From Tumebacillus sp. BK434 (GTDB lineage: Bacteria; Bacillota; Bacilli; Tumebacillales; Tumebacillaceae): 64,000 nucleotides of DNA. The notes beneath the pieces were generated by a model. It did not search any database. It saw only the letters and a program-made list of their open reading frames with translations, and was not told where the DNA came from. The stretch covers positions 930,001 through 994,000 of the forward strand of contig NZ_SLXS01000001.1 of NCBI RefSeq assembly GCF_004340785.1. Reading direction: 5' to 3'. The translations under genes were made by a program, and so were the position numbers. Of this stretch, positions 1 through 64,000 are shown piece by piece (the stretch's first letter is position 1; each line of letters opens with the position of its first letter).

Positions 1-352
1 ACGTCGTCGTGATGCCTTGGCGCGGCAGGATCTGCTCCAACAGACGATAGGTGCCGCCGTACAGGTCATGTGAGACCAGCAGGTGGTCTCCTTGCCCGAA
101 CAGCCCGAGGACGACGGCGATTGCCGCCATGCCCGACCCGTACGCGAAGCCGCGCACGCCGCCTTCCAGCTTGGCGATCGCGTCTTCCAGCGTCTGGCGG
201 GTCGGATTTTTCGTGCGAGTGTAGTCAAAGCCGGTGCTTTCCCCCAGCCGCGGGTGACGGTACGTGGTGGACAAATAGATGGGCGTGGAGATCGCGCCCG
301 TTTTTTCTTCTCGGATGTTGCCAATCTGAGCCAAACAGGTATCGGGATGCAC
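1..352 (-). CDS. metI: Cystathionine gamma-synthase / O-acetylhomoserine sulfhydrylase family enzyme (3' end outside window)
   Basis: PLP-dependent trans-sulfuration enzyme; only the N-terminal ~117 residues are inside the window. Visible family features are the opening HPDT at the start, the Y-S/T-T-Y-R-H segment near residue 30, FDYTRTKNPTR near 45, the G-S-G-M-A-A-I loop near 80 and SHDLYGGTYR near 100. These are typical of the Cys/Met metabolism PLP family, where R/Y of the YTRT motif contact the cofactor phosphate. The GTG start at 352 follows a GAGGAGG ribosome binding site at 361-368. A SAM riboswitch and its terminator lie immediately upstream, so the gene belongs to methionine biosynthesis and should be shut off when SAM is abundant. 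MetI (synthase) and MetC/MccB (lyase) cannot be separated on this fragment; the S-box context favours MetI. Confidence 0.85.
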   Translation of the reverse strand, partial: MHPDTCLAQIGNIREEKTGAISTPIYLSTTYRHPRLGESTGFDYTRTKNPTRQTLEDAIAKLEGGVRGFAYGSGMAAIAVVLGLFGQGDHLLVSHDLYGGTYRLLEQILPRQGITTT

Positions 353-386
353 TTGTAAATTCCTCCTCAGTTTGAAAAACTGATGC

Positions 387-418
387 AAAAAAGACCTCTC
401 TCGGAATCGAGAAAGGCC
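387..418 (-). terminator. SAM-riboswitch-controlled intrinsic terminator
   Basis: On the minus strand an 11-bp stem (GGCCTTTCTCG pairing with CGAGAGAGGTC, loop ATTC) is followed by six Ts. It sits between the S-box aptamer and the ribosome binding site of the trans-sulfuration gene, the usual place for the expression platform of this riboswitch class. Confidence 0.85.
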
Positions 419-440
419 TTTGGAATCTACAAAGAGCGCT

Positions 441-556
441 TTCTCTCATCTCTCAGGCTGCAACGCGCAACCTGTTGGAATTGGCACCGTGCACATGAAT
501 CGTGTCGGTTGCCGTGGCATCATCGGGCCAGTCCCTCCGCCTACTCTTGATAAGAG
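441..556 (-). promoter_or_regulatory. SAM-I (S-box) riboswitch aptamer
   Basis: Read on the minus strand the segment contains the conserved S-box blocks in order: CTCTTATCAAGAG (P1/kink-turn start), GGCGGAGGGACTGGCCC, GATGATGCC, CGGCAACC, GGTGCCAATTCC, and the closing GCCTGAGAGATGAGAG. This is the class I SAM aptamer of Gram-positive bacteria. Binding of SAM stabilises P1 and lets the downstream terminator form, giving premature termination ahead of the methionine gene. All core blocks are intact. Confidence 0.95.
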
Positions 557-588
557 AACTATATTTGCATGTTGTTGTTTGATTCCTA

Positions 589-617
589 ATTTAACGTCTC
601 ATCGGGAACGCTGTCAA
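589..617 (-). promoter_or_regulatory. Sigma-A promoter of the riboswitch transcript
   Basis: A perfect -35 box TTGACA (612-617, minus) and a -10 box TTAAAT (589-594) are separated by 17 bp. Transcription would begin around 582, about 25 nt before the S-box aptamer. Confidence 0.75.
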
Positions 618-632
618 GCATAATTTTGACAG
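611..632. repeat. 22-bp inverted repeat CTGTCAA-N8-TTGACAG between divergent promoters
   Basis: Seven-base arms are perfectly complementary about a centre at 621/622. The left arm contains the -35 box of the riboswitch promoter; the right arm contains a TTGACA facing the MFS gene. The symmetry may simply be two back-to-back -35 boxes, but it has the size of a dimeric repressor operator. Confidence 0.5.
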
Positions 633-702
633 ACATACGCCCTTTTTCGCTACGGCAAACTACTCCTGATGCAACCTGCAAGCAGGAGAAAGGACTGACA
701 CC

Positions 703-1989
703 ATGGCCGCAAAACAACCGAAATCGAAGATTCATCTGCTGCCTTTGTTCGCCTTGGCGACCGTACCGCTGATCATGGTGCTTGGCAATTCGATGCTGAT
801 TCCGATTCTGCCGCAGATGCAGGAAGAGATCGGCATTTCGAAGTTCCAGGCGTCTCTGGTCATCACGCTGTTCTCCGTTCCGGCAGGCATCATCATTCCG
901 CTGGCAGGCTTTCTGTCCGACCACTTCAACCGCAAAGTCGTCATCGTCCCCTCCCTGCTGCTCTACGGCGCAGGCGGTGTGGTCGCCGGTGTGGCCGCGT
1001 GGCTGATGGACAGCCCGTACGGGGTGATCATGACCGGACGCGTGCTGCAAGGCTTGGGTGCGGCCGGTACAGCGCCGATCGCGATGGCGCTGGCCGGCGA
1101 CATCTGGAGCGGCGCGTCCCGGTCCAAAGCGCTCGGCATCATCGAAGCCTCGAACGGCCTCGGCAAAGTGCTGTCGCCGATCCTCGGCTCGCTGATCGCG
1201 CTCCTGTTCTGGTACGCGGCATTTTTCGCTTTCCCGATCATCTGCATCGCTGCCGCTGCACTGGTCTACTTTTTCGTCAAAGAGCCGAAGAAATCCGGGC
1301 AGAAGCAGTCGCTCAAGCAATATGTAAGCGCGCTGAAGAAAACGTTTAAAGCGCAGGGCAAATGGCTGCTCACCGCCTATCTGGCCGGGTCGGTCGCCTT
1401 GTTTATCCTGTTTGGCGTGCTGTTTTACATTTCTCAGATCTTGGAGGAGAAATACAAAGTCGCCGACCTCATGCGCGGCCTGATCCTTTCGCTGCCGCTG
1501 TTGGCGATGTGCTCGACGTCGCTGATCACCGGCGCGAAGATCAAGAAAAATATGAAGCTGATGAAAGTGCTGATCGTGGCCGGTCTCGGGATGATCGGCG
1601 CACCGCTCGCCATCGCAGCGTTTTTCGCCAACAATCCGTACGTCTCGCTCGGGCTGCTCGTCGTCTCCGGCGTCGGCACCGGTCTCGTGCTGCCTTGTCT
1701 GAACACGCTGATCACTTCCGCCGTGCAAAAAGAAGAGCGCGGAGCGGTCACCTCGCTGTACGGCAGCGTGCGCTTTCTCGGCGTCGCCGCCGGGCCGCCG
1801 ATTTTTGGCGCCTTGATGAGCACGCCGAAGCTGATGTTTCTGATCATGGCCGGGCTGGCTGCCTTCTGCGGCGTGCTCGCCTACTTTCTGATCCAGCCCG
1901 GCAAAGGCGGTGGCGGCACCAATCCTGAACGGTATCAAAAGATCGAACATGAACGCAAACTCCTGACTCGCATGAAAGCACGGGCGTAA
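703..1989 (+). CDS. MFS drug/metabolite exporter, DHA1-like
   Basis: A 428-residue protein with about 12 hydrophobic segments. The MFS signature A is visible as GFLSDHFNRKVVI between segments 2 and 3, and an antiporter-type motif C as GRVLQGLGAAGTAP near residues 105-118; both are typical of proton-driven drug:H+ antiporters. A basic cytoplasmic loop near residue 200 (KEPKKSGQKQSLKQ) separates the two six-helix halves, and the tail is polar with a GGGG stretch. The ATG at 703 follows GCAGGAGAAAGG. The gene is monocistronic and divergent from the S-box gene; a 22-bp inverted repeat lies in the shared intergenic region. The substrate cannot be told from sequence. Confidence 0.85.
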   Translation: MAAKQPKSKIHLLPLFALATVPLIMVLGNSMLIPILPQMQEEIGISKFQASLVITLFSVPAGIIIPLAGFLSDHFNRKVVIVPSLLLYGAGGVVAGVAAWLMDSPYGVIMTGRVLQGLGAAGTAPIAMALAGDIWSGASRSKALGIIEASNGLGKVLSPILGSLIALLFWYAAFFAFPIICIAAAALVYFFVKEPKKSGQKQSLKQYVSALKKTFKAQGKWLLTAYLAGSVALFILFGVLFYISQILEEKYKVADLMRGLILSLPLLAMCSTSLITGAKIKKNMKLMKVLIVAGLGMIGAPLAIAAFFANNPYVSLGLLVVSGVGTGLVLPCLNTLITSAVQKEERGAVTSLYGSVRFLGVAAGPPIFGALMSTPKLMFLIMAGLAAFCGVLAYFLIQPGKGGGGTNPERYQKIEHERKLLTRMKARA

Positions 1990-2057
1990 CCACACGCCAG
2001 TTTCTTATTTTTGTGCTATTATTAAAATGTTACAAATTAAAATCAGGAGGTGCTTTC

Positions 2058-2177
2058 ATGAAGAAAGTTGTTGGTATTGTTTTGCTTGTTGCACTTACTT
2101 TCGGTTTTGGTGGTTCCGCTAATTCCGTCGATGATGACGGTTGCTACTGGCAAGGCGATTACCGTGTATGCCTCTAG
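2058..2177 (+). CDS. 39-residue secreted peptide with two cysteines, unknown function
   Basis: A short reading frame with a strong ribosome binding site (CAGGAGGTG, 7 nt before ATG) and its own terminator ten bases after the stop. The product starts MKK and continues with a hydrophobic core to about residue 19, then a GGSA site, so it looks like a Sec signal peptide with cleavage after Ala21. The predicted mature part is about 18 residues: an acidic DDD, then GCYWQGDYRVCL, whose Cys29 and Cys38 could form a small disulfide loop. I do not recognise the family. A signalling peptide, small bacteriocin or cell-surface peptide are all possible. No immunity, export or modification gene is adjacent. 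The codon use is more AT-rich than in neighbouring genes. Confidence 0.7.
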   Translation: MKKVVGIVLLVALTFGFGGSANSVDDDGCYWQGDYRVCL

Positions 2178-2186
2178 CCGATGTGC

Positions 2187-2215
2187 AGAGACCGCTTCTG
2201 CGGTCTCTTTTTTTT
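2187..2215 (+). terminator. Intrinsic terminator of the small peptide gene
   Basis: AGAGACCGC and GCGGTCTCT form a stem with a tiny TTCT-like loop and run into eight Ts. It confirms that the short gene upstream is a separate transcription unit. Confidence 0.9.
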
Positions 2216-2311
2216 GCCTCCCGCTGCTCTTGCGCGCTTTGCCCTCTTTCTTCTCGCCGCTCATGATAGGCACAGACCCAATGTTAGGACAACGAAAATG
2301 CGACATCGGAA

Positions 2312-2333
2312 AAACCTTGAGATATCAAGGTTT
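2312..2333. repeat. Perfect 9-bp hairpin upstream of phosphosulfolactate synthase
   Basis: AAACCTTGA and TCAAGGTTT flank a GATA loop. No T-run follows on the plus strand; on the minus strand it is followed by TTCC after the stem. It could be an operator or a weak terminator. It lies just upstream of the sigma-K-like promoter. Confidence 0.45.
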
Positions 2334-2343
2334 GTACACTTCT

Positions 2344-2372
2344 CACCTTCCGAAATTCTTTTTCATACGCTA
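2344..2372 (+). promoter_or_regulatory. Sigma-K-like promoter of the phosphosulfolactate synthase gene
   Basis: CACC (2344-2347) matches the sigma-K -35 consensus mACm and CATACGCTA (2364-2372) matches the -10 consensus CATAnnnTA, with the preferred 16-bp spacing. Initiation would be near 2380, about 60 nt before the start codon. Expression in the mother cell late in sporulation would fit the role of sulfolactate as a spore solute. Assigned by eye from consensus. Confidence 0.6.
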
Positions 2373-2440
2373 CAGGAGCCTACTCCCCGAAGGATAACCA
2401 CGATTTATAAGGCTCGGGAAAGAGAAAGGAGTCGGAAGGT

Positions 2441-3244
2441 ATGCAACGTTCATCGTCCGAACGGGCTTGGGATGATATCTTGCGTGATCCGCTGCCTGGT
2501 CGACTCGCCAAACCGCGAACGACCAACGGGCTCACCATGTTGATCGATACGGGGCTCGGCTTGAAGGAAACCGATGATCTGGTGGAGCTGGCAGGTCCCT
2601 ACATCGATTTTGTCAAGTTGGGATTTGGCACTTCCAAACTGTATCCGGCGCATGTACTGCGCGAGAAGATCACCTTGCTGCAAGCCAATCAGATCGAGAT
2701 CTACCCGGGCGGCACCTTCCTGGAAGCGGCCATCTTGCAAAACAGATGGCACCAGTTTCTGGATCGCTGTCTGACGCTCGGCTTCCGCACGGTCGAAGTG
2801 TCGGACGGGACGATTCCCTTGTCCTGGCAACAGCGGGAGGAGATCATCCGCTATGCCAGCGCGCAAGGCCTGAAAGTGATCACCGAAGTCGGCAAAAAGG
2901 AAGATGGAGTGCACCTTCCCGTGGACACACAGCTGGCGATGATCGACGCCGATCTCGCCGCCGGCGCGTTTAAAGTGATCCTCGAAGGGCGGGAATCGGG
3001 CAAAGCGGTCGGCATGTTCGCTGAGGACGGTTCGATCCGCCAAGATGATTTTGACGAGCTGACTGCGAACGTGCAGAACCTCGACCAGCTGATCTGGGAA
3101 GCGCCCCTGAAGTCGCAGCAGGAAGAGCTGATTTGCAAATTCGGACCGAATGTCAATTTCGGAAATATCAATCCGCGCGACACGATCGCTCTGGAAGCGC
3201 TGCGCTGCGGTCTGCGCAGCGACACCTTGCGCTTCACGCTGTAG
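2441..3244 (+). CDS. yitD: Phosphosulfolactate synthase (ComA family)
   Basis: A 267-residue TIM-barrel enzyme that adds sulfite to phosphoenolpyruvate to give (2R)-phospho-3-sulfolactate. It matches the family through the N-terminal KPRTNGLTMLIDTG-type segment (here KPRTTNGLTMLIDTG), YIDFVKLGFGTSKLYP near residue 55, EIYPGGTFLEAA near 85, VEVSDGTIPL near 118, EVGKKEDG near 145 and FGPNVNFGNI near 240. Length is normal for the family. In methanogens the reaction opens coenzyme M synthesis; in Bacillus the homologue YitD supplies sulfolactate stored in spores. The ATG follows AAAGGAG. The gene stands alone here, without the yitA-C neighbours; a sigma-K-like promoter precedes it. Confidence 0.88.
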   Translation: MQRSSSERAWDDILRDPLPGRLAKPRTTNGLTMLIDTGLGLKETDDLVELAGPYIDFVKLGFGTSKLYPAHVLREKITLLQANQIEIYPGGTFLEAAILQNRWHQFLDRCLTLGFRTVEVSDGTIPLSWQQREEIIRYASAQGLKVITEVGKKEDGVHLPVDTQLAMIDADLAAGAFKVILEGRESGKAVGMFAEDGSIRQDDFDELTANVQNLDQLIWEAPLKSQQEELICKFGPNVNFGNINPRDTIALEALRCGLRSDTLRFTL

Positions 3245-3316
3245 GCGGCAGGTCTACCTTGTCCGCCCTGTCCATATACATGTGTAAGAAGTCTGCACAC
3301 GTGAGGGGCGGTAGGC

Positions 3317-3772
3317 GTGGTCGGAGAAATCATCCTGGTCGTATTGATTATCATTGGCATCGTCGGCAGGGCCAGCATTTTGGCCACCGCCGCCAGCTTT
3401 TTGCTCATTTTGAAACTGCTAAGCCTGCAGCGGTTTTTCCCGACGCTCGAACGAAGAGGGCTCGAACTGGGCCTGCTGTTTCTGATGATCTCTGTGCTGG
3501 TGCCGCTGGTCAACGGCAAAGTGGCGACCAAAGACCTGTTGAGCGCGTTTGTATCGGTCGGCGGAGTCTGCGCGATCATCGGCGGGATCCTCGCCACCTA
3601 TCTGAACGGCCAGGGCCTGTATATGCTGAAGATGGATCCGGAGTTGATGATGGGGCTCGTGATCGGAACGGTGCTTGGCATCGTGTTCCTGAAAGGCATT
3701 CCGGTCGGCCCGCTGATGGCGGCGGCGATCGCTGCGATCCTGATGAAGCTGTATCAGTATATTTTTCGCTAA
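3317..3772 (+). CDS. ytwI: DUF441 family integral membrane protein
   Basis: A 151-residue protein with four strongly hydrophobic segments (about 4-28, 48-66, 78-96 and 105-145). It has the family features: LLILKLLSLQRFFP after the first helix, E-R-R-G-LELGLLFLMI near 50, and a C-terminal GTVLGIVFLKGIPVGPLMAAAI segment. DUF441 proteins (YtwI/YeaL) are common in bacteria, but their function is unknown. The start is GTG at 3317 after GAGGGGCGGT. It follows the sulfolactate gene by about 70 bp and ends in a bidirectional terminator. Confidence 0.85.
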   Translation: MVGEIILVVLIIIGIVGRASILATAASFLLILKLLSLQRFFPTLERRGLELGLLFLMISVLVPLVNGKVATKDLLSAFVSVGGVCAIIGGILATYLNGQGLYMLKMDPELMMGLVIGTVLGIVFLKGIPVGPLMAAAIAAILMKLYQYIFR

Positions 3773-3804
3773 AAAGACTCCCGGCCGCGGTGGCCGGGAG
3801 TCTT
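3771..3804. terminator. Bidirectional intrinsic terminator
   Basis: AAGACTCCCGGCC pairs with GGCCGGGAGTCTT around a GCGGT loop, with A and T runs on both sides. It serves the DUF441 gene on the plus strand and the mecA-type gene on the minus strand. Confidence 0.92.
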
Positions 3805-3817
3805 TTGATGTATGTGT

Positions 3818-4426
3818 CTAGCGCAGCGGGAAATGCCGGGTGATCGTTTGCACGGCGTTGCCGTCCATGACCCGCTTGCCATATTCATCGAGCATCGCCT
3901 TGGTCGTCGGCGAGAGCTCTCCATATTCGTGCAAAATGGACCAGAACGTGTCGTACAGCTCTTCCCCGACCTCATCTTCATCGAAGAAAAGATGATAGCG
4001 TTCCTTGTAGTGGTACAACGTGCCGCCAACCGCTTCATACGCATGCAGCGAATGGGCAGCGCGGATCACGTCCTCCAGGTCGTGGAACACAAACGTAAAA
4101 GCGCCAAACGGATCGGGAGCGATCATCGTCATCTCCGCATCATCGTCTTCCTCCTCCAGGAGTTCCTGCTCGTGAGCAGGCAATGAAGGCAGTTGCGTGA
4201 CGACGACTACGACGCCTTCGGTCGGCATCGTAAACGCTTCGACGGCGATCGGACCTGCGACTTCAAAACCGGTTTCCAGATACGCTTTCTCCATCATATC
4301 CCAGAACAGTTCTTGTACCTTGCGGCCATTTTGCCAGAGCTCATCCCGGTCGATGCCACGCTGGTCGAGGTCGTCGTAAGTGAGCATGATTCGCACTTTG
4401 TTGTCTCCGAGCCTCTCTACGCGCAT
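3818..4426 (-). CDS. mecA: MecA-family adaptor protein
   Basis: A 202-residue ClpC adaptor of the MecA/YpbH family. The N-terminal substrate-binding part has the family pattern MRVERLGDNKVRIMLTYDDL, GIDRDELWQN and the QELFWDMMEKA helix (residues 1-55). An acidic linker (ELLEEEDDDAEM) follows near 110. The C-terminal ClpC-binding domain (FVFHDLEDVIRAA, YHLFFDED) closes the protein. In Bacillus MecA hands ComK and other clients to ClpCP. The start is ATG 4426: AAGGAG lies 8 nt upstream of it, whereas an ATG six bases earlier is too close to that site and longer versions lack one. It may be MecA or the YpbH paralogue. Confidence 0.85.
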   Translation of the reverse strand: MRVERLGDNKVRIMLTYDDLDQRGIDRDELWQNGRKVQELFWDMMEKAYLETGFEVAGPIAVEAFTMPTEGVVVVVTQLPSLPAHEQELLEEEDDDAEMTMIAPDPFGAFTFVFHDLEDVIRAAHSLHAYEAVGGTLYHYKERYHLFFDEDEVGEELYDTFWSILHEYGELSPTTKAMLDEYGKRVMDGNAVQTITRHFPLR

Positions 4427-4525
4427 TCTCATCACTCCTTCGCAGAGAGAATGGGTGCTGCTTGGTGCTGATACTTCGTTACCTATCATTATGCAACGAC
4501 AAGATCACCTGTTCTGTAAGCGAGG

Positions 4526-5908
4526 TTACTTTGCCAGTTCGTAAATCGCCTTGGCGAAGATCTTCGTGCATTTGAGCAGGTGGTCAACCTCCCAGAACTC
4601 ATCCTTTTGGTGCGCCACTTCCGGCTGACCCGGGAACTGCGCGCCAAATGCGACCGCGTTCGGAATCGCCCGCGCATACGTGCCGCCGCCGGTGGTGAGC
4701 GGAGCTGCTTGCTCCCCCGTCTCCTCTGCATACACTTTGAGCAGCGTCTGCACGATCTCCGATTCGAGGGGCACGTAGTGCGGCTTCATGTTGGCAATGC
4801 CAGGGTCTGTTACGCGAAACCCTTCAGGCCCCGTTTTTTGTTCTAACAAAATTAACATGTCAGCGTCCGTTTTGTCCACAGGGAAACGCAGGTTAAAGGT
4901 AAAAGTGATTTCCTCCCCGTTGACAAGGGCAAGCCCGAGGTTGCAAGTCAAAGGACCGGTCGCATGGCAGGTCATCTTGACGCCAACGCGCTCGCCGTCG
5001 GTGTCGACTTCGGAGAGAAATGCCCAGATGTCGCGGTCGGCCGTGTCGAGCGCGCGCAGCAGTTTGCCCGCTTGTACCACCGCATTGATCCCATGCTGCG
5101 GTGCCATCGAGTGAACGGAGAGCCCTTCCACGGTCAACACGATCTCGCCGCCGCTGACTGTGAGCTGATGGTTCACGTTTTCTTTCGCGGCCGTGTCGCG
5201 GATCTGCGCAGCCACCGCTTCCGCATCGCCGGTGACCGCCAGCACGACGCGGCAGGAGTCAGGCACCATGTTCACGCGGTTGCCGCCGGTCAGTTCGCGA
5301 ACGACGACCGGCGCGGACGCAAGATCCCCGCGCGGCTTGGTCAGGTTGAAGCAGTAGATGCCCTTTTCGGCATAGATCAGCGGAAAGTCCGCATCCGGGG
5401 TAAAGCCGCCAACCGGGTACGGCTCCTTGGTGAAGTAGTGATCCATGCAGCGCCAGTTCGACTCCTCGTCAAGGCCCATGATCAAGCGGACTCTCTTGCT
5501 GAGCTGCACGCCCGATTCACGGATCGCTTTCATCGCGAAGAGAGCGGCCATCGTCGGCCCTTTGTCGTCGATCGCGCCGCGGGCATAGATCTTGCCGTCA
5601 TGGATCTCCGCGCCAAACGGCGGGTAGGTCCAGCCCGAACCGACCGGCACGACGTCGAGGTGGCCGAGCACGGCGATGTATTCCTCCCCTTCGCCCATCT
5701 CGATATGGCCGGCATAGCCGTCCACGTTTTTCACAGCAAACCCCAGCTCTTGTCCCAACTGCAAAGCATAATCCAGTGCTTCTGCGCACCCCGGGCCAAA
5801 CGGCTGATCGGGAGCGGACGGTTCTCCGCCCACCGAGTCGATGCGCAAGACCCCTTGTGTTTTGGCGATGATGTCGTCGCGGTTTTGATCAATCCACTTT
5901 TCAAACAT
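4526..5908 (-). CDS. pepV: M20 family dipeptidase PepV
   Basis: A 460-residue zinc dipeptidase. Metal ligands are in GHLDVVPVG (His83, with catalytic Asp85) and GAIDDKGPTM (Asp114 or Asp115 bridging); the base and next ligand are the Glu pair in GLDEESNW near residue 153. The C-terminal TGGGTYAR near 420 contains the conserved PepV glycine loop, and a final His lies in the AHQKDE segment. The large lid domain insertion (about residues 190-360) is that of PepV rather than DapE. Role: hydrolysis of dipeptides in the cytoplasm. The gene ends about 45 bp upstream of the dehydrogenase cluster and is read in the same direction. Length is normal. Confidence 0.9.
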   Translation of the reverse strand: MFEKWIDQNRDDIIAKTQGVLRIDSVGGEPSAPDQPFGPGCAEALDYALQLGQELGFAVKNVDGYAGHIEMGEGEEYIAVLGHLDVVPVGSGWTYPPFGAEIHDGKIYARGAIDDKGPTMAALFAMKAIRESGVQLSKRVRLIMGLDEESNWRCMDHYFTKEPYPVGGFTPDADFPLIYAEKGIYCFNLTKPRGDLASAPVVVRELTGGNRVNMVPDSCRVVLAVTGDAEAVAAQIRDTAAKENVNHQLTVSGGEIVLTVEGLSVHSMAPQHGINAVVQAGKLLRALDTADRDIWAFLSEVDTDGERVGVKMTCHATGPLTCNLGLALVNGEEITFTFNLRFPVDKTDADMLILLEQKTGPEGFRVTDPGIANMKPHYVPLESEIVQTLLKVYAEETGEQAAPLTTGGGTYARAIPNAVAFGAQFPGQPEVAHQKDEFWEVDHLLKCTKIFAKAIYELAK

Positions 5909-5951
5909 CCTATGCAGCTCCTCTCGCGATTTTGTTTATTTTTCTAAAACT

Positions 5952-6941
5952 CTATCGTTTCGGACAAACGTCCGGATTGACGAGGGAGACGGGCTGCTCC
6001 CCGTGAAGAACGTTCAAAACATTTTGCACGGCGATCTGCGCCATTTTCGTGCGCGTCTCCAGCGTCGCGCTCCCCAAATGCGGAGCGAGCACGACGTTTT
6101 GCAGCGCGAGCAGTCCCGGATGCACAGCAGGTTCTGCTTCGAAGACGTCAAGCCCGGCTCCGGCGATCTCGCCTGTCTGCAACGCTTCAACCAGCGCCGC
6201 TTCGTCGACGACCGACCCGCGGGCGGTGTTGATCAGAAACGCCGATGCTTTCATGGCGCGGAACGTCTCGCGGTTGATCATGTGGTGCGATTCCGGCGAG
6301 TAGGGCATGTGCAGGGAGACGACATCGGCTGCCGCAAGCAGCGTGTCGAGACCGGCGTACGTCAAGCCGTACTCTTGCTCGGTCGCTTCGTCGAGGCGGC
6401 GGCGGTTGTAATAGAGTGTGTTCATCTCGAACGCCTTGGCCCGCTTCGCCACGGCGAGGCCGATGCGACCGCAGCCGATGATGCCCAGCGTCTTGCCGGC
6501 CAGCTCCGTGCCGAGCAGCATCATGGGAGACCAGCCTGTCCATTTGCCGTCGCGGACAAATTGATCAGCTTCGACGATGCGGCGCGTCACCGTCATCAAC
6601 AGCGCCCAGGCGATCTCGGCGGTGGCACCCGTCAGCACGCCCGGCGTGTTGGTCACCGGAATGCCGAGCTCGGTCGCCGCCGCGATGTCGATGTTGTCAT
6701 AGCCGACCGCGTAGTTGCTGACCACCTTGGGACGCGCAGTTTCCAGCAGCGGGCGGTCGATCTTGTCGACGAGCGTGCAGAGCAGCGCATCATGCTGCGG
6801 GAGAAGCGTGCGGAGCTCCTCCGGGGTCGGCTGGCGTTCGGTGGAGAAAACGGTGACCTCGCAGTGTTCGAACAGCTGTTGCATGCCCGCTTCCGGCAAG
6901 GCGCGGGTAACGAGCACGCGCGGTTTCTGTGCATGGGTCAT
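5952..6941 (-). CDS. 2-hydroxyacid dehydrogenase (glyoxylate/hydroxypyruvate reductase type)
   Basis: A 329-residue NAD(P)-dependent D-isomer-specific 2-hydroxyacid dehydrogenase. The Rossmann motif GIIGCGRIG is near residue 155; the substrate-binding Arg is in NTARGSVVDEAAL near 238, the Glu of the catalytic pair in AGLDVFEAEP near 264, and the catalytic His in APHLGSA near 288. VSNYAVGYDNIDI near 95 is typical of the GhrB/GyaR branch, which reduces glyoxylate and hydroxypyruvate. The start codon lies 4 bp after the ccpA stop, so the two genes are almost certainly co-transcribed. Exact substrate is not determined. Confidence 0.88.
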   Translation of the reverse strand: MTHAQKPRVLVTRALPEAGMQQLFEHCEVTVFSTERQPTPEELRTLLPQHDALLCTLVDKIDRPLLETARPKVVSNYAVGYDNIDIAAATELGIPVTNTPGVLTGATAEIAWALLMTVTRRIVEADQFVRDGKWTGWSPMMLLGTELAGKTLGIIGCGRIGLAVAKRAKAFEMNTLYYNRRRLDEATEQEYGLTYAGLDTLLAAADVVSLHMPYSPESHHMINRETFRAMKASAFLINTARGSVVDEAALVEALQTGEIAGAGLDVFEAEPAVHPGLLALQNVVLAPHLGSATLETRTKMAQIAVQNVLNVLHGEQPVSLVNPDVCPKR

Positions 6942-6945
6942 CCGC

Positions 6946-7950
6946 TTACCCCCGTTTGGTCGACGTCCGCTCGATGATCGAATGAGGCAGGCGGACGGTG
7001 TAGTTTTCGATCGGCTCGTCTTGCAGCAGCTTGGTCAGCAGCCGCATCGAGACGGCCCCGAGGTCGTACGTCGGCTGGGCGACAGTGGTCAGCTCCGGGC
7101 GCACGATGGTCGACAGGCGCGTGTTGTCAAAGCCGAGCAGCAGCACGTCCTGCGGCGAGTTGCCGCCCCGGTCGCGCACGGCGTTCAAGTAGCCGAGGGC
7201 GATCTCGTCGCTGGCCGCCACGACCGCTTCCGCACGGTGTCCGCTTTGCAAAAATTCGGCTGCGACGCCGTGCGCACCTTCGTATTTCAGATCGGTGGCG
7301 TGCAGGATCAAATGCTCCTGCAGCGGCTGGCCTGCTTCCCGCAGCGCCCGCTCGTAGCCGCGGCGGCGCTCCGCGGTGACCGGATGGGTGGTCGGGCCGC
7401 CGAAGAAGACGATCTGCCCGATGCCTTTTTCAAGGAAAAACCGGGTCGCGTCATACGCCGCCGACTCGTTGTCGATCGCGACGGACGGAATGCGCCCCTC
7501 CGGATCGTCGGTCGCGCAGAGCACAACCGGCAGTTGAGCTTGTTCAAAAGTTCTGACAATCTCCTTCGTGATCTGATCGGAGATGAACACCAGCCCGTCT
7601 ACCTGCTTTTCCCACATCGTGCCGATCAGGTCGATCTCGCGTTCTTCGCGGGCGTCGGAGTTGGTGAGAATGATGTGATACTGATACATCGTTGCAATAT
7701 CTTCAATTCCGCGCAGCACCTCTGCGTGGAACAGGTCGGACACGTCAGGCAGGATCACGCCGATCGTCTTCGTGCGCTTGCTGGCCAGCCCGCGCGCCAC
7801 GGCGTTCGGACGATAGGCGAGCTTCTCGATGGCCGCCTGGACTTTCGCTTTCGTCTCGTCTTTTACAACGGCCGTTCCGTTTAACACGCGGGACACGGTC
7901 GCCATCGAAACACCAGCTTCTCTTGCTACATCATAAATCGTTTTGTTCAC
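6946..7950 (-). CDS. ccpA: Catabolite control protein A
   Basis: A 334-residue LacI/GalR-type regulator. The N-terminal helix-turn-helix TIYDVAREAGVSMATVSRVLNG (residues 4-25) and hinge helix YRPNAVARGLASKRT (47-61) are almost those of Bacillus CcpA, as is the LFHAEVLRGIEDIATMYQYHIILTNSD region that contacts HPr-Ser46-P. The C-terminus keeps GFDNTRLSTIVRPELTTVAQPTYDLGAVSMRLLTKL. CcpA binds cre sites to mediate carbon catabolite repression and activation. The start is GTG at 7950 after AAAGGGGAG. It precedes the 2-hydroxyacid dehydrogenase in an operon. Identification rests on strong similarity through the hinge and HPr-binding face. Confidence 0.9.
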   Translation of the reverse strand: MNKTIYDVAREAGVSMATVSRVLNGTAVVKDETKAKVQAAIEKLAYRPNAVARGLASKRTKTIGVILPDVSDLFHAEVLRGIEDIATMYQYHIILTNSDAREEREIDLIGTMWEKQVDGLVFISDQITKEIVRTFEQAQLPVVLCATDDPEGRIPSVAIDNESAAYDATRFFLEKGIGQIVFFGGPTTHPVTAERRRGYERALREAGQPLQEHLILHATDLKYEGAHGVAAEFLQSGHRAEAVVAASDEIALGYLNAVRDRGGNSPQDVLLLGFDNTRLSTIVRPELTTVAQPTYDLGAVSMRLLTKLLQDEPIENYTVRLPHSIIERTSTKRG

Positions 7951-8062
7951 GGGAAACTCCCCTTTGTTCTTTGGACATGATTAGTAGACCCATTTTACCA
8001 TAATGCGGTAGGGCAAAAAAGGTAATCGAGCGACAAATGGGTCCCCGCAGGCGCAGGAGACC

Positions 8063-8092
8063 AAAAAGCCCGATCTTGTAGAAGATCGGGCT
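8063..8092 (-). terminator. Intrinsic terminator
   Basis: On the minus strand AGCCCGATCTTC / TACAAGATCGGGCT forms a 10-12 bp stem followed by TTTTT. It terminates the small membrane protein gene that ends at 8100 and insulates ccpA. Confidence 0.88.
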
Positions 8093-8099
8093 ACTAGGC

Positions 8100-8501
8100 T
8101 TAATGCATCATCGAGTCCAAACGGTCTTGCTTGGTCAGAAAGGCGACCTGGTGCCCGTCCGACTTGTTGCGGGTGACGATGAAGAGCTGGTCGCGCTTGG
8201 TGATGTTGATCTGTTCGCCGTCTTGGAGGCGGACGAGGATGCTGTCAGCAGTTTGCGCGGCTTTCGGGGCGTGCTGCAGGTTGCCCATGTAGATCGCTTC
8301 GTTGTAGAGGCGCAGGAACTGATCGGCATCGAGCGGCTGGTCATGATCGGCCGAATGCAGGACGACCTGTTCGATCTCCTCTCGCTTCAGCAGGCGGAAA
8401 TGGTTGAATTTTTTCATCAGCTTGCCGAGCATATAATGCGGGATGCAGCCCGCGCAGACGATCAAGGTTGCGACCAAACTGTACACCCAAAGTTCTCCCA
8501 T
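8100..8501 (-). CDS. Small membrane-anchored protein of unknown function
   Basis: A 133-residue protein with one N-terminal transmembrane segment (about residues 5-24, WVYSLVATLIVCAGC) and a basic juxtamembrane stretch (KLMKKF). A soluble, mostly helical domain follows; residues 75-130 read like a small beta domain (DSILVRLQDGEQINITKRDQLFIVTRN). I do not recognise the family. The start is ATG 8501, which has GGGAG 8 nt upstream; the ATG nine bases earlier directly abuts that site. It has its own terminator. No functional clue comes from the neighbours. Confidence 0.65.
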   Translation of the reverse strand: MGELWVYSLVATLIVCAGCIPHYMLGKLMKKFNHFRLLKREEIEQVVLHSADHDQPLDADQFLRLYNEAIYMGNLQHAPKAAQTADSILVRLQDGEQINITKRDQLFIVTRNKSDGHQVAFLTKQDRLDSMMH

Positions 8502-8621
8502 GGTACTCATCTCCCGTTCTGGTTGCTGTTATTTGTTACCTTTAAAATAACAGCACGGCCGCCAAAACGCAGTGAGAAAAATCACGGGGCTGGCCTATTA
8601 TTTGCCAACCGCATAACCGGC

Positions 8622-8652
8622 AAAAGACGCAAGCAGAGCTGCTTGCGTCTTG
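8622..8652 (-). terminator. Intrinsic terminator
   Basis: AAGACGCAAGCA / TGCTTGCGTCTT pair around GAGC, with TTTTG following on the minus strand. It lies directly after the stop codon of the DUF6884-like gene. Confidence 0.88.
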
Positions 8653-9102
8653 TTACTTCTCGAGTTCTTGTCTCAATCTCTGCTGCATGAAGCCGATGCC
8701 CGTACAGCCTTGAAGCGGCGTATGGTAAGCGGGCGCGTTGCCGAAGACGGCCGGGACGATGACGGTGTATTTTTTGCCGCCGAGGATGGTGATGTCATCG
8801 CAGGCGGTCAGGCCCTTCGCTTGCGCCTGCTCGATCAAGGCTTCCAGCGACACATCGCGCAGCGGGTTGTTGGACGTGAAGCGGACATCGTAGTTCTCCG
8901 GCACGATGTCTGTCGGCCGGAGAAAACCGTGTTTGGCGGAGAGAATGACCCAGTCGTCGCCGAAAAACTTCTGCGCATACGCCTGACAGAGTTTGTGAAA
9001 GGTGCCGGTGTACGCAGCACGCGCCTCTGCCGGTCCGGCAAAATCGGGCTGGGTATCCCAGATCTTGCGCGAACCGCAGGGGATGATGCACAAGCGTTTC
9101 AT
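8653..9102 (-). CDS. DUF6884-like protein
   Basis: A protein of about 149 residues opening with MKRLCIIPCGSRKIWD, then YTGTFHKLCQAYAQKFFGDDWVILSAKHGFLRPTDIVPENYDV. The CGSRK and SAKHG(F/L)xxP motifs are those of the YaaA-like/DUF6884 superfamily, for which no settled function is known to me. The C-terminal half contains ITILGGKKYTVIVPAVFG, typical of the family core. The ATG at 9102 has GAGGTG 8 nt upstream; a GTG at 9114 that overlaps the stop of the oxidoreductase gene is the alternative. It is read immediately after the FAD oxidoreductase, so the two are probably co-transcribed. Confidence 0.65.
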   Translation of the reverse strand: MKRLCIIPCGSRKIWDTQPDFAGPAEARAAYTGTFHKLCQAYAQKFFGDDWVILSAKHGFLRPTDIVPENYDVRFTSNNPLRDVSLEALIEQAQAKGLTACDDITILGGKKYTVIVPAVFGNAPAYHTPLQGCTGIGFMQQRLRQELEK

Positions 9103-9110
9103 CTCAATAA

Positions 9111-10151
9111 TCACCTCGGTACGATCATGTTTGCCACGCGCTCGCCAATCGCCGGGGCCAATTTGAACCCGGCTCCGCTCCAGCCAGTCGCAAGAATCAA
9201 CCCTTCGATCTCAACGGACGGCTTCAAGATCCCGCGCAGATCCGGAGTGTATGCATCGAAGCTGCGGCGGCCGCCGGAGAGCGTCGCATCGTGTATCCAG
9301 TCCAATCGCTTTGCGGCCACCTTCGACGTGCGCTCTGCACCTGCCAGGTCAACGCCCTGCAGCAGATCCGGATCGATGTCCCACTCATCGACAGGTAAGC
9401 CGATCAGCGACAACCCGCCCGCTTCCGGGCGCGCATACAGGTCGGTGGTGTCGTCGAGAAAGGCAGGATGAAGTGCAGCGCCTGACGGACGTTTGTAAAA
9501 ATGCACTTGAATCGTCTTGCTGCGGACAGGCAGCTGCAAGCCTAATCCCGCAGCAAGCCGGGGCGTCCACGCTCCCGTCGCCAGCACGACATGTTCAGTA
9601 TGCACAATGCCAGTCGAAGTCTCAACCCCGGTCACTCGCCCGCCTGCTGTCAAGATGCGCTGCACACGCGTCCCTTCACAGGCCAGCGCGCCGCACTCCC
9701 GCGCCTGTTCGATCAAAAAGCGGGTCGTGCGCACCGGATCGGCATAGCCGCCCTGCACTTCATAAACAGCCCCGCCGACTCCCTCCCACTTCAGCTCAGG
9801 AAAGCGCACAGCGCCTGCTGCAGCTGGCAAAAACTCCAGCCCCAGCCGCTGCGCTTCCGCCTGCATCGCGGCCACGCGCGCTTCCAGCTCCAGATAGAGC
9901 AGCCCGGTCTGCCGGTACCCGACTTCCTCCCGGTGCCTCAAAAAGAACGGGAAGCTCTCCGCCGCCAGTTCGGTCAAAAACTTATCGGTGTGGTAGACCC
10001 GCAAAAATCCGCCCGACTGCCCGGTCGCGCCGTTTCCAAATCGCCCTTGCTCAAACAAGACCGCATGCTGCACCCCGCGCTGCGCCAGCGCGTGCAAGGC
10101 GGCCGCTCCGACGACGCCGCCGCCGATGATCACCGCTGCTGCTCGTTGCAT
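9111..10151 (-). CDS. FAD-dependent oxidoreductase, DAO / glycine-D-amino acid oxidase family
   Basis: A 346-residue flavoprotein. The ADP-binding beta-alpha-beta fold is visible at the N-terminus as VIIGGGVVGAAALHALAQRG (residues 7-26) ending in an acidic Glu (FEQG). GATGQSGGFLRVYH near 42-55 matches the DAO-family FAD-binding loop, and ILATGWSGAGFKLAPAIGE near 320 is the C-terminal FAD motif. Members oxidise amines or amino acids such as glycine, sarcosine or proline. It lies just downstream of the NRPS/exporter operon but past that operon's terminator and has its own GGAGGG site, so a tailoring role is possible but not indicated by the transcription layout. Confidence 0.82.
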   Translation of the reverse strand: MQRAAAVIIGGGVVGAAALHALAQRGVQHAVLFEQGRFGNGATGQSGGFLRVYHTDKFLTELAAESFPFFLRHREEVGYRQTGLLYLELEARVAAMQAEAQRLGLEFLPAAAGAVRFPELKWEGVGGAVYEVQGGYADPVRTTRFLIEQARECGALACEGTRVQRILTAGGRVTGVETSTGIVHTEHVVLATGAWTPRLAAGLGLQLPVRSKTIQVHFYKRPSGAALHPAFLDDTTDLYARPEAGGLSLIGLPVDEWDIDPDLLQGVDLAGAERTSKVAAKRLDWIHDATLSGGRRSFDAYTPDLRGILKPSVEIEGLILATGWSGAGFKLAPAIGERVANMIVPR

Positions 10152-10173
10152 GGCTCATCCCTCCCCTTTCATG

Positions 10174-10203
10174 AAAAAAATCAGGCCCCTGTGCGGGGCC
10201 TGA
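10174..10203 (-). terminator. Terminator of the NRPS-exporter operon
   Basis: TCAGGCCCC pairs with GGGGCCTGA, followed by seven Ts on the minus strand, directly after the exporter stop. It marks the 3' end of the roughly 29.6 kb lipopeptide transcription unit. Confidence 0.93.
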
Positions 10204-10213
10204 CCTGATGCGC

Positions 10214-11488
10214 TTACGCCGACGGTGCGGTCGTTTCGGTGACTTTGCCCGCCTTCTCGCGCAAGATGCGGGTCAAGAACATCAGCACGAACACGGCGAT
10301 CACCGCCATGAACAGACCGGCTGCCAGCAGCGTGCCCCCGATCTTGATGTACGAGGTCAGCCACGCGCCGGTCGCCGGCGCGAGCAGCATGGAAGCTGCC
10401 TGCGTCGAAGCCGACACCCCGGTCACCCGGCCGATGAGATGGCCCGGCGTCTCCTTTTGGATGATGTAGGAGAACGGAATGGTCGCCGCCGCCGAGAATA
10501 CCCCAAAGAACATGAAGAACAGGAACCACAGCCACAGGTCCAGCGAGAAAATGCTGAGACCGCCGAGGCCGATCACACTGTTGAGCAGGCCGCAGACGAG
10601 AGCCAGCGCCACCAGCGTATGCAGCGGCTTGTTGTGCCATTTCGGCAGCGAGCCCATCAGCAGGGCACCGACGACCGAACCGATACCGAGTGCCGAGATC
10701 AGGTAGCCAAACGCGTGCTCGCCAAGCCCGATGTCTTTCGTCCAGATGACGAGCATGCCGTCATAGAGCATGACGATGAACATGCCGATCGTCATCAGGA
10801 TGATCGAAACAGACAAGATGCGCTTCGAGCGCACATGCCCGATGCCTTCTGCAAACTGCTTCCAGAAATGCGGTGCGCGCTCTTTGTTCGGGTCGGCCGC
10901 TTCGCTTTTCAGCGGCGGCATGAAGGACAGGAACAGCGCAGCAAGCAACAGGAAGCCGACTTCAACGAGGAACACCTGACGCGCGCCGATCAGCGGAATC
11001 AGAGCGCCGCCGAGCATCGGAGCGCCGACCTGCGTGAGGTACATCGACATCTGACCGAGCGACAGCGCTTGCGGCAGCATCTCTTCGTCGACGAGGGAAC
11101 GGATCGCCGACATGCGGGCCGGGTTGTACAACGTGGCGACGGTCGCCCGCAGGAAGACGAGGCAGAGCATCGCATACAGGTTGGGCACGAAGAACAGCCC
11201 AAGGATCAAACAGGCGCGGATTAACACGCAGATCACCATCAGCGCGCGGCGCGGCAGACGGTCGGCCCAGACAGCGACGAGCGGACCTAAGAAGATCCAC
11301 GGCAGGGACAAGACGATCATCATGTAGGCGATCTCCGTCGCCCCCATGCCCCATTCATACGCGATGACGACGGCCAGCGCCGTCATGTCCAGCCAGTTGG
11401 CCGAATCGGAAAACAGCGAGCCGATAAACAGGTTCCGGAACGAACGCTGTTTGACCGGCGCGAACATCGAAGGTCGCTTTTCACTCAT
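10214..11488 (-). CDS. MFS exporter co-transcribed with the NRPS genes
   Basis: A 424-residue MFS protein with about 12 membrane segments of the MFS_3/EntS-like group: an N-terminal FRNLFIGSLFSDSANWLDMTALAV, motif A-like AVWADRLPRRALMVI near residue 80, and a conserved NPARMSAIRSLVDEEMLPQALSL loop near 125-145. It begins 22 bp after the stop of the second synthetase with GGGAGGAAAC as binding site and is followed by the operon terminator. Position and orientation make it the likely exporter, and possibly the self-resistance determinant, of the lipopeptide. This is inferred from context; the family also transports siderophores and macrolides. Confidence 0.83.
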   Translation of the reverse strand: MSEKRPSMFAPVKQRSFRNLFIGSLFSDSANWLDMTALAVVIAYEWGMGATEIAYMMIVLSLPWIFLGPLVAVWADRLPRRALMVICVLIRACLILGLFFVPNLYAMLCLVFLRATVATLYNPARMSAIRSLVDEEMLPQALSLGQMSMYLTQVGAPMLGGALIPLIGARQVFLVEVGFLLLAALFLSFMPPLKSEAADPNKERAPHFWKQFAEGIGHVRSKRILSVSIILMTIGMFIVMLYDGMLVIWTKDIGLGEHAFGYLISALGIGSVVGALLMGSLPKWHNKPLHTLVALALVCGLLNSVIGLGGLSIFSLDLWLWFLFFMFFGVFSAAATIPFSYIIQKETPGHLIGRVTGVSASTQAASMLLAPATGAWLTSYIKIGGTLLAAGLFMAVIAVFVLMFLTRILREKAGKVTETTAPSA

Positions 11489-11510
11489 TTTGTTTCCTCC
11501 CAGTTGTCGA

Positions 11511-12384
11511 TCATTTCATCAATGCCCCTGGCTCGTCCGCCGCGATGGCGGCATGAGCCCGCTGCAACGCCGAGGACAGCTGCTCCGCCAGCATGAGCAC
11601 GTGCGGCATCGCGACGATCGTGTCGTGATCGCCCGGCACCTCCTGCACCGTCAGGCTGCCTTGCACCAGCGTCTCCCAGCCCAGCGCTTCCGTGCGCGCC
11701 GCGCCTTCCGGCTGCTCAGCCGCGCGGAAAAGGGTCATGTCTCCCGGAAACGGCACCGGACGATAGCTCCCGGCTGCCCGCTCATGCGCTGCCGACACGC
11801 GCAGCATGCGGCGGAACTGTTCGTACCCGAAGTCATGTGGCAAGATGTTGTGTGTTTTTCCCAGCTCCAAGAACGTGTGAAGCACCGCTTCGATGTTGTC
11901 GGGATCAAGTTGGTCATTCTTCACAGATAAATCAAGTTTAAGGCGTTTCGCCATGTTTTGGCAATAGGAGACGGAAAATTCTGCTTCACTGAGCAGTTCG
12001 CCTGCCCCGGCCTCGACAGGGGTTCCGGCGTCCAGCATCGCCAAGAGTTGCACCGTCTCCCCCGCGGCGCGGAGCTGCTGCGCCGCTTCATAGGCGAGCA
12101 CACCGCCAAACGACCAGCCGCCGAACAGATAGGGCCCTTGCGGCTGCACGCTGCGCAAGTGGCGCACATAGCACGCCGCCAGCTCTGCGACGCAGTCGGT
12201 CGCGGGGACGTCCGCCTCCAGGGCCGGTGCCTGCAGCCCGTAGACCGGCTGGTCAGCAGGCAGCAGCCGGGCCAGTTCGTAGTAGGCGAGCACATTGCCG
12301 GTGCCGGGATGGAACAGGAAGAGCGGCGTTTTGTCGCCGGCCGTCCGGATCGGCACAAGCGGGGATGCCTCCCGCGGCTCATCC
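11511..12384 (-). other. Thioesterase domain (chain release)
   Basis: The last ~280 residues of the terminal synthetase form an alpha/beta hydrolase with FLFHPGTGN, GGWSFGG (Ser3270 nucleophile) and the PGDHDTIV histidine loop near residue 3440. It ends the line; whether it cyclises the lipopeptide or hydrolyses it cannot be told from sequence. Confidence 0.9.
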
Positions 12385-15300
12385 TCCTGCAGGAACGTTG
12401 CCAAATGCCCGATCGTCCCTTCTTGGAACAAGGCGGCGAGCGGCACCTGACGGCCGAATTCCTGCTGCACGCGCGAGATCAGGCGCACGGCGAGAATCGA
12501 GTGGCCGCCCAGCGCAAAGAAGTTGTCTGCGATGCCGACCGGGCGAATGTCGAGCAGCTCTTCCCAGATCGCCGCCAGTTTCGCTTCCACCGCATCGCGC
12601 GGCGGTGCATAGGCGTTGTCGCGCTCCACATGCAGGTCGCCCGGCAGCGGCAGTGCTTTGCGGTCGACTTTGCCGTTCGCGGTCAAAGGCAGCCGCTCCA
12701 GTGTGAGGAAGAACGGCGGCACCATGTAGTCGGGCAGCTTGGCTTTCAAGAACGCGCGCAGTTCCTGTGTCGTCACAGCAGCATCGTCCTGCAGCACAAC
12801 ATAGGCGGCGAGGCGCTTGTCACCCGGCGCATATTCATGAGCGGCGACGACGCAGGATTTAACCGCTTCATGTAAATCCAATACACTTTCTATTTCGCCA
12901 AGTTCGACCCGCATCCCTCGTATTTTGATTTGATCATCTTCTCGACCTAAGAATTTAATTTGTCCATCCGGTTTGAAATAGCCGCGGTCTCCCGTTTTAT
13001 AAAGCTGCTCACCCGGCGCAAACGGATGCGGCAGGAAAGCCTGCGCAGTGCGCTCCGGGCTGTTGAAATAACCGCGCGCCAAGCCGACGCCGCCGAGGTA
13101 GAGATCGCCGGCCACACCGATCGGAACGGGCCGCAAGTTGCGGTCGAGCACATAGCAGGTGTTGTTGTCGATCGGGCGTCCGACGGAGACGATCTCCCCT
13201 TCCGACACGTCCTCCCAGCTGCAGGTGCGGATCGTGGAATCGATCGACACTTCGGTGGCGCCCCACGTGTTGTGCAACTGCCCCGGCATCTTTTCAAGGA
13301 ACTGCCGCACCAGTTCGGCGCGCAGCGCTTCGCCGGAGGAGACGACCACACGCACGCTGTCCAACGCGGCGCGGTCGGCCGGGGTCATGCTGTCGATCAC
13401 CATCGCCAGCATGCTCGGCACGAACTGCAGGACGGCGACTTTGTGTTCCACCGCCGCGTCGAGGATCGCGCGCGGATCGCGGTGCAGCTTAGGCGCGAGC
13501 AGCACGATCTTGGCGCCGACCATCAGCGGCCAGTAAAACTCCACCGCCGCGTCATCGAAGGTCAGCGTCGTCTTCTGCAAAACGGACTCGGTCGCCTGCA
13601 GGCCGTGCTGGCGCTGCATCCAGCACATCCGGTTGACCCAGCCGCGGTGAAGGTTGGCGACGCCTTTGGGCTTACCGGTGGAGCCGGACGTGTAATAGAT
13701 GGAAACGAGATGATCTGGCGTCGCGGCGCAGTGCGGCTTGGTGTCGGCCTGCTTGGCGATCTGGTGCCAGCCCGCATCGAGAAACAGCGGCTCGGCACCT
13801 TCAGCCGGCAGCGTCCCGCGCATGTTTTCCAACGCCAGCACGACCGGCGCCCCGGCGTCGTCCAGCACTTGCGCGATGCGTCCTGTCGGCGCTTCCGTGT
13901 CGATCGGCAGGTACGCACCGCCCGCTTTCAGGATGCCGACCAGCGCGATGACTAACTCCAGCGAGCGTTCCACACAGACCCCGACCGCCACATCCGGACC
14001 GACGCCGTACGTCTGCAGATGACGGGCCAGCTGATTGGCGCGCCTGTCCAGTTCTGCATAGGTCAAAGTGTTGCCGGAATCATCAGCCGCGATGCGATCC
14101 GGCGTGCGCAGGACCTGCTCCTCGAACAGCACGTGGAGCAGCTTGTCTTCCGGGAACGGAACTTCCGTGTCATTCCACTCGATCAAGAGGCGGTGCTCTT
14201 CGGCAGCGGTCAGAAGCGGGAGAGCATCGAGCGTTTGATCCGGATTGGCGGCGATGCCCTGCAGCAGGACCAGCAGGTGGCCGCACATGCGCCGGATCGT
14301 CTCGCGGGTGAAAAGGCCGGTCTTATACTCAAATGAAGCGCTCCAGCCTGCTGCTCCCGGCACCAGCGTCAACGTCAGGTCAAATTTGGCCGTGCCGCGG
14401 TCGACTTCCAGCACGTCCAACTCCAGCTCGGACGCCAAGCCCACTGCCTGCGGCGGCATGTTTTGCATGACGAACATCACTTGGAACAAGGGGTTGCGGC
14501 TCAGGTCGCGGTCGAGCTGCAGTTCGTCGATCAGCTCTTCCAATGGCAGTTCCTGATGCGCAAAGGCGCCGAGCGCCACTTCCTTGACGCGCAGGAGCAG
14601 TTCGCGGAACGTCGGGTTGCCGGACAGGTCGCTGCGCAGGGCCAACGTATTGACGAAAAAGCCGATCAGCCCTTCTAAGTCGCGCTCCGTGCGCCCTGCA
14701 ACCGGCGTGCCGAGGATGATGTCAGTCTGGCCCGCATAGCGGTACAGGAGTGTGTTGAACGCCGCCAGCAAGGTCATGTACAGCGTCGCGCCAGACTGCT
14801 GAGTCAGCTCTTCCAGCGCCTGCACCAGCTCTTGCGGCAACTGGATTGACTCGGTGGTGCCTGCATAGGACACCTTTGCAGTGCGCGGATGGTCGGTCGG
14901 CAGCTCCAGCACCGGAAGGTTCCCGCCAAGTCGGTCTTTCCAGTACCTCAGCTGCTGATCGCGCGCCTCGCCTTGTAGCCAGTCGCGCTGCCAGACCGCG
15001 TAGTCCGCATATTGGAACGGCAGCTCGGAGAGCGGCGACGGTTCGCCTTTACGAAATGCATGGTACAGCTGCCCCATCTCGCGGACGAACAGACCGAGCG
15101 ACCAGCCGTCGGAGATGATGTGGTGCATGGCGACCGCAACCACGTGTTCCTCGACCCCGGTGCGGATCAGCGCGGCGCGGATCAGGAGATCGTCTGCCAG
15201 CGAGAACGGCTCGCGGGCGACGCTTTCGAGCAGGCGATGCAGTTTTGCATCGCGCTCTGCTTCCGACAGCTGTGAGATGTCATATCGCGGCAGGTACAAT

Positions 15301-18300
15301 GCTGCCGTCTCCCGGATCACCTGCTCGCCGACACCTTCGCGGGTGATGATGTTGGTGCGCAGCGCTTCATGCCGCTGCAGCAGTTCGGCAAAGCTCCGCT
15401 CCAGCGTTTCGGCCGCTAACGGTCCGGTCAGGCGCACATTGATCGGGATGTTGTAGACGGAGCTGTTCGGCTCCAGCTGGTCGATGAACCACAGGCGCTG
15501 CTGGGCAAACGACAGGGGGAGACGAGAATCCCGAGCCGCTTTTTGCAGCTTGAGAGAGGAGCTGTTCTGTACTCCTCTGCGCGCCTCGTCGATGCGAGCG
15601 GCCAGGCGTTCGAGGGTCGGGCATTCGAAGACGGCGCGCAAGGGCAGTTCGACGCCGCATACTTGGCGAATCCGGGTGATGACTTGCATCGCCAAAAGCG
15701 AATGTCCGCCCGCTTCAAAAAAGTGATCAGAGCGCCCGGCGCGCTCCAGTTGCAGCACATCCTGCCAGATGTCGGCGAGCGCTTGCTCGGCCTCGGTGCA
15801 CGGCGCTTCGTACGCGGCAGACCCGGTCCTTTGTTCCGGCTTGGGCAACGCTTTGCGGTCCACCTTCCCGTTGCTGGTCAACGGCAGCCGGTCGAGCACG
15901 ACATAGGCGGACGGCACCATGGCGGCGGGCAGGCGCTGTTCAAGGAAGAATCGCAGTTCGGGCGCGGTAAGCGTCTCGCCTTCGCGGGCCGTGACATAGG
16001 CGGCCAGCCAGGTCATGCCGTCATCTTTCCAGTCGAGCACTGCGGACGAGGTGACGGCCGGGTGTTGTGCCAGCAAGGCGGCGATCTCGGTCAGCTGGAT
16101 GCGCACGCCGCGGATCTTCACCTGATCGTCGACGCGGCCGAGGATGTCCAGCGTCCCGTCCGGACGGTAGAGCCCGCGGTCACCGGTGCGGTACAGCAGG
16201 TCGTTCGGGAACGGCGAGAACGGATTCGCGACAAAACGCGCCGCGCTCTCGTCACCTGCCGTCAAATAGCCCCGCGTGCGGAACGGTGTGCGGATGACGA
16301 TCTCGCCCGCTTCGCCGATGCCGCACAGCTGTCCCGCTGCTGACAAGATGAGCGCCTGCGTCTCGGGCAAGGTGTGTCCGACCGGTTGGATGCCGGCATG
16401 CGGTACGGGAGGGACGACGTAATAGCATTTGGCCAGCGTCGTTTCGGTCGGCCCGTACAGGTTGATGATCTCCCCCGCTCCCGGGAACCGGTCGCGCCAG
16501 GCGTTGACAAAAGAGTCGGTCAACGGCTCTCCGGCGGAGAACAGGCAGCGCAGGCTGGCCAGCGCGGCGTCTGCGGAGGCGCCTTGCAGCCAGGACTGGG
16601 CCAGCGAGGGCACGGTGTGCAGGATCGTGACGCCACTCTGGTCCAGCCACGGCAGGATCGTGTCGGCGCAGAGGTCGTCGAGCACAGGGGGCAGGCAGAG
16701 CGTCGCCCCGCTGGTCAGCGGCAGGAAGATGTCGCGCAGCACCACGTCAAACGACAGGTGGGTCAACTGCGCACTCTTGTCGTCAGGCGTTACGCCAAAC
16801 GTTTCGCGCTGCCAGTGCAGGAAGTGGCTCATGCCTTTGTGCGTGCCAAGGACGCCTTTCGGTACCCCGGTCGTGCCGGAGGTAAAGAACAGGTACGCGG
16901 CGTCTTCGCGCTGCACCTCAGGCAGCAAGCCAGCGCTTGGGGCGTCCACCCCTTGAATGCGCCCGCTGTGCGGCGAGATGATCGCGTGCGCGCCTTCCGA
17001 CCGTTCCTCGCAGACCGACAGCAGGCGCGCCGCCCCGGCCGCTTGCAGCATCTGCTCTTTGCGCGGGGCGGGCAATCCTCTGTCGATGGCGACGAGCACG
17101 CCGCCCGCGAGAAACACGCCTAGCATCGCGGCGATGCAGCCGAAGGAACGGGTGGCGAGCAGGGCGACTTTTTCCTCGCGCTGCAAGCCGGTCGCCAGCA
17201 GATGGTGTGCAATGTCTGTAGCGCGCGCCTGCAGCTCTTCGTAACTCCAGCTCATCGCGCCTTGTTCAACCGCCGTGCGGGACGGCGTTTGCACCGCCCA
17301 GGCGGCGACCGCTTCGTGGACCAGCTCATGTGCCGGTTCTTCAAGCGGTACGGACGGGTCGGGCAGGATGCCTTGTGCCGCTTTTGTGCGCAGCGAGTAA
17401 TCTCCGACCCGGCGGTCGCTTTCCCCTGCCGCTTGGACGAGCAGATGGCGGAACTGATCGAGCATCGCGTCGATGCGCGCCGGGTTGAAGTGGTCGGTCT
17501 GGTAGACGAGATTGATCGCCAGCCCCTCATCCGACTCGTACAGGTAGAGCGTCATCAGGAACTTCGACTCCGCCTCGACCCCGATCGTTTCCAGATGCAA
17601 CCCCGGCAGCTCGGCCGGCCCGACCGGCATGTTCAAATAGTTGATCAGCACGTCGAAGATCGGGTTGCGGTTCAGGGCGCGCTCCGGCTGGAGCTCCTCG
17701 ACGATTTTTTCGAACGGGAGCTCTTGGTGCGCGTAGGCGCCGAGCGTCGTTTCGCGCACGCGGCCGAGCAGTTCGCGGAACGTCGGGTTGCCGGACAGGT
17801 CGGTGCGCAGGGCCAAAGTGTTTAAGAACATCCCGATCAACGGCTCAGTCTCCACGCGGCTGCGTCCGGCGATCGGCGTGCCGACGATGATGTCCTCCTG
17901 GCCGGAGAGACGGGCGAGCAGCAGCTTATACGCGGCGAGTACCGTCATGAACAGCGTCGCACCTGTGTCGGCGCTGAGCGCTTTGAGCTGCCCGGTCAGT
18001 TCGGCCGGCAGCTGCAGGATGGCGTTGGCGCTCTGCCCCGCCGGCTGGACAGCCGGATCGGTCGGCAACTGCAGGCGCGGAAGTTCGCCGCCGAGCTTCG
18101 TTTTCCAATAAGTGACTTCCCCGTCCAGCACTGCGCCTTGCAGATGTTGGCGCTGCCAAACGGCAAAGTCGGCAAACTGCACGGGAAGCTCCGGCAGCGC
18201 GGGCTCTGCCCCGTTGACAAACGCTTCGTAGAGCAAAGTGAATTCGCGCACGAGGACGCCGATCGACCAGCCGTCGGAGATGATGTGATGCATGTTGAGC

Positions 18301-21300
18301 AGCAGCACATGCTCCTCGTCCCCCAGTTGCAGCAAGGTGACGCGGAACAGCGCGTCGCGGGACAGGTCGTAGGGACGCTTGGCTTCTGCGGCAGCCGTCT
18401 GCGCGACGGCCGCTTGCCGGTCTGCTTCCCCGCGCAGGTCGAGCAGCGGAATCTCCAGTTCCAGCGCGTCGGCGATGACCTGCACCGGCTGTCCGTCGCG
18501 CAGTTGGAACGTCGTGCGCAGCGTTTCGTGGCGGGAGAGGATCTCTTGGAAGCTGCTGTGCAGTGCAGTGAAGTTCAATTCCCCCGTCAAACGGAGCGTG
18601 AGCGGGATGTTGTAAGCGGCGCTGCCGCCTCCCTCCAGCCGGTCGACAAACCACATCCGCTCTTGGGCGAACGACAGCGGTGCCGTGCCGTCCGCGCGCT
18701 CGGTCTGCACCAGCGGTGTCAGTCCGGTATCGCCGGTTCCTGCCGAGATCCCCTCGATGCATCGGGCAAGCTCTTCGATCGTCGGAGCTTCAAACAGCGT
18801 GCGCAAGGGCAGGTCGATCTCAAATTGCGCCCCGGCGCGGGTGATCAGCTGGGTGGCGAGCAGCGAGTGGCCGCCGAGTTCAAAGAAGTTGGCGCGAACG
18901 GAGACGCGCTCCAGCCCCAGCACTTCGCTCCACAGTTCGGCCAGTGCCATCTCCAGCGGCGTGGTCGGCGCGATGTGCTCGGCGGCCGTTTCAAACAGCG
19001 AGCGGTCCGGCACGGGCAATGCTTTGCGGTCGAGCTTGCCGTTCGAAGTGACCGGCAGCGACGGCAGCAGCAGGAACGCCGACGGCACCATATAGTCGGG
19101 CAGTTTCGATTTGCACAGCGCCCGCAGCTCCTGCACATCAGGCTCCTTGCAGCCGACCGGCACGACATACGCGACCAGGCGTCTGTCGCCCGGCACGTCT
19201 TCGCGCACCAGCACGACCGCTTCCTGCACGAGCGGGTGACGGGTCAAGGTGACTTCGATCTCGCCGAGCTCAATCCGGAATCCGCGGATTTTGACTTGGT
19301 TGTCGACGCGGCCCATAAACTCGATCACGCCGTCCGGGCGGTACCGCCCCTGGTCGCCGGTGCGGTAGATGCGCTGCCCCGTCTGCGGGTGCGTGAGGAA
19401 GGAGGCGTTCGTTTTCTCTTCATCGCGCCAGTAGCCGACGGCAAGGCCGATCCCGCCGATGTACAGGTCGCCGGTCACGCCGGGCGGACAGGGTTCCAGC
19501 GCTTCGTTGAAAACGAAAAACTTCTGGTTGGCCATCGGGCGGCCATACGGAATGCTCGTCCAGTTCGGATCGACCTGCTCGATCGGGAACGTGATCGACC
19601 AGATCGACGCTTCGGTCGCCCCGCCGAGTGAATGGACGGAAATGCCCGGCACCAGTTCCTGCAGGTGCACCGGCAGGCTCAGCGGAATCCAGTCGCCCGA
19701 CATCCAGACCAAGCGCAGGCAGGACGGGAGCCCTTTTTTGTGCAAGATCGCATATTCGGCCAGCAGCTTGGCCAGCGCCGGCGCGGAGTTCCAAACGGTG
19801 ATCCCGTGGCAGAACAGCAGGTCGGCCCAGTGCGCCGGATCGAGCGCTTTGTCCGCTTCCGGCAGCACGAGCGTGCCGCCTGCAGCCAAGGTGCCGAAGA
19901 TGTCATAGACGGACAGGTCAAAGCCCAGCGAGGAGACGCCGAACACCTTGTCGTCAGGCGTCACCGCAAAGCGGCTGTTCATGTCGAGCAACGTGTTCAC
20001 CGCGCCCTGATGGTCGATCACCACACCTTTGGGCTGCCCGGTGGAGCCGGAGGTGAAGATGACATAGGCGAGGTCCTCCGGCGTTTGCACGACCGGCAGC
20101 AGGTCTGCGCGCTGCGCTTCGATCTCCGTACTGTCGACAGCGATCACTGCCACCCCTTCCGGCCAGTTGAAGCGGTCGAGAAGATGGCTTTGGGTCAGCA
20201 CATAACGCACTTGACCGTAGTCGAGCAGGTGCAAGATGCGCGCTTCCGGCGCTTTCGGATCGATCGGCAGGTAGGCGGCGCCGGCGGCGAGGATGCCGTA
20301 GACGGCGACGACCTGCTCCCAGCCCTTTTCCATCACGACGGCGACCAGCGTGTTTTTGGCGACGCCGTGCAGACGGTGCCCGACTTGGTTGGAGCGCTCG
20401 AACAGCTCGCGGTAGGTCAAGGCTCGGTCTGGAGCGCGGACGGCGATCTTGTCTTCGTGCAGCGGGACTTGCCGGTAGAACAGGGTGTGCAGCAGCTCTG
20501 TGGAGACGGGCGCTTCGGTGCGGTTCCACTCGGTGAAGACTTGCCGACGCTCTGCAGCGGTCGCCAGCGGAAGCGCGGCGAGTTGCTGCTGCGGGTCGGA
20601 GGTGATGCCTTCGAGCAACTCCAGAAAATGGGCGCTGAAGCGTTCGATCGTCGCCGCGTTGAACAGGTCGGTGTTGTATTCGAACACGCCGTACAGCCCC
20701 TGTTCTTTTTCGACCATCGCCAGCGTCAGATCGAGCTTGGCGGTGCTGTTGCTCACTTCGACCGTCTCGAGGGTCAGGCCGGGCAGTTCCAGTTTGCCGA
20801 GCGGCGCGTTTTGCAGCACGAACATCACTTGGAACAGCGGCGGATGGCTCATGTTGCGGTCCGGCTGCAGCTCTTCGACCAATTTTTCGAACGGCAGGTC
20901 CTGGTAGTTGTACGCTTCGAGCACCGTCGCGCTGACCGCTTGCAGCAGTTCGGCAAACGACTGCGTGCCGGACACGCGGCTGCGCAGCACGAGCGTGTTG
21001 ATGAACAGGCCGATCAATCGCTCCGTCTCGCCCCGGCTGCGACCGGCGATCGGGGTGCCGACGGTGAGGTCGTTCTGGCCGGTGTAGCGATAAAGCAAAG
21101 TGTTGAACGCCGCCAGCAGTGTGATAAAGAGCGTGGTGCCTTCGCGGCGGCTCAGCTCGTTCAGTTTGACGGTCAGCTCTTGGCTCAGTTGGAACGCGTG
21201 CGAGCTGCCGTTGAACGTCTGCACCGGCGGCCGCGGACGGTCGGTCGGCAGCTGCAGCACGGGAAGTTCGCCATCGAGCTGTCGGCGCCAATAGGACAGC

Positions 21301-21920
21301 TGCTCGTCGAGCACTTCCCCTTGCAGCCACTCGTTTTGCCAGTCTGCAAAATCGCCGTACTGAATCGGCAGCTCGGGAAGCGGGGACGGCAGTCCGGCCG
21401 CAAAGGCGGTGTACAGCGCCCCGATCTCCTGCACGAGCACGCCGAGCGACCAGCCGTCGGAGATGATGTGGTGCATGTTCAGGAACAGCAAGTGCTCCTG
21501 TTCGCTCAGGCGGATCAGTCCCCCGCGAAGCAGGGGCCCTTTGAACAGATCAAAGGGCTGGCACGCATCGAGGGTGATGATCGCAGTCGCCTGCGCTTCC
21601 CTTTGCGCAGGCGGGAGCTCGGTCAGATCGGTCAGCGGCAAGTGGAACGCGCCGTCCGGCACAATCACCTGCGTCAATTCGCCGTCGATCTCTTCAAACG
21701 TGGTGCGCAAGGCTTCATGGCGCTGCATCACTTCCAAAATGCTTTGCGCTAAGATGTCTTGACGCAGCTGCCCGGTGAGCCGCAGCGAACAGGGGATGTT
21801 GTAGATCGCCTGTCCGGGCAGGAATTGGTCGATAAACCACATGCGCTGCTGGGAGAAGGAAGCCGGGAGGAGCGTCTCCTCCCCTTCTTCCTGCAAAAGA
21901 TCTTCCTCATGAATGCTCAT
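11511..21920 (-). CDS. Non-ribosomal peptide synthetase, three modules plus thioesterase (C-A-PCP x3, TE)
   Basis: A 3469-residue termination synthetase. Condensation motifs HHIISDGWS lie near residues 155, 1215 and 2270. Adenylation cores are near 625 (TSGSTGQPKG), 1682 (TSGTTGVPKG) and 2745 (TSGSTGKPKG). Phosphopantetheine serines in GGHS are Ser1019, Ser2074 and Ser3141. The C-terminal type I thioesterase has FLFHPGTGN at its start, nucleophile Ser3270 in GWSFGG and a likely catalytic His in PGDHDTI. No epimerisation, methylation or cyclisation domain is present. Specificity-pocket readings are Cys-like for the first module and unassigned for the other two. It starts 13 bp after the upstream synthetase stop with GGAGGG seven bases before ATG, so translation is tightly coupled. 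It adds residues 6-8 and releases the product by hydrolysis or cyclisation. Confidence 0.95.
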   Translation of the reverse strand: MSIHEEDLLQEEGEETLLPASFSQQRMWFIDQFLPGQAIYNIPCSLRLTGQLRQDILAQSILEVMQRHEALRTTFEEIDGELTQVIVPDGAFHLPLTDLTELPPAQREAQATAIITLDACQPFDLFKGPLLRGGLIRLSEQEHLLFLNMHHIISDGWSLGVLVQEIGALYTAFAAGLPSPLPELPIQYGDFADWQNEWLQGEVLDEQLSYWRRQLDGELPVLQLPTDRPRPPVQTFNGSSHAFQLSQELTVKLNELSRREGTTLFITLLAAFNTLLYRYTGQNDLTVGTPIAGRSRGETERLIGLFINTLVLRSRVSGTQSFAELLQAVSATVLEAYNYQDLPFEKLVEELQPDRNMSHPPLFQVMFVLQNAPLGKLELPGLTLETVEVSNSTAKLDLTLAMVEKEQGLYGVFEYNTDLFNAATIERFSAHFLELLEGITSDPQQQLAALPLATAAERRQVFTEWNRTEAPVSTELLHTLFYRQVPLHEDKIAVRAPDRALTYRELFERSNQVGHRLHGVAKNTLVAVVMEKGWEQVVAVYGILAAGAAYLPIDPKAPEARILHLLDYGQVRYVLTQSHLLDRFNWPEGVAVIAVDSTEIEAQRADLLPVVQTPEDLAYVIFTSGSTGQPKGVVIDHQGAVNTLLDMNSRFAVTPDDKVFGVSSLGFDLSVYDIFGTLAAGGTLVLPEADKALDPAHWADLLFCHGITVWNSAPALAKLLAEYAILHKKGLPSCLRLVWMSGDWIPLSLPVHLQELVPGISVHSLGGATEASIWSITFPIEQVDPNWTSIPYGRPMANQKFFVFNEALEPCPPGVTGDLYIGGIGLAVGYWRDEEKTNASFLTHPQTGQRIYRTGDQGRYRPDGVIEFMGRVDNQVKIRGFRIELGEIEVTLTRHPLVQEAVVLVREDVPGDRRLVAYVVPVGCKEPDVQELRALCKSKLPDYMVPSAFLLLPSLPVTSNGKLDRKALPVPDRSLFETAAEHIAPTTPLEMALAELWSEVLGLERVSVRANFFELGGHSLLATQLITRAGAQFEIDLPLRTLFEAPTIEELARCIEGISAGTGDTGLTPLVQTERADGTAPLSFAQERMWFVDRLEGGGSAAYNIPLTLRLTGELNFTALHSSFQEILSRHETLRTTFQLRDGQPVQVIADALELEIPLLDLRGEADRQAAVAQTAAAEAKRPYDLSRDALFRVTLLQLGDEEHVLLLNMHHIISDGWSIGVLVREFTLLYEAFVNGAEPALPELPVQFADFAVWQRQHLQGAVLDGEVTYWKTKLGGELPRLQLPTDPAVQPAGQSANAILQLPAELTGQLKALSADTGATLFMTVLAAYKLLLARLSGQEDIIVGTPIAGRSRVETEPLIGMFLNTLALRTDLSGNPTFRELLGRVRETTLGAYAHQELPFEKIVEELQPERALNRNPIFDVLINYLNMPVGPAELPGLHLETIGVEAESKFLMTLYLYESDEGLAINLVYQTDHFNPARIDAMLDQFRHLLVQAAGESDRRVGDYSLRTKAAQGILPDPSVPLEEPAHELVHEAVAAWAVQTPSRTAVEQGAMSWSYEELQARATDIAHHLLATGLQREEKVALLATRSFGCIAAMLGVFLAGGVLVAIDRGLPAPRKEQMLQAAGAARLLSVCEERSEGAHAIISPHSGRIQGVDAPSAGLLPEVQREDAAYLFFTSGTTGVPKGVLGTHKGMSHFLHWQRETFGVTPDDKSAQLTHLSFDVVLRDIFLPLTSGATLCLPPVLDDLCADTILPWLDQSGVTILHTVPSLAQSWLQGASADAALASLRCLFSAGEPLTDSFVNAWRDRFPGAGEIINLYGPTETTLAKCYYVVPPVPHAGIQPVGHTLPETQALILSAAGQLCGIGEAGEIVIRTPFRTRGYLTAGDESAARFVANPFSPFPNDLLYRTGDRGLYRPDGTLDILGRVDDQVKIRGVRIQLTEIAALLAQHPAVTSSAVLDWKDDGMTWLAAYVTAREGETLTAPELRFFLEQRLPAAMVPSAYVVLDRLPLTSNGKVDRKALPKPEQRTGSAAYEAPCTEAEQALADIWQDVLQLERAGRSDHFFEAGGHSLLAMQVITRIRQVCGVELPLRAVFECPTLERLAARIDEARRGVQNSSSLKLQKAARDSRLPLSFAQQRLWFIDQLEPNSSVYNIPINVRLTGPLAAETLERSFAELLQRHEALRTNIITREGVGEQVIRETAALYLPRYDISQLSEAERDAKLHRLLESVAREPFSLADDLLIRAALIRTGVEEHVVAVAMHHIISDGWSLGLFVREMGQLYHAFRKGEPSPLSELPFQYADYAVWQRDWLQGEARDQQLRYWKDRLGGNLPVLELPTDHPRTAKVSYAGTTESIQLPQELVQALEELTQQSGATLYMTLLAAFNTLLYRYAGQTDIILGTPVAGRTERDLEGLIGFFVNTLALRSDLSGNPTFRELLLRVKEVALGAFAHQELPLEELIDELQLDRDLSRNPLFQVMFVMQNMPPQAVGLASELELDVLEVDRGTAKFDLTLTLVPGAAGWSASFEYKTGLFTRETIRRMCGHLLVLLQGIAANPDQTLDALPLLTAAEEHRLLIEWNDTEVPFPEDKLLHVLFEEQVLRTPDRIAADDSGNTLTYAELDRRANQLARHLQTYGVGPDVAVGVCVERSLELVIALVGILKAGGAYLPIDTEAPTGRIAQVLDDAGAPVVLALENMRGTLPAEGAEPLFLDAGWHQIAKQADTKPHCAATPDHLVSIYYTSGSTGKPKGVANLHRGWVNRMCWMQRQHGLQATESVLQKTTLTFDDAAVEFYWPLMVGAKIVLLAPKLHRDPRAILDAAVEHKVAVLQFVPSMLAMVIDSMTPADRAALDSVRVVVSSGEALRAELVRQFLEKMPGQLHNTWGATEVSIDSTIRTCSWEDVSEGEIVSVGRPIDNNTCYVLDRNLRPVPIGVAGDLYLGGVGLARGYFNSPERTAQAFLPHPFAPGEQLYKTGDRGYFKPDGQIKFLGREDDQIKIRGMRVELGEIESVLDLHEAVKSCVVAAHEYAPGDKRLAAYVVLQDDAAVTTQELRAFLKAKLPDYMVPPFFLTLERLPLTANGKVDRKALPLPGDLHVERDNAYAPPRDAVEAKLAAIWEELLDIRPVGIADNFFALGGHSILAVRLISRVQQEFGRQVPLAALFQEGTIGHLATFLQEDEPREASPLVPIRTAGDKTPLFLFHPGTGNVLAYYELARLLPADQPVYGLQAPALEADVPATDCVAELAACYVRHLRSVQPQGPYLFGGWSFGGVLAYEAAQQLRAAGETVQLLAMLDAGTPVEAGAGELLSEAEFSVSYCQNMAKRLKLDLSVKNDQLDPDNIEAVLHTFLELGKTHNILPHDFGYEQFRRMLRVSAAHERAAGSYRPVPFPGDMTLFRAAEQPEGAARTEALGWETLVQGSLTVQEVPGDHDTIVAMPHVLMLAEQLSSALQRAHAAIAADEPGALMK
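12385..15534 (-). other. NRPS module 8 (C-A-PCP), substrate unassigned
   Basis: The condensation domain has HHIISDGWSLG. The adenylation domain has an unusual core 4 (FDDAAVEFY) and NTWGATE in place of the common YGPTE. The ten-position pocket reads DDVQVSTIDK, which I cannot assign. The carrier has FFALGGHSIL (Ser3141). It would install residue 8, next to the thioesterase. Confidence 0.8.
15535..18699 (-). other. NRPS module 7 (C-A-PCP) with divergent adenylation domain
   Basis: The condensation domain is normal (HHIISDGWSIG). The adenylation domain departs from the norm: TSGTTGVPKG in core 3, FDVVLRDIF in core 4, and RGVRIQLTEI where RGFRIELGEIE is usual. The pocket reads DVRHFALLAK; no substrate assigned. 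The carrier is FFEAGGHSLL (Ser2074). Confidence 0.8.
18700..21920 (-). other. NRPS module 6 (C-A-PCP), cysteine predicted
   Basis: The pocket reads DLYNWSLIWK, one position from the cysteine code DLYNLSLIWK. The domain also has the subfamily features LSGDW-like MSGDWIPLSLP, SLGGATEASIWS and SIPYGRPM of Cys/Gly-type activators. The preceding domain is an ordinary condensation domain (HHIISDGWS), not a heterocyclisation domain (DxxxxD), so a free thiol rather than a thiazoline is predicted. Carrier Ser1019. Confidence 0.8.
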
Positions 21921-21932
21921 GTTACTTCCCTC

Positions 21933-24900
21933 CTACGATCTGGAACGCGTACGCGTTTTGCGGTTGCTGGATTTGGTGATCGACACCGTTTCTTGAGCCG
22001 ACTGGCGCGCTTTTTCCACCACGGCGGCAAACTGTTCGACCGTCCGTGCGGCAAACAGGTCGCGCAAGGCCAACTCGACCTGCAGCGTCTCGCGGACGCG
22101 GGACACAAGCTGGGTGGCGAGCAACGAATGTCCGCCGAGATCAAAGAAGTTGTCGGTGATCCCAACTTGCTCCACGCCGAGCTGCTGCGCCCAGATGTCG
22201 CAAAGCACCTGTTCCAGCTCGCTGCGCGGCGCCACATACGGCGTCTCGGCGCTGCGCGCCTGCTCCGGTGCGGGCAGCGCCTTTTTGTCGATTTTGCCGT
22301 TTGGTGTCAGTGGCAGCGCGTCGAGCATCACCCAGGCGGACGGCACCATGTAGTCGGGCAGTTTTTGCTGGACGATCTGGCGGCAGTCCGCTGCGGTCAG
22401 CGCTGCAGTTGCCACCACATAGGCCACAATGCGCGCGTCGCCGTGGTCGGTGCGGACGGTGACCGCCGCCGACTGCACGTGCGAATCGGCGCAGAGCACC
22501 GCTTCGATCTCGCCGAGCTCGATGCGGAAGCCGCGCACTTTCACCTGATGGTCGATCCGGCTGATGTAGTCGAGCGTGCCGTCCGGCGAGCGGCGCACGA
22601 GATCGCCGGTGCGGTACAGGCGCTGCCCTTTCTGTTGCGCATACGGGTCGGCGACAAAGCGCTCCGCCGTCAACTCCGGCTGGTGCAGGTAACCCCGGGC
22701 CAATCCGGCCCCGCCGAGGAACAGCTCGCCGGCCGCGCCGACGGGCAACGGCTGCAGCTCCGGGCTCAGCACATAGGCGTACGTGCCGGGCAGCGGCGCG
22801 CCGATCGGCGGGTTGCCCGCCAATTCGCGGCTCATCAAGGCGACGGTGGAATATACGGTGTCTTCGGTCGGGCCGTACAGGTTGTACACCTTCTCCACGG
22901 TCGGGATGGCATACAGCTCGTGGACGATTGTTCCTTTCAACGGTTCCCCGCACAGGTTGACCACTTTGACCCCGGGCGGGACCTCGCCGATGCGCAAGAG
23001 CTCTTGGATCGCCGACGGCACGGTATTGATCAAGGTCACTTCGCCTTTCGCCGGCAAGAGCGGCAGATGCAGCGCGTGATCGGCGAGCAGGATCGTGCCG
23101 CCAAGCGACAGCGGAACGAACATCTCATAGACAGATAAGTCGAAGCAGACAGACGTCGAGAACAGCACCCCGGCATATTCCTCCGGGCTGTACGTCTCAT
23201 CCGCCCAGTTGACCAGCGCCACGGCGCTCTTGTGCTCGATCGCCACGCCTTTGGGCAGCCCGGTCGAGCCGGACGTGTAGATCACATACGCCAGGTTGTC
23301 CGGCTCGGCGAGGAGCGGCAGGTTGAACTCGCTCTGGGCGGCGAGCTCCGCCTGCGCCGTTTCCCAGATCAGGGTCTCGCGCTCCGTGCCGAACAGACCG
23401 GTCAGCGCTGCCTGCGTGATCAGCAGTGCGGCGCCCGCATGTTGCAAAATGTACTGCACACGCTCGGCCGGATAGTTCGGATCGAGCGGCACATACGCGC
23501 CTCCCGCTTTCAGAATGCCGAGGATGGCGACCAGCATGTCGACCGAGCGCTCCATGCAGAGTCCGACCAGCGTTTCCGCCCCTACACCCCGCGCTCGCAG
23601 CGCATGTGCCATACGGTTGGCCTGCGCATTCAGCTCGGCAAACGTCACGCGGCGCTCACCGTCGACGATCGCCGTCCGGTCAGGCGTGTGCCGGACTTGT
23701 CGTTCAAACAGCTCCGGCAAGGTGTACGGCAAGTTCTTCCAGGCAGCGGTCGTGCGATTGCCGTTCCAGACAGCGAGCTCCTGATGAAGCTCGTCTGCGC
23801 TAAGGAAGGATAAAGTGGCGACCGCTTGCTGCGGCTTCTCGGCGATGTTTTCCAACAGTCTGATAAAATGGCCGGCGAAGCGCTCCACCGTCGAGTCATC
23901 GAACAGGTCGGTGTTGTACTCGAGGGACGCTTGCAGCTCATCGCCCTGCTCTTCCAGCGCCAAGGTCAGGTCAAATTTGGCCGTGTCGCTGTCGACCTCC
24001 AACACCTTGACTGCCAAGTCTTGCAGTTGCGGGGCAGGCATCGGCGCGTTTTGCAGAATGAACATCACCTGGAACAGCGGCGAGTAGCTCATGTCGCGCA
24101 CCGGCTGCAGTTCATCGACCAGCAGTTCGAACGGCACTTCCTGATGAGCGAACGCGCCGAACGTCGCCTCTTTGACACGTTGAAGCACGTCGCGGAAGGA
24201 CGGGTTGCCCGACAGGTCGCTGCGGATGACCAGCGTGTTCATGAACAGGCCGAACAACGCTTCGACATCGGCTGTGCTGCGTCCGGCGATCGGCGTGCCG
24301 ATCAGCAGATCGGTCTGTCCGCTGTAGCGGTAGAGCAGCGTCTTGAACGCGGAGAGGAGCGTCATGAACAGCGTGGCTCCTTCGCGGCGGCTCAAGTCAT
24401 GCAGCCGCTGCGTCAGGTCTGCTCCCAGCGCAAAGCGGTGCACGCGGCCTGCGTACGTCTGAACGGCCGGCCGCGGACGGTCGGTCGGCAGCTGCAGGAC
24501 GGGCAGTTCGCCACCAAGTTGCTCTTTCCAATAGCTCAGCTGACGGGTCAGGACATCGCCTGCAAACCGCTGCTGCTGCCACTGTGCATAGTCGGCATAT
24601 TGAATGCGCAGCTCTGTCAAAGGCGAAGGCAACCCTCGGCTGAACGCTTCGTACAAGGCGCTCCACTCGCGCACGAACAGGCCGAGCGACCAGCCGTCCG
24701 CGACGATGTGATGGAACAGGAAGAGGAACAGGTGCTCCTCTGCTTCCAGCTTGATCAGCATCGCGCGCATCGGCGGGCCGGAAGCAAGATCGAACGGCCG
24801 GCGCACTTCTTCGGCTGCGGCAGCCAGCGCCAGTTTTTCACGATCGGCTTGCGGTTCGTGCGTCAAATCCAGATGTTGCAGCGCCAGATCGACGCTGTGT

Positions 24901-25119
24901 TGCGCGACTTGCACCAGCTCTCCCGCCGCCTCCCGGAAGGCGGCGCGGAGCACGTCGTGGCGACGGGCGATCTCGAGCAGGCTTTGCTCCACCGCCCCGG
25001 CGTTCAGCGTTCCGGTCAGCCGCACCACGCCCGGCACGTTGTAGAGCGGGCTGCCCGGCAGCAGCTGATCTAACAGCCACATGCGGCGCTGAGCGGTGGA
25101 CATCGGCGCCTGCGTGCCC
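21933..25119 (-). other. NRPS module 5 (C-A-PCP), small residue, Ala-like code
   Basis: The pocket reads DLYNNCLVYK, related to the alanine code DLFNNALTYK but with Tyr, Cys and Val substitutions, so the assignment is uncertain. Condensation motif HHIVADGWSLG; carrier FFDLGGHSLL (Ser5895). The protein ends about 65 residues later in a basic tail rich in Arg, Lys and Ser, which may dock to the next synthetase. Confidence 0.75.
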
Positions 25120-28100
25120 GATCTGTCGGGCAGCTCTTGCCGCGCATACGGCAGGATCGTCATCGCTTCTGCCTCATGTCCTGCGTGCTGTGCCTGCTCG
25201 ACGCGGACAGCCAGCTGGCTGACGGTCGGGTGCTCAAACAGATCGCGCAGCGGGATCTCGACGCAAAGCTCCTGCGCGATGCGCGAGGCGATCTGCGTCG
25301 CTTTCAGCGAGTGGCCGCCGATCTCAAAGAAGTTGTCGAGCAGGCCGACGCGCTCCGCGCCGAGCACGTCCGACCAGATCGCAGACAGCTTCTGTTCCGT
25401 ATCGGTCTGCGGCGCGAGATACGGCGTCCCGTCATGACGGGCACCGTCCGGTGCGGGAAGCGCTTTGCGATCCACTTTGCCATTGGCGGTGAGCGGCATC
25501 GCTTCGAGGCGGACGAAGGCGGACGGGATCATGTAGCCGGGCAGCGTACGGCCCGTCCAGTCGCGCAGTTCGGCTGTCGTCAACTCCCCGGCTTTTGTGA
25601 CGAGGTAGGCGACGATGCGTTTTTCTTCCGCAGCATCTTCCCGCACCATGACGACCGTCTCGCGCACGGCCGGATGCTGCAACAGCGCCGCTTCGATCTC
25701 GCCGAGCTCGATGCGGAACCCGCGCACTTTCACCTGATGGTCGAGGCGGCCCAGATAGTCGAGACGCCCGTCCGGCAGCGCGCGCACAAGGTCGCCCGTG
25801 CGATACATCCGTGCGTGTGGCTGCTTGGAGAACGGATCTTCCACAAATTTCTCCGCCGTCAAATCCGGCCGCCCCAGATAGCCGCGCGCCACCCCGGCCC
25901 CGCCGAGGAACAGTTCGCCCGGCACGCCGAACGGCACCGGCTGCTGTGCGGCGTCGAGCACGTAGGCTTGCGTGCCGGTGATCGGCACCCCGATCAGCGG
26001 TTTTGTCTGCAGCCCGCGCTCCATCCGCTCATAGGTGGAGTAGGTGGTGTCTTCAGACGGTCCGTAGAGGTTGTACACTTTTTCCAGCGTGGCGACCTCG
26101 TACAGCGCAGACACAAGGCCCAGCTTCAGCGGTTCACCCGCCAGGTTGACCACTTTGACCGAAGGCGGGATCGCCTCCAAGCGCAGCAGCTCCGCGATGG
26201 CGGACGGCACCGTGTTGATCAGTGTCACCTGATCTTTGGCGGCCATGGCCGGCAGCTGCAGAGCATTTTGCGCGAGGATCACCCGGCCGCCGCAGCAGAG
26301 CGGCGCAAACAGTTCGAAGATCGACAGGTCAAAGCAGACCGAAGTCGAGAACAGCACCCCTTGCAGCTCCTCCGGCGGGAACACTTCGTGCGCCCACTGG
26401 ATCAAGGACGAAGCCTGGCGATGTTCGATCGCGACCCCTTTCGGTTGGCCCGTCGAGCCGGATGTATAGATGATGTAAGCCAAATGCTGCGGCCCCACCG
26501 CAGCTTTCGGATTAGCAGTGTCTTTCGCTGCAAAAAGCGCGCCGTCGCGGTCGAGGCAGATCGCCTTCGCGTCATGCGGGGGCAGTTCAGGCAGCAGCTG
26601 CGACTCGGTCAACAGCAGCGGCGCCCCGCCGTCGGCTAACAGGAACGCGATGCGGTCGGCCGGATACGCCGGGTCGATCGGCACATAGGCCGCCCCCGAT
26701 TTCAGCACCGCCAAAATGGCGATGACCAGCTCCGGCGACCTTGCCATGCAGATCGCGATCAGCCCGTCCGGTCCGGCCCCCTGCTCCTGCAGATACTGCG
26801 CAAGGCGGTTGGCGCGCTCGTTGAGCTCGGCATAGCTCAGCGCACCCGTTTCGGACTGAATCGCCACGGCATCAGGCGTACGCGCTGCCTGCGCCTCGAA
26901 CAGCTGATGCAGACAGCTCGGCGCGAACTCATGCGCCTGTGCTTCGTTGTGGTACAGGTGCGCCGCTTCCGCCTCCGTGAGCAGCGGCAGATGGCTGATC
27001 TTTTGCTCCCGATCTTGGATCACGCTTTGCAGCAGCGTGTGGAAATGGCCGGCCATCCGCTCGATCGTCGCCTCGTCAAACAGGTCGGTGTTGTACTCGA
27101 AGATGCCGGACACGCCTCCCTCCGTCTCTTCCAGCAGCAGCGAGAGATCGAATTTGGCCGTCTGGATGTCGAGACTCACACGCTCCAGCGTCAGGCCGGG
27201 CAGTTCCAGCGCCAGCGGCGCGTTCTGCAAGGCAAACATCACTTGGAACAGCGGCGTGTGGCTCAGGTTGCGCTCCGGCTGCAGTTCGCCGACCAACTGT
27301 TCAAACGGCACGTCCTGATGTGCATACGCTTCCAGCGCGGTCTGCTTGACCTGTGCCAACAGATCGGAAAACGCCGGTTCTTCCGACAAGTCGCTGCGCA
27401 AGACCAAGGTGTTGACGAAGAAGCCGATCAAGGGCTCGATCTCCGCCCGGTGGCGGCCGGCGATCGGCGAGCCGACCAAGAGATCATCTTGTCCTGTGTA
27501 GCGGTACATCAGGACGTTGAACGCGGTCAGCAGCACCATGTACAGCGTAGCGCCGTCCGCTTGGCCGAGCGCCCGCAGCTCTTCGGTCAGCTCCTTGGAC
27601 AGGGCAAATGGCAGATGGGCACCTTTTGTCGTCTGCAGCACCGGGCGGGGACGGTCGCTCGGCAGTTGCAGGACGGGCAGCGAACCGCTGAGCTTGCGTT
27701 TCCAGTAGTTCAGCTGACGATCCAAGTTCTCGCCTTGCAGCCAGTCGCGCTGCCACGCTGCGTAGTCGGCGTACTGCACCTCCAGCTCCGGCAGTTCGCC
27801 GCCGCCATAGAGCATCGACAGCTCTTCGAGCAGCACGCCGAGCGACCAGCCGTCGGAGATGATGTGGTGCATGACCATGACCAGCAGATGATCGCCCTCG
27901 CCGAGCCGGAATAGGGCGAGCCGCACCAGCGCGTCGCTGGTGAGATCGAACGGCCGCTGCGCGGCTTCCCGCGCCAGGCGCAGCGCCGTCGCTTCGCGCT
28001 CGTTGGCCGGCAGAGCGGTCAGGTCGGTCAGCTGAATTTCGGTTGCCTGCTCCGCCCTCACCTGCTGCACCGCTTGCCCGTTCACCGTCGCAAAAGAGGT

Positions 28101-31100
28101 GCGCAGCGACTCATGGCGATTGACAATCGTCGCAAAACTGCGCTCCAGCGCTTCCCGATCCAGCGTTCCGTGCATCCGCACCGCACCCGGAATGTGATAG
28201 GCGGTCGTTTCACGGAGCAGCTGGTGCAAGAGCCACATCCGCTCCTGCGCAAACGACAGCGGCAGATGCCCGTCGCGCGCGACCCGTACGATAGGGGCAG
28301 CATCGGCTGCGCCTGCTTCTGTCCCGGTCACGAAGGCGGCCAGTTCCGCCACCGTCGGCAGTTCGAACAGCTTGCGCAGCGGCATTTCGATGCCAAACGC
28401 CGCCTGAATCCGGGTCACCGCCTGCGTCGCCAGCAAGGAATGCCCGCCGGCCGCAAAAAAGTCGTCATGAATGCCGACCGGCTGGGTGTGGAGCACCTCT
28501 TCAAACAGCGCGCACAACATCGCTTCGGCTGCCGTGCGCGGCGGCGCATACTCGCGCTGCTCTTCGGCCGCGGCAGGCGCCGGCAGCGACGTGCGGTCGA
28601 TCTTGCCGTTGGCGGTGAGCGCCATCGCTTCAACCGCCACAATGTGCTGCGGCATCATGTACGACGGCAACACCGCTTTTAAATCGCGGCGCAATTCGCC
28701 CGTTCTGTCCTCCGGCTGCTTCAAAATGACATAGGCGACGATGCGCTTGTCGCCCGGCTGATCTTCGCGCACCAGCACGGCAGATTCGCTGACTGTGGGG
28801 TGTTTGGCGACCGCCGCTTCGATCTCGCCGAGCTCGATGCGGAAACCGCGCACTTTGACCTGATTGTCGGTGCGGCCGAGGAACTCGATCGTGCCGTCCG
28901 CCAGGCGGCGCACCATGTCGCCCGTTTTGTACAAGCGGCCGTGTTCGGTGTTGAGGAACCGCTCTGCGGTCAGCTCCGGGCGCTGCCAATAGCCGAGCGC
29001 CACCCCAGCCCCGCTGAGGTGCAGTTCGCCCCGCACCCCGATCGGCACTTCCTGCCCCGCCTCATCTAAAACATACGCGGTGGTATTGGCGATGGCGCGT
29101 CCAATCGGCAAGGACGGCAGCAGCAAATCTTCCTGTCGCACCTCGTGGCAGACGGCGAACGTCGTGCACTCCGTCGGCCCGTAGCCGTTGATCAAACGGC
29201 AGTCGAGCTGCTCCACAACTTTCTGCACATGCGGCACCGACAGCACATCGCCGCCCGCCAGCAACTGGCGCACGCCGCGCAGCCCTTCGAGGTGGTGTTC
29301 CGCCATCTGGTGGAACAGCCCGGCTGTCAACCACAGCGTGCTCACGCCGTACCGCTGTATCACGCGTCCCAGCTCTTGCAGGGACGCTTGCCCCGGCGGG
29401 TAGATCACCATCTGCGCCCCGTTTAGCAGCGCGCCCCAGATCTCGAACGTCGCCGCGTCAAACGCGACCGGCGCGAACTGAAGGAACACGTCCCGCGCGG
29501 AGAACTCCACATAATCGGTGTCTTTCACCAGTCGCACCACGCCGCGATGCGGCACCATGACCCCTTTGGGCTGCCCGGTTGAGCCGGACGTGTACATCAT
29601 GTAGGCCAGACTGTCTCCATCCCCGGCAATGCCGAGATTCTCCGCGCTTTCCTCCGCAAAAGGCTCTTCGATGCACAAAATCTGTGCGTGCTGCTCCGGC
29701 AGCCGATCCAGCATCCGCTCCGAGGTCACAAGCACGGCGACGTTCGCATCTTCCAGTTGATAACGCAGCCTTTCCGCCGGGTAATCGGCATCAAACGGCA
29801 CATACGCCGCGCCCGCCTTCAGGATGGCGAGCATGCCGATGACCAGTTCGAACGAACGCTCCAAGCTCAGACCGACCAGTTGCCCCGGTGCGACGCCGCG
29901 CTTTTGCAGACGGCGCGCCAGGCGGTTTGCCTGCTCATTCAGTTCGCGATAAGTGAGGCTGTCTTCCCCGAAGATGAGCGCCGCCGCATCGGGTGTCGCA
30001 GCCGTCTGTCGCTCGAACCATTGGTGAACGCCGAACTTCAGCGCCTCCGGACGCTCCGTGTCATTCCACTGCGCCAGTTGCCCGCGCTCCGCCGCCGTCA
30101 GCATCGGCAGTTCGGCAATCGGGCGATCCGGATGCAGCACCGCCGCTTGCAGCAGCGTCTGGAAGTGCTGTGCCAAGCGGGCGATCGTCGCTTGCTCAAA
30201 CAGATCGGTGTTGTATTCCAAGAAGCCGGTCAGCCCTTGCTCCGTCTCTTCCAGCAGCAGGGAGAGATCGAACTTGGCCGTTTGGTTGTCGAGCGTCAGA
30301 CGCTCCAGACGCAGTCCCGGCAGTTCCAGCGCCAGCGGCGCATTTTGCAGTGCAAACATCACTTGGAACAGCGGAGGATGGCTCGTGCTCCGCTCCGGCT
30401 GGAGCACGCTGACCAGCTTTTCGAACGGCACGTCCTGATGGGCATACGCTTCTAAGGCGGTCTGCTTGACCTGCTTCAACAGGCTGCGGAAGGAAGTTTC
30501 GCCCGGAAGTTCGCTGCGCAGGACGATCGTGTTGACGAAGAAGCCGATCAAGTTCTCAATCTCCACGCGGTTGCGTCCGGCGATCGGCGAACCGACGAGG
30601 ATGTCGTCTTGTCCTGTGTAGCGGTGCAGCAGCACGTTGAAGGCGGTCAGCAGGATCATGTACAGCGTCTCGCCGCCTGCCTGCCCCAGTCCTTTCAGCG
30701 CTTCGGTCAGCTCTTTGGACAAGGCAAACGGCAGATGTGCGCCATGTGTCGTCTGCACAGCCGGACGCGGGCGGTCGGTCGGCAGCTGCAGCACAGGCAG
30801 GGAACCGCCGAGCTTGTGTTTCCAATAGTCGAGCTGCGACGCCAGCGCGTCCGCTTCCAGCCAGCTGCGATGCCACTGCGCATAGTCGGCATATTGCACC
30901 GTAAGCTCCGGCAGTTCGCCACCGCCGTACAGGACGGACAGCTCCTGCAGCAGGACGCCGAGCGACCAGCCATCGGAGATGATATGGTGCAGAGTCATCA
31001 CCAGCAGATGATCCTCCGCGCCAAGCCGGAGCAGGGACAGCCGCACCAGCTCGTCTTTGGTCAGGTCAAAAGGTTCCCGGGCGTCTTCCCGAGCCAGGCG

Positions 31101-34100
31101 CAGCGCTGTCTCTTCGCGCTCCACTGTCGGAAGTTCGGTGAGATCGGACAGCGGAATGGTCACGGCCTGCGCGCTGCGAATGCGTTGCACCGCTTGGTCG
31201 TTCACCACGTCGAACGTGGTGCGCAGCGCTTCGTGGCGCTGGACAATCGCGGCCATACTCCGCTCCAGCGCTGCCCGGTCCAACGGCCCGCGCATCCGCA
31301 CTGCGCCTGCGATGTGATAGGCGGAGGAATCGCTGTGAAACTGATGGAGCAGCCACATCCGCTCCTGCGCATACGACATCGGCAGGTCGCCGCCGCGCGC
31401 CGTTCGCCGGATCGGAGCGGCGTGGGCCCCCCTTGCTCCGTCCACAAAAGCGGCCAGTTCCGCCACGGTCGGCGCTTCGAACAGTTGGCGCAGCGGCAGT
31501 TCGATGCCGAACGCCGCTTCGATGCGGGTCACAGCCTGCGTCGCGAGGAGCGAATGCCCGCCCAGCGCGAAGAAGTCGTCGTGAATGCCGACCGGTTGCG
31601 CTTGCAGCACCGTTTCGAACAAAGCGCAGAGCTGCGCTTCCACCGCCGTACGCGGTGCTGTAAACTCCCGGTCGCTTGCGGTCCACTCAGGTGCCGGGAG
31701 CGATTTTCGGTCCACCTTGCCGTTGGCGGTGAGCGCAAAAGCATCCATGGCGATGAGCTGCTGGGGCACCATGTACGACGGCAGCGACGCTTGCAAGTGA
31801 CGGCGCAGCGCGTCCGTCCCTTCCGCCGCTTCGTGCAGCGTGACGTAGGCGACGATGCGCTTGTCGCCCGGCACGTCTTCGCGCACCAGCACGACCGCTT
31901 CGCGCACGTTCGGGTGTTTGGCCGCCGCCGCTTCGATCTCGCCGAGTTCGATGCGGAAACCGCGCACTTTGACCTGATTGTCGGTGCGGCCGAGAAACTC
32001 GATCGTGCCGTCCGCCAGGCGGCGTACCATGTCGCCCGTCTTGTACAGGCGGCCGTGTTCGGTGTTGATGAACCGCTCTGCGGTCAGCTCCGGCTGGTTC
32101 CAATAGCCGAGCGCCACCCCGGCCCCTCCGAGGTGCAGTTCGCCCGGGACCCCGACCGGCACCGGCTGTCCGGCTCCGCTTAAGATCACCACGGTCGTGT
32201 TGGCGATGGCGCGTCCAATCGGCAAGGACGGCAGCAGCAAATCTTCCCGTTGCACCTCGTGGCAGACGGCGAACGTCGTGCACTCCGTCGGTCCGTAGCC
32301 GTTGATCAAACGGCAGTCGAGTTGCTCCACGACTTTCTGCACATGCGGCACCGACAGCACATCGCCGCCCGCCAGCAGCTGGCGCACGCCGCGCAGCCCT
32401 TCGAGGTGGTGTTCCGCCATCTGGTGGAACAGCCCGGCTGTCAGCCACAGCGTGCTCACGCCGTGCCGCTGTATCACGCGTCCCAGCTCTTGCAGGGACG
32501 CTTGGCCCGGCGGGAAGATCACCAGCTGTGCCCCGTTTAGCAGCGCGCCCCAGATCTCGAACGTCGCCGCGTCAAACGCGACCGGCGCGAACTGCAGAAA
32601 CACGTCCCGCGCGGAGAACTCCACATAATCGGTGTCTTTTACCAGCCGCACCACGCCGCGATGCGGCACCATGACCCCTTTGGGCTGCCCGGTCGAGCCG
32701 GACGTGTACATCACATAGGCCAGGCTGTCCAGATCGGTGGTCAGACCGAGGTTGTCCCCGCTCTCTTCCGCATACGTCCCGTCGACGCACAGAATCTGTG
32801 CCCCGTGTTCCGGCAGTTTCGCAAGCAGGCGTTCCTGGGTCAGCAATAGCGACACGTTCGCATCTCCCAGCTGGTAGCGCAGACGTTCGGCCGGGTAATC
32901 GGCATCAAATGGCACATACGCCGCGCCGGCTTTTAAGATCGCCAGCATCCCGACGACCAGCTCCAGCGAGCGCTCGATGCAGAATCCGACCATCTGCCCT
33001 TGCAACACGCCGTGCTGTTGCAGACGGCGGGCGAGGCGGTTCGCCCGCTCGTTCAGTTCACTGTACGTGAGGCTGTCCTTCCCGAACACGAGCGCCACTG
33101 CATCGGGCGTCGCGTCCGCCTGCACTTCGAACCATTCGTGGACGCCAAGCTGCAGAACCTCCGGACGTGCGGTGTCGTTCCATAGCGCCATTTGCGCCTG
33201 CTCCGCAGCGCTGAGCATCGGCAGCTCGGCAATCGGACAGTCCGGATGTTGCACCGCCGCTTGCAGCAAGGTCTGGAAGTGTCCGGCCAGCCGCCCGATC
33301 GTCGCCCGGTCAAACAGGTCGGTGCGGTATTCGATCGCCCCGGCCAATTGGCCGTCCTGCTCTTCCATCATCAACGTCAGGTCAAATTTGGCCGTACCGC
33401 TGTGCATCTCGACTTGCGCGTGCGAGACGCCGGGCAGCTTCAGCTCGGCGAGCGGTGACGGCTGCCAGGTGAACATCGCCTGGAACAGCGGCGAATGGCT
33501 CCTGCTCCGCTCTGGCTGCAACTCCCCGACCAGCTTTTCAAACGGCACATCTTGGGCGGACAACGCTTCCAGCGCCGTCGTTTTCACGCTCTCCAGCAGT
33601 TGGCGGAACGTCATGCTGCCGTCGACCGCATCGCGCAGCACCAGCGTGTTGACGAAAAAGCCGATCAGCGGCTCGATCTCCACGTGGCGGCGTCCGGCGA
33701 CCGGAGTGCCGACGAGCAGGTCTTCCAAGCCTGTGTAGCGGTACAGCAAGGTCTTGTACGCCGTCAACAGCAGCGTGAACAAAGTTGTGCCCTCCACCGC
33801 CAGCTCACGCACCTGTTCGCTCAGCGACGCAGGCAGGGCAAAGGACAGCACCGCCCCTTGGGAGGACTGCACAGCGGGACGCGGACGGTCGGTCGGCAGT
33901 TGGAGGACGGGCAGCTCCCCGCTCAACTTTTGCTTCCAGTAACTGAGCTGCTGCTCCAACACCTCCTCCCGCATGTCCGCCTGCTGCCAGACGGCATAGT
34001 CTGCGTATTGCACAGCCAGCGGCTGCAGCGGCGACGCTTCTTGCTTCATAAATGCGGCATACAGCGCCGACAGTTCGCGCAGCAAAACGCCCATCGACCA

Positions 34101-37100
34101 GCCGTCCGCCGCGATGTGGTGCATCGTGAGCATCAGCACATGATCGTCAGCAGCCAGCCGGAGCAGTTTCGCACGCAACAGCGGCCCTTTTTCCAGATCG
34201 AACGGCAGCTGTGCCTCGGCGAGGGCGATGTGCGGCACCTCTTCCTCCATGCTGTCCGTCACGGTGAGCGTGAACCCGGTTCCGTCTGTGATCTGCTGCA
34301 CAGCGCTTCCTTCCGTCACGGTGAAAATCGTCCGCAGCGCCTCGTGACGAGTCACGATCTCCTGCAAACTCCGCTCCAGCGCAGACACGTCCAGCTCTCC
34401 GCTCAAACGCACCGCGCCGGGAATGTTGTAAAGGGCGCTCGCCCCTTCCAGACGGTCGATGAACCACAAACGCTCCTGCGCAAACGACAGCGGCAACGCA
34501 GCATCCCGAGACACCGGCACCAGCGGCGTCGCCCCGCTGCCGGCGAGGTGCTGCACCTCCGCGGCCAGTTCGGCTACCGTCGGGGATGCGAACAAGGTGC
34601 GCAGCGGCAAGTCGATCGCAAAGCGGCGGTTCAGGCGCGAGACGGCCTGCGCCGCCAGCAGCGAATGTCCGCCAAGGGCAAAAAAATTGTCGGACAGGCC
34701 GACCTGCTCCACGCCGAGCACCTCTTGCCAGACCAAAGCGATTCCCGCTTCCGTCTCCGTGCGCGGTGCCACATATGCCCCTTCGCCTGCGCCTGTCCAG
34801 ACCGGTGCGGGCAGCGCGTTGCGATCCACTTTGCCGTTGGCGGTTAGCGGCAGCCGGTCCAGCGCGACAAACGCGGACGGCACCATGTACTCCGGCAGGC
34901 GGGCCTTCAAAAAGGTGCGCAGGTCCGCCTCACCCGCCCCGACCACATACGCGGCCAGACGCTGATCGCGCAGGACGACGGCCGCTTCCTGAACTTCTTC
35001 ATGCCCGCGCAGCATCGCTTCGATCTCGGCAAGCTCGATGCGAAAGCCGCGCAGTTTCACCTGATCATCGAGGCGGCCGAGGAACTCCAGGCTCCCGTCC
35101 TCCCGCCAGCGCACGCTGTCCCCGGTGCGATACAAGCGTCCCGCTCCATACGGATGGAGGATGAATTTCTGCTCAGTCTGCTCCGGCTTCTTGAGATACC
35201 CGAGCGCAAGTCCTGCCCCGCCAATGTACAGTTCACCGGGCACCCCAACCGGCACGAGCTGCTGCGCCGCGTCGAGCACATACACCTCTGCGCCCGCGAT
35301 CGGCTTGCCGATCGGCACGGTGCTTTGCGCATCCTCCGGTGCACAAATGTGGAACGTGGTGTCGATCGCCGCTTCCGTCGGACCGTACAGGTTCACGAGT
35401 TGCCCACGCAAGCGCGCATGGAACGTCTGCACGTGCTCGGCGGTCAGCGTTTCCCCGCCGCAGAACAGGCGCCGCAGTGACACGCACGCCTCCACATTCG
35501 GCTCTTCCAGCATCAGCTTCAGCATCGACGGCACGACTTGCAGCGTCGTCACGCCGTGCGTCTGCACCGCCTGCACCAAATACGCCGGGTCGGCCTGACC
35601 GCCCGGACGCGCCAGCACCAGCTGCGCCCCTGCGAACAGCGGTGCATAAAACTCCCACACCGACGCGTCAAAACTAAACGCGGTCTTCTGCAGCACCACA
35701 TCGTCTGCGGTCAGCGGGAATTGCTGCTGCATCCAGCGCATATGGTTGACGATCGCCCGATGCGGGATCACGACCCCTTTCGGCTGGCCGGTCGAACCGG
35801 ACGTGTAGATGACGTATGCCGGGTCGTCTTCTGTCGCGTTCGGGATGCTGCAAGGCTCCTCACACGCTTCCACAAACTTGTCGAGGCAGATCGTAGCTCC
35901 CTTTTCAACTGGCAGTTTGTCGAGCAGATGCTCCTGCGTCAGCAGCAGTTTGGCATCCGCATCTGCGAGCATGTACGCGATCCGCTCAGCCGGATAGCCC
36001 GGATCGACCGGCACATACGCACCGCCCGCTTTCATCACACCGAGCAGGCCGACCACCATCTCGACCGAACGCTCGGCGCACAGCGCGACGAGCACGCCCG
36101 GCCCGACTCCTCGCGTCACAAGGGCGTTGGCCAGAGCATTGGCCCGTGCGTTCAGTTCCGCATAGGTGACGTGACCCGCTTCCGAGACGACGGCGATTCG
36201 CTCAGGCGTCCGCTCCGCCTGATGCTCAAACAGCTGATGCAGACAGCCGCCGCGCTCAAACGGCGCCGGCTGCCCGCGCCACGCCAGCACCGCTTCACGC
36301 TGTTCGAGGGTCAGCAGCGGCAGCGCGGCGATTTTCGCCTGCGCATCTTGCACGATGCCGCCGAGGACTGTCACAAAATGCTCACACAGCCGTTCGATGC
36401 GCACCGTGTCGAACAGGTCGGCGTTATATTCGAACACCCCGGCCAGTTCGCCGTCACGCTCGGCCATCGTCAGCGCGACATCGAGCTGCACCCCGCTTTG
36501 CGTGAACGGCAGCGACTGCACCCGCAGCCCGTGTGTCTCGTACACCGCCCCGGCCTCGCCGAGCGCAAAGGCGCCGAGCCCGCCGCCCCCGGCCAGATGC
36601 GATTTTTGCAACGTGAACATCGTCTGGAACAACGGCGGAAAGCTCGGATCGCGATCCGGCTGCAGCCGCTCAGCCAGCAGCGCGAACGGGTAGTCCTGAT
36701 GCAAGAGCGCAGCGACCACAGTCGCTTTGACCTCCTGCAAAAACGCGGCAAACGACGTCTCCCCGCCGAGTCGCGCCCGCAGCGGCACCGGATTGACGAA
36801 ATAGCCTGCCGTTTCGGAAAATTTGGCCGAGCTGCGCCCGACGGTCGGCGTTCCGACCACGATGTCGTCCTGTCCGGTCACGCGATGCAGGAGCACCTGA
36901 TACGCTGCCAGCAGCGCCGCATACAGCGTCACGCCCTGCTCCTGCGCCAAGCGCTTCAGTCCTGCACTCAGTTCTGCCGGCAGCGCAAAGCGCACGCTTG
37001 CGCCGCGATCGGTCAGCACCGCCGGGCGGGGACGGTCGGCCGGCAGCTGCAAGAGCGGCACGTCTGCGCACGTCTGCTCCCAATACGCCTGCAGCGCCTC

Positions 37101-39809
37101 GCCTTTCGGGCTCTGCAGGAGCGCCTGCTGCCACTGCACATACTCGGCATAGCCCGCTTTAACCGGAGGAAGTTTCAGCCCGGCATACAACTGACCGAGC
37201 TCTTGCAGGAACACGCCAAACGTCCAGAAGTCCACGGCGATATGATGCACATGGAACAGCAGGACTGGCCCCGCTTCCCGCAAAAACAGATGCACACGCA
37301 GCAACGGCCCTTTTTCCAGATCAATAGGGGTGCGGGCTGCTGCCGCCAGACGCGCCTGCAACTGCTCCTCCGTCCACCCGCAGGCATCTTCGACCGCCCA
37401 AAACTCCCCGGCCGTCTCCTTCACGTTCAGCTTCGGTTCGCCGTCCACATCGACAAAGACGGAGCGCAGGGCATCATGTCTGTGGGTCAACTGCTCAAAC
37501 GCGCGCTGCAAGCGCGGCACCTCGAGGTCTGCCGGCAGTTGCACCGCCCGCGCCACATGATAGGCGGTGCTTTCCGGAGCCAGCTTCTGCAGGAACCACA
37601 GCGAGCGCTGCCCGTAGGACAGCTCGTCTGAGCGCATAGCGGAAAGTCCTGTTGCATGTCCAGTGGCGGACTCTTTCGGCAGGCCATGCGTCAGATCGCT
37701 TGACTGCCCTTCCGATTGCCCTTCCAATAGCCCTTCCGCCTTAGCCTCCTGCGCAAGCAGGCCCTCCAGCTGTCCGCTCAGCTCGGCAGCCAGCTCGTTT
37801 ACGGTCACGCCTTCCAGCAGCAGTGCAAACGGCACATCCAGTCCGAACTGCTCCTCGACAGCATTTTTCACCTCGACCGCCATTAGCGAATCGAGCCCCC
37901 ATTGCGTCAGCGGCTGCCCGGCCGTCAAGCGCGATGGGTCCAGCTGCAGCACCTGCGCCAGTTTTTGCAACAGCTCCTGCTCCAAACTCGCTCGCCGATC
38001 CGCCAGATCGAGCTTCAGCAGCAGCTCGCGGGTCACGTCTGCCGGCGCTTCGCTCGTCAGATCTTGTGCCGCCTGCACGCGGTCTGCCCTTGCATCGGCC
38101 ACAGCGTCGAGCGTTCCATCCAGAAAGCGCTCCTTGCATTTGTGGCGCTGAATCTTGCCGGACGACGTTTTCGGAATGCTCGCCGGTTTGAGCAGCACGA
38201 CCGCGTAGACTTGCAGCTCGTGCTGACTGGACACCCGTTCGCGTATGGAGGCGATGACAGCGTTGAGATCCGCTTTGCGATGCGAACGCTCGATCTCCTG
38301 CACGATCACCAGCCGCTCTTCCCCGTCCGCTTCGACAGCAAAAGCCGCGCCGTTGCTGTTGTGCACGGCGGGATGGCTTTCCTGTACAGTAAACTCGATG
38401 TCCTGCGGGTAGTAGTTGCGCCCGCGGATGATGATCAGGTCTTTGCGGCGGCCGGTGATGTACAGTTCGCCTTCCTGCAGAAAACCGAGATCGCCCGTCC
38501 GCAAATACGGCCCTTTTCCTGCAGCGGCCAGCTCCGCGCCAAACGTTTCCCGCGTCTGCTCCGCGCGCTCCCAATACCCTTTTGCCACCGAGGGCCCGTT
38601 CACCCAGATCTCGCCGACCTGCCCGTATGCACATGGCGTCAGACGCTCCGGGTCGACGACCAGCACCTCCTGATCGCCAAGCGCCGGCCGCCCGGATGAG
38701 ACCAAGAGCTGCGCGTCCGCTTCGTCAGAAGCCGTCTCCGCAAAATTGTCTTTGAGCGCAGACGCCGAAAATGCGTGTGCGATCGGCGCTTCCTGCTTCC
38801 GGCCGCCCGTGACGAACAGCGTGCCTTCCGCCAGTCCGTAGCACGGGTAAAACGCTTCTTTACGGAATCCGCACGGAGCGAAAAACGCCGCAAAACGATC
38901 CAGCGTCTCTTTGCGAATCGGCTCCGCGCCGGTAAACGCGTTTTCCCAGGACGAAAGGTCCAGCGTATCGCGCTGCTCCGGCGTGATTTTCTGCACGCAG
39001 AGCTCATACGCAAAATTCGGTCCGCCGCTGACCGTTGCCCCGGTGCGGGAGATCGCCTCCAGCCAGCGTAAAGGTTTCGTGATAAACGACACCGGCGCCA
39101 TCAAGGTCATGGGATACCCGGTAAACAGCGGCTGCAAAATCCCGCCGATCAGCCCCATGTCGTGATACGGAGGCAGCCAGACCACCCCGCTGCTTTGGCG
39201 GGTCGTGCCAAACGACCGCTCGATCAACGCCAGGTTGTGCAGCAGGTTACCATGGGTCAGCATGACCCCTTTCGGAAGTGCTGTCGATCCGGATGTATAT
39301 TGCAAAAAGGCCAACGTGTCGGCCGTCACCTGCGGTTCGCGCCAGGCATCGGCCCCCGCGTCAGACAGCTCATCGGTGACGATCCAGTCCAGCCGCGCCA
39401 ACTCCGGCTCTGCGGCCGCTCGGCGCGCCACGCTGGCGGCGATCGTTCCGGTCGCCAAAGCAAACGCCGCCCGCGAATCGGCGACGACCGCCTGCAGGCG
39501 GCTCAAGTTCCCGTTCTGCCGCGGCGGATAGGCAGGCACCGCAAATACGCCTGCATAGAGACACCCGAAAAAGGCGATCAGGTACTCCATCCCCGGCTGG
39601 AACAAGAGCAGGGCACGCTCCCCTTGCGCGTTGCGGCTCTGCAACAGTGCGGCCAGCGCCCGCGCCTTGCGATCGAGCTCGCCATAGGTCAGCAGCTCTT
39701 CCTCCCCGCTGTCGGCCAAGAATCTATAAGCGGTCGCCTGCGGCTCCCGCTGCGCCCGAAAGCGCAGCAGTTCCAGCAAGGTGGCAGCCGCAAGTTGTAA
39801 CTCCTCCAT
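21933..39809 (-). CDS. Lipo-initiating non-ribosomal peptide synthetase (FAAL-ACP, five C-A-PCP modules)
   Basis: A 5958-residue synthetase. Residues 1 to about 590 are a fatty acyl-AMP ligase (YTSGSTALPKG near 173; ITGRRKDLIIIRGRNYYPQDIE near 465), followed by an acyl carrier with GLDSL (Ser641). The first condensation domain has HHIAVDFW near 855 instead of HHxxxDGW. Five C-A-PCP modules follow with carrier serines 1716, 2753, 3791, 4834 and 5895. No epimerase, methyltransferase or thioesterase is present; the chain passes to the second synthetase. Pocket readings are Gln, Val, Val, Ala and an Ala-like code. The start is ATG 39809, seven bases after GGAGGG; a TTG at 39824 overlaps that site. 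Function: acylates an N-terminal Gln with a fatty acid and builds residues 1-5 of a lipopeptide. Confidence 0.95.
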   Translation of the reverse strand: MEELQLAAATLLELLRFRAQREPQATAYRFLADSGEEELLTYGELDRKARALAALLQSRNAQGERALLLFQPGMEYLIAFFGCLYAGVFAVPAYPPRQNGNLSRLQAVVADSRAAFALATGTIAASVARRAAAEPELARLDWIVTDELSDAGADAWREPQVTADTLAFLQYTSGSTALPKGVMLTHGNLLHNLALIERSFGTTRQSSGVVWLPPYHDMGLIGGILQPLFTGYPMTLMAPVSFITKPLRWLEAISRTGATVSGGPNFAYELCVQKITPEQRDTLDLSSWENAFTGAEPIRKETLDRFAAFFAPCGFRKEAFYPCYGLAEGTLFVTGGRKQEAPIAHAFSASALKDNFAETASDEADAQLLVSSGRPALGDQEVLVVDPERLTPCAYGQVGEIWVNGPSVAKGYWERAEQTRETFGAELAAAGKGPYLRTGDLGFLQEGELYITGRRKDLIIIRGRNYYPQDIEFTVQESHPAVHNSNGAAFAVEADGEERLVIVQEIERSHRKADLNAVIASIRERVSSQHELQVYAVVLLKPASIPKTSSGKIQRHKCKERFLDGTLDAVADARADRVQAAQDLTSEAPADVTRELLLKLDLADRRASLEQELLQKLAQVLQLDPSRLTAGQPLTQWGLDSLMAVEVKNAVEEQFGLDVPFALLLEGVTVNELAAELSGQLEGLLAQEAKAEGLLEGQSEGQSSDLTHGLPKESATGHATGLSAMRSDELSYGQRSLWFLQKLAPESTAYHVARAVQLPADLEVPRLQRAFEQLTHRHDALRSVFVDVDGEPKLNVKETAGEFWAVEDACGWTEEQLQARLAAAARTPIDLEKGPLLRVHLFLREAGPVLLFHVHHIAVDFWTFGVFLQELGQLYAGLKLPPVKAGYAEYVQWQQALLQSPKGEALQAYWEQTCADVPLLQLPADRPRPAVLTDRGASVRFALPAELSAGLKRLAQEQGVTLYAALLAAYQVLLHRVTGQDDIVVGTPTVGRSSAKFSETAGYFVNPVPLRARLGGETSFAAFLQEVKATVVAALLHQDYPFALLAERLQPDRDPSFPPLFQTMFTLQKSHLAGGGGLGAFALGEAGAVYETHGLRVQSLPFTQSGVQLDVALTMAERDGELAGVFEYNADLFDTVRIERLCEHFVTVLGGIVQDAQAKIAALPLLTLEQREAVLAWRGQPAPFERGGCLHQLFEHQAERTPERIAVVSEAGHVTYAELNARANALANALVTRGVGPGVLVALCAERSVEMVVGLLGVMKAGGAYVPVDPGYPAERIAYMLADADAKLLLTQEHLLDKLPVEKGATICLDKFVEACEEPCSIPNATEDDPAYVIYTSGSTGQPKGVVIPHRAIVNHMRWMQQQFPLTADDVVLQKTAFSFDASVWEFYAPLFAGAQLVLARPGGQADPAYLVQAVQTHGVTTLQVVPSMLKLMLEEPNVEACVSLRRLFCGGETLTAEHVQTFHARLRGQLVNLYGPTEAAIDTTFHICAPEDAQSTVPIGKPIAGAEVYVLDAAQQLVPVGVPGELYIGGAGLALGYLKKPEQTEQKFILHPYGAGRLYRTGDSVRWREDGSLEFLGRLDDQVKLRGFRIELAEIEAMLRGHEEVQEAAVVLRDQRLAAYVVGAGEADLRTFLKARLPEYMVPSAFVALDRLPLTANGKVDRNALPAPVWTGAGEGAYVAPRTETEAGIALVWQEVLGVEQVGLSDNFFALGGHSLLAAQAVSRLNRRFAIDLPLRTLFASPTVAELAAEVQHLAGSGATPLVPVSRDAALPLSFAQERLWFIDRLEGASALYNIPGAVRLSGELDVSALERSLQEIVTRHEALRTIFTVTEGSAVQQITDGTGFTLTVTDSMEEEVPHIALAEAQLPFDLEKGPLLRAKLLRLAADDHVLMLTMHHIAADGWSMGVLLRELSALYAAFMKQEASPLQPLAVQYADYAVWQQADMREEVLEQQLSYWKQKLSGELPVLQLPTDRPRPAVQSSQGAVLSFALPASLSEQVRELAVEGTTLFTLLLTAYKTLLYRYTGLEDLLVGTPVAGRRHVEIEPLIGFFVNTLVLRDAVDGSMTFRQLLESVKTTALEALSAQDVPFEKLVGELQPERSRSHSPLFQAMFTWQPSPLAELKLPGVSHAQVEMHSGTAKFDLTLMMEEQDGQLAGAIEYRTDLFDRATIGRLAGHFQTLLQAAVQHPDCPIAELPMLSAAEQAQMALWNDTARPEVLQLGVHEWFEVQADATPDAVALVFGKDSLTYSELNERANRLARRLQQHGVLQGQMVGFCIERSLELVVGMLAILKAGAAYVPFDADYPAERLRYQLGDANVSLLLTQERLLAKLPEHGAQILCVDGTYAEESGDNLGLTTDLDSLAYVMYTSGSTGQPKGVMVPHRGVVRLVKDTDYVEFSARDVFLQFAPVAFDAATFEIWGALLNGAQLVIFPPGQASLQELGRVIQRHGVSTLWLTAGLFHQMAEHHLEGLRGVRQLLAGGDVLSVPHVQKVVEQLDCRLINGYGPTECTTFAVCHEVQREDLLLPSLPIGRAIANTTVVILSGAGQPVPVGVPGELHLGGAGVALGYWNQPELTAERFINTEHGRLYKTGDMVRRLADGTIEFLGRTDNQVKVRGFRIELGEIEAAAAKHPNVREAVVLVREDVPGDKRIVAYVTLHEAAEGTDALRRHLQASLPSYMVPQQLIAMDAFALTANGKVDRKSLPAPEWTASDREFTAPRTAVEAQLCALFETVLQAQPVGIHDDFFALGGHSLLATQAVTRIEAAFGIELPLRQLFEAPTVAELAAFVDGARGAHAAPIRRTARGGDLPMSYAQERMWLLHQFHSDSSAYHIAGAVRMRGPLDRAALERSMAAIVQRHEALRTTFDVVNDQAVQRIRSAQAVTIPLSDLTELPTVEREETALRLAREDAREPFDLTKDELVRLSLLRLGAEDHLLVMTLHHIISDGWSLGVLLQELSVLYGGGELPELTVQYADYAQWHRSWLEADALASQLDYWKHKLGGSLPVLQLPTDRPRPAVQTTHGAHLPFALSKELTEALKGLGQAGGETLYMILLTAFNVLLHRYTGQDDILVGSPIAGRNRVEIENLIGFFVNTIVLRSELPGETSFRSLLKQVKQTALEAYAHQDVPFEKLVSVLQPERSTSHPPLFQVMFALQNAPLALELPGLRLERLTLDNQTAKFDLSLLLEETEQGLTGFLEYNTDLFEQATIARLAQHFQTLLQAAVLHPDRPIAELPMLTAAERGQLAQWNDTERPEALKFGVHQWFERQTAATPDAAALIFGEDSLTYRELNEQANRLARRLQKRGVAPGQLVGLSLERSFELVIGMLAILKAGAAYVPFDADYPAERLRYQLEDANVAVLVTSERMLDRLPEQHAQILCIEEPFAEESAENLGIAGDGDSLAYMMYTSGSTGQPKGVMVPHRGVVRLVKDTDYVEFSARDVFLQFAPVAFDAATFEIWGALLNGAQMVIYPPGQASLQELGRVIQRYGVSTLWLTAGLFHQMAEHHLEGLRGVRQLLAGGDVLSVPHVQKVVEQLDCRLINGYGPTECTTFAVCHEVRQEDLLLPSLPIGRAIANTTAYVLDEAGQEVPIGVRGELHLSGAGVALGYWQRPELTAERFLNTEHGRLYKTGDMVRRLADGTIEFLGRTDNQVKVRGFRIELGEIEAAVAKHPTVSESAVLVREDQPGDKRIVAYVILKQPEDRTGELRRDLKAVLPSYMMPQHIVAVEAMALTANGKIDRTSLPAPAAAEEQREYAPPRTAAEAMLCALFEEVLHTQPVGIHDDFFAAGGHSLLATQAVTRIQAAFGIEMPLRKLFELPTVAELAAFVTGTEAGAADAAPIVRVARDGHLPLSFAQERMWLLHQLLRETTAYHIPGAVRMHGTLDREALERSFATIVNRHESLRTSFATVNGQAVQQVRAEQATEIQLTDLTALPANEREATALRLAREAAQRPFDLTSDALVRLALFRLGEGDHLLVMVMHHIISDGWSLGVLLEELSMLYGGGELPELEVQYADYAAWQRDWLQGENLDRQLNYWKRKLSGSLPVLQLPSDRPRPVLQTTKGAHLPFALSKELTEELRALGQADGATLYMVLLTAFNVLMYRYTGQDDLLVGSPIAGRHRAEIEPLIGFFVNTLVLRSDLSEEPAFSDLLAQVKQTALEAYAHQDVPFEQLVGELQPERNLSHTPLFQVMFALQNAPLALELPGLTLERVSLDIQTAKFDLSLLLEETEGGVSGIFEYNTDLFDEATIERMAGHFHTLLQSVIQDREQKISHLPLLTEAEAAHLYHNEAQAHEFAPSCLHQLFEAQAARTPDAVAIQSETGALSYAELNERANRLAQYLQEQGAGPDGLIAICMARSPELVIAILAVLKSGAAYVPIDPAYPADRIAFLLADGGAPLLLTESQLLPELPPHDAKAICLDRDGALFAAKDTANPKAAVGPQHLAYIIYTSGSTGQPKGVAIEHRQASSLIQWAHEVFPPEELQGVLFSTSVCFDLSIFELFAPLCCGGRVILAQNALQLPAMAAKDQVTLINTVPSAIAELLRLEAIPPSVKVVNLAGEPLKLGLVSALYEVATLEKVYNLYGPSEDTTYSTYERMERGLQTKPLIGVPITGTQAYVLDAAQQPVPFGVPGELFLGGAGVARGYLGRPDLTAEKFVEDPFSKQPHARMYRTGDLVRALPDGRLDYLGRLDHQVKVRGFRIELGEIEAALLQHPAVRETVVMVREDAAEEKRIVAYLVTKAGELTTAELRDWTGRTLPGYMIPSAFVRLEAMPLTANGKVDRKALPAPDGARHDGTPYLAPQTDTEQKLSAIWSDVLGAERVGLLDNFFEIGGHSLKATQIASRIAQELCVEIPLRDLFEHPTVSQLAVRVEQAQHAGHEAEAMTILPYARQELPDRSGTQAPMSTAQRRMWLLDQLLPGSPLYNVPGVVRLTGTLNAGAVEQSLLEIARRHDVLRAAFREAAGELVQVAQHSVDLALQHLDLTHEPQADREKLALAAAAEEVRRPFDLASGPPMRAMLIKLEAEEHLFLFLFHHIVADGWSLGLFVREWSALYEAFSRGLPSPLTELRIQYADYAQWQQQRFAGDVLTRQLSYWKEQLGGELPVLQLPTDRPRPAVQTYAGRVHRFALGADLTQRLHDLSRREGATLFMTLLSAFKTLLYRYSGQTDLLIGTPIAGRSTADVEALFGLFMNTLVIRSDLSGNPSFRDVLQRVKEATFGAFAHQEVPFELLVDELQPVRDMSYSPLFQVMFILQNAPMPAPQLQDLAVKVLEVDSDTAKFDLTLALEEQGDELQASLEYNTDLFDDSTVERFAGHFIRLLENIAEKPQQAVATLSFLSADELHQELAVWNGNRTTAAWKNLPYTLPELFERQVRHTPDRTAIVDGERRVTFAELNAQANRMAHALRARGVGAETLVGLCMERSVDMLVAILGILKAGGAYVPLDPNYPAERVQYILQHAGAALLITQAALTGLFGTERETLIWETAQAELAAQSEFNLPLLAEPDNLAYVIYTSGSTGLPKGVAIEHKSAVALVNWADETYSPEEYAGVLFSTSVCFDLSVYEMFVPLSLGGTILLADHALHLPLLPAKGEVTLINTVPSAIQELLRIGEVPPGVKVVNLCGEPLKGTIVHELYAIPTVEKVYNLYGPTEDTVYSTVALMSRELAGNPPIGAPLPGTYAYVLSPELQPLPVGAAGELFLGGAGLARGYLHQPELTAERFVADPYAQQKGQRLYRTGDLVRRSPDGTLDYISRIDHQVKVRGFRIELGEIEAVLCADSHVQSAAVTVRTDHGDARIVAYVVATAALTAADCRQIVQQKLPDYMVPSAWVMLDALPLTPNGKIDKKALPAPEQARSAETPYVAPRSELEQVLCDIWAQQLGVEQVGITDNFFDLGGHSLLATQLVSRVRETLQVELALRDLFAARTVEQFAAVVEKARQSAQETVSITKSSNRKTRTRSRS
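25120..28284 (-). other. NRPS module 4 (C-A-PCP), alanine predicted
   Basis: The pocket reads DLFNNALTYK (from FDLSIFE, LINTVPS, VVNLAGE and YNLYGPSEDTTYS), the code I know from alanine modules such as those of linear gramicidin. Condensation motif HHIISDGWSLG; carrier FFEIGGHSLK (Ser4834). Confidence 0.78.
28285..31399 (-). other. NRPS module 3 (C-A-PCP), valine predicted
   Basis: The pocket reads DAFWLGGTFK (FDAATFE, STLWLTAG, QLLAGGD, NGYGPTECTTF), a valine code. The adenylation region is nearly identical to that of module 2. Condensation motif HHIISDGWSLG; carrier FFAAGGHSLL (Ser3791). Confidence 0.82.
28811..29612 (-). repeat. Near-identical adenylation segment, copy in module 3
   Basis: About 800 bp align without gaps to 31925-32726, exactly 3114 bp (one module) away. 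In a 180-base sample (29161-29340 against 32275-32454) only five bases differ, far fewer than between other modules. Confidence 0.85.
31400..34514 (-). other. NRPS module 2 (C-A-PCP), valine predicted
   Basis: The pocket reads DAFWLGGTFK, the same valine code as module 3. Condensation motif HHIAADGWSMG; carrier FFALGGHSLL (Ser2753). Confidence 0.82.
31925..32726 (-). repeat. Near-identical adenylation segment, copy in module 2
   Basis: Partner of 28811-29612; covers the adenylation core from the substrate pocket through the A8 region. The ungapped match across a one-module offset points to recent module duplication or gene conversion. Confidence 0.85.
34515..37639 (-). other. NRPS module 1 (C-A-PCP), glutamine predicted, acyl-accepting condensation domain
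   Basis: The pocket reads DAWQFGLIDK (FDASVWE, TLQVVPS, RLFCGGE, NLYGPTEAAID), a code used for glutamine in plipastatin/fengycin-type synthetases. The condensation domain has HHIAVDFW, with Phe where Gly is normal, as befits a starter domain taking an acyl group from an ACP. Carrier FFALGGHSLL (Ser1716). Confidence 0.8.
37640..39809 (-). other. FAAL-ACP loading module
   Basis: A fatty acyl-AMP ligase (about 590 residues) activates a free fatty acid as the acyl-adenylate and transfers it to the following acyl carrier (WGLDSLMAVEV, Ser641). Features separating it from CoA ligases are the NYYPQDIE segment, PPYHDMGLIGG near residue 215 and GGPNFAYELC near 280. A polar, low-complexity linker (repeated E-G-L-x-E-G/S units) joins it to module 1. 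Confidence 0.9.
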
Positions 39810-39816
39810 CTGTATT

Positions 39817-39822
39817 CCCTCC
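39817..39822 (-). promoter_or_regulatory. Ribosome binding site fixing the start of the lipo-initiating synthetase
   Basis: GGAGGG on the minus strand lies seven bases before ATG 39809. It excludes the upstream in-frame TTG at 39824, which would overlap the site itself. Confidence 0.85.
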
Positions 39823-40059
39823 AATCAGATTTTGGTAAATTTTCAATAAGTTCAACACTGGACATTTCTTTACTAAACCCACACTTACCTGTTTAGGAGA
39901 TTGTACTTTTTTCCATAATTATAAAAAGCTACTATTAGGGTTAATGCACTTCCAGGGAATTAAACCCATTAAATAATGTCTTTTGAAATTGAAAACCGAT
40001 ATGTATTATGTTCGCTATCTGTGATACTCTTTTAGAAGATTGCGAAAGGAAGGAACTGT
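39823..40059. promoter_or_regulatory. AT-rich divergent control region between the NRPS operon and the hydrolase
   Basis: About 240 bp, strikingly AT-rich against GC-rich flanks, and the only non-coding DNA ahead of the NRPS operon. A possible minus-strand promoter has TATAAT (39918-39923) with TTAACC (39939-39944) at a short 15-bp spacing; toward the hydrolase there are TTGAAA repeats and a TATTAT. The boxes are suggestive only. No Spo0A- or DegU-like box was recognised. Confidence 0.4.
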
Positions 40060-40935
40060 ATGCGCAAACGTCAGCTCGAAGTGAACGGCATCCACTTGAT
40101 GCTTACCGAATTCAGCCAAGAAGGCGAACCCTTGCTGCTGCTGCATCCCGGCGGGGTGTTTGCATCGTTCGTCTGGCACGAGATCGCTCCGTTTTTCCAA
40201 GACCACTACCATGTCTTTGCATTCGACCTGCGCGGCCACGGCGAATCGCAGGCGCCGCCGCACGGCTACTCGATGGAAGCGCAGACGAGCGACATTTTGG
40301 CGGTGCTCGATCAGCTCGGCATCGAGAAGACGCACATCGTCGGCAACTCGCTGGGCGGTGACATCGCGACCCATTTTGCAGCGCAATACCCGGAGCGCAT
40401 GCTGTCGCTGGTCAACATCGACTCCGGCATCATCAACTTCACCGGAGAAAACGGCGAAGTGTCGGACGCAAAAGAAGTCATTTTACACAACCGCGCCCAG
40501 CGCCAAGTCCCGGTCTATGCGTCGCCCGAGGAATTTGTGGAACAAGCGACCGCAGAATGGGTGCCGCTCGACAAGCCGAGCGCTGCCGTCATCCAGCACA
40601 AAATCCTGCGTCCGGCCCCCGGCGGCGGCCTCACCTATGTGCAATTGCCGGACATCGGCGTACAGGTGATGGACATGGTGTGCGACATGCGCTTTGAGAC
40701 CTGCTACCCGCAGATCACCTGCCCGGTGCTGTTCCTGCCGGCAGCGAAAGAAGACAACTTCGACCGCAAACTGCAGCTGATCGAACAGCACCAGAAACAC
40801 CTGTCGCACTCCAAAACGGCCGTCATCCCGGAATCGGAACACATCCCGATGCTCGATCTGGCTCAGGAGTATGCGGAAGTCATCCTCGCGTTTCTGGACG
40901 AAGTTACGAAAGCACAAAAAAACCTTGCGCGATAA
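40060..40935 (+). CDS. Alpha/beta hydrolase
   Basis: A 291-residue alpha/beta hydrolase. The oxyanion region is LLLLHPGG (near residue 28), the nucleophile Ser97 sits in GNSLGG, and the catalytic His261 in ESEHIP. FDLRGHGES near 55-63 is the usual strand after the first helix. No signal peptide. The family includes esterases, haloperoxidases and lactonases. It is divergent from the NRPS operon and shares its control region. The GNSLGG elbow differs from the GWSxGG/GHSMGG of NRPS type II thioesterases, so an editing role is not supported by motif. The ATG follows GAAAGGAAGGAA. Confidence 0.8.
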   Translation: MRKRQLEVNGIHLMLTEFSQEGEPLLLLHPGGVFASFVWHEIAPFFQDHYHVFAFDLRGHGESQAPPHGYSMEAQTSDILAVLDQLGIEKTHIVGNSLGGDIATHFAAQYPERMLSLVNIDSGIINFTGENGEVSDAKEVILHNRAQRQVPVYASPEEFVEQATAEWVPLDKPSAAVIQHKILRPAPGGGLTYVQLPDIGVQVMDMVCDMRFETCYPQITCPVLFLPAAKEDNFDRKLQLIEQHQKHLSHSKTAVIPESEHIPMLDLAQEYAEVILAFLDEVTKAQKNLAR

Positions 40936-40950
40936 GGCGCAAGGTTTTTT
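40915..40950. terminator. Bidirectional intrinsic terminator
   Basis: AACCTTGCGC pairs with GCGCAAGGTT, with A and T runs on either side. It ends both the hydrolase gene (plus) and the GH18 gene (minus) and overlaps the hydrolase stop codon. Confidence 0.93.
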
Positions 40951-40952
40951 CA

Positions 40953-42542
40953 TTAGAGACGATCTTGTATGCGATTCATCAGCGACGCCATCTCAGCGCG
41001 GCTCGTTCCGTCCAGCGGCTTGAACAGGCCGCGTTCATTCCCGGCCAGAATGCCTTCTTGCTTCATCGCCGCTACCGCATCATACGCCCAGCCGCCCGTG
41101 ACATCCGGGAACGGATGCTCCGTCACATCTCCCGCCTGCAGGTTGAGGATGCGGGCCAGCATCGAAGCCATCTCTTGGCGCGCGATCTTGTCATCCGGGC
41201 GGAAGTTCTTGTACTCGTCCCCGGAGATGAAGCCGGCCTGCTTGGCGATGTCGATGTGGCGCTTCGCCCAGTGGCTGGCCTGCACATCGTAGAAGCCCGC
41301 ATGGGGCGCGGTCCGCTCTTCCAGCCCCATGGCTTTGACGAGGATGACGGCCGCCTGGGCGCGGGTCAGCGGGAGGTTCGGCGAAAATTTCAACGGCGAG
41401 GTGCCGACCATCCAGCCTTTGTCGAGCATGGCGAGAATGTCGCCGGCCGCCCAATGCCCTTCCGTATCGGTGAAGTAGCGGCCGTTCAGCCAACGGGAAT
41501 AATAATCCCACGTGCCCGGCTCTTCCTGCGTCAAACTCCAAGAGCCGGTGCCTTTGATGCCGTACACACCGACGAGACGCAGTTTTTCTTTGATCGATGC
41601 TTCGTTTTCATACCAGATCGTGTACGTGCCGGTGCCAAACGTCGTGCTGCCGATCGTCGTGACCGGGTCGCCCGCCTTGACGGTGAACGTCGCTTTTGCT
41701 GATTTGGTGGCCCCGTCGTAGACGATGCGCCCGCCGTATTTTTGGAGAAGCTGCGGCACGTGCCAATTGGAGACTCCGGCTCCTTTCATCTTGCCGTCGG
41801 CGCTCCAAGCCCGTCCGAAGAACGGGATGCCGAGCACCGTCTTGTCTTTCGGCACGCCACGGTCAAGCGCATATTGGATCGAGCGCTTTACAAACGCATC
41901 GCTGGCGACCGGACCCGGTGTGGGGTCGCCGGCGTAGTTTTCGTCATAGGCCATAATCATCAAATAGTCGCTGTAATCGGACAATTTCTTATAGTCGTAC
42001 GAACCATGCCAGCCGACGCTGTAGCCGTTCGGATTCGCCGCGACGGCGACCGACACTTCCTTGTGTGCCGGTATTTTGGCGTTGATCAGGCGCACCAGAT
42101 CGGTGTAGTTGGCGCGGTCGGCCTCCGTCAAGTTTTCGAGGTCGATGTTGACGCCGTCCAAATCATAGGTAGAGATCGCATCGGCGATCTGCGTGGACAG
42201 CCGCTCGCGGTTCTTCAACGCGCTGCGTCCTAACGCTTGCCCCCAGTGATTGCTCAGGAACGGGACGACTTTGATCCCGCGCTTGTGCATCTCGGCAATA
42301 AACGATGCTGACAGCTTGGAGGTCAGTTTCAACGATCCGTCCGCGTTTATGTTGAAGAAGTCGGGAGATACTACATGCAAAGCGCCTTTTGTGGAATCTA
42401 CCGTTGCCACATAGGTCGACGTGCTCCCGAAATAGAGATAGGACATATTAAATTTGCCGTCCGCTGCAAAGCCGGAACTGCCCGGCAAGAGCAGTGCTGC
42501 CGTCAGCAACCCGACGATCAATGATTTCGCCCGCGTGCGCAT
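40953..42542 (-). CDS. Secreted GH18 glycoside hydrolase with C-terminal SLH repeats
   Basis: A 529-residue exported protein: signal peptide to about residue 27 (SLIVGLLTAALLLPGSSGFAA), a GH18 TIM barrel to about 345, and three S-layer homology repeats to the end. The catalytic signature is complete: DGVNIDLE with Asp129, Asp134 and the acid Glu136; YLMIMAYDEN near 198 and GIPFFGRAWS near 240 are further GH18 motifs. Relatives such as YaaH/SleL cleave spore cortex or wall polymers. The SLH repeats (HWAAGDILAMLDKGW, SHWAKRHIDIAKQAGF, AYDAVAAMKQEGIL) should anchor it to secondary wall polymer. The start is ATG 42542, seven bases after GAGGGA. Substrate is not determined. Confidence 0.85.
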   Translation of the reverse strand: MRTRAKSLIVGLLTAALLLPGSSGFAADGKFNMSYLYFGSTSTYVATVDSTKGALHVVSPDFFNINADGSLKLTSKLSASFIAEMHKRGIKVVPFLSNHWGQALGRSALKNRERLSTQIADAISTYDLDGVNIDLENLTEADRANYTDLVRLINAKIPAHKEVSVAVAANPNGYSVGWHGSYDYKKLSDYSDYLMIMAYDENYAGDPTPGPVASDAFVKRSIQYALDRGVPKDKTVLGIPFFGRAWSADGKMKGAGVSNWHVPQLLQKYGGRIVYDGATKSAKATFTVKAGDPVTTIGSTTFGTGTYTIWYENEASIKEKLRLVGVYGIKGTGSWSLTQEEPGTWDYYSRWLNGRYFTDTEGHWAAGDILAMLDKGWMVGTSPLKFSPNLPLTRAQAAVILVKAMGLEERTAPHAGFYDVQASHWAKRHIDIAKQAGFISGDEYKNFRPDDKIARQEMASMLARILNLQAGDVTEHPFPDVTGGWAYDAVAAMKQEGILAGNERGLFKPLDGTSRAEMASLMNRIQDRL

Positions 42543-42590
42543 GAGCTCGTCCCTCACTTTCCGTCTTGTAACACTAGCATTCCAGTTACT

Positions 42591-42619
42591 AGTTTACATG
42601 CTAACGAAAGGAGGGACAA
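42591..42619 (-). promoter_or_regulatory. Candidate sigma-A promoter of the GH18-SLH gene
   Basis: TTGTCC (42614-42619) and TAAACT (42591-42596) are 17 bp apart. An imperfect inverted repeat, GTAAACTAG / CTAGTGTTAC, covers the -10 box and the start site (42568-42598) and could be an operator. Confidence 0.5.
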
Positions 42620-42639
42620 GCTTCAATTTTTCCCTTGTC

Positions 42640-43845
42640 TTAGGAACTAACTACGTCTGCTGCGTCTATCAGCTTCATTTGCGGCAGTTTGGCGAAATAG
42701 TTGTCTTTGTAGCCGTTCGACGTGCCGACCAGCACGACGCGGTCCGCTTCGCCGAGATCCCCCGACACTTTCAACTGCCGCACAGCTGCATAGACCACTG
42801 CGGAGGAGCTTTCCAGATACAGTCCGCGCTGCGCCAGTTTGGTCTGCCCGGCCAGCGCATCCGCTCCGGCCACATCGACCGCGCCGCCGCCCGATTCGCG
42901 CAAGGCGACGAGCGACTGGAAGGTCGCCGTCGAGCCGCCGATCGACTCGGTGGCGCTGTGATCGCCCGGGAACTGCCCGCGGTAATCTTCGCCGCTGAGC
43001 ACTCGCGACAATCGTCCAAACGGCTCAGCCGCGTACAGGCGCGGCAACGTGTCGATCCAGCCGGCAGCCTTGGCCTCCTGCAAGCCCCGCCAGATGCCCC
43101 ACAGCAAGTCGCCCCGCGAGGTCGGCACGACGATCGCCGTCGGGGCATGCCCTTGGAACGCCTCCGCAATCTCATGTCCGCACGTCTTGTACCCTTGCAC
43201 GCCCCACAAATTGCTGCCCGTCGGCGGGTCGATGTAGTTCGTGACCGGATACCAGCCTTCCGTCTCGACCATCTTGCGCATGTACTTCCAGCGCAGTTTC
43301 GAGTCATGTGCCGCGACCAGCTCCGCGCCGGTCGCCCGCACCGCCTGCTCCCAGGTCTGGTTCATGCCGACCGTCGTCACCACCACGCAGCGCAGCCCTG
43401 CCGCCGCCGCATACGCCGCCAGCGAAGCTCCGGCATTGCCGCTCGAAGCGGCGACAACCGTCGTGCGCCCGGTCGCTTTCGCCCGCGCCACCACTTGTGC
43501 GCTCATCCGGTCTTTGTGCGAGCCGGTCGGGTTCTGCCCTTCATTTTTCAGCCACAAGCCTGCCAGGCCCAGCTCGTCCGCCAGATCGGCGAGCTCGATC
43601 AGCGGCGTGTCCCCTTCGCCGAGCGTCGGGAACGTGCGGTACGGCAGCCGATCGGCGAAGCGCTGCATGCCGCGCAGTCTCGGATCGACCGTCCATTTCT
43701 CCGTCCCCGCATAGGTCACTTCCAGCGACACCGGATACCCTTGTTCCAGACAGGCCGGACAGCCTGTCGTGTAATCGTTCAGCTCATATTCAGCGCCACA
43801 GCGCAGGCAGGACAACGCGGCTGCGGTTTCATTCTGCATGTACAT
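42640..43845 (-). CDS. thrC: Threonine synthase-type PLP enzyme with N-terminal zinc ribbon
   Basis: About 401 residues. An N-terminal zinc ribbon (Cys13-x2-Cys16 and Cys29-x2-Cys32) is followed by a fold-type II PLP domain with the Schiff-base lysine Lys111 in PTGSHKDRM, the phosphate/substrate loop ASSGNAGASLAAYAA near 130 and a C-terminal VLVGTSNGYKD. The ThrC reaction converts O-phosphohomoserine to threonine. The ribbon-containing form is widespread, and some members act on other substrates, so the name is moderately secure. ATG 43845 lies ten bases after AAGGAG; a GTG nine bases upstream is too close to it. No hom or thrB neighbour is present. Confidence 0.8.
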   Translation of the reverse strand: MYMQNETAAALSCLRCGAEYELNDYTTGCPACLEQGYPVSLEVTYAGTEKWTVDPRLRGMQRFADRLPYRTFPTLGEGDTPLIELADLADELGLAGLWLKNEGQNPTGSHKDRMSAQVVARAKATGRTTVVAASSGNAGASLAAYAAAAGLRCVVVTTVGMNQTWEQAVRATGAELVAAHDSKLRWKYMRKMVETEGWYPVTNYIDPPTGSNLWGVQGYKTCGHEIAEAFQGHAPTAIVVPTSRGDLLWGIWRGLQEAKAAGWIDTLPRLYAAEPFGRLSRVLSGEDYRGQFPGDHSATESIGGSTATFQSLVALRESGGGAVDVAGADALAGQTKLAQRGLYLESSSAVVYAAVRQLKVSGDLGEADRVVLVGTSNGYKDNYFAKLPQMKLIDAADVVSS

Positions 43846-43998
43846 CGCTTCCACTCTCCTTAGGCGGCGGGCGATCCTCCGCTCCCTTTTTTACCCTTTC
43901 TGATCTCACTTCCACAATAGCATAGTTGCCTGTCCGTTACGAGAGTGTCTGTCCGCCAATACACTGATACCAACCACATGAAAAAGGAAGGGAAGCCC

Positions 43999-45531
43999 AT
44001 GGAACCATATATCATTCAGCCGTGGGGCGATGTGGAAGGCGATGTGCCAACCGTTCCCCCGGAGCTGGAAGCGATGACGCACGACGTCATGCGCGAATAT
44101 GACATGACCGTCAGCGAACTGCTTTTGATCACCACCAAGCCGGACAAAGGCGGGGCGATCTGGAAGATTCAGACCAACCACGGCCCGCGCAGTCTTAAGG
44201 TGCTGCACCGCACCCCGCAGCGCAGCCTGTACAGCGTTCATGCCCAACAGTACCTCGTGGAAAAAGGCGCCCGGGTGCCGGGACTGATCCGGAGCAAGGC
44301 GGGTGAGCTGTGCGTGGAGCGCGGCGGGAAGCTGTGGATCGTCACCGACTGGATCGAACCGCTGACCCCGGCCGCCAAAGTCGACCTGACCGGCGCCGCG
44401 CAGCTCTGCTGCGGCCTCGGCGAATTTCACCAATTCGCTCAAGGCTACGTTCCGCCCGAAGGAGCGCAAAACGCCTCCCGCCTCTACCGCTACCCGATGT
44501 CCTACCAGAAGATTCTCACCAAGCTCGACTGGTTCCGCCAGATCGCCATGCTGTATTCCGACTTGCCTGCCAGTGGCAAGCTGCTTTCGCTGATCGACAA
44601 ATACGAACGCCAGGCCCGCAATGCTCTCTACACGCTGGAACAGTCCCCCTACAAAGACCTCGTCCAGCGCGGCGAAGCAGCTTGGGGATTCGCGCATCAG
44701 GACTATGGCTGGTCGAACGGACAGGTCGGACCAGACGGGAAGATCTGGATCATCGACCTCGACGGGGTCGCCTATGACCTGCCGATCCGCGACCTGCGCA
44801 AGCTGATCACCTCGACGATGGAAGACATGGGCCACTGGGACTTGAGCTGGATTCGCGGCATGATCGACGCCTATCAGCAAGCCAACCCGATCGAGCCGGA
44901 ACTGATGCAGGTGCTCCTGATCGACATGGCGATGCCAAACGAATTTTACAAGCATGTCAAAGAGGTCGTTTACGAGCCCGAGCTGTTCTTGAATGCGGAG
45001 ACGGAAGCGATGCTCGACCGGATGGAGGCGACCGACGCGACAAAATGGCCTGCGTTACAGGAGTTGGGCGCGAACATCCTCGAAGCGCCTGCCGACTGGG
45101 TGCCGTCGCAGATCTTCCGCACGGCGCCAAACGTCACCGCGCTCCGCTTCGACGCCGACTCCTCTGCCCCCGCTCTTGTTCCGATCTCGCCAGAACACCT
45201 CCCTGAATTCGACCGCATGTTGCAGTTTTGGCGAAGCAAGCAACCTGTGCAGGAGTCGGCGGCGCGCAACACCAGCCGCAACTGGTGGCAAGACCTGCGC
45301 GAACGGCTCGATGCCCTGCAGCCGCTCAGCGCCTGGCCCCCTAGCGGCACCATCGCGCAGCGCCGAGAGCCGCGCCTCGAATCGAACATCGCCGAACGTG
45401 CGCGGCAATTTCTCGCAACCCTGCCCGCCCTCGACCTGCAGACGGTGCCGGGAAGCGGAGAACTGTCGCCGTATACGCACGAACTGATTGAGCGGATCGC
45501 CCGCAAACGGAAGGGGAGACAAGACACGTGA
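43999..45531 (+). CDS. cotS: CotS-family spore coat protein (kinase-like fold)
   Basis: A 510-residue protein of the CotS/CotI/YutH family, which has an aminoglycoside-phosphotransferase-like fold. Recognisable features are the N-lobe Lys in SLKVLHRTP near residue 70, the LCCGLGEFHQFAQGY segment, a catalytic-loop equivalent AHQDYGWSN near 235 and the metal-site equivalent WIIDLDGVAYDLP near 250. CotI is a coat kinase in Bacillus, and H-x-D and D-L-D residues are kept here. About 160 residues beyond the usual ~350 form a C-terminal extension. The ATG 43999 follows AAGGAAGGGAAG. The gene overlaps the glycosyltransferase by 4 bp (GTGA). Expected in the mother cell, for coat assembly. Confidence 0.85.
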   Translation: MEPYIIQPWGDVEGDVPTVPPELEAMTHDVMREYDMTVSELLLITTKPDKGGAIWKIQTNHGPRSLKVLHRTPQRSLYSVHAQQYLVEKGARVPGLIRSKAGELCVERGGKLWIVTDWIEPLTPAAKVDLTGAAQLCCGLGEFHQFAQGYVPPEGAQNASRLYRYPMSYQKILTKLDWFRQIAMLYSDLPASGKLLSLIDKYERQARNALYTLEQSPYKDLVQRGEAAWGFAHQDYGWSNGQVGPDGKIWIIDLDGVAYDLPIRDLRKLITSTMEDMGHWDLSWIRGMIDAYQQANPIEPELMQVLLIDMAMPNEFYKHVKEVVYEPELFLNAETEAMLDRMEATDATKWPALQELGANILEAPADWVPSQIFRTAPNVTALRFDADSSAPALVPISPEHLPEFDRMLQFWRSKQPVQESAARNTSRNWWQDLRERLDALQPLSAWPPSGTIAQRREPRLESNIAERARQFLATLPALDLQTVPGSGELSPYTHELIERIARKRKGRQDT

Positions 45532-46655
45532 AAATCTTGATGATCTGCACCGAAAAGCTTCCGGTGCCGCCCGTGCGCGGCGGGGCGATCCAGACCTACA
45601 TCGCAGGCGTTGCACCGGAGCTCGCCAAACAGCATGACATCACCATCTTAGGCATCACCGACCCCGGCCTGCCCGATTCGGAGCGGGTCGGCAACCTGCA
45701 GTTCGAACGGGTGCCCGGGAAGCTGTTTCACATTTACGCGGAACACGTGGTGCGCTTCCTGCAAGGCCGGCGCTACGACCTGATCCACGTGTTCAACCGT
45801 CCCCGGCTGATCGGCCCGGTGCGCCAGGCCGCCCCGCAGGCGCGCCTCGTGCTCTCGATGCACAACGACATGTTCACACCTGACAAGATCGCCCCTGAAG
45901 ACGCCGAGCTGTGCATCCGCGAAGTCGAGCGCATCGTCACCGTCTCCGATTACGTCGGCCGCGCCATCTCCACCCTGTACCCATCGGCCCAGCCCAAACT
46001 GCGCACGATCTACTCCGGCGTCGACCTCAACCGCTACGCCGTCAACGCAGAAGCGCAAAGCATCCGCCAACAGCTGCGCACCCAGCACGGGCTCGACGGC
46101 AAAAAAGCCATCCTGTTCGTCGGCCGCCTTTCGCCGAAAAAAGGGGCGGACATTCTCGTTCGCGCTATGCAGCACGTCGCAAAGCGCCACCCGGACGCCG
46201 CGCTGGTCATCGTCGGCGGCAAGTGGTTCAGCGATGACGGCATCTCCGACTATGTCGCGTACGTGCGCGCGCTGGCCGGCCGCTCCAAGATCCCGGTGAT
46301 CACCACCGGCTACGTGCCGGCCGATCAGGTGCACCACTGGTTCTGGGCGGGCGACCTGTTCGTCTGTCCGTCGCAGTGGGAGGAGCCGCTGGCCCGCGTC
46401 CACTATGAAGCGATGGCGGCGTCCTTGCCGATCCTCACCACCGCGCGCGGCGGCAATCCGGAAGTGATCGTGCCAGGGCAGAACGGCCAATTGGTCGAAC
46501 GGCCGGAAGATCCCGCTCTGTTCGGCGAGCAGATCTCCGCTATGCTCTCCAACCCCGGCAAGATGCGCGCGATGGGCCAATACGGGCGCCGCATCGCCGA
46601 GCAGCGCTTCGGCTTCTCCCGCGTCATCCGCGAGATCCTCGAGGTGTGGCGATGA
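45528..46655 (+). CDS. cotSA: GT4-family glycosyltransferase, CotSA-like
   Basis: A 375-residue retaining glycosyltransferase. GT4 features are the glycine-rich acceptor loop PVRGGAIQTYI near residue 15, VSDYVGRAI near 140, FVGRLSPKKG near 198 (nucleotide sugar), and the E-x7-E region EPLARVHYEAMA near 288-300 that binds the donor. In B. subtilis cotSA adjoins cotS and its product is found in the spore coat. Translation starts at GTG 45528 overlapping the cotS stop and ends overlapping the epimerase start (ATGA), so the three genes are translationally coupled. Confidence 0.87.
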   Translation: MKILMICTEKLPVPPVRGGAIQTYIAGVAPELAKQHDITILGITDPGLPDSERVGNLQFERVPGKLFHIYAEHVVRFLQGRRYDLIHVFNRPRLIGPVRQAAPQARLVLSMHNDMFTPDKIAPEDAELCIREVERIVTVSDYVGRAISTLYPSAQPKLRTIYSGVDLNRYAVNAEAQSIRQQLRTQHGLDGKKAILFVGRLSPKKGADILVRAMQHVAKRHPDAALVIVGGKWFSDDGISDYVAYVRALAGRSKIPVITTGYVPADQVHHWFWAGDLFVCPSQWEEPLARVHYEAMAASLPILTTARGGNPEVIVPGQNGQLVERPEDPALFGEQISAMLSNPGKMRAMGQYGRRIAEQRFGFSRVIREILEVWR

Positions 46656-47602
46656 AACGCAAACGCGCTTTGGTCACCGGCAGTGCCGGGTTCATCGGCT
46701 CCACGCTCTCTGAACGGCTGCTGCGCGAAGGCTATGAGGTGTACGGCATCGATGCCTTTGTCCACAACTACGACCGCCGGTTGAAAGAGCAAAACCTGCA
46801 GGGTCTGCTCACCAATCCCCAGTTCCATTTTTGGGAACGCGATCTGCGCTGTCTGGACTTCGATGAGCTGCTGTCCCGCGTCGATGTCGTGTTTCATCAG
46901 GCGGCGCTGCCCGGTGTGCGCACCTCGTGGGGCGCGCAGTTTCAAGAATATGTTGACCACAACATCCTCGTCACCCAGGCGCTCCTCGAAGCGGCCAAAC
47001 ATTCGCATGTGCAGAAGATCGTCTGCGCCTCCTCCTCGTCCGTCTACGGCGGCATGAGCGGCCCGACCGACGAGACGGTCACACCGCAGCCCGTGTCGCC
47101 CTACGGCGTGACGAAGCTTGCCGCCGAGCAGCTCGGCCAGCTCTACGCCAACGTGTTCGGCGTGCCGGTCGTCTCCTTGCGCTATTTTACCGTTTTCGGC
47201 CCCCGCCAGCGCCCGGACATGGCGTTTCACAAGTTCATCAAAAACGTGCTGAGTGGCGAACCGATCGACATCTACGGCGACGGTGAGCAGTCGCGTGACT
47301 TCACTTTCATCGACGACGCGGTGACCGCCAACCTGCTTGCGGCGACCTCCCCGGTCGCCGGCGAAGTGTTCAACATCGGCGGTGTGTCCCAGTTGACCGT
47401 CAACGAGGTGATCGCGCTGCTCGAGACCCACACCGGCAAGACGGCGCTGCTCCGACGCCTGCCCGAGCAGCCCGGCGACCCGCGCCACACGTTTGCCGAC
47501 ATCAGCAAAGCCCGTCAACAGCTCGGCTACGACCCCCAGTTCGACATCGAAAAAGGGATCTGGCTGCAGATCCAGCAGGTGCGCAGCCTGTACAACTTGT
47601 AA
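46652..47602 (+). CDS. ytcB: NAD-dependent nucleotide-sugar epimerase (YtcB-like)
   Basis: A 316-residue short-chain dehydrogenase of the GalE/UDP-glucuronate epimerase group. NAD-binding TGSAGFIGSTL is near residue 10; the catalytic triad is in CASSSSVYGG (Ser) and SPYGVTK (Tyr-x3-Lys) near 148; RYFTVFGPRQRPDMA and RDFTFIDDAV are diagnostic of UDP-sugar epimerases. The closest functional analogue is YtcB of the Bacillus spore polysaccharide cluster. It should make a precursor for CotSA from the UDP-glucuronate of the neighbouring UDP-glucose dehydrogenase. ATG 46652 overlaps the previous stop, with GAGGTG six bases before it. Confidence 0.83.
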   Translation: MKRKRALVTGSAGFIGSTLSERLLREGYEVYGIDAFVHNYDRRLKEQNLQGLLTNPQFHFWERDLRCLDFDELLSRVDVVFHQAALPGVRTSWGAQFQEYVDHNILVTQALLEAAKHSHVQKIVCASSSSVYGGMSGPTDETVTPQPVSPYGVTKLAAEQLGQLYANVFGVPVVSLRYFTVFGPRQRPDMAFHKFIKNVLSGEPIDIYGDGEQSRDFTFIDDAVTANLLAATSPVAGEVFNIGGVSQLTVNEVIALLETHTGKTALLRRLPEQPGDPRHTFADISKARQQLGYDPQFDIEKGIWLQIQQVRSLYNL

Positions 47603-47615
47603 GCAGACACAACTT

Positions 47616-47643
47616 AACCCCCTCCGCTGCAGAGGGGGTTTTG
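47616..47643 (+). terminator. Terminator of the cotS-cotSA-epimerase operon
   Basis: AACCCCCTC pairs with GAGGGGGTT and is followed by Ts. It separates the operon from the convergent nucleotidyltransferase gene. Confidence 0.9.
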
Positions 47644-48684
47644 CTAGTGCTTGCCCTTGTTTGTACGCGGCTTCGGCAGCGCGACTTGCGAATGATCCCC
47701 GAGCATGCAGGTGATCTTTTTCGTCTCGCCTCCTCCTTGCAGTGTGGTAGCCCGTCCAAACACGCTTTGCTCGATCTTCACGTCGACGCCGCAGATCGTG
47801 GAGCCTTCGAGGCAGATACTGTCGGCGATCTGGCAGCTCTGCAGCGTCACACCGTCCTGCACCGCCACATAGGGGCCGATCTCCGCATTTTGCAGGATGC
47901 AGTTGTCGCCGATCAGCACCGGTCCTCTGATCGTGCAGTTTTCGATCCGCACGTTCTCCCCGATCTCAATCCGGCTGCCGTGCGACGCACCGAGCATCCA
48001 GCGGTTGGCAAGCACCCAGCGCTCCAGCGTCCCGACGTCCGAATACGGCTTGTCGGTGATGGCAAATGCGACCGAGCCGCCGCGCATGATCAGCTGCTGG
48101 ATCGCATCGGTGATCTCGTATTCGCCCCGTGCGGACGGCTTGAGCTCGGCGATCGCCCGGAAGATCGCCGACTGGAACACGTACGCCCCGATCACCGCCA
48201 AGTCGCTTTTCGGCGCGGCAGGCTTTTCTTCGAGCGAGAGGATCTTGCCATCCCGGATCTCGGCGATGCCATAGTCGCGAGGATTCTCCACCCGCGACAG
48301 CATGAGCGCCGCGTCCTGCCCCTCGAACGCCTGCAGCAGCGGGTGCAGTTCTTCGCAGAGCAGGTTGTCGCCGAGCAGTAGCACGAACGGGTCGTTCTGC
48401 AGAAACCCCTTCGCCTTTTGCACGGCGTTGGCGATGCCGAGCGGTCGGGTCTGCTTGATAATCTTGACGGTGCAAGGCGTTTTGAGACCGTTAAGGAAAT
48501 CGATGATGCCCGTTTGCTGCGGGTTGATCACGACGCCGATCTCGGCGATGCCGACCCGCTGCAATTTTTCGATGCAATACTGCAAAAGCGGCCGGTTGGC
48601 CACGGGGAGCAGCGTTTTCGGCGTTGTGTGCGAAAACGGCTGCATCCTCGTGCCGCGACCGGCGCATAAAATTAATCCTTTCAT
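47644..48684 (-). CDS. Sugar nucleotidyltransferase with left-handed beta-helix (RmlA-long type)
   Basis: A 346-residue NDP-sugar pyrophosphorylase: ILCAGRGTRMQPFSHTTPKTLLPVANRP at the N-terminus (G-x-G-T-R-M and Lys of PK), GDNLL near 111 and SLEEKPAAPKSD near 160. The C-terminal third consists of hexapeptide-like repeats (IEIGENVRIENCTIRG, CILQNAEIGPYVAVQDGV). The family activates glucose-1-phosphate with dTTP or UTP. The true start is ATG 48684, which overlaps the UDP-glucose dehydrogenase stop by 4 bp. A much longer open frame upstream lies inside that dehydrogenase and is not coding. With the dehydrogenase it should provide UDP- or dTDP-sugars for the spore or cell-surface polysaccharide. 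Confidence 0.87.
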   Translation of the reverse strand: MKGLILCAGRGTRMQPFSHTTPKTLLPVANRPLLQYCIEKLQRVGIAEIGVVINPQQTGIIDFLNGLKTPCTVKIIKQTRPLGIANAVQKAKGFLQNDPFVLLLGDNLLCEELHPLLQAFEGQDAALMLSRVENPRDYGIAEIRDGKILSLEEKPAAPKSDLAVIGAYVFQSAIFRAIAELKPSARGEYEITDAIQQLIMRGGSVAFAITDKPYSDVGTLERWVLANRWMLGASHGSRIEIGENVRIENCTIRGPVLIGDNCILQNAEIGPYVAVQDGVTLQSCQIADSICLEGSTICGVDVKIEQSVFGRATTLQGGGETKKITCMLGDHSQVALPKPRTNKGKH

Positions 48685-49991
48685 GTTGAATCCCGCTCCC
48701 CCACACCGTGATACTCGATTCCGCAGCCGCGCAGTTTCTCCCCTTCCAACGCATTGCGCCCGTCGAGCAAAACCGCGCGGTTCATGATCGCTTTGACCCG
48801 GGCAAAGTCGAGGTCGAGGAACTCCTGCCACTCGGTCAGCAGGAGCGCCGCATCCGCTCCGGCGAGCGCCGCATACGGGTCTTGGACATACCGCACGTCC
48901 GGGTGCAGGCGGCGCACCGCTTCCATGCCCTGGGGATCGTACGCGGCAAGCTCCGCACCCGCACGCAGCAGCTCCGGGATCAGGCGCAAGGCCGGCGCTT
49001 CCCGAATGTCGTCGGTGCCGGGCTTGAATGTCAGGCCGAGCAGGGCGATCTTTCGTCCCTGCAGCGGGTCGAGCTTGCTCTGCACCTTTTGCAAAAACCA
49101 CTCCGTCTGCTCCCGGTTGACGCGGGCGACGGCGTCGAGCAACTGCAGCGGAACGCCTTCCTGTCGGGACAACTGCAGCAGCGCTTCCACGTCTTTCGGA
49201 AAACACGACCCGCCATAGCCGATCCCGGCGCGCAGGAACTGTCCGCCGATGCGCGAGTCGAGCCCCATGCCGCGGGCGACCTTGGAAACAGACACGCCCG
49301 TCCGTTCACAGAGCCTAGCCAGTTCGTTGATGAAGGAAATCTTGGTGGCGAGGAAGGCGTTGGAGGCGTATTTGATCATCTCCGCGTCGCGCACCGTCGT
49401 GTAGAACAGCACGGTGCGCAGGTCTGCATACAGCGCAGTCATCACAGCTCGTGCCTTGTCCGATTCACAGCCGATCACGATGCGCTCCGGATGCAGCGCG
49501 TCATGGAGCGCTTTGCCTTCGCGCAGAAACTCCGGGTTGGAGACGATGTCAAACGGGATGTCGGCGCCGCGGGCGGCAAGCTCTGCCTTCAGCAGGTCAT
49601 TGATCTTGTCGCCGGTGCCGACAGGGACGGTGCTCTTGCTGACGATGACCTTCTCGCGGTCGAGGTGCTGACCGATCGCACGCACCGCCGCTTCGACATA
49701 GCGCAGGTCGGCCGATCCGTCCGCGTTCGCCGGGGTGCCGACGGTGAGGAAGAGAATGTCGCTGTCCCGAACGGCGCGCGGCAGGTCGACAGTAAAGGTG
49801 AGCGCGCCTGTGGCGAGCAAGGTCTGCATCAGCGGCTCCAAGCCTTCTTCGTAAAACGGAAGCTGGCCGCGACTGAGCAGCTCGACTTTTTGCGGATCGA
49901 CGTCGACGCCGATCACGTTGTGACCCATCGAGGCCAGCGCGGCAGAGGTGGTGGCTCCTACATACCCTGTTCCAATGACCGATACGTTCAT
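48681..49991 (-). CDS. ytcA: UDP-glucose 6-dehydrogenase (YtcA/TuaD type)
   Basis: A 436-residue enzyme that oxidises UDP-glucose to UDP-glucuronate in two NAD-dependent steps. NAD-binding GTGYVGATTSAALASMG opens the protein; the catalytic Cys is in GIGYGGSCFPKD near residue 262; FLTVGTPANADGSADL near 76 and GLTFKPGTDDIREAPA near 320 are family signatures. It precedes the nucleotidyltransferase with a 4-bp overlap. In B. subtilis ytcA lies in the cotS/cotSA/ytcBC spore-coat region, so the gene set, though rearranged, is conserved. The 5' region has a CATAGTCTA resembling a sigma-K -10 box but no good -35. Confidence 0.9.
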   Translation of the reverse strand: MNVSVIGTGYVGATTSAALASMGHNVIGVDVDPQKVELLSRGQLPFYEEGLEPLMQTLLATGALTFTVDLPRAVRDSDILFLTVGTPANADGSADLRYVEAAVRAIGQHLDREKVIVSKSTVPVGTGDKINDLLKAELAARGADIPFDIVSNPEFLREGKALHDALHPERIVIGCESDKARAVMTALYADLRTVLFYTTVRDAEMIKYASNAFLATKISFINELARLCERTGVSVSKVARGMGLDSRIGGQFLRAGIGYGGSCFPKDVEALLQLSRQEGVPLQLLDAVARVNREQTEWFLQKVQSKLDPLQGRKIALLGLTFKPGTDDIREAPALRLIPELLRAGAELAAYDPQGMEAVRRLHPDVRYVQDPYAALAGADAALLLTEWQEFLDLDFARVKAIMNRAVLLDGRNALEGEKLRGCGIEYHGVGERDST

Positions 49992-50026
49992 ATTCCCCCC
50001 TGCTTTCTCAGATAAATTGGTTTCTA

Positions 50027-50035
50027 TAGACTATG
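50027..50035 (-). promoter_or_regulatory. Possible sigma-K -10 element upstream of UDP-glucose dehydrogenase
   Basis: CATAGTCTA on the minus strand fits CATAnnnTA, 36 bases before the start codon. The expected mACm sequence 16 bp upstream is only partly matched (TGCC), so this is a weak call that gains some support from the spore-coat context. Confidence 0.3.
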
Positions 50036-50121
50036 TGCGAAGCGCCGGTACGGCAACGGTGAAAACGTACAAACCCCACGACAGTCCGCGTATCTTCCGG
50101 ACAATCGCGGAAGCCAATACG

Positions 50122-50167
50122 AAAAAGCGTGCTTCCAACTACGCTCATTCGTAGCTGAAAACACGCT
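50122..50167 (-). terminator. Terminator downstream of tRNA-Thr
   Basis: AGCGTG pairs with CACGCT and an inner CTACG with CGTAG; the distal arm is followed by TTTTT on the minus strand. It ends the tRNA transcript before the UDP-glucose dehydrogenase gene. Confidence 0.8.
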
Positions 50168-50178
50168 AGTTTGGGGAA

Positions 50179-50254
50179 TGGTGCCGGCGAAAGGAATCGA
50201 ACCCTCGACCCACTGATTACAAGTCAGTTGCTCTGCCATCTGAGCTACACCGGC
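50179..50254 (-). tRNA. tRNA-Thr (anticodon TGT), CCA encoded
   Basis: The minus strand folds as a full cloverleaf: acceptor GCCGGTG / CGCCGGC, D arm with AGCTCAGATGGCAGAGC, anticodon stem ACTGA / TCAGT with loop CTTGTAA (anticodon TGT), and T arm GAGGGTTCGATTCCTTT. The discriminator A is followed by an encoded CCA. Confidence 0.96.
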
Positions 50255-50278
50255 AAGAATTGTCGTTCAATTGGCAAT

Positions 50279-50307
50279 AGAATAACGAAGGTGTCGAAAG
50301 AAGTCAA
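50279..50307 (-). promoter_or_regulatory. Promoter of tRNA-Thr
   Basis: TTGACT (50302-50307) and TATTCT (50279-50284) are exactly 17 bp apart, placing the start about 18 bases before the mature tRNA 5' end. Confidence 0.75.
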
Positions 50308-50408
50308 CACTGTTTTATAAGAAATCTGAAGAATTTGTACACTCACCACTTATGTGTCATGAAATCTTTTTACACAGCATATGTTTGGACAAGGGAGGCG
50401 TCGACATC

Positions 50409-50744
50409 ATGAAGAAGTGGGTGCTGGCATGGCTCGTTTTTACCGCATATCTCGTGACAAACTTAAGCATCATGCAGTCGGCTGAGCAGCCGCATCTGGT
50501 CGCGACGATGCTGCTCGGCTTTTTCTTCTATCTGATCCTCGGCTTGCGTGGCGTCTACGGCGCGGCGGCGGCGGTGACGGTGATCGTCATGCTGGCGGTG
50601 GCCGTCCATCAGCTGAAACATCCCGGCTATGCGCTGCTCTACGTGTCGGATGTCCTGCTGCGCCTCGCGCTCGACCTCGTCACCATCCTCGGCGGCGGCG
50701 GACTCGGCTATTGGGTACAGCGAATGCTGTTGCCCCAAAAATAA
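50409..50744 (+). CDS. Small integral membrane protein of unknown function
   Basis: A 111-residue protein with about four hydrophobic stretches: 4-22, 30-48 (MLLGFFFYLILGL), 52-66 (AAAAVTVIVMLAVAV) and a C-terminal amphipathic segment followed by LGGGGLGYWVQRML. ATG 50409 lies nine bases after AGGGAGG. It stands alone between tRNA-Thr and the RND operon. No family recognised. Confidence 0.65.
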   Translation: MKKWVLAWLVFTAYLVTNLSIMQSAEQPHLVATMLLGFFFYLILGLRGVYGAAAAVTVIVMLAVAVHQLKHPGYALLYVSDVLLRLALDLVTILGGGGLGYWVQRMLLPQK

Positions 50745-50788
50745 AGTACGCCCTGCCGCAGTCCCTTCTGCAACAAGGCGTACTTGAT
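50743..50788 (+). terminator. Probable terminator hairpin
   Basis: AAGTACGCC pairs with GGCGTACTT across a loop that itself can fold (GCAG/CTGC). There is no long T-run, so termination may be weak or the element may have another role. Confidence 0.45.
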
Positions 50789-51086
50789 ATGTAGTAGCCT
50801 CCAAGACACCGAGCCGACCCATTCAGCTGATCCTTGAGAAGCAAAGTTTGTCGATTGTTTTGTCGAACTGTGTCGTTCCTTGATGAGACTATAACATGAG
50901 TTTCAGAATCCACTCAAACCCCTTTACACCCCCTTAACAGTAATCACCATTCTTTTCCGAACGAATTCTCCATAAACCTCCCGTTTCCTACCCGCTCCCC
51001 AATTTAAACCTGCACATAGAAACAATGGTCTCGTAACACACTAATTCCACCTATGGAAAATGTACGCAACAGGTGGAGGTGAGCCG
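50789..51086 (+). promoter_or_regulatory. Non-coding leader upstream of the RND operon
   Basis: About 300 bp with no gene. The proximal half carries three Spo0A-box-like repeats and a TATAAC -10; the distal half is pyrimidine-rich and shows no further element I can name. The GGAGGTGA ribosome binding site of the lipoprotein gene closes it. Confidence 0.6.
50847..50895 (+). promoter_or_regulatory. Three tandem Spo0A-box-like repeats with a -10 element
   Basis: TGTCGAT (50849-50855), TGTCGAA (50861-50867, a perfect core) and TGTCGTT (50871-50877) occur in one orientation at 10-12 bp spacing, about one helical turn. A -10-like TATAAC is at 50890-50895, and the -35 position would fall inside the last two boxes, the arrangement seen at Spo0A-activated sigma-A promoters. 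The leader to the lipoprotein gene would be about 185 nt. Confidence 0.55.
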
Positions 51087-52316
51087 ATGAACCAGATCTT
51101 TCGCACCGGTTGTCTCTCGCTGAGCCTCACAGCCTTGCTGCTGGCAGGCTGCGGCGGCGATCGACAGCAAGGCGCTCAGCCGGAAGCGACGCCGGTCAGC
51201 GCCTATCGGGTAACAACACGCGACATCCCCGAAACGATCCTGCTGCCCGGCCGCGTCATCGCCGGCAGCGAAGTGGCCGTCTCCGCCACCGTCCCCGGCC
51301 AGCTCGAGGCGGTGTCCGCCAAAGTCGGCGACCGCGTGCAGGCGGGACAGCTGCTCGCCACGCTGAACAATCCGTCGGCGAGCTCCTCCCTGCAGGAAGC
51401 GAAGCGCAACCTGCAGACGCTCGAGGGCCAGCTCGACCAGCTCCGCCACCTTGGCGGCCAGTCGCCCGCCGGGCGCGTCGCCGAGCTGCAAGAGCAGATC
51501 CGCCGGCGCATCCGCGATCTGACCGAAACAGCCAAGACGGGCAAACTCCCCGGCCAAGCGGAACTGGTCGCTTCCGGGCAGGAGCTGGTGCGGCTGCAGA
51601 CGGAGCTGGCCCGCCTGCAGACCGAATCGGCCGTCTCCGAGTCGCTCAACCAGCTGCGCGCCCCGCTCCTGCAAGGCTTGCAGATGCAGGTCGAACAAGC
51701 CCGCCAGTTGGTCAAAGCGGCCGAAGCCCAAGCGGCGGCCGCGCGGATCACCGCGCCGATCGCCGGCACGGTGCTGGCCCAAAACGCTGCCAAAGGCGCG
51801 CCCGCCCTGCCCGGCACGCCGCTGTTCAGCATCGGCTCGGTCGAGCAGGTCGAGTTCGAAGTGCTGCTCGACCCGAACGTCGTCCCGCGCCTGCAAGCGG
51901 GACAAGCGGCGGCGGTGCAGGTCGGCACACAGCCCGCGGCCCAGACCAAGCTCGCCTCCGTCTCGCCGGCCGTGCAGCCGCAAGCGAAGTCTTTCACGGC
52001 CCGCGCCGCGCTGCCGAACCCAAACGGGTGGTTCAAGCCCGGCATGATCGGCCAGGCCACCATCACCCTCGCCGCGCACAAAGGCGTGCTCTCGGTGCCA
52101 AAAGCGGCTGTGTTACGCGACGCGAACGGCCCGTTTGTGATGCGGATTGAGAACGATCAGGCCCGCCTCGTCCGCATCAAGCCCGGCTATGACAACGGGA
52201 CGTGGGTCGAAGTGCTATCCGGCCTGCAGCAAGACGAACGGATCGTCTATGGCGGTGTTGAGCGCATGCAACCGGGCATGAAAGTCACCGTCACCGAAAC
52301 GGAGCCTGCGTCATGA
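51087..52316 (+). CDS. RND efflux membrane-fusion lipoprotein
   Basis: A 409-residue periplasmic-adaptor-type protein. The signal ends in a lipobox LLLAGC with lipidated Cys22. Two lipoyl half-motifs (VSATVPGQLEAVSAKVGDRVQAGQLLATL near 70-98 and ARITAPIAGTVLAQNA near 230) flank a long alpha-helical hairpin of about 120 residues, followed by beta-barrel and membrane-proximal domains. In Gram-positive bacteria such proteins sit on the outer face of the membrane and work with an RND pump. The ATG 51087 has GGAGGTGA just before it. The stop overlaps the pump start by 4 bp. Spo0A-like boxes lie upstream. Confidence 0.88.
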   Translation: MNQIFRTGCLSLSLTALLLAGCGGDRQQGAQPEATPVSAYRVTTRDIPETILLPGRVIAGSEVAVSATVPGQLEAVSAKVGDRVQAGQLLATLNNPSASSSLQEAKRNLQTLEGQLDQLRHLGGQSPAGRVAELQEQIRRRIRDLTETAKTGKLPGQAELVASGQELVRLQTELARLQTESAVSESLNQLRAPLLQGLQMQVEQARQLVKAAEAQAAAARITAPIAGTVLAQNAAKGAPALPGTPLFSIGSVEQVEFEVLLDPNVVPRLQAGQAAAVQVGTQPAAQTKLASVSPAVQPQAKSFTARAALPNPNGWFKPGMIGQATITLAAHKGVLSVPKAAVLRDANGPFVMRIENDQARLVRIKPGYDNGTWVEVLSGLQQDERIVYGGVERMQPGMKVTVTETEPAS

Positions 52317-55300
52317 GGCTGTCCGAGCTGTCTGTCAAACGCCCGGTCGCCGCGACGATGATCATCGTTGCCCTCGTCATTCTCGGCGGTGTCTCCCTGT
52401 TCCGGTTGCCGGTCGAGCTGTTCCCGCGCATGACCTTCCCGCTCGCCGCCGTCACCGTGCAAAGCCCGGGCTCGGCGCCCGACGTCCTCGAGCAGATGGT
52501 CACCCGGCCGCTCGAAGCGATCCTCGGCACGACCAACAATGTGAAAAACGTCTCGTCGGTCACCCGCAGTGGCGGCGTGATGGTGCTGGTCGAGTTCGAC
52601 TGGGGCACCGACATGGATTTTGCCACGCTGCAGATGCGCGAGAAGATCGACTTCATCCGCAACCAGTTGCCCGAAGGCATCCAGCAGCCGATCGTCTTGC
52701 GCTTCGACCCCAACCTGCTGCCGGTGATCCAGTTCGGGATGAGCGGCGGGCGCGACCTGACCGAGCTGAACCGGATGGCGGAGACGATCCGCACCCGCCT
52801 CGAGCGCGTCGAAGGCGTGGCGGCGGTGCAGACCACCGGCGGCACGGAGCGCGTCATCAACCTGACCGTCAATCCGCTCGCCTTGCAGGAGCGCGGGCTG
52901 ACCCTGAACCAGCTCAGCCAACTGCTCGCTTCCGAGAATCTCACCTTGCCCGGCGGCCAAGTCCGCGAGGCGGAGCGCAACCTCTCGATCGTCGTGAAAG
53001 GCGATTTCCCATCGCTGGAAGCGCTGCTCAACCTGCCGCTCGCCTCCCCGCAAGGCAACCGCTTTCACCTGCGCGATGTCGCCGCCGTCGAAGAAGCGGT
53101 CGCCGAAGCGGGCAGCCTCTCGCGGATGAACGGCAAGCCGAGCATTTCCTTGTCGATTCAAAAGCTGTCCGAAGCGAACACCGTGCAAGTGTCGAACGGT
53201 GTGCAGGCCGCACTGGCCGGTCTGAAAAGCGAACTGCCCGCCAACATGCAGCTGGTGCCGCTGTTCGACCAGGCCGATTTTATCAAGCAGTCGATCCGGA
53301 CGCTGACCCGGGACATGCTGCTCGGCGGCGCGTTTGCTGCGCTCATCCTGTATTTCTTCCTGCGCAGTTGGCGGAGCACGCTGGTCATCTCGCTGGCGAT
53401 CCCCGTCTCGATCATCGCGACGTTCATCATGGTCTACTTCGCCGGACAGTCGGTGAACATGCTGACGATGGGCGGTCTGGCGCTTGGCGTCGGGGCGATG
53501 GTCGACACAGCAGTGGTGATCTTGGAAAACATCTACCGCCACCGCCAGCTCGGGCGTTCGCTGTATGACGCCGTGCTGGAAGGTTCGAGCGAAGTGTCTT
53601 TGGCGGTGACGGCGGCGGCGTTCGCTTCGGTCGTCGTCTTCGCCCCGATCATTTTCGTCTCCGGCCTCGCCGCCCAGCTGTTCCGTCCGCTGGCGCTGAC
53701 CGTCACCTTTTCGCATCTGGCCTCGCTGTTCAGTGCGCTGTTGCTCGTGCCGATGTTCGCCTACTATTTTCTGCGCGGTGAAAAGCAGTTCGCCGCGCTG
53801 AGCCCGGCGGAGGTGGAGCGGGCGGAAACGCAGCACGACCCAGAAAAACAGGGCCGGCTGGGACGCGCCTATGCGCGCCTCTTGCATTGGGCGGTGCACC
53901 ATCGCACAGCGGTGATGCTGACCACGCTGTTGCTCGTTCTGCTCTCGGCCGCCGCCTATCCATTTATCGGCAAAGAGTTCCTGCCCAAAGGAGATCAGGG
54001 CATGATCGCCGTCAATGTCACCCTGCCGGCCGGGGCCACCATGGAGCGCACCGCCAAACGGGTCGCCCGCGCCGAAAAATTGATCGGGGCAACGCCCGAA
54101 GTCGGGACGGTCTTCGTCACCATCGGCGGCGGCAGCGTCTACAACCCGACGGCCGGCGTGCAGTCGCACAAAGCGACGCTGAACATCCAGCTCAAAGACC
54201 GCGCCGCGCGCAGCCGCAGCACGGTCGAAGTGGCCGATGACTTGCGGGCGCGGCTGCGCACCGTGCCGGAAGCGAAGATCAACGTGCAGGTGTCGGGCGA
54301 CCAGTTCGGCGGCGGCACCGGCCGGCCGATCCAGATCCGGCTGCGCGGCGATGATGACGCCAAGCTGCGCCAACTGGCCGAGCAGACCACATCGGAGATC
54401 ATGGCGGTGCAAGGCGTCCGCGAAGCGAGCGCCGAGCGCGAGCAGCTGGTGGAAGAGGTGCAGATCACCGTCAACCGCGAGGCGGCGCTGTCCTACGGCC
54501 TGACCAACGCACAGGTCGCAGGACTGGTCAACATCGCCATGCAGGGCCAGACGGTGACTCGCTACCGGACGGAGAATCAGGAGATCGACGTGCGGATGCA
54601 GATCCCGCCGGAAATGCGCGCTTCGGTGGAACGGCTCAAGCAGCTGCCCCTCGCCTCGCCGCTCGGCGCGACCGTCACGCTGGGCTCCTTGTCCGACATC
54701 CAGTTCGTCCAGGCGCCGTCGGGCATCTCACGCTTCAACAACCAGCGCGAGATGACGGTGGAAGCCGACTACATCGGGCGCGACCTCGGCCATGTGATGG
54801 ACGACATCCGCGAGCGGCTCGATACCCGCCTCGACCTGCCGCGCGGCTACTCGATCGAGTACGGCGGCGAGTCGGAGCAGATGAACGACGCCTTCCGCAA
54901 GCTGGAAGGTGCGTTGGTTCTGGCGCTCCTGCTCGTCTACATGGTGATGGCGGCACAGTTTGAGTCGTTTTTCCATCCGTTCATTATCATGTTTTCCGTG
55001 CCGGTGACGATCGTCGGAGTCGTGTTCGGCCTGCTCGTCACCGGGCGTTCGCTCGGCGTCGGCGCCTACATCGGACTGATCGTGCTGGTCGGCATCGTCG
55101 TCAACAACGCGATCATCCTGATCGACTATGTCAACCGCCTGCGCCGCCGCGGGCTGGACCGCATCCAGGCGGTGCTGCAGGCCGGACCGGTCCGCCTGCG
55201 CCCGATCCTGATGACGGCGGGCGCGACGGTGCTCGGCGTCCTGCCCGCCTCGCTCGGCTACGGCGAAGGGGCGGAGATCCAAGCGCCGCTGGCGACGGTG

Positions 55301-55405
55301 GTCCTGTTTGGCCTGACGTTTTCCACGCTGATTACGCTGGTGTTGATCCCGGTCGTCTACCTGTCGTTTGACATGTGGCTGGAACGCTGGAAAGCCCGGA
55401 GGTGA
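52313..55405 (+). CDS. swrC: RND family exporter (AcrB/SwrC type)
   Basis: A 1030-residue, 12-helix pump with the duplicated layout of the HAE RND group: helix 1 ([19 protein letters not shown]), a large extracellular loop, helices 2-6, then the repeat from about residue 530. The proton-relay helix 4 reads [16 protein letters not shown]: the first Asp is kept and the second position is Thr, as is usual in Gram-positive members. [18 protein letters not shown] is the matching helix 10. The closest well-known relative by type is SwrC (YerP), the surfactin-resistance pump of B. subtilis. Its substrate here is unknown; the lipopeptide made 11 kb away is a candidate. Symbol given by type, not proven orthology. 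Confidence 0.85.
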
Positions 55406-55413
55406 ACCTGTGC

Positions 55414-56478
55414 ATGGCGTCTCGTCTGTTCTTGCTCTTCCTTTTGTCCCTGCTGGTCTGCTTCCACCCGGTACAAAAAGCGTTGGCAGCCGATCTGACG
55501 CCGCTCCCCAAACATCTGAACTACGTGGCGATCGGCGACTCGGTCACTGCCGGCTGGGGGACACCGGCGATCGCTGGCACGCGCGTCAATGGCTATGTCG
55601 CGCACCTGCACCGCCAGATGCAAGTGCGCGGGCAAGCCACCCTGCACAATTTCGGCATTCCGGGCTTAACGAGCGGCCAGTTCCTTTTCTTGCTCGACCA
55701 CTGGCCGGAAGCGAGCCAGCATCTGCAGCGCGCCGACCTGATCACCTTGTCGATCGGCGGCAACGACATCATCTGGACGGAGCATCAAAAGCCGGGCGAC
55801 GTGATGGCGATGCGCGAGGCGCTGACCAAATACCAGACCAACATCCGCACCATCCTTGCCCTGTTCCGGCAGCTCAACGTCGATACCCGCTTGTTCGTGC
55901 TAGAAGTGTACAATCCATTCCCGGAAAAAGACCCGCGCCACACGCAGCTCAGCGAGTGGATCACCTGGGTCAACGAGTCGATTCTCGCCGCCGCCAAAGC
56001 GTACGATGCGGATGTGGTGCCGGTGGCATCGCTGTTTTTGGGGCATGAAAAAGAGTACGTCAACCTGGCCAACAACGACATTCATCCGAACGCCAAAGGC
56101 CACGCGCTGATCGCCGAAACGATCTCGCAGGCGCTGTTCGGCTCGTTTATCCCGCTGCCCGTCGCCGCCGAGATGAAGCCGAACCTGCTCTGGAACGGAG
56201 AACGGCGCCCGCTCCGCTCTGATCTGGTGTTGGAAAATGACACCGTCTACGCGTCCCTGCCCCTGATCCGGGAACTGCCCGGCACCGGCCGCCCCTCCAT
56301 CCGGTCGCGGATCGGCTCGGTCTTCGCGCGGGTCAACGGCAAGCGGATCGCGCTGCCGTCGCCGGTGTTTTTAAAAGACGGCTTGCCCTACCTGCCCTTG
56401 CGCCCGGTGATCGAAACGGTCGGTGCGCGAGTGTACTGGGTGCCGGACAGCCGGACGATCTCGGTGTTCAGCAAATAG
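55414..56478 (+). CDS. Secreted SGNH/GDSL hydrolase with C-terminal stalk-protein-like domain
   Basis: A 354-residue exported esterase-like protein: signal peptide to about residue 28, then the four SGNH blocks AIGDSVTAGWG (nucleophile Ser, near 43), NFGIPGLTSG (Gly), LSIGGNDI (Asn, near 115) and NNDIHPNAKGH (Asp-His, near 205). Residues 240-354 resemble a copper-amine-oxidase N-terminal-like (stalk) domain: LENDTVYASLPLIRELPG, INGK-type turns and LPYLPLRPVIETVGARV. Such hydrolases deacylate lipids or cell-wall polysaccharides. The start is ATG 55414 with GGAGG 11 bases upstream, right at the pump stop, so it is in the RND operon. The unusual partnering suggests it acts on the exported molecule or the envelope. 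Confidence 0.82.
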   Translation: MASRLFLLFLLSLLVCFHPVQKALAADLTPLPKHLNYVAIGDSVTAGWGTPAIAGTRVNGYVAHLHRQMQVRGQATLHNFGIPGLTSGQFLFLLDHWPEASQHLQRADLITLSIGGNDIIWTEHQKPGDVMAMREALTKYQTNIRTILALFRQLNVDTRLFVLEVYNPFPEKDPRHTQLSEWITWVNESILAAAKAYDADVVPVASLFLGHEKEYVNLANNDIHPNAKGHALIAETISQALFGSFIPLPVAAEMKPNLLWNGERRPLRSDLVLENDTVYASLPLIRELPGTGRPSIRSRIGSVFARVNGKRIALPSPVFLKDGLPYLPLRPVIETVGARVYWVPDSRTISVFSK

Positions 56479-56512
56479 AAAAACCTTGACCCCTGTGCGG
56501 TCAAGGTTTTCT
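56478..56512. terminator. Bidirectional intrinsic terminator
   Basis: AAACCTTGACC pairs with GGTCAAGGTTT; A and T runs on both sides. It ends the RND operon and the convergent aminopeptidase gene. Confidence 0.92.
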
Positions 56513-56528
56513 ATTTGCTTTTGTTTGA

Positions 56529-57758
56529 TTATGCCCAGTTGCCGTTGCGGAACAGCGGCACGCGGGTGCCGTCTTCGCGCTCGCCGTCGATGTCGAGCTC
56601 CGCCGACCCGATCATGAAGTCGACATGGATGATCGACGTATTCAACCCATGCTCGGCCAACTGCTCGCGGGTCATCTCCTGCCCGCCCTTGAGGTTCAGC
56701 GGGTAGGCTGAGCCGAGCGCGAAATGGCAGGATGCGTTTTCGTCGAACAAGGTGTTGCGGAAGACGATGTTCAGGTTGGAGATCGGCGAGTCTTGCGGCA
56801 CGAGCGCCACTTCGCCGAGGAATTGGGCGCTGTCATCCGCCGAGATCATTTCCTGCAGCACTGCGTCGCCTTTTTCAGCAGATGCTTCGACGATGCGGCC
56901 GTCTTGGAACTTGATGGTGATGCCTTCGATCAGCTGCCCGCTGTACTCCAGCGGGAACGTGCTTTTCACCACGCCGTTGACGCCGGTGCGCAGCGGTGCA
57001 GAGAACACTTCTTCCGTCGGGATGTTCGGCAGGTACTTGGTGCCTTTTTCGTCGGTCAGGCGGCCGCCGACCCAGATGTGTCCGCGCGGCAGTTCGAGCG
57101 ACAGTTCGGTACCGCCGCCGCTGTAATGCAGGCGCAGGAACTGTTCATCGGTCAGCCATTTGGCCCGGCTTTCGATCTGCTCCACCTTCTGCTGCCAGTA
57201 GGCGATCGGGTCTTCCTGATCGAGCCCGGTGATGTAGCGGATCGAATCCCACAGCTTGGTCATGCCCGCTTCCGGCGACAGCTCCGGGAAGACGATCGCC
57301 GCCCATTCCGGCGTCGGAATCATCACCATCGACCAGCTGCTTTTGCTCGCTTGCTGCAAGTCGCGCTGGCGGCGCATCGCTTTGCCCAGCGCTTGATAGT
57401 ACTTGCCGATGCGCGCTGCGTCCAAGCCGCTCAGATGCCCCGGCTTCGGCGCATAGATGCCGAGCATCGCGCCGCCTTCTTCCAGCGTGCCGACAAAATC
57501 GCGGACATACCCTTCCGGCACCAGTTCGAGCGTCTCTTCCGGAGCCAGCTCCAAACGGGTGCGCAGCGTGTCTTCATCCGACCAGTCGACCCATACATGG
57601 TTCGCACCGGCCGCATACGCTTGCTTCACCACTTCCCGCGCGAACGCTGCCGCCTCGACCGGCGCGCGCACGATCACCTTTTGCCCCGGCTGCACGTTGA
57701 TCCCTTGTCGGACGGCCAGTTCTGCATATTTGCGAAGCTGTTCAGCTGTCATCGTCAT
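56529..57758 (-). CDS. ampS: M29 family aminopeptidase (AmpS/PepS type)
   Basis: A 409-residue metallo-aminopeptidase. Metal-ligand regions of the M29 family are visible: Glu in SAPLRTGVNG/STFPLEYSG neighbourhood (near 250-275), ENASCHFALGSAYP near 345 (Glu and His) and IIHVDFMIGS near 378 (His and Asp). LHYSGGGTELSLELP near 210 is also characteristic. These cytosolic exopeptidases remove N-terminal residues and need cobalt, zinc or manganese. The ATG 57758 has AGGAGGAG eight bases upstream. Monocistronic between two terminators. Confidence 0.9.
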   Translation of the reverse strand: MTMTAEQLRKYAELAVRQGINVQPGQKVIVRAPVEAAAFAREVVKQAYAAGANHVWVDWSDEDTLRTRLELAPEETLELVPEGYVRDFVGTLEEGGAMLGIYAPKPGHLSGLDAARIGKYYQALGKAMRRQRDLQQASKSSWSMVMIPTPEWAAIVFPELSPEAGMTKLWDSIRYITGLDQEDPIAYWQQKVEQIESRAKWLTDEQFLRLHYSGGGTELSLELPRGHIWVGGRLTDEKGTKYLPNIPTEEVFSAPLRTGVNGVVKSTFPLEYSGQLIEGITIKFQDGRIVEASAEKGDAVLQEMISADDSAQFLGEVALVPQDSPISNLNIVFRNTLFDENASCHFALGSAYPLNLKGGQEMTREQLAEHGLNTSIIHVDFMIGSAELDIDGEREDGTRVPLFRNGNWA

Positions 57759-57814
57759 CTTTCGATCTCCTCCTGCTTGTCCCTCTGTTTAGAGTAAGCA
57801 TAATCGAAAAAGAC

Positions 57815-57844
57815 AAAAAAGACCAGCAGGATTCCCTGCCGGTC
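57815..57844 (-). terminator. Terminator of the helicase operon
   Basis: GACCGGCAGG / CCTGCTGGTC on the minus strand (one mismatch) is followed by six Ts and overlaps the helicase stop codon. Confidence 0.88.
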
Positions 57845-60056
57845 ACACGTTTACCGGAGCGCTTAACAGCCCGAGATACAAACACAATTCCAAATGCAGA
57901 TCGTGCACTTTCTCCTGCCCGGGGAACTGGATCAGCACGCGGCGTCCGCTGTCGCCGGAGAGGACTTTCAGCTCTTGAATCAGCCCCGGCCCCAGGTCTT
58001 TGTGGTGCAAGCTGTCGCCGACGGCAAATGCGGTGCCACCGTGTTTCTCCATCGCCGCTTTCATCCGCTCGCTGGCCGGGACTTTCATCACGACCGGCTG
58101 TTTTCTCACACTCGCAGGCGGCGTGATCGCTGTGCGCTTCGGTCGCGGGAGCAGTCCCGTTTCATACAGAAACGGAGACGGCTCGGCCCGGCGGCCATGA
58201 TAGCGCAGCGGAGCGGAGAGCGTGAGATAGCGCTTGGCGCGGGTCATGCCGACATAAAACAGCCGGCGCTCCTCCTCGACCGCCGCCGATTGCTTGTCCC
58301 CCTCCGCCTGCAGGGCTTTCGGGTGCGGCAGCATGTCCTCGACCAGCCCGATGCAGTAGACGTGCTTGAATTCCAGCCCCTTCGACTTGTGCATCGTCAT
58401 CAGCTGGATGCCTTCGCCTTTGCCGCGCGATCTGCGCACCGTCTCTTTGACCTCTTCGACATGGGCGAGAAAATCGTGCAGGGTACGGTGGCCGAGCACC
58501 GCCTGCTCCAGTTCCTCGAGCGGCTCGCTGACGAGGGCTGCATCATTGCCCGTCTTGGCCGCAAACTCCTCCAGATAGCGGTCGTAGCCGATCTCTTTGC
58601 GGATCTTGTGCAAAGCCTGCGCCGGAGTGGCCAAGCGCAGCGCGATCAGGTCTTTGATCAGTTGCTCGACTTTCGTGCGCTGATACGGCTCCAGGCTCTC
58701 CACGGCGGCCAGCGCTTCCAGATAGGTGATGTTCTTCGTGCGGCGCAGCATGTGCACCTCATCGACGAAGCGGTCCGGGTAGAGGTAGCGCTTCGGGCGG
58801 TTGATGATCTGCACGATGCTGTCGAGGTCGTCCGGGTTGTAGGCGAGCTTGAAGTAGGTCAGCACGTCGCGCACCTGCCAGCGCCCGTAAAAATCGCCGT
58901 CGGCGTCATGCAGCGTAAAAGGCAGCCCTTTTTGCACCAAGCCGTCGATCATCGCCCGCACCTGAATGTTCGTGCGGTACAAGATCGCAACTTCCTGCGG
59001 CTCCAGTTCCGGATCGTGTTCCAACACCACGGCCACTTCGGTCAGGATCTGCTCCGCTTCGTCCTTCTCCCCTTCCGGCCGCAGGACAACCGGCTTCTCC
59101 CCAGCCCGGCCCGTGCCGCGGATCAGCTTGCTCTGGCGCACCCGGTTGTGCAGGATCACGCGCGACGCCGTGTCGATCACATCGTCTGTCGAGCGGTAGT
59201 TCACCGCCAAGATCACTTTTTTCGCGCCGGGAAACGTCGTTTCAAAATCGAGCAAAAACTCGACCCGCGAACCCCGGAAGCGATAGATCGACTGGTCGTC
59301 ATCGCCGACGATGCAGAGGTTGCCGTGTCCGGCCAGCATCTTGATCACTTCGTATTGGGCGAGGTTGGTGTCTTGAAATTCGTCGACGAGGAGATATTCG
59401 AAACGCCGCTGGTAATACTCGCGCACGGCAGGATTGTGTTTCAGCATCGCATAGGCGGCGACGAGAATGTCGTCATAATCCCAGCGGTCTTCCTGCCGCT
59501 TGACCCGCTCGTAACCGGCGAACAGGTCGCGGAACTTTTGGTTCTCCGGCTTGGTCGCTTTGATGCGCTCGGGCAGGATCAGGTTGTTCTTGCAGAGCCC
59601 GATCTTCGACAGCACATCGGCGACCTGCTCGTCGTCGCCGTCTTCTCCCTGTTCGCGCAAGAGCGCCTTGATGATCGTGCGCTGCTGGTACTCTTCCATC
59701 AATTGGGGCAGTTGCCCGCCGTTTTGCTGCATCAGCATGCGCATGAACACCGAGTGGAACGTGCCGATCTCCGCCGCGCGAATGCTCTGCTGCCCGATGC
59801 CCGGCATCGCCGCCAGACGCGCCTGCATCTCGGCAGCGGCGGCGCGGGTGAAGGTGACGATCAGCATCTTCGCCGCCGGGACTTTTTCCACTTGTAACAG
59901 ATAAGCAGCCCGGCAGGTCAAGACGGTCGTCTTGCCGCTGCCAGGCCCCGCAAAGACGACGAGAGGCCCTGCCGTATGGCAGACCGCCTCTCGCTGTTCG
60001 TCATTTAATGCAATGCCATGTTGGCTGATGTGCGCCATGAAATCGCTTGCTAACAT
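57843..60056 (-). CDS. UvrD/PcrA-like superfamily 1A DNA helicase
   Basis: A 737-residue 3'-5' helicase. Motif I AGPGSGKTT (Lys42), motif Ia TFTRAAAAEM, motif II LLVDEFQDTN near 225, motif III GDDDQSIYRFRGS near 250, motif IV VNYRS, motif V TMHKSKGLEFKHVY near 560 and motif VI VGMTRAKRYL near 610 are all intact. DEFQDTN and FRGS are characteristic of UvrD/Rep/PcrA. The C-terminal ~110 residues hold a basic linker and a small beta domain (GDSLHHKDLGPGLIQELKVLSG) resembling the PcrA RNA-polymerase-interacting Tudor fold. PcrA itself is normally linked to ligA; here the gene closes an operon with two uncharacterised proteins, so it is probably a paralogue with a specialised role. Confidence 0.9.
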   Translation of the reverse strand: MLASDFMAHISQHGIALNDEQREAVCHTAGPLVVFAGPGSGKTTVLTCRAAYLLQVEKVPAAKMLIVTFTRAAAAEMQARLAAMPGIGQQSIRAAEIGTFHSVFMRMLMQQNGGQLPQLMEEYQQRTIIKALLREQGEDGDDEQVADVLSKIGLCKNNLILPERIKATKPENQKFRDLFAGYERVKRQEDRWDYDDILVAAYAMLKHNPAVREYYQRRFEYLLVDEFQDTNLAQYEVIKMLAGHGNLCIVGDDDQSIYRFRGSRVEFLLDFETTFPGAKKVILAVNYRSTDDVIDTASRVILHNRVRQSKLIRGTGRAGEKPVVLRPEGEKDEAEQILTEVAVVLEHDPELEPQEVAILYRTNIQVRAMIDGLVQKGLPFTLHDADGDFYGRWQVRDVLTYFKLAYNPDDLDSIVQIINRPKRYLYPDRFVDEVHMLRRTKNITYLEALAAVESLEPYQRTKVEQLIKDLIALRLATPAQALHKIRKEIGYDRYLEEFAAKTGNDAALVSEPLEELEQAVLGHRTLHDFLAHVEEVKETVRRSRGKGEGIQLMTMHKSKGLEFKHVYCIGLVEDMLPHPKALQAEGDKQSAAVEEERRLFYVGMTRAKRYLTLSAPLRYHGRRAEPSPFLYETGLLPRPKRTAITPPASVRKQPVVMKVPASERMKAAMEKHGGTAFAVGDSLHHKDLGPGLIQELKVLSGDSGRRVLIQFPGQEKVHDLHLELCLYLGLLSAPVNV

Positions 60057-60089
60057 AGACCAACCTCCTAGAAATCAACAGAGGTTTGC

Positions 60090-60338
60090 TTACTCCTCAT
60101 CGCCTGTGCCAAGCGGATGTTCCACCGGCTCCCAGCGTTCAATAAATTCCTTGATGTCGGGAATCAAACGCGCCAATTGACGCTTCTCCTCCAACAGCTC
60201 GCGGATCGAGCCGAGGTCTTGCGCGTCAAACAGAGCCACAACTTGGTCAGGCAATTGATTATAGCGAATCTCCCATGCGGTGACAATCTCCCGCAAACGG
60301 TCAAATCGCAGATCCAGACGCTCTGGCGGTACCAACAT
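60090..60338 (-). CDS. Small helical protein, paralogue of the C-terminal domain of the upstream protein
   Basis: An 82-residue, charged, mostly helical protein. Residues from RYNQLPDQVVALFD to the terminal EFIERW align with the last 45 residues of the product of the upstream gene (PNEVLTLFNSEDL, SERKRV, FVTKW). ATG 60338 or GTG 60341 are the possible starts; no strong binding site is seen, and the upstream gene ends 23 bases earlier, so translation may depend on coupling. It precedes the helicase by about 33 bp. No family recognised. Confidence 0.65.
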   Translation of the reverse strand: MLVPPERLDLRFDRLREIVTAWEIRYNQLPDQVVALFDAQDLGSIRELLEEKRQLARLIPDIKEFIERWEPVEHPLGTGDEE

Positions 60339-60363
60339 CACTCAGGCTGTCCCGACCGTACTT

Positions 60364-61314
60364 CTATTCTTCGCTCCATTTGGTGACAAACAGAGCCAGA
60401 TCGTCCGCCAGCGCCCCGACGCGCTTGCGCTCGCTCATCAATGCTTCGATCCCGGCCAGGTCTTCCGAGTTGAACAGGGTCAGCACCTCGTTCGGAATCT
60501 CCTGGTTGCGGCGCAACAGCTCCGCGCTGACATCGGACAGCTGCTTCAATGCGGCAGCGACCAGTTCGTGTGTCGCCACCGTTGAAAGATCGGTTGCAGC
60601 AGCGGTTACGGTAGGTTGTTCAGCAGTCGTCATGGTTTCTTCCTCCAGTTTCATACCAGTATCAAGAGTCGTCGCCGCCGCTTCCGGCTCGACGAGCAGA
60701 CATTCAACAACAGTTCCGGCCAGTGCGAAGCGCGGGTCGAATTCCGGGTAAAAAATACGGTTTTGTTCAAGCCCCGTCTCCTCTTCCACATGCTCGCTGA
60801 CCCATTTCAGCAGGTCGGTGAGTTCCGCCCGGCGCCGCCCCTGTTCGACCATCAGCCTGGCGATCTGATCATTGGCAGGCTGCCATTCGGTCAGGAGCCA
60901 TTCGCCTCCGTCGAGGCGGGCAAAGCGCGGGTCGCAGTCCAAATCGACGCGCGACATCAGTTCCCCGCGTCCGCGGCCGGTCACCTGCTGCAGGTGACGC
61001 AGGATGTCGCCGTGCTTTTGCGGACGGCCCGTTCCTTTCAAAAAGTCATACGCATGATTCTGCAAATCGTCGCCCGCCGTCTGGCGCAGCGTATATTTAT
61101 CGCCGCCAACGGAGGAAAACGCTCCGTTTGCCGCATGCAGCGAGGCGCGAACGCGAGCGGCGATCGATTCGCGAGAATGCTCCGGCCCCGCCCAGTCGGA
61201 AAGAACGGCTTCTACAAGTCCTTCTTCCGTCAGCGGGCATGGCGCACAGTGCAACACACGCTTCAAAAATCCTTCCAAGCTGTAGCGAAACGTCCAAGAG
61301 CTTTGTTGCAGCAT
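60364..61314 (-). CDS. Uncharacterised protein with winged-helix-like repeats, first gene of the helicase operon
   Basis: A 316-residue protein. I see three winged-helix-like blocks: residues about 10-80 (LTEEGLVEAVLSDW, ending GGDKYTLRQ), 85-145 (KHGDILRHLQQVTGRGRGEL, ending DPRFARLDGGEWLLTEW) and 150-215 (ELTDLLKWVSEHV, ending FDPRFALAGTVVECLLVE). The first two resemble HARE-HTH/RpoE-delta-type folds with a helical part closed by a beta wing. A low-complexity Thr/Ala/Glu linker (about 220-250) leads to a helical C-terminal domain shared with the next gene's product. Start ATG 61314 after AAGGGGAT. DNA binding and helicase recruitment are reasonable guesses only. Confidence 0.7.
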   Translation of the reverse strand: MLQQSSWTFRYSLEGFLKRVLHCAPCPLTEEGLVEAVLSDWAGPEHSRESIAARVRASLHAANGAFSSVGGDKYTLRQTAGDDLQNHAYDFLKGTGRPQKHGDILRHLQQVTGRGRGELMSRVDLDCDPRFARLDGGEWLLTEWQPANDQIARLMVEQGRRRAELTDLLKWVSEHVEEETGLEQNRIFYPEFDPRFALAGTVVECLLVEPEAAATTLDTGMKLEEETMTTAEQPTVTAAATDLSTVATHELVAAALKQLSDVSAELLRRNQEIPNEVLTLFNSEDLAGIEALMSERKRVGALADDLALFVTKWSEE

Positions 61315-61400
61315 GTTGCTTTCATCCCCTTTACTTTCAAAAAAAACTGCCGCTACTCTGCTTTATAGAGTTCGACAGTTCGTGGATGATTCCTGTCTTA

Positions 61401-61859
61401 CTAAGAAAAGGATTGCACCAATTTTAGCTTGCCCCGGCAGCGTCCGCAGCCGTAGCGTCGCACGTCGATCTTGCGCTTGCGCTCATAGCGCTGCCCGCAT
61501 GCGGAGCAGGCGTAGACGTAGCGCGTTTTCACTTCGCGCCTGAGCCCTGTGTCCGGGCAGTAGCGCGACCCGCCGACTTGTTCGAGCAGCTCTTTGAAGT
61601 CTTTGTCCTGGTGCCGGTAGCCGCGCTGCTGCAGGTGCAGGTGGTAGTGGCACAGCTCGTGCTTGATCGTGCCGATCATCGACTCGAGGCCGTGTTTTTC
61701 AAAGTGGTGCGGGTTGATCTCAATGTCATGCGTCCTGAGCAGATAGCGTCCGCCCGTCGTGCGCAGCCGCCCGTTAAACGTCACGCGGTGCAAAAACGGC
61801 CAGCCGAAAAATTGCTCGGAGATCTGCTCGGTCAGCGTCTGCAGTTCCTGGTTGTCCAT
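61401..61859 (-). CDS. sprT: SprT-like family protein
   Basis: A 152-residue protein with the SprT metalloprotease signature HELCHYH (His67, Glu68, His71) and a C-terminal zinc ribbon (Cys118-x2-Cys121 and Cys138-x2-Cys141). The GGRYLLRTHDIEINP strand before the active helix is the usual beta element. Bacterial SprT-like proteins (YdcK in Bacillus) resemble the protease domain of Spartan, which degrades DNA-protein crosslinks; activity of the bacterial forms is not well established. The ATG 61859 lies behind GTGAGGTGA, 14 bases after the upstream Nudix stop, so it is read in the Nudix operon. Confidence 0.85.
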   Translation of the reverse strand: MDNQELQTLTEQISEQFFGWPFLHRVTFNGRLRTTGGRYLLRTHDIEINPHHFEKHGLESMIGTIKHELCHYHLHLQQRGYRHQDKDFKELLEQVGGSRYCPDTGLRREVKTRYVYACSACGQRYERKRKIDVRRYGCGRCRGKLKLVQSFS

Positions 61860-61872
61860 GGCGGTGTTCACC

Positions 61873-62361
61873 TCACGCTTGGTCATCCTCATCCCGGTGG
61901 ATCACATGCTCCGCCTGCGCGGGGAGGTCTTGCAGCTTTGTTTTGAGGAAGGTTGGGAACAGGCGCAGGCCCGGCAAGTCCTCCAGCCGGAACCATTTGT
62001 AGATCAGCGGCGTGCCGGCTTCCGTCCCCCGGTGCGCGATGTCTTTTCGAAAAATCGGCTGTGACGCGTCCGCTCGCAGCAGGTAGTAGAAGCCGACTTC
62101 ATGGTACTGCCCGCCGTCCTCTTCCGAATGGATCTCCGCGATGAACAGCAGGCGCTCCACCGTCGCCTCGAGGCCGATCTCCTCCTGCATCTCGCGAAGC
62201 ACCGCCTGCTTGGTCGTTTCCATAAACTCCACCCGTCCGCCCGGCAGCGCCCAGAAATCGTCCTGCTCAAAGCGGTGCAGGAGCACGTGCCCGTCATCGA
62301 GGAACACGCCTGCCGTCCGATGGTTGAAACGCTTCGCTCCGTCGCGGATCGTGATCATCAT
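61873..62361 (-). CDS. Nudix hydrolase (downstream copy)
   Basis: A 162-residue Nudix enzyme. The Nudix box is complete: GGRVEFMETTKQAVLREM from Gly41, ending QEEIG at residues 59-63, with the metal-binding Glu pair in REMQEE. It is a paralogue of the adjacent upstream gene: both share GGYRFNHRTAGV / AKRFNHRTAGV, the Y-K-W-F-R-L-E-D-L block and FLKTKLQ near the C-terminus. Start ATG 62361 overlaps the upstream stop (ATGA). The substrate, a nucleoside diphosphate derivative, cannot be predicted. Confidence 0.87.
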   Translation of the reverse strand: MMITIRDGAKRFNHRTAGVFLDDGHVLLHRFEQDDFWALPGGRVEFMETTKQAVLREMQEEIGLEATVERLLFIAEIHSEEDGGQYHEVGFYYLLRADASQPIFRKDIAHRGTEAGTPLIYKWFRLEDLPGLRLFPTFLKTKLQDLPAQAEHVIHRDEDDQA

Positions 62362-62843
62362 GTGGATGCATCCTCCCGAAAGACCACATGCTCCGGATAG
62401 GCGGCGATGTTTTGCAGTTTTGTTTTCAGGAACGCCGGCACGAGCTGTACATCGTCCAGATCCTCAAGGCGGAACCACTTGTAGTGCAGCGTCTCGCCGA
62501 GTTCATCACCGTGGTGCTCGATGTCCTTTTGGCAGATCGGGTGCGCTTTGTCGAACGTCAGCTCATAATAGAAGCCGACTTCGTGAAACGGCTGCCCGTC
62601 CAGTTGAAAATAGTTCTCCACGACCCACAGGAGCCGTCCCGCCTCCACGTCGAGGCCGACTTCTTCCTGCATCTCGCGAACCAGCGCCGTCTTCGAGTCC
62701 TCGCCGAGCTCGACCCGCCCGCCAGGCAGGAACCAGTACTTGCCGTTTGCCAAGCGGTGCAAGAGCACGTACCCTTCGTCGATCAGCACCCCGGCCGTCC
62801 GGTGATTGAAGCGGTAGCCTCCGACATCAAACGAAATCATCAT
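62358..62843 (-). CDS. Nudix hydrolase (upstream copy)
   Basis: A 161-residue Nudix enzyme with an intact box: GGRVELGEDSKTALVREM from Gly41, ending QEEVG. Shared flanking motifs (NHRTAGVLIDEGYVLLHR, YKWFRLEDL, FLKTKLQ) show that it arose with the next gene by tandem duplication. ATG 62843 lies eight bases after GAGGAGG; a longer frame upstream lacks such a site. First gene of the Nudix-Nudix-SprT unit. Confidence 0.87.
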   Translation of the reverse strand: MMISFDVGGYRFNHRTAGVLIDEGYVLLHRLANGKYWFLPGGRVELGEDSKTALVREMQEEVGLDVEAGRLLWVVENYFQLDGQPFHEVGFYYELTFDKAHPICQKDIEHHGDELGETLHYKWFRLEDLDDVQLVPAFLKTKLQNIAAYPEHVVFREDAST

Positions 62844-62903
62844 CTTCGCGTCCTCCTCGCCCATCAGTATTCCTACTCTATCCAAAAGACTTTCGAAGAT
62901 CAA

Positions 62904-62938
62904 GACAAAAAAGAAGAAGCGTTACGCCTCTTCTTTTT
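62904..62938 (-). terminator. Terminator of the chemotaxis receptor gene
   Basis: On the minus strand GAAGAGGC / GCTTCTTC pair around GTAAC and run into TTTTTT. It lies just after the receptor stop and before the Nudix unit. Confidence 0.75.
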
Positions 62939-62944
62939 CTTCCG

Positions 62945-64000
62945 CTAGATTTTAAATTGACCGATCGTATCATGCAAATCTTGCGAAACATCGGTCAGCA
63001 CTGCCATCGACGTGGTGATCTCCTGAATCAGCGCCAACTGCTCCTGCGAAGAAGCGGCGACATTGTTCGAGGAAGCGGCCGACTGGCGCGCGATGCGCGT
63101 CAGCTCTTCCACCGAGGTGGTCACCTGCACCGAACCGGCCGACATTTCTTCCGACAGGGAGGAGATGTCGGCCACCTGATCGGCAACGTGCTGGGCAGCG
63201 GTGAGGATTTTTTGGAACGCCTCCCCTGCCTCATCGACGATCCCGATCCCGGCCTGCACTTCCGATGAGCCTTTTTCCATCGCCAGCACCGCGCGGGCGG
63301 TGTCGGTGCGGATATGCTCGATCAGTTTGGCGATCTGCCCGGCAGACTGCTGCGATTGTTCCGCCAGCTTTCGAACCTCTTTCGCGACGACGGCAAACCC
63401 TTTGCCATGCTCGCCCGCTCTTGCCGCTTCGATCGCCGCGTTGAGCGAGAGCAGGTTGGTCTGCGAAGCGATGTCGGTGATCACTTCGACGATTTTGCCG
63501 ATCTGCTGCGAATGCTCGTTGAGCTGCTGAATCACGATGGCGACGTTGCTGGTCTCGTTGTGAATCGTGCCCATCTGGCGGACCACTTTTTGAATCGTTT
63601 CATTGCCGTGCAACGCTTCCTGCTCGGTGATCTGCGATGCTTCCGCAACCACACCGGTCGTTTCGGCGATGCGTTTGATGCCTTCTGCCATCTCTTCCAT
63701 CGATGCGAGGCTGTCTTCCGCGCCGCGCATCTGGGTTTCCGCGCCGCTCGCCACCTCTTGGATCGCGGCGGCGATCTGTTCCGTGCTTTGGGAAGTACGT
63801 TCTGCATGGACCAGCAGCTGCTGCGAAGATGCGGCGACCTGAAGGGTCGTCTCGTTCGCCTGCCTGATGATTTGGCGCAGGCTGGCAGCCATCGAGTTGA
63901 CCGCCTTGGCCGTCACGCCGACCTCATCGTCGTGCAGGACGTGGATCTCTTCGATGCACAAGTCGCCCGCGGCGATTTTCTCGGCCGTTTCCATCACTTC
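62945..64000 (-). CDS. Methyl-accepting chemotaxis protein, C-terminal part (5' end outside window)
   Basis: The visible ~351 residues are cytoplasmic. They open with the second half of a HAMP domain ([30 protein letters not shown]), followed by a long coiled-coil signalling domain. The conserved hairpin tip that contacts CheA/CheW reads [40 protein letters not shown] near residue 190. Glu/Gln pairs on the flanking helices (for example [28 protein letters not shown]) are candidate methylation sites. The sensor domain and transmembrane segments lie beyond the right edge, so ligand and topology are unknown. Confidence 0.9.

Follow-up and report, generated by a model that had tools for sequence, protein, structure and literature searches.

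A predicted FAAL-started lipo-octapeptide assembly line in an NRPS-rich Tumebacillus genome

The window analysed here, a 64,000-nucleotide stretch of contig NZ_SLXS01000001.1 of Tumebacillus sp. BK434, carries three collinear genes on its minus strand (39809-10214) in the order FAAL-ACP-5x(C-A-T), 3x(C-A-T)-TE and MFS exporter; as a whole, we read them with good confidence as a complete, FAAL-started lipo-octapeptide assembly line. The kind of machinery is well known, because FAAL/ACP/C initiation, collinearity and the codes for Gln, Val, Ala and Cys all follow from known families. The product, by contrast, looks new: no lipopeptide or other product of the genus Tumebacillus was found in the literature searched. 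If the reading is true, a cultivable root bacterium would make a lipopeptide in which a free thiol has an acidic neighbour, a combination unlike that of any lipopeptide known to us.

The features of the operon, as they lie in the window, are the following.

39809-21933, minus strand: NRPS1, with an ATG start at 39809 and a GGAGGG ribosome-binding site
38103-39758, minus strand: FAAL domain of NRPS1 (Pfam AMP-binding plus DIP2-like C-domain; solved FAAL-type relatives)
37782-37979, minus strand: ACP fused to the FAAL (PF00550, E 4.5e-15, residues 616-681; WGLDSL Ser motif)
34503-37652, minus strand: module 1, C-A-T, DAWQFGLIDK (Gln), starter-type C (Pfam, alignment, C-domain grouping)
31392-34502, minus strand: module 2, C-A-T, DAFWLGGTFK (Val) (Pfam, alignment)
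28272-31391, minus strand: module 3, C-A-T, DAFWLGGTFK (Val); A and T like module 2, C like module 4
25143-28271, minus strand: module 4, C-A-T, DLFNNALTYK (Ala) (Pfam, alignment)
21936-25142, minus strand: module 5, C-A-T, DLYNNCLVYK, Ala-type pocket with Cys301 (Pfam, alignment)
21920-11511, minus strand: NRPS2
18690-21920, minus strand: module 6, C-A-T, first of NRPS2, DLYNWSLIWK (Cys), ordinary C rather than Cy
15528-18689, minus strand: module 7, C-A-T, DVRHFALLAK, Arg239 family, predicted acidic residue
12390-15527, minus strand: module 8, C-A-T, DDVQVSTIDK, Ser-related family (alignment, motif check)
11595-12326, minus strand: thioesterase domain, GWSFGG (PF00975, E 1.8e-35)
10214-11488, minus strand: MFS exporter gene (PF07690, E 7.8e-39; syntenic in T. 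avium)
10178-10206, minus strand: intrinsic terminator, a 12-bp GC-rich hairpin plus T-run

The earlier note had placed two collinear synthetases (FAAL-ACP plus five modules, then three plus TE), an MFS exporter and a terminator in one unit, and this layout is borne out: three minus-strand genes are separated by 12 nt (NRPS1-NRPS2) and 22 nt (NRPS2-MFS), Pfam domains and the motif check agree on the modules, PF07690 matches the exporter, and the hairpin and T-run run from 10206 to 10178. The mechanical open reading frame of NRPS1 starts at TTG 39824, five codons longer than the ATG 39809 version. No PPTase, regulator or precursor gene was found within the operon. Upstream, at 40060-40935, lies a divergent alpha/beta-hydrolase gene. 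Adjoining the cluster, window positions 40953-42557 encode a glycosyl hydrolase of family 18 that carries three S-layer homology domains and is conserved in T. avium. A PALP gene at 42640-43854 was considered as a precursor enzyme and dropped, being threonine-synthase-like and below cut-off.

Is the line intact? Pfam recovers AMP-binding (FAAL) and PP-binding domains, then C-A-PCP eight times and a thioesterase, every hit well clear of its cut-off, and the C3, A3, A5, A7, A10 and T motifs are intact across the modules, with the TE serine in GWSFG; the A8 pattern missed module 5 solely through a G to S change at one position. An inactive A or PCP domain, the flaw that the earlier note had held would undo its reading, was looked for and none was found. 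Judged on sequence, this is a real orphan cluster that is probably functional. The best solved matches of the FAAL domain are FAAL-type enzymes (7r7e, 3kxw and FadD32, E to 1e-190), and its NCBIfam list is headed by FAAL models, though these fall below curated cut-offs. The first C domain, which clusters with other FAAL-following C domains of the genome, reads HHIAVDF instead of HHxxxDG. A damaged domain was considered and dropped: HHxxxD[F/L] is found in 12 of 12 FAAL-following C domains in the genus loci (and in somewhat more than half of those in the other loci fetched), so that HHIAVDF is a starter-type signature rather than damage.

The line would then work as follows. The FAAL would adenylate a fatty acid and load it onto the fused ACP; the starter-type C domain would couple Gln to the acyl chain; the other seven C-A-T modules would then contribute Val, Val, Ala, a small residue of Ala type, Cys, probably an acidic residue and the residue of the Ser-related family; the terminal TE would release the chain, linear or cyclised; and the MFS protein, in its putative role, would export the lipopeptide.

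The residue assignments rest on pocket codes re-derived by aligning 155 A domains from the window, the genome's other NRPS regions and the T. avium locus. The reading Gln-Val-Val-Ala-(Ala-like)-Cys offered earlier was reproduced at all six positions, and the closing X-X could be narrowed: module 7 is probably acidic, and module 8 falls in a distinct, Ser-related family. The Gln, Val, Ala and Cys assignments of modules 1-4 and 6 use well-known codes of the Stachelhaus table; the codes of modules 5, 7 and 8 had no match in the full-text literature searched. The A domain of module 5 sits within the Ala-type clade, beside DLFNICLVYK and DLFNVCIVYK, and therefore likely loads a small, Ala-type residue. 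Pfam found no E, Cy, MT or Ox domain in either NRPS. The absence of an E domain, together with the grouping of C domains 2-8 with ordinary elongation C domains, points to residues that are all L; dual C/E domains may be present among the C domains. The C domain of module 6 (HHIISDG) likewise groups with ordinary C domains, and the Cys A domain is thus not preceded by a Cy domain. Because tailoring domains and genes are absent, the product would carry a free Cys and an unmodified acyl-Gln.

The TE could instead close a ring, either a thiolactone via Cys6 or a ring via the side chain of module 8, in which case the Cys or the C-terminus would not be free. Type I TEs hydrolyse or macrocyclise (PMC11253843) and the predicted residues close to the C-terminus include nucleophilic side chains, whereas the TE itself, which shares 36-41% identity with the genome's other TEs, gives no hint; ring closure is a sizeable possibility that falls somewhat short of probable.

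What does module 7 load? All 12 A domains with Arg239 in the data set are monophyletic (support 1.0), with His or Gln at 278, and the C domains directly preceding these fall into a single clade of 13 (support 0.97), whose thirteenth member is a C domain that ends an open reading frame. Pockets of the Arg239 type also occur on plasmids of Streptomyces, Azospirillum and Bradyrhizobium; one Streptomyces module, DARHFSLMIK, adjoins an amino-acid racemase gene. Six DARHFALMVK (Arg239) modules lie elsewhere in the window's genome, at C1:240001-336061 (L103-L107), in a series of NRPS genes of which several carry a TE of their own. The A domains that select methyl-Asp and Glu for microcystin likewise pair Arg239 with His278, and the side-chain carboxyl is used; their codes were not found in the full-text literature searched. 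When methyl-Asp is condensed in microcystin, it reacts through its beta-carboxyl (PMC2174460), and by analogy the residue of module 7 may be joined through its side-chain carboxyl. Surfactin synthetase reads an acidic side chain by means of a basic residue at 239, and K239E shifts Glu towards Gln (PMC11355689); for this reason module 7 most likely loads an acidic residue as well.

A bolder version of the product may be drawn: a lipopeptide whose free Cys precedes an acidic residue linked via its side-chain carboxyl (an isopeptide-type backbone), built by an Arg239 A domain and a co-evolved C clade that recur in several Tumebacillus lines, with the pocket also present in other phyla. This version is less likely than not. 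Alternatively, the same assembly line might activate a neutral or unrelated amino acid at module 7, the Arg239 pocket meaning something else. That DVRHFALLAK is absent from the literature searched, and that none of the solved structures matching this A domain gave a substrate or such a label, would allow for this, whereas the surfactin precedent, the dedicated C clade and the racemase neighbour of one family member speak against it and leave it doubtful. With an acidic residue as the preferred reading, the Arg239 family and its own C clade amount to a directly testable substrate rule.

Module 8 closes the line with DDVQVSTIDK, a member of a 12-member DDxx family (support 1.0). A DNA pattern search found this family in each of the three genus genomes and in not one of the 28 further genomes searched. 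In three FAAL lines, that of the window and two more in the same genome, the code marks the final module, directly ahead of the TE. The strongest solved relatives of this A domain include Txo and EntF, which are Ser domains; by sequence relationship the family is nearest to Ser domains and genus-wide. Dap as the residue of module 8, suggested by the presence of SbnA/SbnB, is weakened because this pair belongs to a NIS siderophore locus that also holds two IucA/IucC genes, and it would now be a guess. That locus (L152, 12006-18538; about 397000-403540 of C3 of the window's genome) is staphyloferrin B-like; in it, the SbnA/SbnB pair precedes two IucA/IucC synthetases and a citrate-lyase-like gene.

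Could the window's cluster itself make a siderophore or another metallophore, and not a surface-active or antibiotic lipopeptide? The MFS protein resembles TIGR00900/EntS, but below curated cut-offs, and a Cys beside an acidic residue could bind metal; against this, siderophore tailoring or uptake genes were not found adjacent, and the genome has its staphyloferrin B-like locus elsewhere, which together make a metallophore improbable.

A syntenic orthologue with the same flanking genes is present in T. avium AR23208 (NZ_CP021434.1, about 4390270-4415411); within the genus, the comparison covers three genomes, and in the third a search for close orthologues of both flanking genes found none. 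The two clusters share most domains at 75-90% identity (FAAL 86%, TE 76%), which argues for maintained function, and they share the Gln-Val-Ala start and the Cys-DVRHFALLAK-DDVQVSTIDK-TE end. FAALs of clusters for the same compound are 73-99% identical, as against roughly 45-62% otherwise (PMC9113097); the T. avium FAAL falls in the same-compound range, whereas the FAAL paralogues of the genome (53-67%) fall mostly in the other. FAAL relatives in other genera are 46-59% identical among the best 80 loci listed, the T. avium orthologue not being one of these. Apparent frame breaks affect the MFS gene, the NRPS2 start and the nearby pepV in T. avium (C1:4388974-4400718; L100, L101), through sequencing or assembly error or through decay. 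A decayed or silent cluster in the window, to which these breaks might point, is most improbable, since its reading frames and catalytic motifs are intact.

The orthologues differ in length: T. avium has seven modules (four plus three), with one Val fewer than the eight of the window, and its T3-C4-A4 block before the Cys module is foreign (code DPLTNGMVYK, C 26-31% identical). In the window, module 3 is a chimera, its A and T like those of module 2 (82% and 86%) and its C like that of module 4 (72%), as expected of a tandem A-T-C duplication; by these identities, the window has one Val A-T-C unit more than T. avium. Within the duplicated pair, two matching segments stand out.

31850-32748, minus strand: putative A-core conversion tract, module 2 side, mostly 84-98% nucleotide identity to module 3
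28734-29634, minus strand: putative A-core conversion tract, module 3 partner, ~0.9 kb

The 84-98% identity of this 0.9-kb tract, set against about 52-84% around it, suggests gene conversion in the A core of modules 2 and 3. The pattern seen between T. avium and the window matches the published view of the A core as a hotspot of NRPS recombination (PMC8097286), and the seven- and eight-module pair serves as a natural experiment on how a peptide grows by one residue.

The NRPS-rich background is more striking than the cluster itself. Strain BK434, from poplar root, was described with 4,646,936 bp, 57.94% GC and 34 contigs, and its 16S identity to T. avium is 99.15% (PMC7256259); the assembly used here has 4,645,837 bp in 32 contigs. 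By counts with HMMs derived from the domains of the window itself, open reading frames that carry NRPS domains (loci L103-L142 plus the window) take up about 543 kb, or about 11.7% of the 4.65-Mb genome; the counts give about 148 A domains and 11 lines that start with a FAAL. At first look, the three genus genomes hold 143-179 C-domain candidates, as against 21-39 in the sister genus. No paper on the NRPS richness of these genomes was found.

How does the line compare with systems already described? A FAAL:ACP:C(III) start and a CAT-TE end are known from lipopeptides of the daptomycin group (PMC9113097), with which the window shares FAAL, ACP, a specialised first C domain, CAT modules and a terminal CAT-TE. 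It differs in that FAAL and ACP form one protein with the NRPS (for A54145, a FAAL-ACP fusion is reported; PMC9113097), that the exporter is of the MFS rather than the ABC type, that E domains are lacking and that the peptide is different and shorter. Closer to home, two sister FAAL lines of the same genome (C1:483363-515082 and C2:435127-470053) likewise have an Arg239 module near the end and DDVQVSTIDK-TE last; unlike the window, they are longer, have a Tyr-type code in place of Cys and place one more Ala-type module between Arg239 and DDVQ, and their FAALs are 53-54% identical to that of the window. In another phylum, a FAAL-NRPS on pUSDA123-1 of Bradyrhizobium japonicum USDA 123 (CP126019.1; L168) also has adjoining DVRHFALLAK and DLYNWSLIWK modules, but in the opposite order, and with a Ser-Leu start, a penicillin-acylase gene and a PKS part. 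Finally, whereas heterocyclising Cys NRPSs of the bacitracin/yersiniabactin type use a Cy domain, the Cys module of the window has an ordinary C domain.
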